The position numbers were made by a program, and so were the translations under genes. Shown here in pieces: positions 1 through 38,243 of a stretch of DNA of 38,243 nucleotides. This DNA comes from a virus. The notes under the pieces are model-generated. The model was given only the letters and a program-made list of their open reading frames with translations. It was not told the origin of the DNA and ran no database searches. The DNA lies in the IMG/VR virus record IMGVR_UViG_3300025889_000338, positions 1 to 38,243 of that record. The stretch is one strand, 5' to 3'. Positions within the stretch are counted from its first letter, which is position 1. Every line of letters starts with the position of its first letter.

Positions 1-63
1 AATATTAAAGGATATCTGTCTCTCCCCTCCGTTTCACTATAGTATATATACTTTTTAAGTTTT

Positions 64-726
64 TCACTGTATACTCTCGTAATAGTCTCTCATCTCAATA
101 AACTTATCTATCCAAGAATCTCTATCTTCTACAAATAATTGACATTCTCCGTTCGATGTAGACATAATTATTACAAGTTTTTTAACAGGTATTTTTGTAT
201 TTTCTTCAAACATAACTGCATAAGCTGCAGCTTGTTTAAAATAACCTTGCATAGCATTCTCAGATTTTCTCTTCATGCGATTAGAAGTTTTCCAATCTAT
301 AATTGCCATTTCACCTCTATATTCAGCAATGCAGTCAACTGTACCCGCGCATCGCAGATGATCTGATAACATTTTTCCTTCTACAACTCTGATGTTGTTT
401 ACATAACTATCAATGGTATTTTTCATAGCTAAGAAATAACCTTGAGCATCTGGCATTGAATCAGGTAATTCTTCGTTCATAATATATGATTCAATTAGTG
501 CGTGAGTTCTTGTTCCTCTTCCTGCGGCTTGAGTAGATATTCTATTTGCCTCTTCATCGCCTACTCTTTCTCTCCATTGAGCTATACTTTTAAGTTTTTC
601 TGGATCAGCACCTAAAATAGTTGTTACTGATGGATATTTCTTTTCACCACCATCAGTATAATAACGAGTTCCATCTTCATTTACCTGTTTAACTTCAGGT
701 AATTCAATTAAATTTATATCAAACAA
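64..726 (-). CDS. PD-(D/E)XK (RecB/Cas4-like) nuclease
   Basis: 220-aa protein with the motif series of RecB/Cas4-type exonucleases. There is a GTRTH stretch with His75, a GTVD motif with Asp131, the core IDWKTS with Asp144 and Lys146, and a QAAAY helix (165-169) matching the QxxxY motif. Such phage enzymes are predicted metal-dependent DNA exonucleases used in host DNA breakdown or in processing phage DNA ends. The substrate cannot be told from sequence. The start lies directly after the stop of the wall hydrolase gene, so it looks like the distal gene of the operon coming from gp41. The nuclease fold is well supported; the precise role is inference. Confidence 0.8.
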   Translation of the reverse strand: MFDINLIELPEVKQVNEDGTRYYTDGGEKKYPSVTTILGADPEKLKSIAQWRERVGDEEANRISTQAAGRGTRTHALIESYIMNEELPDSMPDAQGYFLAMKNTIDSYVNNIRVVEGKMLSDHLRCAGTVDCIAEYRGEMAIIDWKTSNRMKRKSENAMQGYFKQAAAYAVMFEENTKIPVKKLVIIMSTSNGECQLFVEDRDSWIDKFIEMRDYYESIQ

Positions 727-1341
727 TTAATTCCACCTATAAAATACATGATCGCCAATACGTCCAACCATCTGCATTCCTCTATCATCAACCCAATCAG
801 GTCGTATAGTATATGCATGATAATGAGTTGCACCTTCAGTCAATCCTTTATCATTCTCTAATACTTCTCTTGCAATCATCTCAGCTTCTTGCCAAGCAAT
901 ATCATCGAAGGGTGTATCAGAACGTCCGTCACAGTACCATGAGAAGTGACATCGTCCTCTTTCTTCTCCACCTTGGTATATTACATCACAAATGTTATTT
1001 GGATAACGTGTATCGTTTACACGATTTAAAACTACATCTGACACTGCGACTTTACCAGCGTAGTTATCACCTCTTGCTTCATGATATATGTTAAGTGCCA
1101 TACATTCTAAAGTATCTGGTGTGTATAATGGTACTTCAACAGGAACATCATAAAATGGTACTTCTACTATTTCATCTGTTTCTGTATCGTGTACCATAAT
1201 AAGTGATTCTGTAGGTAATGGTTCAGGTACAAGTGTATCACCCCTTGCACTATTTAATTTTGCGTCTATTATCATTAAAAAGTAAATAAACACAAGTGTA
1301 ATCATTCCTGATAGGAATATAAAAATATCGTTTTTATTCAT
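727..1341 (-). CDS. SleB-like cell wall hydrolase with N-terminal membrane anchor
   Basis: 204 aa. Residues 6-25 form a hydrophobic segment (signal anchor), followed by a Pro/Glu-rich linker (about 35-75) and a C-terminal domain with the Hydrolase_2/SleB signature: ALNIYHEARG with the presumed catalytic Glu88, then VVLNRV and CHFSWYCDG. Enzymes of this family cleave peptidoglycan glycan strands. An N-terminal anchor would put the domain in the periplasm, so this is a good candidate for the lysis enzyme (signal-anchored endolysin type). It overlaps the upstream oxygenase gene by 8 nt. A late-promoter box three genes upstream (2339-2346) fits lysis timing. A structural lysin is the alternative. 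Confidence 0.8.
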   Translation of the reverse strand: MNKNDIFIFLSGMITLVFIYFLMIIDAKLNSARGDTLVPEPLPTESLIMVHDTETDEIVEVPFYDVPVEVPLYTPDTLECMALNIYHEARGDNYAGKVAVSDVVLNRVNDTRYPNNICDVIYQGGEERGRCHFSWYCDGRSDTPFDDIAWQEAEMIAREVLENDKGLTEGATHYHAYTIRPDWVDDRGMQMVGRIGDHVFYRWN

Positions 1342-2014
1342 CTGATTCTATCTCCTCTATAAGTTGATCTCTTAAAAGAATCGCAGTCTTATTATGTGCA
1401 GATTCCATACCACCATTATCAAACTTATAAGCGAGCGTGATTCGCTCTGACCATGTATATGCTGAATGCCAGCAATGGTATTTAATTTCGTCCTTTCTAC
1501 CGAAATAGAAGTGACGTGCTTGCCAGCCAGGTTTATCTTCGATTGTAATCATTTCATCATTTTCTTTATCATAGTATCGAAAATAACCATCGCCAGTTCG
1601 TGACCAAGTAAACAATACTTGATAACAACATGCATCCCAATTAGTGTGCCATCCTACAAAACCTCCAGGAGGATAATAATTTGTAAGAGCTGCATGTTGT
1701 GCACCTATATCTATGCAAAATTCTGTTCTTGCTTTATCCCTATAATCAGTCCATATATCTGGATCTATTCTTACCATGTGTGCTATAGGTTGAGCCATGT
1801 GCTCTTCAGGATATCCTGGATGGGCATCTTGATTTCTTAACATGTGATCTAAATACGTTCTACCACAATAGAAATCTTCTACGTTGCATTTATTCCAGTT
1901 AGCACTAGATACACGATATTTTTTATCGTTATAATTAGGCTTATTAAGGAAATCGTCTTTTAGATCTTCAAGTTTCTGTAAGAACTTCTGATTGTTTATC
2001 TGTATTTCGCTCAT
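1334..2014 (-). CDS. 2OG-Fe(II) oxygenase-like protein, HxN variant
   Basis: 226 aa from the ATG at 2014. In-frame alternatives are an ATG at 2044 and a GTG at 2050; no strong ribosome site decides between them, and the 51-aa gene upstream reads through this area in another frame. The core resembles the double-stranded beta helix of 2-oxoglutarate/Fe(II) oxygenases: GGFVGWHTNWD supplies the first His (His123), a distal YHCWH supplies His180 or His183, and SERITLAYKF supplies Arg191. The usual HxD carboxylate is Asn (H123-T-N125), so Fe(II) binding may differ or activity may be lost. Its substrate is unknown. Confidence 0.6.
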   Translation of the reverse strand: MSEIQINNQKFLQKLEDLKDDFLNKPNYNDKKYRVSSANWNKCNVEDFYCGRTYLDHMLRNQDAHPGYPEEHMAQPIAHMVRIDPDIWTDYRDKARTEFCIDIGAQHAALTNYYPPGGFVGWHTNWDACCYQVLFTWSRTGDGYFRYYDKENDEMITIEDKPGWQARHFYFGRKDEIKYHCWHSAYTWSERITLAYKFDNGGMESAHNKTAILLRDQLIEEIESDE

Positions 2015-2123
2015 TTTTCGTACACTGTATTGCGACTGTGCCATCGTCACGTATCACTTTTGTGCATGTATATCCATCACCAAATGCTTCTTCTAATTCT
2101 TTAAAAGTCTGTTCCGTCGTCAT
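1968..2123 (-). CDS. 51-aa protein of unknown function
   Basis: Small ORF starting at ATG 2123, inside the end of the membrane-protein gene (22-nt overlap), and ending TGA at 1968, 47 nt inside the downstream oxygenase gene. It encodes 51 residues beginning MTTEQTFKELEEAFGDGY, mostly charged, with two Cys and no membrane segment. A purine-rich GAGAG tract precedes the start. Without it a 50-86-nt gap would remain in a genome that is otherwise packed, which supports it as a real gene. I recognise no family. Confidence 0.5.
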   Translation of the reverse strand: MTTEQTFKELEEAFGDGYTCTKVIRDDGTVAIQCTKNERNTDKQSEVLTET

Positions 2124-2334
2124 CTCTCTCAACTCTTATTTTTTTATCTAAAACTGCTGAAATAATATAGACATCTCTGCCTTCGACTTCACAAGATATT
2201 CCCATCTCATGTAAGGCTTTTAGAAATTTATGTGTCATACCAACTGATCCTGACCAGTCACCTTTTTTCCAACCCCACCAGTATGCACCAATCATACAAA
2301 GTAGAGTAAATAATGTATAATCTAAGGGAGTCAT
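2101..2334 (-). CDS. Small single-span membrane protein
   Basis: 77 aa. Residues 6-21 (LFTLLCMIGAYWWGW region) form one hydrophobic span near the N-terminus. It is followed by a soluble, mixed-charge domain ending in an acidic tail (ERDDDGTDF). No family recognised. It sits immediately after gp41 (7-nt gap), and a perfect late box TATAAATA lies at 2339-2346. Only 4 nt separate the box from this ATG, so either translation starts further in or the promoter mainly serves the genes downstream. Being upstream of the wall hydrolase, a holin-like role is conceivable but not shown. Confidence 0.6.
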   Translation of the reverse strand: MTPLDYTLFTLLCMIGAYWWGWKKGDWSGSVGMTHKFLKALHEMGISCEVEGRDVYIISAVLDKKIRVERDDDGTDF

Positions 2335-2338
2335 GCTA

Positions 2339-2346
2339 TATTTATA
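2339..2346 (-). promoter_or_regulatory. Late promoter box TATAAATA before the lysis-side genes
   Basis: Perfect match to the T4-type late -10 box on the minus strand, overlapping the last codons of gp41. It would drive the small membrane protein, the 51-aa protein, the oxygenase, the wall hydrolase and the nuclease. The predicted transcript would begin at about the first ATG downstream. Confidence 0.5.
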
Positions 2347-3739
2347 CCACTAATGATTTTAATTTATCTGATCTCTGGCGTTCTGCATATTTACTATTAT
2401 CAAATACAGGTCCAGTATCTTCAGGCTGATCGTTAACAAGATTTTTTTCTGCGTCAACGATATTCTTTAGTTTCATTCTAGATCGATCTACACCTACAAC
2501 AAATCTTTTGTATTGTGTTGGATCATTATATCTATTCTTTAATTGTTTTACTAGTATCTGATTAGATCTATCTAACTCTTCATTGGATACGATAGCAAAC
2601 ATTAAATCTGCTGTAGCAGGCAGACCGAAAGATTCTGAAGTATCCTCAAGACCTGGATCAGAGCTACTGTAACCTGTTCTTGTTGTTTGAGTAGCAGACA
2701 TAATAGGTACATTAAATTCAACTGCTAATCCTCTCATTTCTTCTGCAATTGCTTTGATATAAGAATACGTGTTGATTGCACCTCCGATAGATTTCATTCT
2801 TGATGAAGCACAAATATTAAGGTAATCGACGAATATAACTTCAGGTATAAAGTTTTTCTTTAGTTTAAGTTCATTGAGTAATGCTCTGAAGTGAGATACA
2901 TTTGCTGAACCTGTTGGATATTCTTTGATGATAAGTTTACCATTGGTTCTTTGACCTATGTTTTGTACTCTATTGGTATAGTCATCTTTTGCAAGATTTT
3001 CAATTTGACTGATAGGTATATCAAGTAAGTTAGCATCTATTCTTTCAGCGATACGTTCCTCTGCCATTTCCATGGTAATATAAAGAACATTTCGACCTTG
3101 TGTTAGGACGTTGGCAGCGCAGTGGCACATAAATAACGATTTACCTACGCCAGTCCCTGCTAGAACGATATTGAGGGTCTTATTCGGTAGCCCTCCCTTT
3201 GTGATCAGATTGAAATATTCCAAATCAAATGGAATCCGATCCTCTTGCTCATGATAAAAATCATATCGTTCATCTACATTTTCTAAGTAGTCGTGACCAA
3301 CATTGGTATCAAACGACACTGCCAACGCTTTAGTTAATAAATCAGGTAAAGCATTTTTCGTTAGCTTTTGATGCTTACCATCAATAATCGTAATTGATTC
3401 CATGATCGCGTTATGAATAGCACGATCTTGACACCATTTCTCAGTTTGATCGATTAACCAAGCTTGATCTGTTTTGTCTGATTCAAAAATGAGTGGTAGT
3501 ATTTCAATTGCATGTTTATAGTGCTCTTCACTAAATGCAGTAGATTCATCTATTTCTATTTTAAACGTTTCAAGATTAGGGAGTTTATTGTACTTAGCAA
3601 CAAATTTGCCAGCTTCTTTGAACAATTGTCGATATACACCTTCAAAATAATCAGGTTTGATAAAAGGTAATACTTTGCGCATATACTTTTCATCTGTAAG
3701 CATATTCTTTAAAATTGTTTGTTCAAGATTTATATTCAT
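2342..3739 (-). CDS. 41: Replicative DNA helicase gp41 (DnaB-like)
   Basis: 465 aa, the usual size for T4 gp41. The N-terminal helical domain (about 1-170) is followed by a RecA-like ATPase core with Walker A GTGVGKS (195-201), an ITMEMAEERIAER segment after strand 2, and Walker B VIFVDYLN (301-308). It forms the hexameric 5'-3' helicase that unwinds the fork and partners with a primase. It is the first gene after a TGTACA-type promoter (3748-3776). AGGAG lies just upstream of the ATG but also just downstream of the -10, so the promoter-derived mRNA may be almost leaderless. Identification is secure. Confidence 0.95.
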   Translation of the reverse strand: MNINLEQTILKNMLTDEKYMRKVLPFIKPDYFEGVYRQLFKEAGKFVAKYNKLPNLETFKIEIDESTAFSEEHYKHAIEILPLIFESDKTDQAWLIDQTEKWCQDRAIHNAIMESITIIDGKHQKLTKNALPDLLTKALAVSFDTNVGHDYLENVDERYDFYHEQEDRIPFDLEYFNLITKGGLPNKTLNIVLAGTGVGKSLFMCHCAANVLTQGRNVLYITMEMAEERIAERIDANLLDIPISQIENLAKDDYTNRVQNIGQRTNGKLIIKEYPTGSANVSHFRALLNELKLKKNFIPEVIFVDYLNICASSRMKSIGGAINTYSYIKAIAEEMRGLAVEFNVPIMSATQTTRTGYSSSDPGLEDTSESFGLPATADLMFAIVSNEELDRSNQILVKQLKNRYNDPTQYKRFVVGVDRSRMKLKNIVDAEKNLVNDQPEDTGPVFDNSKYAERQRSDKLKSLVV

Positions 3740-3747
3740 AGACTCCT

Positions 3748-3776
3748 ATTCTACCACAAGTAAATTCATATGTACA
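3748..3776 (-). promoter_or_regulatory. TGTACA-N17-TAGAAT promoter of gp41
   Basis: Minus strand: -35-like TGTACA (3776-3771), 17-bp spacer ending TTTACTTGTGG, then -10 TAGAAT (3753-3748). The TGnTAnAAT arrangement is an extended -10. Eight bases separate the -10 from the gp41 ATG. The same layout recurs at several other replication genes in this window. Confidence 0.75.
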
Positions 3777-3777
3777 A

Positions 3778-4167
3778 TTATAATTCGCCTCTTTCACGCA
3801 TTCCTTCTCGTATTTTAGTTGCACTGATATCATGTACTTTTGTACCAAGATCATGTTCTGTAAATGTATAACCTACACCACGACCATAACTAATATCAAC
3901 AATATTAGGTACAAGCATAACTTCAAAGTCCTCATCAGGAACATAACCTTCTTGTACTAAACGACTTTCAATTCTTCGTCTTACGTCGCTAAATACGAAA
4001 GGATTATCCTCTTGTCCTTTTACCATTGCACTCTTACCACCAACATCTCTTACCATGATAGCAACTTGTCCTGTTTTATCGTGGCATCTTTTAAATAGTT
4101 CTGTGTGTCCATCGTGCCATGGCTGCCATCTGCCTAGCATTTGAACTGTTGGTCTTGACCAATCCAT
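3778..4167 (-). CDS. Cytidylyltransferase-like nucleotidyltransferase
   Basis: 129 aa from the ATG at 4167, chosen over an upstream ATG at 4191 because GGAGGAG sits just before it and the start overlaps the previous stop (TAATG). It carries both signatures of the HIGH-type nucleotidyltransferase family: GRWQPWHDGH (HxGH, His18-His21) and ISATKIR (114-120). The family transfers AMP or CMP from a nucleotide triphosphate to phosphorylated small molecules (glycerol-3-P, phosphopantetheine, NMN, heptose-P and others). The phosphate acceptor cannot be told. It follows a DUF2061 protein and an APS-kinase-like protein, suggesting a kinase plus nucleotidyltransferase pathway. Confidence 0.75.
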   Translation of the reverse strand: MDWSRPTVQMLGRWQPWHDGHTELFKRCHDKTGQVAIMVRDVGGKSAMVKGQEDNPFVFSDVRRRIESRLVQEGYVPDEDFEVMLVPNIVDISYGRGVGYTFTEHDLGTKVHDISATKIREGMRERGEL

Positions 4168-4361
4168 TATAGTTCTCCTCCGAGATTCCAAAATCTCTCA
4201 TGTAAATAATAAAATACCATCTTAATCACACCATCAATACCCATGATACTGAGACTTGCAACAGTATTACCTGTTATAAAATATGCCACACAGAATGTCA
4301 CAACAGTTGCTAACACTCTCCATGTCAAAGTCTTATAAATTGATATTCTAACTGACTGCAT
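4167..4361 (-). CDS. DUF2061-like small membrane protein
   Basis: 64 aa with two hydrophobic spans (about 15-31 and 34-53). It carries the pattern KTLTWRVLAT near the N-terminus and YYLHERFW near the C-terminus, which I recognise as DUF2061. In bacteria this domain often occurs near sulfate-activation genes; its function is unknown. The start overlaps the end of the kinase gene by 14 nt, and the stop overlaps the start of the nucleotidyltransferase, so the three genes are translationally coupled. It may anchor the cassette to the membrane, but that is inference. Confidence 0.7.
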   Translation of the reverse strand: MQSVRISIYKTLTWRVLATVVTFCVAYFITGNTVASLSIMGIDGVIKMVFYYLHERFWNLGGEL

Positions 4362-4788
4362 CTATAATATGACTAATTTTTCTAGCCATCTCTTTGATTT
4401 CGTCGTCAGAATAAAATTTGTCTACTCGCCACATGTTACCTTCATAACCTACAGGTGATTCAAACATTTTATTTGTATCTTCAAATCGACCTTCTTTAAT
4501 AGTGTCAAGATAGATAACATAATCAGCATCGAATGTTTCTCTTGTTTCTCTTGTAGGGCAAACAAAATCACATATGACTCTTCGTCCTTTGCTCTTTTCA
4601 AAGTCGGCAATGTTTCTCATTCTTTCTGCTTGTCTTATTCTTGCTTCTGGAGAGAACTCCCAATCATTTGCCATAGCTCTTACTCTATCAGCATTAAACC
4701 AAGCACATTGCCATTCAACAGCTAGTCTTTCTGCTAACCACGTTTTACCTGCACCAGGCAGACCCATTACTAATATTTTTCCTTTCAT
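4348..4788 (-). CDS. APS-kinase (CysC)-like P-loop kinase
   Basis: 146 aa. P-loop GLPGAGKT (9-16). NADRVR (32-37) lies where APS kinases have DGDNVR. WEFSPEARIRQAERM and then VICDFVCPTRETRE match the APS-kinase order GFS..R.ENIRR / AFISPYR. These resemblances place it near adenylylsulfate kinase, but the changed DGD motif and short length leave the acceptor open; it could phosphorylate a sugar or another nucleotide. It is the first gene of a tightly overlapping cassette with DUF2061 and a nucleotidyltransferase. Confidence 0.7.
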   Translation of the reverse strand: MKGKILVMGLPGAGKTWLAERLAVEWQCAWFNADRVRAMANDWEFSPEARIRQAERMRNIADFEKSKGRRVICDFVCPTRETRETFDADYVIYLDTIKEGRFEDTNKMFESPVGYEGNMWRVDKFYSDDEIKEMARKISHIIDAVS

Positions 4789-5105
4789 GCTAAACTACCT
4801 TTTTCTTTAATTACTGCTGAGCCATCTGCAACTGCTTTTTCTAATATGTCTTCTAATATAGCACCAGCAAATTGTTGTAAGAACAAATTCTCTTCAGTCA
4901 GATCGTCGTCTGGAGAATTTATTAATTTAAAATTAAATGTTAAACAATCTTTTTCTTCGTTAAATCCAACATTACCAAATCGTATAACACTTTCAGTAAA
5001 ATCACCTTCAAGTATTCTAATATCCCATGCTTGATCATTATCAGTATCTGATGCAGGTATCATTTCATAATGTACGTTTTCGCTTACTTTATCAATATTA
5101 ATCAT
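4785..5105 (-). CDS. Hypothetical 106-aa acidic protein
   Basis: Start taken at ATG 5105 (MINIDKVSEN), with GAGAAG just upstream. A TTG at 5117 is the longer alternative. The product is soluble, acidic and probably alpha/beta, with no motif I recognise. The pattern FTESVIRFGNVGF followed by CLTFNFKLINSP suggests beta strands, and the C-terminal half is helical (EENLFLQQFAGAILEDILEKAV). It overlaps the preceding oxygenase by 8 nt and the kinase by 4 nt, so it is cotranslated with both. No function can be assigned. Confidence 0.65.
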   Translation of the reverse strand: MINIDKVSENVHYEMIPASDTDNDQAWDIRILEGDFTESVIRFGNVGFNEEKDCLTFNFKLINSPDDDLTEENLFLQQFAGAILEDILEKAVADGSAVIKEKGSLA

Positions 5106-5820
5106 CTTTCTTCTCAAAATATTTTTCTAAAACACCTTCTCCTGGAGAAGATTTGATTCCATGAGGCCAAGATTCTCCCCAACTCCAAAACTCATTAGGT
5201 CTCAAGCAAAAGTTGATCGTTACTCTTTCGTTTATTCCGTCAGCCTTATAATTATGCCAAGTATTTTCTAAATCTCTGACAAAACAATGCAATCTATTTT
5301 GTTTCCAAGGCACAGTTACATAATCTTCAGAGTAACGATCACTCGTCATTGTAGTTCCTTCATTTTGTTCTGATACGTATAGTGTACTTGAAAATAATTT
5401 CCATACACCATCAGTATGACTCCTTCTATAATCGAAGTTTTTGTCGAAGTAACTTAAAGTCATAGTAAACATTGGTTGATATTCAGCAATGTCTTTATAA
5501 CCTAATTTAACTCTAAAATCTAGAATGTCTCGATAGTATTTTTTAGCCATACGTTCACCGAACTCCATTGGCCATTTTGGTGATTCATTATCTAGCCACT
5601 CTGGATATCTTGCTGTCTCATCGACTATTCTAAGCTTTATAAATTTTCCAGTATAATCAAAGAACCAATTATATTTTACACATGTTCTCGATGCAATTGT
5701 AATTTTAGATTGATGCACTTTTGCATATTCAACGATTTGATCAAAATCTTCTTGATCTAACCAATCATCAATGATGAGATGATTCCATGGTTTATCGAAT
5801 TGCTGAATGTTCTTACTCAT
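5098..5820 (-). CDS. 2OG-Fe(II) oxygenase
   Basis: 240 aa with the intact facial triad of 2-oxoglutarate/Fe(II) oxygenases: SHTDG with His135 and Asp137, distal TWHNY with His189, and the 2OG-binding Arg199 in INERVTINFCL. It most likely hydroxylates a protein, sugar or small molecule; the substrate is unknown. Such genes are common in T4-like marine phages. It overlaps uvsX by 8 nt (ends at 5820, uvsX ends at 5813), so it belongs to the recombination operon by position only. Confidence 0.8.
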   Translation of the reverse strand: MSKNIQQFDKPWNHLIIDDWLDQEDFDQIVEYAKVHQSKITIASRTCVKYNWFFDYTGKFIKLRIVDETARYPEWLDNESPKWPMEFGERMAKKYYRDILDFRVKLGYKDIAEYQPMFTMTLSYFDKNFDYRRSHTDGVWKLFSSTLYVSEQNEGTTMTSDRYSEDYVTVPWKQNRLHCFVRDLENTWHNYKADGINERVTINFCLRPNEFWSWGESWPHGIKSSPGEGVLEKYFEKKDD

Positions 5821-6856
5821 CTTCTTCGATATCGATTTCTATACTACTTCCATTGATTGAATAAGCTTGTTTTACTTGCTCTTTAAAGTTAGTTTCATCT
5901 AAGATTGGATTCCAAAACTCTATTGAGTTTGTTTCTGCTTCTCTGAATTTTTTGTCTTCAGATTCACCAGTTTGCGGATTGGTACGTACATACCATCCAG
6001 CACTAGGTTTATTAACAAACCCAAGGGCAAGACCAATATCAAGAAGACCAGACCAACGGCTGATACCACCTTCCCAAGAAACTGAGACAGGAATCTTTGA
6101 CTTTTCTTTAACATAACGTGATTTCTCCACATTTATTATGAAGTCATAACCAGTGACTTCTGTTCCTTTCTTATTCTGTCTTCGACCTACAATCCAAATA
6201 TTATCAGCAGAATAATAGATACCTGTACCACCACTTACAACGTCTTTTGGAAATAGACCGATTTCTTTGTAGGTGTGATTCACTGCAAGTAGTGGTACAT
6301 TTTTCATTTGTAGATATGGTGTTACCATTCTAAATAAACCTTTTAGTGCTTTTGCTCTTGACATATCAGCAACTGATTTTTCATTCAATGCATCTTCTAA
6401 TTCTTTCTTCGATGCTAAGTTACCAACAGAATCAATTACAACAATAACTTTATCACCTTTATCTAACTCTTCTAATTGATGAACTAAGTCAAACTTTAGC
6501 TCTTCAACATTAGTAACAGGTGTGTGTAATACTCTGCTAGTATCAATACCAAAAGTTTCAAAGTAAGATTGTGGGGAACCAAACTCTGAATCATAAAACA
6601 ATAATACTGCATCATCATGTTGCTTCAAATATGCAGAAGCCATAAGCAGCGCAAAACTTGTTTTAAAGTGTTTACTTGGACCAGCAAGCACTGTTAATCC
6701 TGCAGTAAGTCCTTTATCCATATCACCAGATAAAGCAACGTTTACCATAGGAACATCAGTTCGAGTAAATTCTTTTTCAGTAAAAAACTCTGATTCTGAT
6801 AATACGTTTGTGAATTTAACTTTACTATTCTTTTTCAGTTTGTCCATAATTGACAT
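5813..6856 (-). CDS. uvsX: UvsX RecA-like recombinase
   Basis: 347 aa from the ATG at 6856, preceded by GAGAGGTGG at good spacing; an ATG at 6877 in the same frame lacks this. Walker A GPSKHFKTS (59-67) has the unusual form typical of T4 UvsX, and Walker B KVIVVIDSVGN ends at about 145. The C-terminus is strongly acidic (EIDIEEDE), as in UvsX. It forms the strand-exchange filament for recombination-dependent replication, loaded by UvsY, which is also in this window. The start lies 32 nt inside the upstream dehydrogenase gene. Confidence 0.95.
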   Translation of the reverse strand: MSIMDKLKKNSKVKFTNVLSESEFFTEKEFTRTDVPMVNVALSGDMDKGLTAGLTVLAGPSKHFKTSFALLMASAYLKQHDDAVLLFYDSEFGSPQSYFETFGIDTSRVLHTPVTNVEELKFDLVHQLEELDKGDKVIVVIDSVGNLASKKELEDALNEKSVADMSRAKALKGLFRMVTPYLQMKNVPLLAVNHTYKEIGLFPKDVVSGGTGIYYSADNIWIVGRRQNKKGTEVTGYDFIINVEKSRYVKEKSKIPVSVSWEGGISRWSGLLDIGLALGFVNKPSAGWYVRTNPQTGESEDKKFREAETNSIEFWNPILDETNFKEQVKQAYSINGSSIEIDIEEDE

Positions 6857-7691
6857 TTTGGGCCACCTCTCTTTCATCTTTGTCGTAATCTTTACGATAA
6901 TTGTTATTAATACGGTCTACTTCTTTTAGGAGCGACATATTTCCTTCAGCAAAATGCATAAATGCTTTTACATCTTTTGGGAAACATGCACCTCCATATC
7001 CTCGTTTTTTGTCATAACCAGGAACTTTCATATGAGTGTTTCCAACTCTTTCATCTGCAGCAATTGCTCTTGTAATGATATTAAAGTTAGAACCTGTCAT
7101 TTGACATGTATCATATAATTGATTGAAAAATGTAACTTTAGTTGCTAAGTAGCAATTTAAAGCATATTTAACAAAGCTTGCTTCTAATAAACCCATGTGA
7201 TGAAATTCACATCGATTTACATTAGAATATGTTCTGAACATCTCTTGTACAGACGCAGTAGATTCTCTATGACCACCTAAAATTTGATATTTAGGATTAA
7301 TAAATTGCTCTTCTGCATTTTTTTCTGTAAGAAACTCTGGATTGTACACAAGCTTTTTCATTTTAGTTTGTGTTCCAGCTTTTTTAACTAATCTTTCAAC
7401 AACTTCTGGTGTAATCGTTGATTTAATCACAATACCACCATCAACATGATTTAATAATTTAAATACTGAATCATAAACTGAAGTTGCATCAATGGTTCCA
7501 TCATTCATCATTGGAGTAGGAACACATATAAAACTTAAGTTAGGTTTCCATTCTACGAGATCATCTATATTTGTATCATATTTAGGATCAACGTAAAACT
7601 TTTCAACATTACGTACTTCAAAGCCATAATCAACTGCTCTACCTACAAAGCCATGACCTACTATACCAATTCTTAATTTATTTTTATCCAT
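6825..7691 (-). CDS. UDP-glucose/GDP-mannose dehydrogenase-like protein
   Basis: 288 aa. N-terminal Rossmann motif GHGFVG (12-17), middle-domain EASFVKYALNCYLATK with Lys175 and Asn179, and the catalytic-Cys motif YGGACFPKD (Cys236). These match nucleotide-sugar 6-dehydrogenases, which oxidise UDP-glucose or related sugars to uronates using NAD. Normal enzymes are roughly 390-450 aa; this one stops soon after the catalytic Cys and lacks most of the C-terminal UDP-binding domain. Similar short versions may be specialised phage enzymes. The gene overlaps both neighbours (uvsX and the primase-like gene), and I see no frameshift. Confidence 0.8.
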   Translation of the reverse strand: MDKNKLRIGIVGHGFVGRAVDYGFEVRNVEKFYVDPKYDTNIDDLVEWKPNLSFICVPTPMMNDGTIDATSVYDSVFKLLNHVDGGIVIKSTITPEVVERLVKKAGTQTKMKKLVYNPEFLTEKNAEEQFINPKYQILGGHRESTASVQEMFRTYSNVNRCEFHHMGLLEASFVKYALNCYLATKVTFFNQLYDTCQMTGSNFNIITRAIAADERVGNTHMKVPGYDKKRGYGGACFPKDVKAFMHFAEGNMSLLKEVDRINNNYRKDYDKDEREVAQNVNYGQTEKE

Positions 7692-8640
7692 TTTTGTATA
7701 CCCATTCTAAAGCTCGATCGGCTTCCCTCTCAAGCGGTCTGTTTTCATACCAATTACCCGTCTCACGATCAAGTTGTCTGCACATTTCTGCAATTTCTTT
7801 ACTCGTGATAGGATATTCTCTTTTGATCGCATTACCAGCAATAGCAATCATGATTTGATACATCTTATGATACCAACCTGTTCCTGTTATTGTTCTATAT
7901 TCAGTGCCAAGTTGTTTAGGAAAAAAAGGACAGTCAGCATAGCTAGTCCACTTAATGTCAGTGTTGTTAAGTTGACTTTTTCTATACTCTACTACTTCTT
8001 TTCTTAATGCTTCTGGTAATCGGTCTAAAAATGATTTACCTTGTTTTTCTTCATAATGGTGTTTAGCCATTAATTCGTCAGGATTTATATATCTATCTGA
8101 TTCATTTATAAAGAAAAAGTTATATGCTCCAGGATAAACAGCTGGAACATAAAACATTCGAGATAAGTCTTTTGTTTGCTTATCTGCTAATCCTTCTATT
8201 TCTGTATTCAGGGCAAACCAAAAATGTTTGATACGATCTCGTTCAATTTCATCTGTAAGAGGAAATACAATTCTAAACTTTGGTTGTTCTGTTCTACTAG
8301 AAGCAGTAGAATATACAATATAATGATAATCACCAATGATTTCATTCAGTTTATCTTTTAACCAACCTAATGGATTTTCTGCATAGTTTTCATCAGGTTC
8401 TAATTCATCAACGTCGACAGCTACCCATCTTGACCATTTTTCAACATTATCGTTAGATCTTGTTGTACCTTCTTTATACACTGCCATCGATAACAACGGT
8501 GAGGACATTGGTCCACCTTTTTGGCCAGGAAGCATCGATGCTGCTTTCAATAATTTAATAAACTCATCAATGTTAGCACATTCATGTGTCTTATGAGTTT
8601 TATTATCAAAAGTATTTTTAAATACTGTTACGAAGTACAT
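7684..8640 (-). CDS. Primase-polymerase (AEP)-like protein, possible gp61 substitute
   Basis: 318 aa without an obvious zinc-binding or Toprim signature of T4 gp61. It has WVAVDVDEL with Asp76 and Asp78 (DxD), YSTASSR (110-116), PKFRIVFPL (120-128) and DLSRMFYVPA (158-167). This order resembles archaeo-eukaryotic primase/PrimPol-type catalytic domains found in plasmid and phage replication proteins. A helical C-terminal part (about 225-318) may contact helicase or DNA. Its place between the polymerase and recombinase genes, with gp41 helicase nearby and no other primase in view, suggests it primes the lagging strand. The family call is moderate and the role is inference. Confidence 0.55.
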   Translation of the reverse strand: MYFVTVFKNTFDNKTHKTHECANIDEFIKLLKAASMLPGQKGGPMSSPLLSMAVYKEGTTRSNDNVEKWSRWVAVDVDELEPDENYAENPLGWLKDKLNEIIGDYHYIVYSTASSRTEQPKFRIVFPLTDEIERDRIKHFWFALNTEIEGLADKQTKDLSRMFYVPAVYPGAYNFFFINESDRYINPDELMAKHHYEEKQGKSFLDRLPEALRKEVVEYRKSQLNNTDIKWTSYADCPFFPKQLGTEYRTITGTGWYHKMYQIMIAIAGNAIKREYPITSKEIAEMCRQLDRETGNWYENRPLEREADRALEWVYKNG

Positions 8641-9184
8641 GATAAAAATCCATTTCTAATACTTTAGTTTTACCTTTCCAAGTGTTAACATAAGTATAGT
8701 GTTTTACTAATTCTAATTGTTGATTATATTGGTGTACTGCTTTTTTAACATCATTTCTTTCCATATTATCAATCAGTACATAATCACAATTTAAATAATT
8801 TATACAATAGTCTATATCAAGACTAGCACATTCTATAGAATGGTGACCATCTATAAAACCTAAATCAAACTTTTCTTTAAATCCCGTATCTCTTAATGCT
8901 TCAGTCGTCATTTGATAGAATTTAAATCTATCATCATATATTCCTCTAATTACATTTTGGTTACCATGTTTAGGCGATGGTCCAATTGAATGTATTTCTG
9001 ATTCTGGAAATATTTCTAAAAGATATGTCGTAGAATGACCAGCATTAAAACCAATTTCCATAATTTTATATGGTACTGCAATCTGTTTAACCTCTTCAAA
9101 AATATTAAAGATTTCTTGCGTTGGTGGTAAAAAACCCCAACCGTCAGATCTCGGTGGTTTTAAGTGAGATAAGTCTATTTCCAT
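8618..9184 (-). CDS. Class I SAM-dependent methyltransferase
   Basis: 188 aa. Motif I IMEIGFNAGHS (41-51) binds SAM. FDLGFIDGHHSIECASLDID (from 107) and YVLIDN (135-140) match the Methyltransf_24 group, which often acts on sugars or small molecules. The ATG at 9184 follows its own TGTACA-type promoter, with only 6 nt between -10 and ATG, so the mRNA would start at or next to the start codon. The 3' end overlaps the primase-like gene by 23 nt. The substrate is unknown. Confidence 0.75.
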   Translation of the reverse strand: MEIDLSHLKPPRSDGWGFLPPTQEIFNIFEEVKQIAVPYKIMEIGFNAGHSTTYLLEIFPESEIHSIGPSPKHGNQNVIRGIYDDRFKFYQMTTEALRDTGFKEKFDLGFIDGHHSIECASLDIDYCINYLNCDYVLIDNMERNDVKKAVHQYNQQLELVKHYTYVNTWKGKTKVLEMDFYHVLRNSI

Positions 9185-9190
9185 TATTAT

Positions 9191-9219
9191 ATCCTATCAC
9201 AAATGAATGTGATTGTACA
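9191..9219 (-). promoter_or_regulatory. TGTACA-N17-TAGGAT promoter before the methyltransferase
   Basis: TGTACA (9219-9214), 17-bp spacer ending CATTTGTGA, then TAGGAT (9196-9191) on the minus strand, in the gap between gp43 and the methyltransferase. The promoter leaves a leader of about zero bases before ATG 9184. Confidence 0.65.
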
Positions 9220-9223
9220 TGCT

Positions 9224-11707
9224 TTATATAAAAAAATCTTCTAGCGTTGCAACTTCTTTTAATTTCCATCCTATCGCTTCTGCTATCGGTTCGAGTGGTT
9301 CTAAGAAAGTTTTTTCAAACTGTAGTTCATAATCAATATAATTATCTAAACCAAATTCTTTAGGCAAACCATGAGGAAATGCAATAACGTTTTCATTAAT
9401 AGGATTTGGTTTTTTCATATACGCGAATTTAATTTTGGTTCCGTTTTTAATCTCTTCGATCTGAGTCGATAATCCTTTTTCTTTTATAAGTTGATTAAAC
9501 AAGATAGAACCTCTTACATGTATAGGTGTTCCTTTTGCATAACCAGGTGCAGCTCTTCGAGTAAATTTGGTTATGTTGCTAACACCTCGAGGAAACGCGA
9601 CTTCATCAGCTGGAAGAGATTTGAAATGTTCTTCATATCTTTCAATCTCTTTTTGCATGTCGCTTTGAGAACCAGTAAGAATAGTTTTGAATATATCTTT
9701 AAAGTATTTTCGACATATTTGAGGAGTAGAGGATTTAACTGCTTCTATACCCATCATCTTGAGTTTAGGCTTAGCATATTGCACACCTTCAGAATTGTGT
9801 ACATTTAGAATATATCTTTTCTTTGCAATCCATACACCACGATCAGCGATAACTTCTCGTTTCATAACCATTCGATTATCTAGGCAATTGAGTTTATCAT
9901 GAAGATTTTGATAAGCATTTTCTAGAGTATCTTCTAATTTGATGCAAACTTCATCGAGAAATTTAACTGGATTGTTTGGTTTAAATTGTTTTACAAATGC
10001 ATCCATTTTAACATACAGAGAATCTGTATCGATTGCGACAACATAATCTTTGTCTGTTTTAAACATCTTGTTTATTTCATCGTTAACTGCTTTTTCTGCC
10101 CATTGGATTGCTAACTGACCAGTAAGAGTAACAGATTCGGCTACACGTTGATCAAAATACCTAAAGTATTTGTTACCAAGTGCACCATAAAGAGAGTTCA
10201 TCAAAATCTTAATCGCCATCTGATGATTATTGAGAGCATCAATTTCATCTCTCAATTTTTTAGTAGTAGCTTTTTCATATTCTATTTGAGCTTTGATCAT
10301 CTCATTTTTGATCACTACTCTATCATCATAATATTGACGAATGATTCTTGGAATAACGCCTTCTATATCCTTTCTAAATCTTACACCAGAAGGGGCAAGT
10401 GTATAATCACCTGTATCTGGAAATAATCCATCAAGCGCTTTACTTACACTAATATCATTTTCATAACCATCTATCACCGTTTCAGTACTCATATTCCATT
10501 GAACGATAATATTAGGATAAAGTGAATTTAAATCGAAAGAGCATATCCAATCATGACCACCGACATGAGGTTCTTTTACATAGCCACCAGCGAATGGTGT
10601 TTTTACTTTCTCGCTTTTAAATGGAACAGCGACTTTTTCTTTATTCAACATTCGATAGATGATTGAATCCCAAATGTTTGTAGTTCCAAAGGTATCGACA
10701 TAATTTGCACCAGCTTTATATGCCATCGTCATGATCAAAGTAATAAGACCCAATCTCTCTTCTAAACGATCAACGAGTTCGACGTCTCGAATATTATAGT
10801 CGATAAACTTCTGATAATCTTCTTTATATAAGTTGTTAAGGGAACCAAACTCTTCGTATGATAATTTTCTTTCGTCCAATACAACGTGTGCAATGTGATC
10901 TAGACGATAAGATTCTTGTTGACCATACGTGTTTAAGCAAAACTTTTTAAATGATTTTTGATAATCAAGTATTTGCAAACCATTAATCTTACAATAAGTT
11001 ACTTGTTGTCCGCGATCTATACCAGCTTCCAATCTTGGCATTATACCCCAAGGTGATAGTCTTTTTATTGATTGAGGACCAATAACTTTTGATATTCTGT
11101 TCGCGAGATATGTTAAATCGAAATATTCTACGTTCCAACCAGTAACTACATCTGGCATATAATCAGGATCATTCCAAAACTTTAGAAAGTTATCGAGCAT
11201 ATCAAATTCAGTATCATATTGGTGATATACAACATCATCGCGAGTTACATTATAATCTCGCATACCAAATACGTGATATTTGTTGTCCTTATTATTTTTA
11301 GTTGTGATTGAAATAAGAGGATAGTTTGCTTCTTCGGGAATAGGGAAACCTTCTTCTGATTCTACCTCGATATCGATGGTTGTAACGTTTATCTCGTCAC
11401 GATTAAATTTGATTTCTTCTGGCCAAACATTTGTGATAAATTGAAAGATGAAATTGTTTTGACCATGGATTTCAATACCGTCTACATGTTCATAACGTTT
11501 GATGAAGTTATTTGCTTCACTCATCGTTTCGAATGTAACTGGTTCTACGTTTTTACCGTTAATTGATTTCCATTCTGATTGAACTGATGGATTGACTGGA
11601 TATAATACAGGTTTGAAAGGTATTCTTTCGATGTGTCTTCTACCATCTTTATAACCGCGAAGCAAGATAGTATTTGCTTGACGTTCGACACTTGTATAAT
11701 ATTTCAT
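9224..11707 (-). CDS. 43: DNA polymerase gp43 (family B)
   Basis: 827 aa. Proofreading exonuclease motifs: DIE (112-114), WNVEYFD (191-197) and YNIRD (304-308). Polymerase motifs: A FDLNSLYP (391-398), B K500 with NSLYGALGN (504-512), and C DTDS (560-563). All catalytic acids are present. The C-terminus LEDFFI resembles the short hydrophobic tail by which T4 polymerase docks on the sliding clamp gp45. No intein or intron interrupts it. It is driven by a TGTACA-type promoter at 11715-11743 with almost no leader; RegA, encoded upstream, is known in T4 to repress translation of replication genes. Confidence 0.97.
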   Translation of the reverse strand: MKYYTSVERQANTILLRGYKDGRRHIERIPFKPVLYPVNPSVQSEWKSINGKNVEPVTFETMSEANNFIKRYEHVDGIEIHGQNNFIFQFITNVWPEEIKFNRDEINVTTIDIEVESEEGFPIPEEANYPLISITTKNNKDNKYHVFGMRDYNVTRDDVVYHQYDTEFDMLDNFLKFWNDPDYMPDVVTGWNVEYFDLTYLANRISKVIGPQSIKRLSPWGIMPRLEAGIDRGQQVTYCKINGLQILDYQKSFKKFCLNTYGQQESYRLDHIAHVVLDERKLSYEEFGSLNNLYKEDYQKFIDYNIRDVELVDRLEERLGLITLIMTMAYKAGANYVDTFGTTNIWDSIIYRMLNKEKVAVPFKSEKVKTPFAGGYVKEPHVGGHDWICSFDLNSLYPNIIVQWNMSTETVIDGYENDISVSKALDGLFPDTGDYTLAPSGVRFRKDIEGVIPRIIRQYYDDRVVIKNEMIKAQIEYEKATTKKLRDEIDALNNHQMAIKILMNSLYGALGNKYFRYFDQRVAESVTLTGQLAIQWAEKAVNDEINKMFKTDKDYVVAIDTDSLYVKMDAFVKQFKPNNPVKFLDEVCIKLEDTLENAYQNLHDKLNCLDNRMVMKREVIADRGVWIAKKRYILNVHNSEGVQYAKPKLKMMGIEAVKSSTPQICRKYFKDIFKTILTGSQSDMQKEIERYEEHFKSLPADEVAFPRGVSNITKFTRRAAPGYAKGTPIHVRGSILFNQLIKEKGLSTQIEEIKNGTKIKFAYMKKPNPINENVIAFPHGLPKEFGLDNYIDYELQFEKTFLEPLEPIAEAIGWKLKEVATLEDFFI

Positions 11708-11714
11708 AGTCCCT

Positions 11715-11743
11715 ATTCTACCACAAGTAAAATTAAAAGTACA
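11715..11743 (-). promoter_or_regulatory. TGTACT-N17-TAGAAT promoter of gp43
   Basis: TGTACT (11743-11738), 17-bp spacer ending TTTACTTGTGG, then TAGAAT (11720-11715). The 11-base spacer end and the -10 are identical to the gp41 promoter. Seven bases lie between the -10 and the gp43 ATG. Confidence 0.75.
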
Positions 11744-12436
11744 TTAATCAATGATAAAAAGATTTGGTTGCTCCGCATATTTGTCTGGTAATAAATGATC
11801 TATTGTTACTCCTAACGATTTAGAGTAAATTTGAGTTACTGGTGCAGATGAATTATCTGTTAATAAGTTTTTCCTTCCATCTTTTGGCCACAATCTTTTC
11901 CATTCTCTTGAAATTTTTTCTATGTAACCCATAGGTCCACCAGCAAAAGTGTTCCAGTTCTTTTCTACAATAAACCATTTCATATAGTCTTTAAATTTAT
12001 TGCTTATTGAATAACATTCCATTGCAATTCCAGGCATCCATATTGCATAGTTCGTCATTCTTTTGAAATCACTTCTAAATTTTTCTTCATCTGTTAGATA
12101 AGCATCATGTTCCATAATAATAAATCGTTCTTGCTCTTCTTTTAACATGAGTTTTAAATGACTTACAACAACTGCTTTTTCTATTTCTGTCCAATTTCTA
12201 TCTCCACTTCTTATTACTTGATGAGGCCAAAAAGAAAATTTAAGTCCTTCTATTTCAATCATAGGACCTACTCCCCATTGATCGACTTCATCGATCCAAA
12301 CGAGATCTTTTGGTTTAGTACATTGAATAGGAATAATCTCTATCAAATCTTCTACACATTTAAAAGATTCTATAGACATTTTAGAGTATGCGACGGATAC
12401 TGGATTATCAAAATCCATAATCAGATATGCTTTCAT
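11744..12436 (-). CDS. Glycosyltransferase-like protein (GT25-like)
   Basis: 230 aa from ATG 12436 (MKAYLIMDFD). A longer frame would begin inside a hairpin at 12449-12478 and lacks a ribosome site. VVSHLKLMLKEE followed by RFIIMEHDAYL (Glu109, His110, Asp111) resembles the SH...lIlEDDA pattern of family 25 glycosyltransferases, where the acidic motif binds metal and nucleotide sugar. In phages such enzymes may modify host LPS, phage DNA or virion proteins. It is the last gene before the gp43 promoter. The family call is moderate and the acceptor is unknown. Confidence 0.5.
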   Translation of the reverse strand: MKAYLIMDFDNPVSVAYSKMSIESFKCVEDLIEIIPIQCTKPKDLVWIDEVDQWGVGPMIEIEGLKFSFWPHQVIRSGDRNWTEIEKAVVVSHLKLMLKEEQERFIIMEHDAYLTDEEKFRSDFKRMTNYAIWMPGIAMECYSISNKFKDYMKWFIVEKNWNTFAGGPMGYIEKISREWKRLWPKDGRKNLLTDNSSAPVTQIYSKSLGVTIDHLLPDKYAEQPNLFIID

Positions 12437-12448
12437 AATATTCCAAGT

Positions 12449-12478
12449 GTGGCAGCCAAACAACTGCCTGACTGCCAC
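12449..12478 (-). promoter_or_regulatory. Leader hairpin before the glycosyltransferase gene
   Basis: Perfect 7-bp inverted repeat GTGGCAG/CTGCCAC (12478-12472 with 12455-12449) around a 16-nt loop, between the stop of the 40-aa gene and the glycosyltransferase start. Only 12 nt separate the stem from the ATG, and the presumed ribosome site (TTGGAA) lies in those 12 nt. No T-run follows on the minus strand, so it is more likely a translational or RNA-stability element than a terminator. Confidence 0.45.
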
Positions 12479-12489
12479 GTGCTTTTATC

Positions 12490-12612
12490 TTATAATACTG
12501 TTGTTAAAAACCAATAAGGTAGTGAAGCAATCACGCCAATAATGACGCCTGATTGTACATACCCTACAGTTTCAGTATCAAGACGTTGCAGTCTTTTCTG
12601 AAGTGTTTTCAT
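12490..12612 (-). CDS. 40-aa membrane peptide
   Basis: Short gene with an excellent ribosome site (AGGAG at 12620-12624, 7 nt from ATG 12612). It overlaps the last 35 nt of hsp20 in another frame. The N-terminal third is basic (MKTLQKRLQRL) and residues 18-39 are hydrophobic (YVQSGVIIGVIASLPYWFLT region), predicting a single membrane span with a positive cytoplasmic end. No family recognised. Small phage peptides like this can be holin-like or host-takeover factors, but nothing here shows which. Confidence 0.65.
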   Translation of the reverse strand: MKTLQKRLQRLDTETVGYVQSGVIIGVIASLPYWFLTTVL

Positions 12613-13045
12613 TAATTATCTCCTCGTAATTGTCATGTTTTTTAATTTCAATACTACGAGGACGCTGATCTTCTGGGACGACTACTTTCAATTTGATGAC
12701 CAGTATTCCATCCACTAGATCGGCTCCAACTACTTGTGTGTACTCGGACAGCCTAAAGACACGCTTGAATTTTTTCGTTGAGATACCTCTATGAATAAAT
12801 TCTCGGCCTCTAGTTTGATGCTCACCTGTTACGGTAAGGGTTCTATCCTTCACGTCAACATTCAACTCATCTTGAGAGAAACCAGCAACGGCTAACTCAA
12901 TATGATAATCATCATCTGTGTATTTGACAATGTTGTGTGGGGGATAGTTATCTTTTGCTTGTTTCGCAGCCATATCTACTTCTGCTAAGAAATGATCAAA
13001 GCCAACAAAACTTGCGCGTGGGAATAAGCTTCTAACGCCTGTCAT
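12578..13045 (-). CDS. hsp20: Small heat-shock protein Hsp20
   Basis: 155 aa. The alpha-crystallin domain spans about residues 40-135, with DDYHIELAVAGFSQDEL, LTVTGEH and the closing ADLVDGILVIKLKV (A-x-L-x-x-G-v-L) typical of IbpA-type chaperones. Hsp20 is a frequent core gene of T4-like marine phages, where it is thought to hold folding intermediates during infection or head assembly. The start has a perfect AGGAGG 6 nt upstream. A short GC-rich hairpin lies in its leader at 13077-13102. Identification is secure. Confidence 0.92.
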   Translation of the reverse strand: MTGVRSLFPRASFVGFDHFLAEVDMAAKQAKDNYPPHNIVKYTDDDYHIELAVAGFSQDELNVDVKDRTLTVTGEHQTRGREFIHRGISTKKFKRVFRLSEYTQVVGADLVDGILVIKLKVVVPEDQRPRSIEIKKHDNYEEIINENTSEKTATS

Positions 13046-13076
13046 ATTTACCTCCTAAAGTTTAAGCAAGGTTAGT

Positions 13077-13102
13077 GTATACCCGGACCACCCGGCATAT
13101 AC
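13077..13102 (-). promoter_or_regulatory. Hairpin in the hsp20 leader
   Basis: Interrupted inverted repeat on the minus strand: GTATA, a 2-nt bulge, CCGG, a 5-nt GTGGT loop, CCGG, a 1-nt bulge, TATAC. It lies about 30 nt upstream of the hsp20 ATG, in a gap of about 60 nt. There is no T-run, so it is not a standard terminator. It could be an RNA thermosensor-like or processing structure, or chance. Confidence 0.3.
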
Positions 13103-13106
13103 AGTA

Positions 13107-13763
13107 CTATATATACGTTTTTGGGTTTGTAGGACCCTCAATTCCAAAAGAAATTGCTAATCGAGTTTCTAAAGGTTCGATATAGTGATACGTACCTCTT
13201 GGAATCCATAACAACTGGTCTGGTTCAAATACTCTTTCCCAAAACTTTTCTGCTTTATCTAAATCTGATTTTGGGTTAAATGTATCTTCTGGAGATACAA
13301 GAGTATTGTGTAATGGTGAAACTGGAACAGTTGGTTTCCACAATGATAATTTCACCCTACCTAAAACTTGTAAATATACCACGTCCATTCTATCGCGGTG
13401 TATTTTAAAACTTTCTGCATCTGCAGTAAAACTTCCAAACCCTATTGCTGTAATATGGTTCCGATGAAATGTAATACGCATACGCTGTAGCAGGTCTTTA
13501 AACCATTGAGGCACGGAATCTCTACGTTCTAAGTGTCTTAATTCTATTGCGTTTTGCTTATACTTATATACTTTAAGCTTTTTCTTTTGCTCACCATTAA
13601 GGTCATCTTTTGGGTGTCCTTCGATAAGTTTAACCCAATCTATAAAAGAAAAATCTTTGACTTTGTTTATTTTACCAAAGAAGTGAGGTTTTCCTGCTCT
13701 AACATCTTCTATAAATTTACTGTTTATTTCCGATGTTGTATTTTGCACAAAGCTCCCATTCAT
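13107..13763 (-). CDS. JmjC/cupin-like putative 2OG oxygenase
   Basis: 218 aa. IHRDRMDVVYLQVLGRVKLSLWKP (H122-R-D124, then the strand with G135), and later DQLLWIPRGTYHYIE with His193, follow the layout of JmjC/cupin_4 oxygenases (HxD, then L-x-IPxGxxH). This predicts an Fe(II) and 2-oxoglutarate enzyme, possibly a protein hydroxylase. The ATG at 13763 has AAGGA upstream and lies 47 nt inside regA. The substrate is unknown; a non-catalytic cupin is the alternative. Confidence 0.65.
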   Translation of the reverse strand: MNGSFVQNTTSEINSKFIEDVRAGKPHFFGKINKVKDFSFIDWVKLIEGHPKDDLNGEQKKKLKVYKYKQNAIELRHLERRDSVPQWFKDLLQRMRITFHRNHITAIGFGSFTADAESFKIHRDRMDVVYLQVLGRVKLSLWKPTVPVSPLHNTLVSPEDTFNPKSDLDKAEKFWERVFEPDQLLWIPRGTYHYIEPLETRLAISFGIEGPTNPKTYI

Positions 13764-14130
13764 CTTTTTCCTTAAATGATATGACTTTAATTTGTCTCAA
13801 TGGAGCAACTGGTTGAAGTTGCTCTTGGTTTTGAACTGTAACTAATCCCCAATCACTTAATAAAGTAGCAATACTATTTCTTCTAGCAATATCACCTTCT
13901 TCTAGGTTTGCTTTACGTCCATCTAACAAGAATAGTTCTTTAAAATGCACTATAAAATATCTGCCTTGTTTATGAAGTATATGACATGATTGAAATAATT
14001 TGTTACCTTGTCTTGAGGCTACACCGATACGTGTAAGTGTTTCACGTACCTTTAGGAAATCGTCTGGTTCGTTTAGTATGACTTCCAGCATTGAAGCTGG
14101 TGTCCATTCAACTATTTGTTCTTCGTCCAC
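13717..14130 (-). CDS. regA: RegA translational repressor
   Basis: 137 aa from GTG 14130, which has AGGTGG 6 nt upstream. A shorter start at ATG 14091 (MLEVILNEPDD) would match the T4 RegA N-terminus better but has no ribosome site. The body is plainly RegA: DDFLKVRETLTRIGVAS, LFQSCHILHKQGRYFIVHFKE, RRNSIATLLSDWGLV, and ISFKEKDEWELCAKYNIGN near the end. RegA binds mRNA start regions of replication genes and blocks their translation, including those of the clamp and clamp-loader genes in T4. It overlaps gp62 by 23 nt, as expected for the 44-62-regA unit. Confidence 0.93.
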   Translation of the reverse strand: MDEEQIVEWTPASMLEVILNEPDDFLKVRETLTRIGVASRQGNKLFQSCHILHKQGRYFIVHFKELFLLDGRKANLEEGDIARRNSIATLLSDWGLVTVQNQEQLQPVAPLRQIKVISFKEKDEWELCAKYNIGNKQ

Positions 14131-14494
14131 CTTTATCCACCTTTTGTTTTATTTGTTTTAATTGCTCGGAACTGAGGAGTGGGAGTGCCTGTCTGGCCTT
14201 TTCATTACTATATCCATAATACTCCATAATCACCTCAATGTCCTCGCTGGTTTCAGGTTTGATCCATTTCGAGAATCTTTTTCTTTGTCTGATTATATTT
14301 ATATAAAATTCGTATTGTAAACGATTATCAAGATGATGATACTGATTCATGATATTAGCATAAGCAATTGTATCTTGGAAATACGAAAGCGTACGATTTA
14401 CAAGAAATGGATTATAAGCTTTCTCATCAATATCATCTTTCATGATATTTTTCTTTGTCCAGTTTATACTATTCAGATAGTCGAATGGGTTCAT
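14108..14494 (-). CDS. 62: Clamp loader small subunit gp62
   Basis: 128 aa. NPFDYLNSINWTKKNI, YNPFLVNRTLSYF, DTIAYANIMNQYH and RQRKRFSKWIKPE are hallmarks of T4 gp62. In T4 a single gp62 joins four gp44 ATPases to open the gp45 clamp and load it on DNA. It is shorter than T4 gp62 (about 187 aa), as in marine relatives. In T4 gp44 and gp62 are adjacent and translationally coupled; here an oxygenase gene lies between them, overlapping gp62 by 26 nt. Confidence 0.88.
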   Translation of the reverse strand: MNPFDYLNSINWTKKNIMKDDIDEKAYNPFLVNRTLSYFQDTIAYANIMNQYHHLDNRLQYEFYINIIRQRKRFSKWIKPETSEDIEVIMEYYGYSNEKARQALPLLSSEQLKQIKQKVDKGGRRTNS

Positions 14495-15005
14495 GTAAAT
14501 ATCTCAAGTTCATTGCTATACATGTTCTTTTTGCTTCTTCGTTTATCGCAGGTAAAACACCATGCACTAAAGAGGAATCAAACAATACAAACATATTTGG
14601 TTTTGGTTCTATTTCAATATCAGGGTTTTGAAACACTAAACTTCCACACCCTTCATCTGCAACTAAGTAATATATGGCCGATAATCTTTGATGTGGTCCT
14701 TCATGATGATGCATTGCTGTACCTTCACCATTTTCGTAATCTAATCCCCATATGTCACTATTTACTTTATATCTGCCCTTCATCATTTCTGATACTTTTT
14801 GTGAAAATACGTTTCTACAATTCTCAAAAGTATTTTCATTAAACTTGTAAGGCTGATATATTTTACAGTATGCAGTATTTAATCTAATGCTTGTTTTAGA
14901 TTGTTCTTTTGATGCTTTTTCTCTGATTTTAGCTATTAAGAAATCTCTATCTTCTAATTCTAACTCAACTGTAGCTAAAAGAGGTTTGCTATTTAAAACT
15001 AACAT
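14469..15005 (-). CDS. 2OG-Fe(II) oxygenase-like protein inserted between gp44 and gp62
   Basis: 178 aa. MHHHEGPHQRLSAIYYLV (His99-His101, Glu102, His105), then GSLVFQNP, then PNMFVLFDSSLVHGVLP with His148, and Arg160 in AKRTCIAMNLRY. This is the order of the 2OG-Fe(II) oxygenase family whose first motif is H-x-H/N rather than HxD. Catalysis is plausible but the metal ligands are less certain than in the 5098-5820 gene. It overlaps gp44 by 17 nt and gp62 by 26 nt, so it is translated with the clamp loader. Confidence 0.65.
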   Translation of the reverse strand: MLVLNSKPLLATVELELEDRDFLIAKIREKASKEQSKTSIRLNTAYCKIYQPYKFNENTFENCRNVFSQKVSEMMKGRYKVNSDIWGLDYENGEGTAMHHHEGPHQRLSAIYYLVADEGCGSLVFQNPDIEIEPKPNMFVLFDSSLVHGVLPAINEEAKRTCIAMNLRYLHEPIRLSE

Positions 15006-15921
15006 TCGCCATTACTTCGGTTAGACAAGCAACAACATTAAGTTCATGATCAGCAACAAAAGCATTCTTGTATTGATAATCAGCAAGTATAAGTACGAGT
15101 TGAGGTACACTTGCAGCTTCAACTTTGTCATTCATACGATCATATAATGCTCTAAATATTGCACTTGCATCAGTATCTATGTTATTCGCGACCCATACTC
15201 TCATCTTTTTAAAGTCTTTTGATCTTAAGAAAGTAAATAAGTCGTCATAATTAGATGTTGTATGTAAAGCATCTAAACTTAATGTGCCACTGATTGAATT
15301 ACGTTGACATTCATTTATGATTCTGCGCCAATCTGGTGCATACTTCATAATCAGTTCAATTAATACTTTTTTGTTAAACTCAACATTTTCGTTTTGAAGT
15401 ATAAACTCTAATCGACCAAGAAACTTTTCTGCAAGAGGAACCATATCTTTTTTAGAAGTATTAAACTCATAAACACCACATCGAGAATGAAGTGGTTCAA
15501 TGATACGATTCTTAAAGTTACATGTAAGAATGAATCGACAATTGTCAGAAAATTCTTCGATAAATCCACGAAGAGCTGGTTGAGTCGATTGAGGATTAAG
15601 ATAATCTGCTTCGTCTAAGATGACGACTTTGTAACCGCCAGATAGTGATACAGATGAAGCAAACTGTTTAATCTTTCCACGTAAGGTATCAATATTACCT
15701 TCTTCGGAACCATTGATAATAATATAATCAAGATCAAGTTCATTACATATTGCTTTTGCGACTGTTGTTTTACCTAGACCTGCTGTACCAGTAAACAACA
15801 TATTCGGTATTTCACCATTAGCAACAATCTTAGAGAAAGTATTTTGTAATTGATCTGGTAAGATACATTCTTGGATTGTTTTAGGTCGATATTTCTCGAC
15901 CCATAAAAAGTCTTTTGACAT
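14989..15921 (-). CDS. 44: Clamp loader large subunit gp44 (AAA+)
   Basis: 310 aa. WVEKYRPKTIQE start typical of RFC/gp44 proteins, Walker A GTAGLGKT (45-52), Walker B LDEAD (102-106) and the SRC arginine-finger motif (146-148). The ATPase powers loading of the gp45 clamp. Ribosome site AAGGTG lies just before ATG 15921. It starts after a terminator hairpin at 15952-15969, so it is probably made at a lower level than the clamp. Confidence 0.95.
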   Translation of the reverse strand: MSKDFLWVEKYRPKTIQECILPDQLQNTFSKIVANGEIPNMLFTGTAGLGKTTVAKAICNELDLDYIIINGSEEGNIDTLRGKIKQFASSVSLSGGYKVVILDEADYLNPQSTQPALRGFIEEFSDNCRFILTCNFKNRIIEPLHSRCGVYEFNTSKKDMVPLAEKFLGRLEFILQNENVEFNKKVLIELIMKYAPDWRRIINECQRNSISGTLSLDALHTTSNYDDLFTFLRSKDFKKMRVWVANNIDTDASAIFRALYDRMNDKVEAASVPQLVLILADYQYKNAFVADHELNVVACLTEVMANVSFK

Positions 15922-15938
15922 TTTTCACCTTATTCATA

Positions 15939-15969
15939 ATATAAAAATAAAGGGAGGCCGAAGCCTCCC
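15939..15969 (-). terminator. Rho-independent terminator between the clamp and clamp-loader genes
   Basis: Minus-strand RNA forms a perfect 7-bp stem GGGAGGC/GCCTCCC closed by a UUCG tetraloop (15969-15952), followed by TTTATTTTTAT. It starts 6 nt after the stop of the 69-aa gene. Partial read-through would supply gp44/gp62 from the gp45 promoter. Confidence 0.85.
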
Positions 15970-15974
15970 ATTCA

Positions 15975-16184
15975 TTATTCAGCAGATGCTTCAGCTCTGT
16001 TTGCTTCACAAACTTGAACCAATTGTACTGCTTGGTCTCGTAGTTGACCGATTGTAGTCAACTCTTCACCGCGGAAACCACCACGTTGAACAACTGTATC
16101 AATCACAGCAATTACTGATCTTGACACTCTGTTCGATAGATCATATACTTGATCATGATTTTTTTCTGCTTTTTTGTCAGCCAT
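15975..16184 (-). CDS. Conserved-looking 69-aa protein after the clamp
   Basis: 69 aa, begins 1 nt after the gp45 stop, with a terminator right behind its own stop. Charged N-terminus (MADKKAEKNHD), then a mostly helical body (VYDLSNRVSRSVIAVIDTVVQRGG and QLRDQAVQLVQVCEANRAEA). No motif recognised. Tight coupling to gp45 and high predicted expression suggest a small partner of the replication or late-transcription complex, but this is only inferred from position. Confidence 0.7.
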   Translation of the reverse strand: MADKKAEKNHDQVYDLSNRVSRSVIAVIDTVVQRGGFRGEELTTIGQLRDQAVQLVQVCEANRAEASAE

Positions 16185-16185
16185 T

Positions 16186-16860
16186 TTAACCTCCGAAGGT
16201 TGAGTGTTTTTCTAGCGCTATAAAATATTCAACAGAATCTTCTACTTTCTTAAATCTCGATATATTACGAGAAGATAGTTCAACTTCGTAATCACCAGGA
16301 ATAAGCTTTAGATTGTCTGTTAGAATATAAACTTTAAAGTTGTCACTTTTGTATTCACCATCAACATCTATTGAGAAAATGTTTGATGTAGAATTTTTTG
16401 CATCAGCTACTGCGATGTTAAGAACACCATCAACAACTGATACACATATTTCAGAATGACTTAGCACAGATGCAGCTTTTTTAAGTTTATTCACTACACT
16501 ATTTTGTAGAGTAAACTTTACATCTGCTTCTGGCATTTCAATATTCTTTTCTGTAGAAGTAAGCATTTCAGGATCGGAAAAGAAATACTTAACACGAGAT
16601 CTTCCAGCTGAATCACCAACAAAGACATAGTTGTCTTCAAACTTAAGTCTTGGTCCATCAACCAAGTTAAGTACGCTGAGAAATTCATTGAGATCATATA
16701 TGCCGACTTGTTGAGGAAATTCAACGTCGACTGTTGCAGAACCCATAACATTTTTAGCTTCTGCTACTGTCTTTAGAACATTACCAGGTTTAATCACTAA
16801 GTTAGGATTAATAGTAGCAAAGTTCTTTAAGACATCGAGGGTTTTATCAGATAGTTCCAT
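16186..16860 (-). CDS. 45: DNA sliding clamp gp45
   Basis: 224 aa, standard length for T4 gp45. The opening MELSDKTLDVLKNFATINPNLVIKPG and the later VGIYDLNEFLSVLNLV match the T4 clamp, as does VEYFIALEKHSTF at the end. It forms the trimeric ring that tethers gp43 to DNA and, with gp55, acts as the mobile activator of late promoters. Its own TGTACA-type promoter at 16888-16916 gives a leader of about 20 nt with TTGGAG as ribosome site. Confidence 0.93.
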   Translation of the reverse strand: MELSDKTLDVLKNFATINPNLVIKPGNVLKTVAEAKNVMGSATVDVEFPQQVGIYDLNEFLSVLNLVDGPRLKFEDNYVFVGDSAGRSRVKYFFSDPEMLTSTEKNIEMPEADVKFTLQNSVVNKLKKAASVLSHSEICVSVVDGVLNIAVADAKNSTSNIFSIDVDGEYKSDNFKVYILTDNLKLIPGDYEVELSSRNISRFKKVEDSVEYFIALEKHSTFGG

Positions 16861-16887
16861 AATATAGCTCCAAGTTCAATTATATCC

Positions 16888-16916
16888 ATTGTATCACAAG
16901 TAACATTTATTGTACA
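16888..16916 (-). promoter_or_regulatory. TGTACA-N17-TACAAT promoter of gp45
   Basis: TGTACA (16916-16911), 17-bp spacer ending GTTACTTGTGA, TACAAT (16893-16888). Transcription would begin near 16881 and run through gp45 and the 69-aa gene to the terminator at 15939-15969. Confidence 0.75.
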
Positions 16917-16921
16917 TGCAA

Positions 16922-18646
16922 TCATGCTACTTTTTTCATCTTACTGAAGTTTTTCTCTTTTACAAATTCTATTTTGTTTGAGAACTTTCCATCAAGTAAA
17001 TCACCTTTGTGGCTAATAACAAATACGTTTGTATTGTCATCAAGTGAATTTAGTATTTTCATTAGATTTTCTACTCCGTCTCCATCCAAAGATGAATCAA
17101 ACGTTTCGTCAAGTATTAATAAGTTTGTAGCAACACTGTTTTTCATCTTAGCTATCATTCTCCAAGTAAATAGTAATGCTAAGTCAATTCTTTGTTTCTC
17201 TCCTTCTGAGAATGAATCATAAGTAAATTCATCTCTATGCCTTGATTGTATAGTTTCTTGGAAACTTTCATCAATATTAAATGACACAAAGAAATCGAGT
17301 ATTTGTAAGTATTGATTGATTAATTGATTCATAACAGGTAGATACTGTTTAATGATTTTAGTTTTAATACCTGTATCTCTAAGTAATTCAATAATCACAC
17401 TATTATATTGCGACTCGTCATTAAGCTTCATTTTTTCTGTGACATAATCTTCTTTTTCTTTCATATAATCACTAAGCTCATTGTTTGCTTTTGCTAAGTC
17501 AGCGTTATCAGTATTCATAGAGCTGATTTCTTTTTGAATATCATCAATAGACGATTGTAATCTTGTAATAGAATGAGTATTACTATGAATAGTTTTTTGA
17601 TGATTTCTTATTTCTTCTAATTTCGAATATAGATCTGCTTGTTCCTCTTTAAGCATATCAAACTGTGCAGTTGCTTCGTCGATTCCTTTTTGTAATTCTT
17701 TTGCTCGATCTTTGGATTTTTGTAATTGTAGTTCTTTTACTTCAGTAGAAATCTCTTGTTCACATGATGGACAGTTTTCATTCTCTTCATAGAACTTAGC
17801 ATTCTTTACCACAGCTCTCATTTCTGTTTTGAATTGAGTGTTGTATTCATTTATTTTAGCTAACTTATCTTCTACTGATTTACTTTTTTCTAGCGTAAGA
17901 GGTTCCGTCTCATCAACGATACTACTGAGAGATTCATTTTCACGGTGAAGATCTCCGATCTCGTTACGTAGCTTCTCAATAGATTTATTCTTGCTTTCTT
18001 TGAGGTCCTCATTAATTTGCGTGATGTCTCTAAGGTACTTTCTTTGTGATTCGATCTTGGTCGAAATGATGTCAAGTTTGTGTCCATTTTCTTTAATCCT
18101 ATCTTTTAGCAATGATATTTTTTCTTTGATTAACATATTCATCTTAGAGAAAATACCAATATCAAGTAAATCTTCTATAATCTCTCTACGATGACCAGGT
18201 TGTAATTGCATGAATGGAACAAACGATGATGAACCAAGTACAACAATTTGGTGAAATGATTTGTGATTAAGTTTAAGTATGTTTTGTTCTAGTATTTTTT
18301 GATATTCTTTAGCATGAGAATCTTGGTTAACCATTTTATCGTTTTTCCATATCTCAAACTTATTAGGTTTAATTCCTCGCATTACACGATAAGAATTACT
18401 ACCAATATCAAAAGTAATGTCGACAAGTGTTCCTTTTCCATTCACAGAATTTATCATTTGTGGTTTTTTGATTTTTCTATGAGGAACACCAAATAAAGCA
18501 AAAGATAGAGCATCAAGCATAGTAGATTTACCTGCTCCATTTTGTCCAACTATAAGTGTGCTTTTGTTTTCTGTGAAGTCGATTTCGGTGAAATTATCAC
18601 CAGTGCTCAAGAAGTTCTTGAACCTCAAGGTTTTAAACGTTATCAT
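16922..18646 (-). CDS. 46: Recombination endonuclease subunit gp46 (Rad50/SbcC-like)
   Basis: 574 aa. Walker A GQNGAGKST (34-42), two long coiled-coil arms with the zinc-hook CPSC at 292-295, ABC signature FSEGEKQR (479-486), and Walker B LLILDET (509-515). With gp47 it forms the Mre11-Rad50-like complex that resects DNA ends to start recombination-dependent replication and degrades host DNA. Its start overlaps nothing but lies 4 nt after the 53-aa gene. Confidence 0.95.
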   Translation of the reverse strand: MITFKTLRFKNFLSTGDNFTEIDFTENKSTLIVGQNGAGKSTMLDALSFALFGVPHRKIKKPQMINSVNGKGTLVDITFDIGSNSYRVMRGIKPNKFEIWKNDKMVNQDSHAKEYQKILEQNILKLNHKSFHQIVVLGSSSFVPFMQLQPGHRREIIEDLLDIGIFSKMNMLIKEKISLLKDRIKENGHKLDIISTKIESQRKYLRDITQINEDLKESKNKSIEKLRNEIGDLHRENESLSSIVDETEPLTLEKSKSVEDKLAKINEYNTQFKTEMRAVVKNAKFYEENENCPSCEQEISTEVKELQLQKSKDRAKELQKGIDEATAQFDMLKEEQADLYSKLEEIRNHQKTIHSNTHSITRLQSSIDDIQKEISSMNTDNADLAKANNELSDYMKEKEDYVTEKMKLNDESQYNSVIIELLRDTGIKTKIIKQYLPVMNQLINQYLQILDFFVSFNIDESFQETIQSRHRDEFTYDSFSEGEKQRIDLALLFTWRMIAKMKNSVATNLLILDETFDSSLDGDGVENLMKILNSLDDNTNVFVISHKGDLLDGKFSNKIEFVKEKNFSKMKKVA

Positions 18647-18649
18647 AAT

Positions 18650-18811
18650 CTATTTGCTTTTTATTTGTTTCAATCTGTTCTTTGCTTTTTTAAGCGTAGG
18701 AACAAGTTCATTATATATTATAGTCTTATTTTTATCATAACCAACTATTCTATACTTTACAGTTTCATTGTCAAAGTATGCAGGTATAATTTCATAATCA
18801 CTATCTCTCAT
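18650..18811 (-). CDS. 53-aa protein between gp47 and gp46
   Basis: ATG 18811 overlaps the gp47 stop (TGATG), with GGAG 8 nt upstream inside gp47, and the TAG stop ends 3 nt before gp46. 53 residues, beginning MRDSDYEIIPAYFDNETVKY and ending in a very basic helix (LKKAKNRLKQIKSK). T4 also has small genes between 47 and 46; I cannot establish homology. The basic tail could bind nucleic acid or the nuclease complex, which is inference. Confidence 0.7.
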   Translation of the reverse strand: MRDSDYEIIPAYFDNETVKYRIVGYDKNKTIIYNELVPTLKKAKNRLKQIKSK

Positions 18812-19875
18812 CAAAAGATCTCCAATGATTGAGCTTCAAGCATAAGATTTTTAACTTGTGCTTTTAGTTTATCTTTATCTAAATCTGTTTCAACGGCATC
18901 TATATATGTGCTTAATAAGGTGTCTGTATCATCTAATTTAATTGATTCATCTTCAACATTTGTACCAATAAATTCGTTAAAGTTTTCTGCAATCTTCAAC
19001 TCATGTATATTTCTGTTTTGTATTCTATCAATCAATGTATCAAATACAAATGAATCTTTTTTGTTTACTACAATAACTTTAACAAACTTTTCATTTAGAT
19101 AATCTAGGTCCATGTTCATATAATCATAATCACCTGAATCATCATAATAGATCTTTTCAAATAATCTTAATGGACTTCTAACTGGTGTAAGTTCACGTGT
19201 TTCTGTATCAAATATGTGAAAGTATTTTGGATCATCACAATCGTTCCAGAAAAATTCCATTTGAGAACCTAAATATGTAATATTTCCCTTTGTAGATTTA
19301 GTATGAAAGTGGCCAGACAATACCATCTCGAAACGAGAAAATATGTCTGGCTCCATTCCATGGGTGCAAGGGATTCCTTTGTGCATTTCAAAACCTGTTA
19401 ATTCTAAGTGAGCACCCACTATATCAGCATCACAAGTCTTTAAGAAATGCATTATTTGATCTTCGTTTTCTGAATTAATCCATGGTAATAGTGCCATTTT
19501 CATACCATCATAATCCATTACCTTTGGATCCATTATAAGATTGATTTCATTCATATAATGACCAAGTAATTCTTTTAATGAGTTCAAATCATTTGTGTTT
19601 TTATAATATACGTCATGGTTACCAGGAATAAGATCCATCGTGATACCATATTCTCTTAGTTTAGACAAAAACACTTGGCGATGGTGATTTAATCCTTTGA
19701 TAGAAATAAAACGACGATTATCAAAGTAATCACCTAAATGAACAATGTGTTTGATATTATTCTCATTCATATAAGGAAAGAATACGTCTGTATAGAACTT
19801 TCCTTGATGATCTAAGAATATGTCTGATGAGTTACGTATACACGCGTGTGTATCGTTAAGTATTGCGAATTTCAA
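18811..19875 (-). CDS. 47: Recombination endonuclease subunit gp47 (Mre11/SbcD-like)
   Basis: 354 aa. Complete metallophosphoesterase motif set: NDTH (7-10), GDYFDNR (48-54), GNHD (85-88), GAHLE with His156, and SGHFH (187-191). It is the nuclease partner of gp46. It starts directly after the gp55 stop and couples to the 53-aa gene at its end. Confidence 0.95.
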   Translation of the reverse strand: MKFAILNDTHACIRNSSDIFLDHQGKFYTDVFFPYMNENNIKHIVHLGDYFDNRRFISIKGLNHHRQVFLSKLREYGITMDLIPGNHDVYYKNTNDLNSLKELLGHYMNEINLIMDPKVMDYDGMKMALLPWINSENEDQIMHFLKTCDADIVGAHLELTGFEMHKGIPCTHGMEPDIFSRFEMVLSGHFHTKSTKGNITYLGSQMEFFWNDCDDPKYFHIFDTETRELTPVRSPLRLFEKIYYDDSGDYDYMNMDLDYLNEKFVKVIVVNKKDSFVFDTLIDRIQNRNIHELKIAENFNEFIGTNVEDESIKLDDTDTLLSTYIDAVETDLDKDKLKAQVKNLMLEAQSLEIF

Positions 19876-20460
19876 TTATAAAAACTCCGTTAAGTCTGAG
19901 TCAGCATAAACTGTTCTTTTCTTTCTTTTCTTTTTTTCAACAGTAGCAAATGATTTTACTGCTGCGTCTGTATCTTTTACTCGATCGATTCTTTCCTTTA
20001 ACCCTTCGACAAAAGATCTAACCTGTTCATTATTCTGATCACTACCCTCTTCAATAAACTCTTCGATGTCCATTTGAGATAGATACTTCAACTTAATATC
20101 TTGTTGTTTCTTTTCTTTTGCTATCCTTCTTAAAAAAGCATACCAAGTAATCTGTGTAAAATAGGCAAAAGCATTTGCTTTACCTGTTCTTGTAGCAGCT
20201 TCAATATTATAATTCTCAATAACTTTCAAACAGTTTTCAACTGCATCCATTACCATTTCTTCTCTATAAGTATATCTTACAAAATTAGATTTGTGCGATA
20301 AACCTTCTGCGATCTTTAAAAAAGATTCTGCAATATAATCTGGAACAATTGGTACTTTCGCTTTTGTTTTTTTCGCTTTTCTTACTTCTAATACGTAATC
20401 ACATACTGCAGTAGAAAAATCATTGTTATTTACATAATGAAGATTAGGTTTTCTTGCCAT
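19876..20460 (-). CDS. 55: Late-transcription sigma factor gp55
   Basis: 194 aa. LHYVNNNDFSTAV start, AEGLSHKSNFVRYTYREEMVMDAVENCLKVIENYN and FAYFTQITWYAFLRRIAKEKK (region 2-like helices) match T4 gp55. The C-terminus DSDLTEFL looks like the short hydrophobic-acidic tail by which T4 gp55 contacts the gp45 clamp; the polymerase here ends in a similar LEDFFI. gp55 directs host RNA polymerase to TATAAATA late promoters, several of which lie in this window. It is driven by the TGTAAA-N17-TATAAT promoter at 20484-20512, with ribosome site AAAGGAA. Confidence 0.9.
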   Translation of the reverse strand: MARKPNLHYVNNNDFSTAVCDYVLEVRKAKKTKAKVPIVPDYIAESFLKIAEGLSHKSNFVRYTYREEMVMDAVENCLKVIENYNIEAATRTGKANAFAYFTQITWYAFLRRIAKEKKQQDIKLKYLSQMDIEEFIEEGSDQNNEQVRSFVEGLKERIDRVKDTDAAVKSFATVEKKKRKKRTVYADSDLTEFL

Positions 20461-20483
20461 AATATATTCCTTTAATGTTAACC

Positions 20484-20512
20484 ATTATACCACAGTTAAA
20501 TCTTTTTTTACA
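20484..20512 (-). promoter_or_regulatory. TGTAAA-N17-TATAAT promoter of gp55
   Basis: TGTAAA (20512-20507), 17-bp spacer ending TTTAACTGTGG, and a consensus -10 TATAAT (20489-20484) with extended TGG. Leader about 17 nt. Confidence 0.7.
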
Positions 20513-20536
20513 TCAAAATATTTTTTCGTCGGCCTA

Positions 20537-20565
20537 TGTACATATTCTAATTTTTGTGATAAAAT
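20537..20565 (+). promoter_or_regulatory. Plus-strand TGTACA-N17-TAAAAT promoter
   Basis: On the plus strand: TGTACA (20537-20542), 17-bp spacer ending TTTTTGTGA, TAAAAT (20560-20565). It has the same layout as the minus-strand promoters but faces right, away from gp55 and into the end of the LSm-like gene. No credible plus-strand gene follows, so any transcript starting near 20572 would be antisense. Confidence 0.5.
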
Positions 20566-20595
20566 AATACTGTATCCCACAGAGAAGAGAATACC

Positions 20596-21105
20596 CTAGT
20601 GAATTGTATCATCATCTTTCTTTTTGAAAATACTAATTACATTATCCGGATTTTCTTCACTTAAATCGAGTGTACGTTTTTCTTTCTTTTTAACTGTAGT
20701 AGGTTTTTTATTTTCAAGTTTTTTTATTTGTTCTTTTACTGTTTCAAGATCTTGTTTAAATTTCTCTCGCGCCATTATTTTCGAATCGTATATTTCACCC
20801 ATTTGTTTTATTCCTACAATGTATTGATCTAAAAGAAGTGGAGATGGTTGGCATTCTGCTACAATCATTTCGCTCTTTAAAAATGTTGGGTTGTCTGCGT
20901 CTTCACCATATACCATCCATGGATTAAGTGAGTAATATCTATATGGTTCTTCTTCTGGATCCATGTCTACTACTTTCAATTGTAGTGACATGCACGATTT
21001 TACATGCATATCAAAATCGCCAGAAAAATTTTCGAAGGTTTCGTCGACGACTTCGCAAATTATTTCTTCACCGTTGATAAGTTTTAGTTGTCTTATGTCT
21101 TTCAT
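20596..21105 (-). CDS. LSm-like protein next to gp55
   Basis: 169 aa. The N-terminal half begins RQLKLINGEEIICEVVDE, a pattern like the first strands of Sm/LSm folds, and continues with further strands to about residue 90 (SLNPWMVYG, SEMIVAECQP). The second half is helical and very basic (EQIKKLENKKPTTVKKKEKRT), ending NVISIFKKKDDDTIH. Function unknown. Its position between UvsW and gp55 and its basic linker allow a role in RNA binding or as a late-transcription coactivator. Neither is proven. Confidence 0.6.
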   Translation of the reverse strand: MKDIRQLKLINGEEIICEVVDETFENFSGDFDMHVKSCMSLQLKVVDMDPEEEPYRYYSLNPWMVYGEDADNPTFLKSEMIVAECQPSPLLLDQYIVGIKQMGEIYDSKIMAREKFKQDLETVKEQIKKLENKKPTTVKKKEKRTLDLSEENPDNVISIFKKKDDDTIH

Positions 21106-22574
21106 ATTTTTACTTCGAAAATTTTATGTTTAAACTGTTCTTTATTATATATTTTTACTCTTTCGGCACAATGTTGAAGTGTAAAGTTTTGTCGACTGTG
21201 CCAATGTAAATCATCTGCTATATCATATAGAGTTGTATCTCGTCCATCATCGCTCTTTCTCAATCCTCTACCTATACTCTGTAATACTCTGATTTGAGAT
21301 TTTGAAGGTGAGGCGAATATAATATTATGAAGGTTTTTAATATTTATACCAGTGCTAAATGTCCCGAGAGATGCAATAACGATTGCATTCTTTTGTTTTT
21401 CTATAATTTTACGTATAGCTTCTCGATCAGAAGTATCTGTTTCTCCTGATACGTAGTATACTTTATTCTTTGATTTTTCCTCAATCATATCAAATAATAC
21501 TTTCCCGTGTTTTTCAACGTATTGAAAGAGTACAAGCGTGTTTCCTTCCTGGGTCGTCGCGAGTTTCGTGATGAATTTATTACGAGGTTCGTGTTGTACA
21601 ATCCAATCGATCTCTTCCTGATATGTTCTATTACCAAAGTCTTGTCTTATCTCGTTATCATACTTAAGCATAATGATTTTGATATCGAGATCTGCTAATG
21701 TTTTGTTTTCTTGTAAGTCTTTTGTTGTTATAACCTTTTTAACAGGACCAAATAATCCTGTCAGTACTAATCTATTTACTTGTGTACCATCGAGTGTACC
21801 CGTTGTTCCATATCGATATTCTGCTTCAGTGCATTTGTTCATTATTGATGATAATGATTTTGCTTTAAATCCATGACACTCATCACCAAATACGCATCCA
21901 AATTGTTCGAACCAATCTTTCTTTAGTTTGTATATTGACTGCCATGTAGATATAATCACTCGTTTGTCTGTTACTTTATCTTTTCCAGAATAAATGATAT
22001 GACATTCATTATCTGCATCAAATCCATAAGATTTAAAGTCATTAAACATCTGCTCGACGAGCGACGTCGTTGGAACGATAACGAGAATATTGTCGTCGTG
22101 ATTGTCTAAATACCAACGTAATAATGTATAAATGATAAGTGATTTACCTGAACCTGTAGGTGATTGTAATACACCTCTCTTATGTACAATACCATAAGCA
22201 ACAGCATCATATTGATAATCTCGTATCTCCCATGGAAGATTGAGACTATTGATATACTTCATTAGGTCTAAGTGATTTATACTATTTTTGGTATTTGGAA
22301 GACCATAGGTATCGTCTTCTCTCATGGTTAATGTGTAACCACGATTCATGCAGAAATCTTTTAGCTTAAGATATAAACCTGCATTCAATTCGTTTGTAAG
22401 TCTATTGAATAAACGAATCTTTCCATCCCATAATCTTTTACGATATAATGGTTGAAATTTATAGCCTGGAGCAAAGAATGAGAAATGTTCTGAGAGTTCC
22501 TGATTTATTCCAGGCTCACAGTCGACATATAACATACTATTGTTTTTTAGCGTAATTTCTAAATTATCCGCCAC
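21102..22574 (-). CDS. uvsW: UvsW recombination DNA/RNA helicase
   Basis: 490 aa, close to T4 UvsW. An N-terminal DNA-binding part (about 1-110), then superfamily-2 motifs: SPTGSGKS (138-145), DECH (231-234), GTTGT (256-260) and QSIGRGLR (432-439). UvsW unwinds R-loops and branched DNA and switches replication from origin-dependent to recombination-dependent mode. It overlaps the uvsY end by 11 nt, the usual uvsY-uvsW arrangement. Confidence 0.93.
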   Translation of the reverse strand: MADNLEITLKNNSMLYVDCEPGINQELSEHFSFFAPGYKFQPLYRKRLWDGKIRLFNRLTNELNAGLYLKLKDFCMNRGYTLTMREDDTYGLPNTKNSINHLDLMKYINSLNLPWEIRDYQYDAVAYGIVHKRGVLQSPTGSGKSLIIYTLLRWYLDNHDDNILVIVPTTSLVEQMFNDFKSYGFDADNECHIIYSGKDKVTDKRVIISTWQSIYKLKKDWFEQFGCVFGDECHGFKAKSLSSIMNKCTEAEYRYGTTGTLDGTQVNRLVLTGLFGPVKKVITTKDLQENKTLADLDIKIIMLKYDNEIRQDFGNRTYQEEIDWIVQHEPRNKFITKLATTQEGNTLVLFQYVEKHGKVLFDMIEEKSKNKVYYVSGETDTSDREAIRKIIEKQKNAIVIASLGTFSTGINIKNLHNIIFASPSKSQIRVLQSIGRGLRKSDDGRDTTLYDIADDLHWHSRQNFTLQHCAERVKIYNKEQFKHKIFEVKI

Positions 22575-23007
22575 TCTCGAATTTTCTCCACTCGATAATA
22601 TTCTTAATGTTTTGATGACGCCATGTCAAACTAGAAATGATGTCCATTAATGTATCTATTACCGTTCTATAGTAAGTAAGTCTCTCTTCTGATTTTCTTA
22701 TTTCAGGATCTGTATCATAATAATGATCCATTTCACCTTTTAATATTTTTAATCCATTAAATGGGTCTGGATTCCATCCTTTTTCTTTTATTTCCTCTTC
22801 AGAAAGTTTACCATTATACCAAAGCCACTTATCTTTAAGCAAAGCTTTTTGTTCGCCTTCAACTTGTTTTAAACTAAGTTTGGCGTCTGTAAGAAGTTTA
22901 AGGTATTTAGCGTGTAAGATTGGTGTGTTTAAAGAAGTTTCATCTAATCGCATCTTATCGATTTTACAATCAACTTCCCACATTTCATGTAGTTCTTTTA
23001 AATTCAT
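22564..23007 (-). CDS. uvsY: UvsY recombination mediator
   Basis: 147 aa. Mostly helical, with MNLKELHEMWEVDCKID, LHAKYLKLLTDAKLSLK, LWYNGK and a C-terminal RHQNIKNIIEWRKFESGG, in line with the T4 UvsY pattern and length. UvsY loads UvsX onto gp32-coated single strands. The start lies 30 nt downstream of a -10 TATAAT (23042-23037). I see no clear ribosome site in the AT-rich leader. Adjacent uvsW supports the call. Confidence 0.85.
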   Translation of the reverse strand: MNLKELHEMWEVDCKIDKMRLDETSLNTPILHAKYLKLLTDAKLSLKQVEGEQKALLKDKWLWYNGKLSEEEIKEKGWNPDPFNGLKILKGEMDHYYDTDPEIRKSEERLTYYRTVIDTLMDIISSLTWRHQNIKNIIEWRKFESGG

Positions 23008-23036
23008 AATATAAAAAATAAAGTTATAACGGTACC

Positions 23037-23064
23037 ATTATACCACAATGGCTGGAAAAATACA
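23037..23064 (-). promoter_or_regulatory. TGTATT-N16-TATAAT promoter of uvsY
   Basis: Consensus extended -10 TGTGGTATAAT (10-mer core shared with the gp55 promoter) at 23047-23037. The -35 is a weaker TGTATT with 16-bp spacing. It separates the structural block from the recombination block. Confidence 0.6.
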
Positions 23065-23065
23065 C

Positions 23066-23605
23066 CTATATTATATCCCAATAGTCAAATCTAAAATCAA
23101 CGGTAAATGTAATTGCTGGAGTATCACCTGCAGTGGTCTCTAAAGATACTGTGCTTAGGTTAGTTGGAAATGCTCCATAATATTTAATCTGTTTGTTTTG
23201 ATTGTTGTGGCTGCTGAGAACAATGACAGTCAAATCACCCATAATAGGTATATTTGTACTGTCATTGAGTGTTCTCTTATCTTTTATTGGCTTTTCAACC
23301 ATACGCTCGAGCCAATTATACAACTCTGAGTATGATGCCATATTTTCATCCATCAACACAGTAAAGTTTACAGGTGGAAATGTTAATTTATCGCCTGGAA
23401 AAAATACATCGGCTCTTCTAAAAGGAACCTGTGCTGGATTAATGTCAACTCCTGGATGTGCAACTGATTGAGCAAAAAATTCAAAGTTTGGATAATTTTC
23501 TCTATCAATAATTACTCTAAATCCTGTAGGTTGTAATAAGCTAACTGTACTTATTTTATCTACGCTTGGAGATACAGAAGTTGTTTTGTTTGTTTGAAAT
23601 GCCAT
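23066..23605 (-). CDS. gp19-like tail-tube-fold protein (second copy)
   Basis: 179 aa, close in length to gp19 here (175 aa) and alignable by eye to it: FRVII..(gp19 FKVTI), PFRRADVFFPG (PFRGRELKVAG), a short ELYNWLERM helix (ALERWSNAI), IKYYGAFPTNLSTVSLE (TYNFRGAFPEQISQIDLA) and a YW near the end (FRFDYWDII, WQYQYWES). This indicates a diverged tube-fold paralogue, perhaps a tube-terminating or tube-initiating ring protein (the gp3 or gp54/gp48 role in T4). A TATAAATA late box ends 6 nt before its ATG, so the mRNA may be leaderless. Confidence 0.7.
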   Translation of the reverse strand: MAFQTNKTTSVSPSVDKISTVSLLQPTGFRVIIDRENYPNFEFFAQSVAHPGVDINPAQVPFRRADVFFPGDKLTFPPVNFTVLMDENMASYSELYNWLERMVEKPIKDKRTLNDSTNIPIMGDLTVIVLSSHNNQNKQIKYYGAFPTNLSTVSLETTAGDTPAITFTVDFRFDYWDII

Positions 23606-23611
23606 ATAGAC

Positions 23612-23619
23612 TATTTATA
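23612..23619 (-). promoter_or_regulatory. Late promoter box TATAAATA before the gp19-like gene
   Basis: Perfect late box on the minus strand, 6 nt upstream of ATG 23605. It overlaps the last codons of the 71-aa gene region (stop at 23625) closely enough that the two genes are probably transcribed separately. Confidence 0.65.
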
Positions 23620-23624
23620 TGTTT

Positions 23625-23840
23625 TTACTTCTCGTTTACAAACTCATTTAATTGTTTTGCAACAGCAATAACATCTTCTGCATTAATAGTTCTTAACGGA
23701 AGCTCTTTTGTGTTTCCTTCATTGTGAGAGTTCCATTCAAAAACTGCTTGATATTCTCTATCAATGTTAGCAGTTAATAAGTCTTGGGCTTGTGATAATA
23801 GATCGGCTCGGATTTCGAACCCTGATTTTGATTGTGACAT
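23625..23840 (-). CDS. 71-aa protein downstream of the capsid gene
   Basis: 71 aa with a good ribosome site (AGGAG before ATG 23840). Helical, acidic: FEIRADLLSQAQDLLTANIDREYQAVFEWN, then INAEDVIAVAKQLNEFVNEK. No family recognised with confidence. It lies just beyond the gp23 terminator, so it relies on read-through or an unseen promoter. It is probably a small virion or assembly protein, judging only from location. Confidence 0.65.
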   Translation of the reverse strand: MSQSKSGFEIRADLLSQAQDLLTANIDREYQAVFEWNSHNEGNTKELPLRTINAEDVIAVAKQLNEFVNEK

Positions 23841-23863
23841 TTTTGTCTCCTGTGTTTGTGTGT

Positions 23864-23898
23864 GTTTAAATTTTAAAGAGGGGACCGAAGTCCCCTCT
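23864..23898 (-). terminator. Terminator after the major capsid gene
   Basis: Perfect 9-bp stem AGAGGGGAC/GTCCCCTCT with a UUCG tetraloop (23898-23877), followed on the minus strand by TTAAAATTTAAAC. It lies 46 nt after the gp23 stop and uses the same loop as the terminator behind the clamp gene. Confidence 0.8.
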
Positions 23899-23943
23899 CT
23901 ATACCTCCGTACAAAAACTTCGGTAGAATTATCTATACCTAAA

Positions 23944-25275
23944 TTAGGTTAAGATATTGTCTACTCTGAAGATTCTGTAGTATTGGTTAGTTCTAACAGC
24001 AGCTAGACCGTCAGTAGGTGTTGAACCTACGAATGGGTTTGATACCATTCCGTAACGAGTTTTGAACCCGATACGTGGTTGGAAGGTATCCTCAGCAACT
24101 GCTCTGACCATTTGTAATGGAACATATGGGCAGTAGAACACGCCAGCATCATAAGGATTAGATCCTTTGAAACCAACGTTAGCGTAATCGCCAGTAGCAT
24201 ATGGGTCAATATAGACCTTCATGCGGCCGTTTAATGTACCAGCAAAAGTATTGCCAGTATCATCAACGTTAAGAGCTGTGCTCATAGCTGGTGTGTAGTC
24301 AAGCATACCAGAAGCAGCTAAAGCAGTAGCAACGTCTGATGAACAGATAACTACGTTACCTTTTCCTCTACGTGTATTTTTAGCAATTTGGTTAGCTTCA
24401 CGATCCAACTGAACTACAAGACCCTTGAATTTTTCAGCTGACCATCTACCATCAGCGTCTGATGCCATATTGAATATACCATCAATTGCGACGTTAGCAG
24501 TAGTAGCACCTAGTTGAGCTTGAGAGTTAAGAGTTCTGATAACTTCTCTATTGATTTCAGCAAGGATTTCAGTAGAAAGAATGTTAGCAAGCTCTGTCTC
24601 AGCGTCTAGGCCGTGGATAGCTTTAAGGTCTTGAGCAAGTTCTAAGCTGTAGTCAGCTCTTAGTGCTCTTGATTTTGCAGTAACGGTTTGCTTCTCAATG
24701 GTGAAACCCATTTGCTGAATAGCAGTAGCACCTGAAGAGCCTAATTGCTCAGCCTCTACAGTAGTCATACCGCCAGCAGCGTGTGCTGCAGAGATGTCAG
24801 AGTCAGCAATAGTGCCGTCTCCGTCACCATCTGAGATACCTTCTAGACCTGAAACATTATCAGAGTCATGAGTACCAGCAGAGTCACCAGAGAATCGTGT
24901 GTCAGCTTCGTTGAAGAGAGCTTCTCTTGAAGCAGTTGAACCGCTCTGATAGCGTGATTTCATCGCAAAGATTAAGCCTGTAGGACCAGTCATTGGTTGT
25001 ACCCCACAAACATCATAAGCGATAAGGTTAGGCATTGCACGTCTAACAAGTGAGATCAATACTGGATCCCATGTTCCGATGCTGCTAGTAGCGTTAGCTG
25101 GTGCAGCCTCAGTAATGAAACCTTGTTCTTGAGCTCTTTGCTCACGCAATGCTTTTTCTTGGTTCTCTAGAACCACGGCTGTAACAGCCTTACGATGATG
25201 ATCTGTAATAGAACCAGCTGACTCTTCACTGAGTACTGGATTCCACTTTTCGATCAATTGATCATATGATTGCAT
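23944..25275 (-). CDS. 23: Major capsid protein gp23
   Basis: 443 aa, T4-like gp23 by position after scaffold and protease and by its sequence (GTWDPVLISLVRRAMPNLIAYDVCGVQPM, and PLQMVRAVAEDTFQPRIGFKTRYG near the end). The N-terminus carries ITE (54-56) followed by AAPANATS, a good fit for the I/L-x-E cleavage site of the gp21 protease, giving a mature protein of about 387 aa. No gp24 (vertex) gene follows, as in marine relatives. Ribosome site AGGAG. Confidence 0.93.
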   Translation of the reverse strand: MQSYDQLIEKWNPVLSEESAGSITDHHRKAVTAVVLENQEKALREQRAQEQGFITEAAPANATSSIGTWDPVLISLVRRAMPNLIAYDVCGVQPMTGPTGLIFAMKSRYQSGSTASREALFNEADTRFSGDSAGTHDSDNVSGLEGISDGDGDGTIADSDISAAHAAGGMTTVEAEQLGSSGATAIQQMGFTIEKQTVTAKSRALRADYSLELAQDLKAIHGLDAETELANILSTEILAEINREVIRTLNSQAQLGATTANVAIDGIFNMASDADGRWSAEKFKGLVVQLDREANQIAKNTRRGKGNVVICSSDVATALAASGMLDYTPAMSTALNVDDTGNTFAGTLNGRMKVYIDPYATGDYANVGFKGSNPYDAGVFYCPYVPLQMVRAVAEDTFQPRIGFKTRYGMVSNPFVGSTPTDGLAAVRTNQYYRIFRVDNILT

Positions 25276-25305
25276 TGTTTTCTCCTAATGGAAGGTTAAA
25301 AATTA

Positions 25306-26298
25306 TTACTTCTTAACTTTACGAATTGCATGGATGTAAGAAGACATGAGGTCAGAGACTTCTTCGGTGATACCTTCACCGCTGTCTTCAACTTCTTCTT
25401 CTAGATCTTGCGCTTCGACAGTTTTGTTTTTGAAGTAAGATTCTTTAATTGTTTTTACTTTATTTGCAAAAGTAGCTTCGTCTTCGAAATCAACATCTTC
25501 GACTAAGCCTTTTAACTTCTCGACTTCTGTATCAGCTAAATCTTTAGCAGCTTCACGAATGACAGCTTCTCTCTGATAACCTTCGAGAAGTTTTGAAGTT
25601 TCGATTGCGGACTCGGTTGCTTCGTTTAGTTTGCCTTCTAGCTCTTCAACGGTTTCAGCAAGCTCGTCGACTAGGTCAACTTTAGATTCTGGAACTTCAA
25701 TGTAAGATTCAGTGAATAAATCTTTCAATTTACCCATGAATGCTTCAGCAATTTCAGTACGTAAACCGTTCTGAATAGCTAATTGATTTTCCTTCATCCA
25801 GTTTTCAACTACGTAATTTAAGTAGCTATCAACTTTTTCAACTAGTTCGTTTTTAGTAGCTTGTACTTCTTCGTCTAGTTTAGTTTGATATTGCTCTTCT
25901 AAACGATCAATTTCTTGAGTTAGTTTAGATTTAACAGCAGCCTCAAAAATCACCGCAGCTTTTCCTTTAAACTCATCGCTTAAAGTAGCTTCGGACTCAA
26001 CTAGTGCGTTAAGATCTTCAGAAAAGTCTAATTCGACATCTTCCATCTTATAGCCATAACCAGCTTTTAATTTTTGCATAGGCTCGGAATTTGATTTGTC
26101 CCCCTTTCTTGCAGGTGCTTTCTTAGTCGCATCAGCGGCTTTGTCAGCAGCAGCAACAGAGGCTTTCTCAGCGTCCTTCCCTACTTCTGGTTTGTCTTTT
26201 TCTACACCAGAGCCCTTAGGTTCTTGAGCTTCACTCACGATTTCTTCGTTATCAACTGAATCGTGGAGTTCTGTCTCTTGGTTTTCTATATCGGACAT
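25306..26298 (-). CDS. 22: Prohead scaffolding core protein gp22
   Basis: 330 aa, highly charged and mostly helical. The N-terminus is Ala/Lys/Glu-rich and low-complexity (to about residue 70), followed by predicted coiled coils around 120-150 and 205-235, and a tail ending IHAIRKVKK. It forms the internal core on which gp23 assembles and is then digested by gp21. Position between gp21 and gp23 and composition make the call; there is a ribosome site AGGAG before ATG 26298. Confidence 0.85.
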   Translation of the reverse strand: MSDIENQETELHDSVDNEEIVSEAQEPKGSGVEKDKPEVGKDAEKASVAAADKAADATKKAPARKGDKSNSEPMQKLKAGYGYKMEDVELDFSEDLNALVESEATLSDEFKGKAAVIFEAAVKSKLTQEIDRLEEQYQTKLDEEVQATKNELVEKVDSYLNYVVENWMKENQLAIQNGLRTEIAEAFMGKLKDLFTESYIEVPESKVDLVDELAETVEELEGKLNEATESAIETSKLLEGYQREAVIREAAKDLADTEVEKLKGLVEDVDFEDEATFANKVKTIKESYFKNKTVEAQDLEEEVEDSGEGITEEVSDLMSSYIHAIRKVKK

Positions 26299-26312
26299 TT
26301 TAATCTCCTAAT

Positions 26313-26966
26313 TTACGATTTGAGTAACGAGAGGAAATTCTTAAACTCACGAACTTGTGCCTCATAGAGGCCAGGACGCTTTGCTTTCTTAATTTCAGTC
26401 TCCATCTTCTCAATATGTCTTGCTTCGATAATGCCGTTATTCCAGACCCAGTCAACACCTTCCATGATACCATTAACAAATGCATTAGGTGCGCTTGGAT
26501 CTTGCACAATATCTACTGTGTTTAGAATATAGTCATCTTTTACGACCATCACGCCATTTCTACTTTCAAGACTTCCCATACCACGAGTTGAAACACCTAG
26601 TCTAACGCCACCATCTAGTAGACCTTTTACGATCTTACCATTAGGAGTGTCGAGAATAGATGCTCTTCCTACCACATCATTTCCCTCAAATTTGAGATCG
26701 GTGATGCGGTGAGAAACTTTATCTAAGTTAACTGTAGGACCTTCAGGGTGATTTAATTCACCAACAGCTCTACCAGTTTTAACTTGCTCATCGACATATT
26801 TGCCGACGGCTTTTTCCATGATCACTTTTGGATATATGCGACCATTTCTATTTTTTTGATCGGCCTGAGCAAATACGCCTTCAATAGCATATTTCTTTTC
26901 GCCTTTTTCGTTTGCTTCAACAATAACTTCAAGATTGTTTTCTACGTATTCTGCTATTAACTTCAT
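26313..26966 (-). CDS. 21: Prohead core protease gp21
   Basis: 217 aa, the usual size. AVGELNHPEGPTVNLDKVSH with His73, GVSTRGMGSL with the presumed nucleophile Ser126, and TVDIVQDPSAPNAFVNG with Asp152 form the herpes-protease-like catalytic set of gp21. It cleaves gp22, gp23 and other prohead proteins at I/L-x-E sites. Confidence 0.93.
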   Translation of the reverse strand: MKLIAEYVENNLEVIVEANEKGEKKYAIEGVFAQADQKNRNGRIYPKVIMEKAVGKYVDEQVKTGRAVGELNHPEGPTVNLDKVSHRITDLKFEGNDVVGRASILDTPNGKIVKGLLDGGVRLGVSTRGMGSLESRNGVMVVKDDYILNTVDIVQDPSAPNAFVNGIMEGVDWVWNNGIIEARHIEKMETEIKKAKRPGLYEAQVREFKNFLSLLKS

Positions 26967-26969
26967 ATC

Positions 26970-27251
26970 TTACCCGTCCGGATTAGTTATTTTACAAAAC
27001 TTTACAGCGGCATTTGATGCATATACTACATCACCCGGAAGTTTTCTTATTAAGTGAATTTCATTAGGTGGTAATGTCATTGATACTGATTGCCCTAATG
27101 CTGTTGCTGAATCTGCAACACCTACAGTGTATGCTGTTGTTGTACTAGAATTTACTGCTCTTACGTTAGTAGCAAGTGATACATTTACTCCAGTACCAGC
27201 AGAGTCACCGCTTGTAATTTCGCTTGTTAGTGGTTTGTATATGTTTGCCAT
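26970..27251 (-). CDS. 93-aa beta-rich protein in the prohead cluster
   Basis: 93 aa, rich in Ser, Thr, Ala and Val (VNVSLATNVRAVNSSTTTAYTVGVADSATALGQSVSMTLPPNEIHLIRKLPGD), suggesting a compact beta fold such as small virion decoration proteins have. No family recognised. It lies between gp21 and a 74-aa gene, with GGAGATG before the start. A structural role is a positional inference. Confidence 0.6.
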   Translation of the reverse strand: MANIYKPLTSEITSGDSAGTGVNVSLATNVRAVNSSTTTAYTVGVADSATALGQSVSMTLPPNEIHLIRKLPGDVVYASNAAVKFCKITNPDG

Positions 27252-27476
27252 TTACATCTCCGCTTGTTTTATAAAAGCTCTAGCCATTTTTTCTGCCTGA
27301 GCTTGTGTTAAATACTTATCTAACATATCTCCGTCGATATGTGCATGAAATTTGCCATCGCTAGCTTTTTGTATTTCAACAGTATGAGTACCAACCTTTA
27401 TCTTTTTCACGAGTTTACCGTGAACAGCTGATTTATTTCTGGTTACTCCCCTTCTAACTTCGGCAAATGTCTTCAT
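27252..27476 (-). CDS. 74-aa basic protein at the position of T4 gene 68
   Basis: 74 aa, basic (MKTFAEVRRGVTRNK, KLVKKIKVG), with a C-terminal helix (LTQAQAEKMARAFIKQAEM). It sits where T4 has core gene 68, between the acidic core protein and the protease, but I cannot show homology. A late box TATAAATA at 27485-27492 ends 8 nt before the ATG, which would make a transcript with a leader of only a few bases. Confidence 0.6.
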   Translation of the reverse strand: MKTFAEVRRGVTRNKSAVHGKLVKKIKVGTHTVEIQKASDGKFHAHIDGDMLDKYLTQAQAEKMARAFIKQAEM

Positions 27477-27484
27477 ATTAGATA

Positions 27485-27492
27485 TATTTATA
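27485..27492 (-). promoter_or_regulatory. Late promoter box TATAAATA before the 74-aa gene
   Basis: Perfect late box on the minus strand overlapping the end of the methyltransferase-like gene (stop at 27488). It would drive the 74-aa gene, the 93-aa gene, gp21, gp22 and gp23. Confidence 0.6.
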
Positions 27493-28165
27493 ATATTTTT
27501 GTTTTCAACTCGTTAATTATTTCTTTTATATTTCCATAGTGATGAAAATTAGACATTTTTAACGATTTAAAATCATAAAAACTTTGTGTTTCTTTCCTAC
27601 CTAAGATAATACAGTTATTACCATATTTCTCAAACTTAGATAATATTTTGTAGACTTTCTCGTAATCAACTATATCATTTTGTTCTGAAGTTGAATGATA
27701 AAAAAATCTAAAAAATATTAACCAATCAAATTTCTCTTCACATTTATGAATGGTAAAATCATCTTTGTTTACATCATTCATTGTATAATCTATATTAACA
27801 TCAAAATAGGTGCGCATAAGTCTGAATGCCCTTACACCATCTGTTGGTTTAGGATCATCAAAATATTCTACCGTTTTGATTGGATTATCGAAGTATTTAC
27901 AAACGTATTCTAAGTATCCTCCTCCAGTTCCTACATTGAGTATACTTTCAGAGTGTATATTGAGTGTTTTAAGTGTATCGTATGTTATTAATGCTTGATT
28001 TAAATGTATTCTATGTGTATTTGTAACTAAGTATTGTATTTGTGAGTTCCAAGGTCTAAATCTAAGTAAACCTTGATTACTAATAATGTATAAAAGATAT
28101 TTTTCAGAGAGGTTTTCTAAATTACTGAGGATCTTCTTCGGAAGTCTCTTCAGGTTCTTCGCCAT
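27488..28165 (-). CDS. SAM-methyltransferase-like protein inside the prohead cluster
   Basis: 225 aa from ATG 28165; further in-frame ATGs go up to 28222, all inside the acidic core gene, so the start is uncertain and AGGAG directly abuts this ATG. Motif I SILNVGTGGGYLEYV (about 74-88) indicates SAM binding, followed by VEYFDDP and DWLIFFRFFYH. The substrate is unknown. Its codons are more AT-rich than the flanking head genes, and it separates the portal/core genes from the protease, so it looks like an inserted cargo gene. Confidence 0.55.
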   Translation of the reverse strand: MAKNLKRLPKKILSNLENLSEKYLLYIISNQGLLRFRPWNSQIQYLVTNTHRIHLNQALITYDTLKTLNIHSESILNVGTGGGYLEYVCKYFDNPIKTVEYFDDPKPTDGVRAFRLMRTYFDVNIDYTMNDVNKDDFTIHKCEEKFDWLIFFRFFYHSTSEQNDIVDYEKVYKILSKFEKYGNNCIILGRKETQSFYDFKSLKMSNFHHYGNIKEIINELKTKIL

Positions 28166-28499
28166 CTCCTGTTTCGTCATCTCCGTCGGCTGATTCGTCA
28201 TCATTTTCATCTTCCTCATCATCTAATTCAACTTCATCAGCAGCTTCAATTTCTGCTTCAACCTCGTTTGCAGCTTCTTCTGCTTCGAGATCAGCATTTG
28301 AAACTTCACCAGCAACTAATTCTTCGTCTGGTTCAACCCCTACTTGAGGTTCAAAAATTTGACCAGCTATTTTAGTTCTAGCTTGATCTAAAGTATCTTG
28401 TAATTTAGAATTGATTAAACCTTCAAAATCATCACCTGCTTTTGAAAATTCTTTACTTGCAATATTATCAATCATTTTAGCTATCGCTTCATTACTCAT
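28122..28499 (-). CDS. Acidic prohead core protein (gp67/68-like position)
   Basis: 125 aa. The N-terminal half (MSNEAIAKMIDNIASKEFSKAGDDFEGLINSKL) is helical; residues 55-125 are extremely acidic (runs of Glu and Asp, as in DDEEDENDDES). T4 gene 67 encodes a similarly acidic prohead core protein just after gene 20, which is the position here. LEDE/DVELD-like I/L-x-E sites could be cut by gp21. Homology is suggested by position and composition. Confidence 0.7.
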   Translation of the reverse strand: MSNEAIAKMIDNIASKEFSKAGDDFEGLINSKLQDTLDQARTKIAGQIFEPQVGVEPDEELVAGEVSNADLEAEEAANEVEAEIEAADEVELDDEEDENDDESADGDDETGDGEEPEETSEEDPQ

Positions 28500-30004
28500 T
28501 ATAATTCTCCATCATCTGGTTGTTGCGTTTGTTGTATTTGCCTTTGCATGTTTTCTATTTCATCATCATTTAGCATGAGAACATGTTTATATACCCATTC
28601 TTTAGAGAAGTACTCACCTACATATTGTTGAACCTGATCCATGGTCTGAAGCCTTTCTCTCATCAGATCCTGATTTTTCAATTCAACAAAGTGGTTATCT
28701 CTTTGATAGTCAACGATGATATCATTATACCAAGAATCCCAATCTTCTTCGGTAATAATTCCTTTTAGCATAAGCTGTTTCTTTAGAATCTCTAAGAATA
28801 ACATAGAGAATCTCTTACGTAGACGATCAATGAATTTTTGGAATTTGATTTCGTCTCGTGTAATTTCTGTTGTTCTACCAAGCGAGAACTGAGCTTCTTG
28901 CTCTAATCTTTGTAGTGGAACATTCAGAGATCTATATAATTTTTTCTGGAAGTATATGATATCTTCAATGTTTCCAAGGTTCTCACCACCAGGCAGAGTA
29001 GAAACTTCTGTACCTCTACCACCTTCTCTTCGTGGCATCCAGAAGTCTTCCAACATTGACATATGTTTTCTGTCGTCTTTTAGTTCACCAGTAGCAGCAT
29101 CGTATACAAGTTTGTTACGATATCTTGCCATGATATCTTTCATGTATTGTTCTGCTTTACCCCGTGGTAAGTTACCAACGTCCACATAAAAGATTCTACG
29201 TTCTGGTGCTCTTGCTAATCTGTAAATAACAAGAGAATCTTCCATCATTCTTAACTGATTGATTGGTTTCAATGCTTTGTGAAGGAATGAAATGACTCTC
29301 TTCTTATTTTCATCCATTAGACCTGAAGTTACGTAACTTACAGAGTCTAACGATAATCTAATTCCACTGTTTTGTTGTCCTGGTTTTTCTTGAAAGATAT
29401 AAAACTCATTAACTTTCTTAACGACAGTTGCACCTGTTTTTTCGTCTTTGTCTTTTTTAACTTGTTTTACTTTACGTATTTTAGATGAATCAATAACACG
29501 AATATCTTGAATACCTTTCTTAGGATTTGCTTCATCTACAACTAGGTGATGGAATATTCTACCATCTACGTACCAGTTTCTAAATATATCATGACCATTA
29601 TCATTGAACCTTAACATATTTAGAATCTGATCAAATTCTTCTCGCATTCTTAATTTAATGCTTTCTGATGTATTAACACCGTCTAATACTAATTCAACTA
29701 TTGATTTATTATCTCCAGTTGTAATGGCTTCGTTAACAATATCTTCAATCGCAGCATCAACTTCAGGATGCATTGATACACCGCGATATTTCTTAATCAA
29801 TTGTATATTATCTTTTGCATCTCCTTCTTTATCAAAGTCAATATATTGGCCGTAATGTGCACCTGCAGCGGTGACATATCCTGACCCATCTTGATCCTGA
29901 GGAGGAACAATTGATTTTAAATTGTCCTTATCTGTACTTACTTTGGCTCCAGCTCTTCTGAGCTCAAAACCAAACATTTTTATTAAAGCATCTTCGTTTG
30001 CCAT
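28499..30004 (-). CDS. 20: Portal protein gp20
   Basis: 501 aa, close to T4 gp20. The central portion IVELVLDGVNTSESIKLRMREEFDQIL, VYRLARAPERRIFYVDVGNLP, AEQYMKDIMARYRNKL and MLEDFWMPRREGGRGTEVSTLPGG carry the signature of T4-like portals used as the standard marine marker gene. It forms the dodecameric ring at the unique vertex for DNA entry. The stop overlaps the next ATG by 1 nt. A hairpin and a late-box variant lie in its leader. Confidence 0.95.
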   Translation of the reverse strand: MANEDALIKMFGFELRRAGAKVSTDKDNLKSIVPPQDQDGSGYVTAAGAHYGQYIDFDKEGDAKDNIQLIKKYRGVSMHPEVDAAIEDIVNEAITTGDNKSIVELVLDGVNTSESIKLRMREEFDQILNMLRFNDNGHDIFRNWYVDGRIFHHLVVDEANPKKGIQDIRVIDSSKIRKVKQVKKDKDEKTGATVVKKVNEFYIFQEKPGQQNSGIRLSLDSVSYVTSGLMDENKKRVISFLHKALKPINQLRMMEDSLVIYRLARAPERRIFYVDVGNLPRGKAEQYMKDIMARYRNKLVYDAATGELKDDRKHMSMLEDFWMPRREGGRGTEVSTLPGGENLGNIEDIIYFQKKLYRSLNVPLQRLEQEAQFSLGRTTEITRDEIKFQKFIDRLRKRFSMLFLEILKKQLMLKGIITEEDWDSWYNDIIVDYQRDNHFVELKNQDLMRERLQTMDQVQQYVGEYFSKEWVYKHVLMLNDDEIENMQRQIQQTQQPDDGEL

Positions 30005-30021
30005 TTATTTTCCTGTGTTAA

Positions 30022-30045
30022 GGGAGCTCCGTTTCCAGAGCTCCC
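30022..30045 (-). promoter_or_regulatory. Leader hairpin of the portal gene
   Basis: Perfect 8-bp stem GGGAGCTC/GAGCTCCC with an 8-nt loop. The tail TTAACACAGG is not a proper T-run and carries the gp20 ribosome site AGGA. It could be a leaky terminator for gp19 transcripts or a 5' protective hairpin of gp20 mRNA. Confidence 0.5.
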
Positions 30046-30050
30046 GTTAC

Positions 30051-30058
30051 TACTTATA
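30051..30058 (-). promoter_or_regulatory. Late-promoter-like box TATAAGTA before gp20
   Basis: One mismatch from TATAAATA. Transcription from it would begin near 30045, i.e. at the base of the hairpin at 30022-30045. Confidence 0.4.
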
Positions 30059-30091
30059 ACAAAAATAAGTTACCTAAAATATTCAAACAGA

Positions 30092-30619
30092 TTAGGTAGT
30101 TGTTGCTGACTCCCAATATTGGTACTGCCAGGTGCAATCGAATACTTCAATCGTATCGTTGTTTTCATAAGCCAAATCTATTTGACTTATTTGCTCTGGG
30201 AAAGCACCACGGAAGTTGTAAGTTTTTAGAACGGATTCGTCTCGATCTAATTGTTCTACAATTAAGTCAGCTTGGTAATCTGTTGGTGATGTAAGACCAA
30301 CATTTGTACTGTGAGCATTAATCGCATTCGACCATCTTTCTAAAGCGTTACGGACATTGAAGTCAGTATCGTTATAGACTTGAGTTACCCAAGGTTGGAA
30401 AGTACGTACACCCGCAACTTTAAGTTCCCTTCCTCTAAATGGTACAGGAATTGTACTCATTAAAGATTCAGGTAAAGTTGCTGCTCGTACTAAAAACGAG
30501 GTTAGCTCAACATCACCTTCAGCAAAAGCTGGGTAATTGATAGTTACTTTGAACAGATTAGGACGAGCACCACCACCTTTGATCTTCGATTTAAAATCGT
30601 CTACGCCTAAAATAGCCAT
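30092..30619 (-). CDS. 19: Tail tube protein gp19
   Basis: 175 aa. Phage_T4_gp19 pattern: ARPNLFKVTINYPAF, FLVRAATLPESLMSTIPVPFRGRELKVAG, FNVRNALERWSNAI, YNFRGAFPEQISQIDLAYENNDTIEVFDCTWQYQYWE. It polymerises into the inner tube of the contractile tail. It follows gp18 with good spacing (AGGAG). A diverged relative lies at 23066-23605. Confidence 0.93.
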   Translation of the reverse strand: MAILGVDDFKSKIKGGGARPNLFKVTINYPAFAEGDVELTSFLVRAATLPESLMSTIPVPFRGRELKVAGVRTFQPWVTQVYNDTDFNVRNALERWSNAINAHSTNVGLTSPTDYQADLIVEQLDRDESVLKTYNFRGAFPEQISQIDLAYENNDTIEVFDCTWQYQYWESATTT

Positions 30620-30631
30620 GTTATTCTCCTA

Positions 30632-32380
30632 TTAAACTGTTCCTGCTACTTCTTCAAAGTCAACACCTGATCTGACAGCTACAAAATTTAGAGTAATGTA
30701 GTTGACTGAACGTGCTGGCTTAATGAATATTGAAGCAACAAATTCGTTACGATCTACAACAGCAGCTGTGTTGTTAGTTGCATCACATACGACTCTGAAG
30801 TCTGTGATACCTCTTCTTCCCTTGATTTCTCTTAGGAATGGCTCAACAACGTTTACGAACTCAGCTCGAGTAAACTCATCGTTAAACTCAAACATTACGT
30901 TCTTAGCAGCTTGGCTGATTGCCCTTTCGACTGCAAGGAATAATCTTCTTACATTAATTCTATCGAATGCAGAAGGTCTTGCAAGTTTAGTCTTATCACC
31001 GAATAGCAATACACCTTGTCCAGGAATATTTGCTATAGGGTTAACACCTGCTTTGTACAAAGTGTCCCTTTGTGATTTGTTTGGACTATATGCTAGAGCA
31101 GTTACACCTAGTAGATTACCTCTTCTCTGACCTGCAGGTGAGAACCATGGAGCAGCATTTAAGTCTGCAGCAGCCATGAGGCCAGCGACAGATGATGCAG
31201 CAGGTACAAAGACATATTTATCGTTATACTTATCGTATACTTTAATATATTGGTTATCTACAATTAGATATGATGAATTTGTAAATGTTTCAGCTGTTGC
31301 TACAGCGTTAGTTACTGCAGTAGCTGCAGCTACATTTACTACATCATTTCTGGCTGGTGAACTTACTACAACACAGTCTTTACGTGTTGTTCCAGCTATA
31401 GTTACAAGATCATTTACAACTGTTGTTTGATCTGCTCGAGCAGTCATGCCAGGAGCAATCAAAAAGTCAACAGTAATATTTTCAACATCTTCAAATTGGT
31501 CAAAACCAGTAGCAACTTCAGAAGTTGTAAGTGTGCCTGAAGCAACTCCACCTGCTAATGAGGTAGATTTAGTAGCAGCTGTCTTAATTTGAGCAGCTGT
31601 TCTGCTTTGTGCAACTTGGAAGTCAACACCAGAAGATGCATTTGTGCCAGCATTTCCAGTTGTTAAATCACTGTCAAAACCAGCAAGATAGATGTATTCT
31701 GATCTGTTATTAATTACGTCTTTTACGTAGTTAGAAGTACCATCGTCAGCTTTAGCATTTAATGCTAATGAAACATATGGGAAAGTTTCAAGTACTGTTC
31801 CAGCAGTACCAGAAATATCACCATCTTCATCGACAATAGCAACGTGAATTTCGTCATTGGTTGCTGATAGTCCTGAAGCAAAACTTGATGTTCCTGGTGG
31901 TCCATCAAATGATGATGCATATGTCCATGTATCAAATACACCGTCTGAGTCAGCAGCAGATAATGATGCAATCTTAAGTGAGTTACCTAAGGTTCCAGCA
32001 TATCTTGCAATGTAAGTCTGATTGGAATCACCGACAGTTAATGTGTCAAAGTGATCTTTATCTCGGATTTGTTGTGCTACTCCTGATGAATCGGATGCAT
32101 TTAATGCAGCTGTGGTGGCTTCTCTTACTACGTATAAACTATTTGAATATCTTAGATAATTCGCAGCAGCGAAATAATCTACGTTATTTGTAGTTGTTGG
32201 AGACCCAAATGCTTCAACAAGACCAGATTCATTGCTGATCAATGTTGCGTTACGTATTGGACCCCAACTAAAATCCCCAACAAACGCGCCAGTTGAAGTT
32301 ACGACATTAGGTACTACACCTGTAAGGTCGATTTCTTTAACGGTAATTGCAGGAGATTGTGATGGAGTAAAAAGTGCCAT
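30632..32380 (-). CDS. 18: Tail sheath protein gp18
   Basis: 582 aa, slightly shorter than T4 gp18 (659). The start PSQSPAITVKEIDLTGVVPNVVTSTGAFVGDFSWGP is the sheath N-terminus. The middle is Ala/Thr/Ser-rich and beta-like (exposed domain). The C-terminal VRRLFLAVERAISQAAKNVMFEFNDEFTRAEFVNVVEPFLREIKG and SVNYITLNFVAVRSG form the conserved inner domain. It contracts around the gp19 tube on infection. Two late boxes lie 65-88 nt upstream. Confidence 0.95.
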   Translation of the reverse strand: MALFTPSQSPAITVKEIDLTGVVPNVVTSTGAFVGDFSWGPIRNATLISNESGLVEAFGSPTTTNNVDYFAAANYLRYSNSLYVVREATTAALNASDSSGVAQQIRDKDHFDTLTVGDSNQTYIARYAGTLGNSLKIASLSAADSDGVFDTWTYASSFDGPPGTSSFASGLSATNDEIHVAIVDEDGDISGTAGTVLETFPYVSLALNAKADDGTSNYVKDVINNRSEYIYLAGFDSDLTTGNAGTNASSGVDFQVAQSRTAAQIKTAATKSTSLAGGVASGTLTTSEVATGFDQFEDVENITVDFLIAPGMTARADQTTVVNDLVTIAGTTRKDCVVVSSPARNDVVNVAAATAVTNAVATAETFTNSSYLIVDNQYIKVYDKYNDKYVFVPAASSVAGLMAAADLNAAPWFSPAGQRRGNLLGVTALAYSPNKSQRDTLYKAGVNPIANIPGQGVLLFGDKTKLARPSAFDRINVRRLFLAVERAISQAAKNVMFEFNDEFTRAEFVNVVEPFLREIKGRRGITDFRVVCDATNNTAAVVDRNEFVASIFIKPARSVNYITLNFVAVRSGVDFEEVAGTV

Positions 32381-32444
32381 AATCGTCTCTCTCTAAAAGT
32401 TAATAATAAGTGCTTTCATAACAAGTTTTTTTCTTCAATACTTT

Positions 32445-32468
32445 TATTTATAATATATTATATTTATA
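32445..32468 (-). promoter_or_regulatory. Tandem late promoter boxes TATAAATA before gp18
   Basis: Two perfect late boxes, 32461-32468 (overlapping the gp17 stop) and 32445-32452, on the minus strand. The nearer one gives a leader of about 60 nt for gp18. The sheath is needed in large amounts, which would fit a doubled promoter. The rest of the 83-nt gap holds only AT-rich sequence. Confidence 0.65.
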
Positions 32469-34062
32469 AGTTTGTGTCCCAAATTGACCAATTATCTCTT
32501 TCATAGTCTGGAGCGATTTCTTCTTGTAAACCATCATCAACAAATCCAAAAGGAACTAAATCTTCTTCAATTGTCTGTGATTCATTTTCAAACAACAATT
32601 GTTTTAGATTTATATTTGCCATTTCTTCGAAATATTGTGATGATACAAAATATGAAAATAGTACTAAGCCCATCGCTAAATCGTCGTGGGCTCCATCAAC
32701 AGCTTTATATGATTGACCATGCAGTACAAATGTTGATAATTCGCTGATTGTTTGTTGATCTACTATTTCTAAATTATTTGCTTCTAGGATGTCTTTCATT
32801 GCAGTACATCCTAATCTTTTCACTCTTCTATTCATTTCGATGCCAAGTTGACCAGCTTTTACTGCTGACTCGACATACATGTTATCATATTCAAAATCAT
32901 AATATAGACCATTACAAACAATTGTACCTTGGTCATTAGATTCGATTACAACATAAGCTTTGTTGTAGACGTTCGCATACTTATATATAATATCTGGGAA
33001 GAGCATAGGAGAGATATTGTTGTTGCGATATACTGCTACCTGCTTCCAAGGCTTCGTAGAGATGTCAATCACGTTAAACGTGCTATAATCCTGCCCTCTT
33101 CCTTTCGATACATCGACAGTCATCACATATTGATGCTCGTCTATATTTTTCTCATATATGCTGAGGAGACCACTTTCTCGTATCTCCAATGGACGTTGTG
33201 CTCTAAATTTTATGAGTACTTCAGGATTAATAAGTGTGTGAGAAGTTCCAAAGAAAGTGTTTCCAAATTCTTGATCAAACTGCAATTGAGATGTGTTTGC
33301 AATGGTTTGTTCTTTCCATTTCTCATCTCTTCCTGGTACATCATGCCAATCAACTCTGAATGGTACAAATTCATTAACTTTTTGTACTGCTCCCTCCCAA
33401 AGTCGATGGAACATATTACCTAAACCATTTGCAGTTGATGTAATAATCACTTTTGTATCAGAACCAGATGAAACTACAGGATATGTAGATGTATAAAACT
33501 CTGCAGCTTTTTCAACAAAGGCAAACTCATCAAGATATAGTAAGTTGACAGAATAACCCCTAATTGAACTCGTTGATGTAGAAGATGCAACGATTCTAGA
33601 ATTATTACTAAATTCCATAGAACCTTTATTTAATGTCTTACAACCAGGCTGCAAAAAGAAAGGAACATTTTCTAACATAAGAGTAATACGACCAAGCATC
33701 TCACGAGCAGTCGCACCTTTGTTAGCTAATATTGCAATTGTTTTTTCAGGATTAAAGAGTGCATACCAGAGTAGATAAGCACAAGCAGATATAGATTTAC
33801 CAGATTGACGACATGCTAATACAACGTTAAATCGATTATCATTGAATTGATTAAACATTTTCTTTTGATAATCATATAATTTAAAATCAACCAAACCTCG
33901 ATCTAATTGTATTACCTTAATATATTTTTCTGTGAAATAAACAGGATCATCCATGCACTTTTTATATTCAAGTACCTGGTCTCGAGTCCAATCTTGTTGA
34001 ACTCCATCTTTCTTGACATTAATATTGCCAAGATATGTTTCAGTCTTCGGTTGGAGTGACAT
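32464..34062 (-). CDS. 17: Terminase large subunit gp17
   Basis: 532 aa. ATPase Walker A CRQSGKS (84-90), Walker B LLYLDEF (174-180) and the coupling-motif region TSTANG (208-213). RNase-H-like nuclease with VDVSKG (Asp317), a VIESNDQG carboxylate and AHDDLAMG near residue 475. It packages DNA into the head and cuts concatemers. It overlaps gp16 by 23 nt. Confidence 0.96.
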   Translation of the reverse strand: MSLQPKTETYLGNINVKKDGVQQDWTRDQVLEYKKCMDDPVYFTEKYIKVIQLDRGLVDFKLYDYQKKMFNQFNDNRFNVVLACRQSGKSISACAYLLWYALFNPEKTIAILANKGATAREMLGRITLMLENVPFFLQPGCKTLNKGSMEFSNNSRIVASSTSTSSIRGYSVNLLYLDEFAFVEKAAEFYTSTYPVVSSGSDTKVIITSTANGLGNMFHRLWEGAVQKVNEFVPFRVDWHDVPGRDEKWKEQTIANTSQLQFDQEFGNTFFGTSHTLINPEVLIKFRAQRPLEIRESGLLSIYEKNIDEHQYVMTVDVSKGRGQDYSTFNVIDISTKPWKQVAVYRNNNISPMLFPDIIYKYANVYNKAYVVIESNDQGTIVCNGLYYDFEYDNMYVESAVKAGQLGIEMNRRVKRLGCTAMKDILEANNLEIVDQQTISELSTFVLHGQSYKAVDGAHDDLAMGLVLFSYFVSSQYFEEMANINLKQLLFENESQTIEEDLVPFGFVDDGLQEEIAPDYERDNWSIWDTNL

Positions 34063-34414
34063 CTATTTCTTTCTCTTTTTTTAGTAACTTTTGTAGTTCT
34101 GATGTAGAGCCAAGAAAGATGTTATTCTGAGTCATCTTTTTGATTTCTTCTTGTTGAGGTCTAGTTAGCTCTTTGTCCTTTTTGTTTAAGTCCATAAGCT
34201 TATCATTGATTTCAGATATTTGCTTCATCATATTCGATAAAACTTCAAAAGCACGAGGATGTTCGGATTCCCTAGCAACCTCTATCATCACATCAAGACT
34301 TTCCTTTCCTCGTTCTAATAACTCGTAATAAGTCTTTCTTGAATAATTATAATCATCATCTAAGTTTTTTTCACGTTGTTTATCTTTCAACGATACAATT
34401 TTTTTATCTGTCAT
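34040..34414 (-). CDS. 16: Terminase small subunit gp16
   Basis: 124 aa. LDDDYNYSRKTYYELLERGKESLDVMIEVARESEHPRAFEVLSNMMKQISEINDKLMDL matches the helical oligomerisation core of T4 gp16, and NNIFLGSTSELQKLL its C-terminal gp17-contact part. Shorter than T4 gp16 (164 aa). It regulates packaging initiation by gp17. Confidence 0.9.
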   Translation of the reverse strand: MTDKKIVSLKDKQREKNLDDDYNYSRKTYYELLERGKESLDVMIEVARESEHPRAFEVLSNMMKQISEINDKLMDLNKKDKELTRPQQEEIKKMTQNNIFLGSTSELQKLLKKEKEIDVTPTED

Positions 34415-34417
34415 AAA

Positions 34418-35221
34418 TTAAGCACTATCTACAGCAAGTGTAATAGTCTCCGTAAATCCATAATCACTATCAGGGCTAACTAATAGAGCATCTGGTACTA
34501 CAGTTAATGTCTCTAATAGTTGATCTGAGTCAACACCAGGTGTATTTGCACTTGGCGCTATATTATATATCTTGTTTGTAGTCTTACGAATAATTTTGGA
34601 ACCACTACCATAATCTCCGTGGAAATTAATTTTCATTTCAAAATCTAAGCTGTAAATAATTGTTCTTCGAGATTCTACTGTTCCTTCAACATCATCTACA
34701 AAAGATACACCATTTAATACTAATGGAACATCTTCTAAATAATCGCTAAAAGCGGTAAATGGTTTTACTGTTAAAGTATATTGTGGATTAAAAGATGGAA
34801 GTATTTGTTCAACGATTTGCAAAGCATCATCTTGTGTTTTAGCATAAGCGTTTAATTGAAACTGTATGTTATATGGAACACCAGCATAAATTTTATATTT
34901 CGATACTACATTATCTGTAATGCTACGTGATAAACTTTGTGTTTTTGATAATTGTCTTGAAGGGTCATAAGTCATCGAAACTATTTCAAATGACAATCTT
35001 GGTAATTTAACAGCAACAGCTCTTTCATATTGCTCACCTTGATCCATCTGATTTATTCTTTCAATAACTTTAGATCGATTTGCGTATGCTAATGGTACTT
35101 TTACTTGGCTTACAACATCACCGCTAGAGTTTTTTCTTAACACGTATATGTTATTAAACAGTGAGCCAAACATAGCTACTGATTTTCTTACTCTTTGATG
35201 ATAAAAATGATTACCGAACAT
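34418..35221 (-). CDS. 15: Tail sheath terminator gp15
   Basis: 267 aa. The start MFGNHFYHQRVRKSVAMFGSLFNNIYVLR, RVKVPLAYANRSKVIERI-type strand, LPRLSFEIVSMTYDPSRQLSK, and DDALQIVEQILPSFNPQYTLTV match T4 gp15 (272 aa). It forms the hexameric cap that ends the tail and binds the neck. Confidence 0.92.
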   Translation of the reverse strand: MFGNHFYHQRVRKSVAMFGSLFNNIYVLRKNSSGDVVSQVKVPLAYANRSKVIERINQMDQGEQYERAVAVKLPRLSFEIVSMTYDPSRQLSKTQSLSRSITDNVVSKYKIYAGVPYNIQFQLNAYAKTQDDALQIVEQILPSFNPQYTLTVKPFTAFSDYLEDVPLVLNGVSFVDDVEGTVESRRTIIYSLDFEMKINFHGDYGSGSKIIRKTTNKIYNIAPSANTPGVDSDQLLETLTVVPDALLVSPDSDYGFTETITLAVDSA

Positions 35222-36147
35222 TACTCAGGATCTCCAAATGGATTACCTTCACTAAAGTCAATAAATCCATCTTCAAATGCATCGAACTCATCTGCTTGAG
35301 TTGATTGCATAATTTGTTGTTCCTCTGATACAGCTGTAACAGAGGCTATAGCAGTTGATGTTTGTCCTATCACTTGTCGTCCTGTTGCAAATGTATGATA
35401 AGCGCCATCGTTTGCACCAACATGAACAAGGTGTAGCACTTTATCAGAATCTGTAAATGGTCGTGATACTTCACCAGATATTATAGTTCCATCTGATAAG
35501 GTTTGTTGTACAGTTTCTCCATTTTGGAATATAAGTGAGCTAGATCCAACATTACCATCTGAGTCAACAGTAAGTAAATATTTGTAAGCAAACTTGTCTT
35601 CCATTTCTCGTAATCTTTCAGTTTCACCGATTTGAACATCAAAGTCTTCATCATTGTATTCAAATAGATCGCATTGCATTCTAAATACAGGAAGATTTCT
35701 TAATTGATAGAATGGACTCTCATCTTCTACTCTACTAATTTTAAATATAGAACCAGATAGAGGAAGATAAATTAAATCTCCTTCTTTAGGCCTATAATAA
35801 TCTATGATACTATCTGGATCAAATTTATTGGTTAATCTATTACCAATTTGGTTTTTAAATCTTCTACGTGAACAAATAAACGTTGCTTGATCTCGTATTT
35901 CTACACCAAACTTTGTAAATAAATCTCCATCTCCATCAAATCCTTCGACATTTTCTATATACATTTCTAAACGATAAGCACTACCATAACGAGATGGAAT
36001 ATCGTCTTTGAATATAGAGTCTTGATTTACAATTTCTCTTGGAAGATAATAAATGTCCTGACCATAAGTTTTCAAAGACTCGATAATAATATCTTCGTAT
36101 AGGTTTTGTTCGGACCTACGTCCTTGTTGAAAATATGGATTTTGCAT
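35221..36147 (-). CDS. 14: Neck protein gp14
   Basis: 308 aa. The opening MQNPYFQQGRRSEQNLYEDIIIESLKTYGQDIYYLPREIV and SAYRLEMYIENVEGFDGDGDLFTKFGVEIRDQATFICSRRRF are typical of T4 gp14. It joins the head to the tail with gp13. The stop and the gp15 ATG share a base. Confidence 0.93.
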   Translation of the reverse strand: MQNPYFQQGRRSEQNLYEDIIIESLKTYGQDIYYLPREIVNQDSIFKDDIPSRYGSAYRLEMYIENVEGFDGDGDLFTKFGVEIRDQATFICSRRRFKNQIGNRLTNKFDPDSIIDYYRPKEGDLIYLPLSGSIFKISRVEDESPFYQLRNLPVFRMQCDLFEYNDEDFDVQIGETERLREMEDKFAYKYLLTVDSDGNVGSSSLIFQNGETVQQTLSDGTIISGEVSRPFTDSDKVLHLVHVGANDGAYHTFATGRQVIGQTSTAIASVTAVSEEQQIMQSTQADEFDAFEDGFIDFSEGNPFGDPE

Positions 36148-36150
36148 TTA

Positions 36151-36906
36151 TTATCCTACGAAAAAGTCTGGTGGAAGTTCGTGCTCTAATCTAATTACTT
36201 CTCTGAGCCTCTCAAGGTCTGCAGTAGCATCGTCATACAACTGACGTCCGTTTAGCTGAACACCACCAGGTAATGTCATTCCTTCGAATTTAATTAAGTT
36301 TTGACCCCACTGCTGTTTAATTAAAGCAGTAGTATAATCTTTCAACCAACGATCATTCCAAATACTAGAGTGATTGTCTTCACTTATAATTTGATAAACT
36401 TCTGCGACGATATAATCACCAGCTTTTATATCTTCGTCTTTGAAATCACCAAATATGTAGAGTCTATTTTCTCTTCTTGAAAATTGCACTTGAGGTGTAC
36501 CGTTGAGTTTCATATCAAGCAATGACAGATATTGTTGCATCTGCTCGTAATACGCTAAATCACCAGCATAATTCTGAAGATCAGCAATATCATTTAACAT
36601 CATCTGATACTTAATATCAAAAAAGTTAAATGAAGTATTGAATGTGCTTGATATTGGAAATAGCTTAGAAACAAATATGATCTCACTCGATAATGTGATA
36701 TATTCGTTTGCTACATCGTCTGCGGTTATTAGATGCTTAAGATAAATCTTTTTAGTGGCGTCACTGTGATAGTCTCTATAATATATTAATGCATCGTCGA
36801 CTTTATCTTGCAATTGATCTTCATCGACATTGACCTCAATTACAGGTTCACCCAGCCTTCTTAAGCTATAATCTATTAATTCTTGTCTACTTGCTGGAGT
36901 TGCCAT
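36151..36906 (-). CDS. 13: Neck protein gp13
   Basis: 251 aa. SRQELIDYSLRRLGEPVIEVNVDEDQLQDKVDDALIYYRDYH is the T4 gp13 N-terminus; RENRLYIFGDF and LPGGVQLNGRQLYDDATADLERL follow. With gp14 it closes the head after packaging. A late box 24 nt upstream gives a leader of about 19 nt with GAGGA before the ATG. Confidence 0.93.
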   Translation of the reverse strand: MATPASRQELIDYSLRRLGEPVIEVNVDEDQLQDKVDDALIYYRDYHSDATKKIYLKHLITADDVANEYITLSSEIIFVSKLFPISSTFNTSFNFFDIKYQMMLNDIADLQNYAGDLAYYEQMQQYLSLLDMKLNGTPQVQFSRRENRLYIFGDFKDEDIKAGDYIVAEVYQIISEDNHSSIWNDRWLKDYTTALIKQQWGQNLIKFEGMTLPGGVQLNGRQLYDDATADLERLREVIRLEHELPPDFFVG

Positions 36907-36930
36907 TTTTAATCCTCATGGTTATACTCT

Positions 36931-36938
36931 TATTTATA
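36931..36938 (-). promoter_or_regulatory. Late promoter box TATAAATA of the neck operon
   Basis: Perfect late box between the cupin gene and gp13. Well placed to drive 13-14-15-16-17. Confidence 0.7.
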
Positions 36939-36949
36939 ACAAAAGTGGA

Positions 36950-37555
36950 TTAAACTTCGTGTGTTCCGTTAAACATTGGATGATTAAATTCGTCTTTACC
37001 TGGTGATGACCAAACGTGAAGTGGTAAAACGACTAATGACTTTTCATGTGTAATAAAATGGTGAGGTACCATTTTATCTAATATAAGTGTATCACCTTCT
37101 TCTAAAGGCATACTATGATTCTTTACTTTTGTTCCATATATACATTCACCATAACCCTGATACACGTAAACTATTCTAGCTGTTGAGTGTATATGGTGAG
37201 CTTGTTCTGATGAGTGAGGTGGCATATGCAACATCTGAAATGTAGGATCACCGACTCGTATAGGTGGTAATAGCTGAGTTGTAGCACAACCATCAATATA
37301 TGGCAACGTGGCCCAATGATTTATTTGACAGCTCCTATCGAATGGAGTATAACCTTTTATAACAACTCCACATTGATCTACTGTGATATTTTTACCTACA
37401 GCTGTCTTTACTGTATCGCCTTCAACGTACCATAATGATTCGTCTGATCCAACAGGTATAGTGTGTTTGCCAATGAATACCTTATAAGAATACAAATCAT
37501 TTGCATTACTTACAACTGTTGTCATTTCATCTTTTGAATATTTTACTATGTTCAT
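36950..37555 (-). CDS. Cupin-domain protein
   Basis: 201 aa. PPHSSEQAHHIHSTARIVYVYQGYGEC (about 121-148) is cupin motif 1 with several His, and PLEEGDTLILDKMVPHHF (about 160-177) is motif 2 with the distal His. This predicts a metal-binding small-molecule or sugar enzyme. Its ATG overlaps the stop of the asparagine-synthase-like gene (ATGA), so the two are cotranslated and probably act together. The substrate is unknown. Confidence 0.75.
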   Translation of the reverse strand: MNIVKYSKDEMTTVVSNANDLYSYKVFIGKHTIPVGSDESLWYVEGDTVKTAVGKNITVDQCGVVIKGYTPFDRSCQINHWATLPYIDGCATTQLLPPIRVGDPTFQMLHMPPHSSEQAHHIHSTARIVYVYQGYGECIYGTKVKNHSMPLEEGDTLILDKMVPHHFITHEKSLVVLPLHVWSSPGKDEFNHPMFNGTHEV

Positions 37556-38243
37556 TTATATTGTACCTGGCATAATGAGCCAATTTTTCTTTTATTCATT
37601 GCCCAATTTCTATCTCCGCCCTTACTTACTATATATTCTCTCATTGGCTGTTTATATACAAATTGAGACTGATAACTAGCATTCTTTTCGAAGTTTTGCA
37701 TTGACCACAATTGAAATTCTTTTGTGTTAAAGAAATGATCGCAGTTTCCAAGTAACGGAGATAATCTCCATAAAGCTCCCATTCTTAATAGTACGTTCTG
37801 ATATTTACAAGTAAAATTAATTGCCCATGTCCATTCACCAAAACTTATTCGGTGCTCAGGTTTATTTAAGAAACTTTCTATAATACATTGTAATTCATTT
37901 GCTATATTTTCAGGTACTCTTTTTCTATAAAAATCTTGTCGTGTTTTAAAACTATGAGGATAAGATACTGCACTTCCAAATACTTGATCTCCTACTTCAC
38001 CCGTTATGACCATCACATCATTGCATGTGTCTAGCCATCCTCTATAATCAAATTCAGCAGGATGTTTAGCGTCAGGTATTCCCATTTTATGAGAACCCAG
38101 AAATCCAGTGTGTACATATTTTGTATGTATGTTTTTATATTTTCCGCTTAATATTTCTGCAGCTAATAATGGATATTCACCGATAGCATGATGATTGATA
38201 TGCATTATTATAGGGCAATCAACACTGTTAAGTGCGTAAAGTG
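37552..38243 (-). CDS. Asparagine-synthase-like protein, 5' end beyond the window
   Basis: The frame is open from the window edge to the stop at 37552 (about 230 codons). An internal ATG at 38205 exists but is not preferred, because reading continues upstream. VITGEVGDQVFGS (67-79 counted from that ATG) matches the ltGEGGDqlFGs motif of the C-terminal synthetase domain of asparagine synthases and related amide-forming enzymes. The SGGxDS ATP-binding loop would lie about 115 residues before this motif and so should fall just outside the window. It probably adenylates an acid and forms an amide; product unknown. Confidence 0.6.
   Translation of the reverse strand, partial: LYALNSVDCPIIMHINHHAIGEYPLLAAEILSGKYKNIHTKYVHTGFLGSHKMGIPDAKHPAEFDYRGWLDTCNDVMVITGEVGDQVFGSAVSYPHSFKTRQDFYRKRVPENIANELQCIIESFLNKPEHRISFGEWTWAINFTCKYQNVLLRMGALWRLSPLLGNCDHFFNTKEFQLWSMQNFEKNASYQSQFVYKQPMREYIVSKGGDRNWAMNKRKIGSLCQVQYK

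Follow-up and report, generated by a model that had tools for sequence, protein, structure and literature searches.

Probable T4-type early promoters with an interchangeable -35 word ahead of the replication genes of a marine T4-like phage

The replication genes of a T4-like virus fragment are repeatedly preceded by sequences resembling TGTACA-N17-TAnAAT, which raises the question of what class of promoter this is and which polymerase would read it. The window, as we call the whole stretch of DNA analyzed, comprises 38,243 bases of this virus, has its genes on the minus strand, and is only 3.2% non-coding. It carries a T4-like gene set that includes gp41, uvsX, gp43, regA, gp62, gp44, gp45, gp46, gp47, gp55, uvsW, uvsY, gp23, and gp20, and its nearest named phage is Phage C48C1, which is classed in the Kyanoviridae. 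A search of the window against Rfam returned no family. At positions 3778-4191, 4167-4361, and 4348-4788 (minus strand), two ORFs match two halves of a single PHROG kinase family (phrog_10255), so this kinase gene looks split or frameshifted. Seven sites in the window resemble the motif:

3748 to 3776, minus strand: early-type promoter of gp41 (TGTACA-N17-TAGAAT, TGTGG preceding the -10; 20.5 bits; ATG 8 nt past the -10)
9191 to 9219, minus strand: early-type promoter of the Methyltransf_24 gene at 8618-9184 (TGTACA-N17-TAGGAT, TGTGA; 17.8 bits; start codon 6 nt past the -10)
11715 to 11743, minus strand: early-type promoter of gp43 (TGTACT-N17-TAGAAT, TGTGG; 20.7 bits; start codon 7 nt past the -10)
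16888 to 16916, minus strand: early-type promoter of gp45 (TGTACA-N17-TACAAT, TGTGA; 20.7 bits; leader with GGAG)
20484 to 20512, minus strand: early-type promoter of gp55 (TGTAAA-N17-TATAAT, TGTGG; 19.9 bits)
20537 to 20565, plus strand: divergent early-type promoter near gp55 (TGTACA-N17-TAAAAT, TGTGA; 20.2 bits)
23037 to 23065, minus strand: weak uvsY promoter site (TGTGG-TATAAT with TGTATT at 16 bp and no good -35 at 17 bp; 7.5 bits)

A preliminary description of this DNA had listed five minus-strand sites with a TGTACA-like -35, a 17-bp spacer, and TAnnAT. All five are present, far above shuffled sequence and at the top of the matrix ranks, although only those at 3748, 9191, and 16888 have exactly TGTACA, while 11715 reads TGTACT and 20484 reads TGTAAA. 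The weaker sixth site proposed at 23037 retains a weak likeness, but TGTATT with a 16-bp spacer stands there in place of a TGTA at 17 bp. The plus-strand site at 20537-20565, which that description lacked, is a full-strength member of the motif. The first genes it assigned to the sites (gp41, a methyltransferase, gp43, gp45, gp55, and uvsY) agree with our gene identities, the methyltransferase being Methyltransf_24 in Pfam. The shared spacer end it proposed, TTACTTGTGG/A, is exact at 3748, 11715, and 16888 only, whereas TGTGG/A is common to all. Overall, TGR-TAnnAT is found at all seven sites and a -35 element lies 17 bp from the -10 at six of them, the uvsY site having 16 bp. In the region from -40 to -60, where the T4 early class has its A/T-rich UP element, several sites also have A/T tracts, in a background that is itself A/T-rich.

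Exact TGTACA-N17-TAnnAT occurs four times in the window (3748, 9191, and 16888 on the minus strand and 20537-20565 on the plus strand) against 0.25 expected, and none of 100 shuffles reached four. The pattern TGTA-N14-TGTGRTAnnAT was found six times versus 0.005 per shuffle (maximum of 1 in 200 shuffles). We also scored the window with a matrix trained on related phages (40 sites, with the window and its near-identical contigs left out). With this relatives-only matrix the same six sites rank first (17.8-20.7 bits) and the uvsY site seventh, while the rest of the window reaches at most 6.9 bits and the shuffled window yields 0.09 sites at ≥14 bits. The preliminary description had named a frequency no higher than in shuffled sequence as grounds for abandoning the motif; the opposite was found, and all seven sites fall wholly in non-coding DNA. 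The TGTACA-type promoter family of the window is a real, repeated signal. No TTGAC-N18-TAnAAT was found in the window, no promoter spacer of the window sites contains a MotA box (TGCTTtA) 11-13 bp from the -10, and the late element TATAAATA is absent from the early-type sites. Late-promoter-like TATAAATA octamers lie on the minus strand at 2339, 14296, 21341, 23612, 27485, 32445, 32461, and 36931, mostly directly ahead of structural or small genes. The sites stand ahead of genes for replication and transcription and differ from these late promoters, and by position they agree with the early/middle class that had been suggested for them.

The start codons of gp41, gp43, and the methyltransferase gene lie 8, 7, and 6 nt past the -10, respectively (window 3739-3753, 11707-11720, and 9184-9196), so their mRNAs are predicted to be leaderless or to have a leader of a few bases, whereas the gp45, gp55, and uvsY leaders would be about 17-24 nt. 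Many relatives share the short gap between the gp43 -10 and its ATG (about 6-12 nt); a second group has a gap of about 21-31 nt, in which GGAG is mostly present.

Many relatives retain the gp45 promoter, some with as little as 46% protein identity, and almost all of them have a spacer of 17. In nearly all loci having a promoter, a TATAAT-like -10 is preceded by TGTGR or similar, and the -35 reads TGTACA, TTTACA, TTTACT, or TTGACA depending upon the lineage. Even at about 85% DNA identity, loci L007 and L008 have gTTTACt where the window has aTGTACa, with position and spacing kept. Among 80 loci picked by gp45 similarity alone, with the motif not a criterion, TGTAC, TTTAC, and TTGAC occur 17, 13, and 2 times at a spacing of 17 before TGTGRTAnnAT, counts that come from related and hence non-independent sequences, and TGTAC is found at no other spacing between 10 and 25. 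C48C1 has TTGAC-type promoters ahead of gp41, gp43, gp45, gp55, uvsY, and the methyltransferase gene; it has no exact TGTACA site, its upstream regions reading TTGACA. All these loci hold a single promoter family that varies in its -35 letters between relatives.

The preliminary description had found the motif unlike sigma70 TTGACA and unlike the T4 MotA box, and had suggested that an unusual host factor or a phage activator may read it. It left out the T4 early promoter, with the consensus GTTTAC-N18-TAnnnT (PMC1524935; GTTTAC at -36 to -31), which the motif fits apart from -34 and -36, and the -35 words of the same promoters in relatives likewise speak against the need for an unusual factor. 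The 38 T4 sites matching this consensus have TTGTGR ahead of the -10 and A/T at -30, and when a matrix of the window sites was scanned over T4, as the preliminary description had advised for related phages, seven of the top nine matches were T4 early promoters. Because of the mismatch at -34, a T4 early matrix used alone scored the window sites no higher than the best-scoring shuffles. The window has TGTAC/TGTAA rather than T4's own letters GTTTAC, and T4 in turn has no TGTAC site. Since T4-like phages vary in their -35 letters (PMC1524935), as do L007 and L008 relative to the window, GTTTAC would mark T4 rather than the early class, and the window promoters, whose letters differ from it, would be a variant and not a plain member of the T4 early class. 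Among the papers available to search, none on phages was found to describe TGTACA early promoters; a list of E. coli RpoD promoters includes a few with TGTACA (PMC3946193).

We then considered the -35 word across whole contigs, counting five -35 letters followed by N18 and TAnAAT (TGTAC/TTTAC/TTGAC):

G007: 17/3/1
G009: 21/2/1
G010: 27/4/1
G003: 1/23/1
G004: 1/22/0
G002: 0/14/1
G011: 0/19/0
G012: 0/24/1
G005 (mixed): 9/11/2
G006 (mixed): 4/16/1
C48C1: 1/5/17
T4: 0/12/1

Pooled TGTAC:TTTAC counts are 65:9 in the first three genomes and 2:102 in the next five (G002, G003, G004, G011, and G012); because G007, G009, and G010 were reached partly via TGTACA-bearing loci, these counts speak for the contrast within genomes and not for the natural share of TGTAC genomes. 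A TATAC control gave 0-4 per genome, with the exception of G010 (10). The TGTAC promoters of G010, the contig of locus L110, also have an extra spacer motif (TGTACAwTAAwTCGT...), a lineage-specific extension. A -35 word that behaves as a genome-wide dialect in T4-like marine phages would be new. In a tree of six core proteins, the window (TGTAC) groups with C48C1 (TTGAC) with a support of 0.95, while G009 and G010 (TGTAC) are placed elsewhere. The TGTAC genomes form no clade, which rules out the dialect as a single inherited trait, and on this tree it is polyphyletic. In our view, it reflects the host sigma factor, DNA modification, or a small phage factor. We searched for proteins shared by the three TGTAC genomes but missing from every full TTTAC/TTGAC genome compared, a test that small or fast-evolving proteins would escape. 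Only two candidates for a phage regulator exclusive to TGTAC genomes emerged: ThyX, which G002 (TTTAC) has as well, and a low-complexity protein that recurs in the mixed genome G005. This leaves no convincing gene that tracks the dialect among the genomes compared. The AsiA and MotA families were absent from all 14 relatives searched and recovered in T4; the window itself is a genome fragment, such that a regulator encoded elsewhere in the same genome could escape.

We consider it very probable that the window sites are T4-type early promoters of a marine, Kyanoviridae-like T4-like phage with the -35 dialect TGTACA/T, most likely read by the host polymerase with its primary sigma factor. The lack of AsiA and MotA in the 14 relatives searched, the lack of a convincing TGTAC-exclusive gene, and the interchange of dialects all argue for this reader. 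Motif, position, spacing, conservation, and the interchange of -35 words at fixed promoters are direct observations, whereas reading by a sigma70-type host polymerase, early timing, and the start sites are deduced from them. Each promoter would consist of a -35 element, exactly 17 bp, and an extended -10 (TGTGR-TAnAAT), and the host enzyme would need no phage activator: sigma regions 2 and 3 would contact the -10 and TGn, region 4 would contact the -35, and the extended -10 would carry much of the recognition (PMC2988021). Typically, two of the three sigma70 elements (-35, TGn, and -10) suffice (PMC2988021). The window phage would spell its -35 TGTACA/T where relatives have TTTACA/T or TTGACA at the same promoter, and these promoters would switch on gp41, gp43, gp45, gp55, the methyltransferase gene, and, weakly, uvsY, before gp55 and gp45 bring the late TATAAATA promoters into play. 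A point against this reading is that TGTACA lacks T(-34) and G(-33), well conserved bases of the sigma70 -35; that TGTACA is nevertheless kept genome-wide suggests that something reads it.

Other explanations were weighed against host polymerase reading. The near-identity of the gp41 and gp43 sites across about 40 bp, which may mean that they are one duplicated and thus non-independent promoter, could hint at chance likeness or recent duplication with no regulatory class behind it, but this is refuted by the shuffle and matrix results, the non-coding placement, the 80 gp45 loci, and the conservation of the promoter ahead of orthologs whose proteins are about 50% identical, leaving its probability close to nil. 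An alternative host sigma factor, such as a stress or extracytoplasmic one, would fit a TGTACA that is not a standard primary-sigma -35; since the -10 has the TGn-TAnAAT form of primary-sigma promoters and the -35 swaps with TTGACA at the same promoter, we consider it very improbable. A phage activator or sigma-remodeling protein, MotA/AsiA-like in action but unrelated, could instead bind TGTACA in place of sigma region 4, defining a middle-type class whose dialect switches with the activator. TGTACA is a perfect palindrome, and the concerted -35 spelling within genomes (TGTAC:TTTAC of 17:3, 21:2, and 27:4 versus 1:23, 1:22, 0:14, 0:19, and 0:24) suggests a trans-acting reader. Nonetheless, with AsiA/MotA homologues in none of 14 relatives, the only candidates being the two proteins shared with G002 and G005, the sigma70 -35 spacing retained, the same promoter alternating with TTTACA and TTGACA, and two genomes mixed (9:11 and 4:16), an activator seems quite unlikely.

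DNA base modification might set the dialect, if a modified major-groove base at -35 bars TTGACA and thereby selects for TTTACA or TGTACA, while unmodified phages keep TTGACA and a host sigma70-type polymerase still reads the promoter. It is a cause for the dialect that is compatible with reading by the host polymerase. T4 DNA carries modified cytosine. At -33, T is the T4 base, but G is favored in RB49, RB43, and Aeh1 (PMC1524935). The window has JmjC-like and 2OG-Fe(II) oxygenase-like genes within its replication cluster (13107-13763 and 14469-15005, minus strand), whose products could, but need not, act on DNA. TGTACA, on the other hand, puts a C at -34 of the opposite strand, which a rule based on cytosine alone fails to explain. 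We consider modification as the driver unlikely.

The divergent promoter at 20537-20565 (plus strand) points away from gp55 and would fire antisense to the gene at 20596-21105, with the following start:

20572 to 20600, plus strand: purine-rich bases with which the divergent RNA is predicted to begin (GTATCCCACAGAGAAGAGAATACCC...; start placed from the -10)

Most of 62 distinct gp55 upstream regions have an early-type promoter directed away from gp55 and opposite to the genes, as do C48C1, pelagiphage Mosig, and cyanophages Syn1, S-RSM4, and DSL-LC03; loci noted for it are L008, L038, L045, L068, L325-L404, and L405-L408. It is conserved across cyanophages, a pelagiphage, and the clade of the window, which would be new. 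In G003, G004, G005, and G010 it is the sole or nearly the sole strong early-type promoter on that strand. The predicted RNA start is strongly G-rich in most relatives, with a G fraction of 0.32 in the first 30 bases versus 0.19 at other promoters (P about 2e-18, which is too small a value because the sequences are related). A 5'-terminal hairpin was rejected, as the mean folding z-score over 45 sequences was -0.05 with no excess structure, and an origin was not indicated by GC skew, which follows the single coding strand with no switch near 20.5 kb. The divergent promoter is possibly an R-loop origin or a source of regulatory antisense RNA, and a conserved gp55-upstream promoter without a gene to serve is a lead towards either.

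Taken together, these results give marine T4-like phages a simple model of their promoters. Middle promoters had not been found in such phages in earlier work (PMC9004378), and for pelagimyophages cyanophage promoter rules could not be applied (PMC7029224). The shifts of -35 spelling at the same promoters are a natural test of the way phage promoters follow their reader. A tentative joint reading, which we would currently lean against, is that T4-like marine phages repeatedly switch genome-wide -35 dialects (TGTAC, TTTAC, and TTGAC) at otherwise fixed early promoters, driven by some reader, be it an altered sigma region 4, a factor of the phage, or modification of the DNA, and that a G-rich antisense RNA from the conserved gp55-divergent promoter primes replication as at T4 oriE.

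The T4 origins oriE, oriF, and oriG, which combine a promoter with an R-loop primer, similarly have a phage promoter with a transcript against the neighboring gene; oriE needs an early promoter (PMC3016281), and the T4 record describes the oriE primer RNA as complementary to the transcript of gene 5. The available part of the origin literature describes no conserved G-rich RNA start for the T4 origins. The window sites share architecture and spacing with the canonical sigma70 promoter (TTGACA-N17-TATAAT), a form that C48C1 uses at the same genes, but have G at -34 and T at -33. T4 middle promoters, with a MotA box (TGCTTtA) centered at -30, likewise often have an extended -10 and serve replication genes, but the window sites lack that box and differ in spacing, and the relatives searched lack MotA/AsiA homologues. 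Whereas T4 has MotA middle promoters for genes 43 and 45 (PMC2988021), the window has an early-type promoter directly ahead of gp43 and gp45. The early promoters of RB49, RB43, and Aeh1 are also T4-type with phage-dependent -35 letters, except that the window retains T at -33 and alters -34. Relative to T4 early promoters, the window differs in its G at -34 and in mostly having no G at -36, but shares with them the 17-bp spacing from the -35 hexamer, the bases T(-33), A(-32), C(-31), and A/T(-30), a TTGTGR that precedes TAnnAT, and a location ahead of prereplicative genes.
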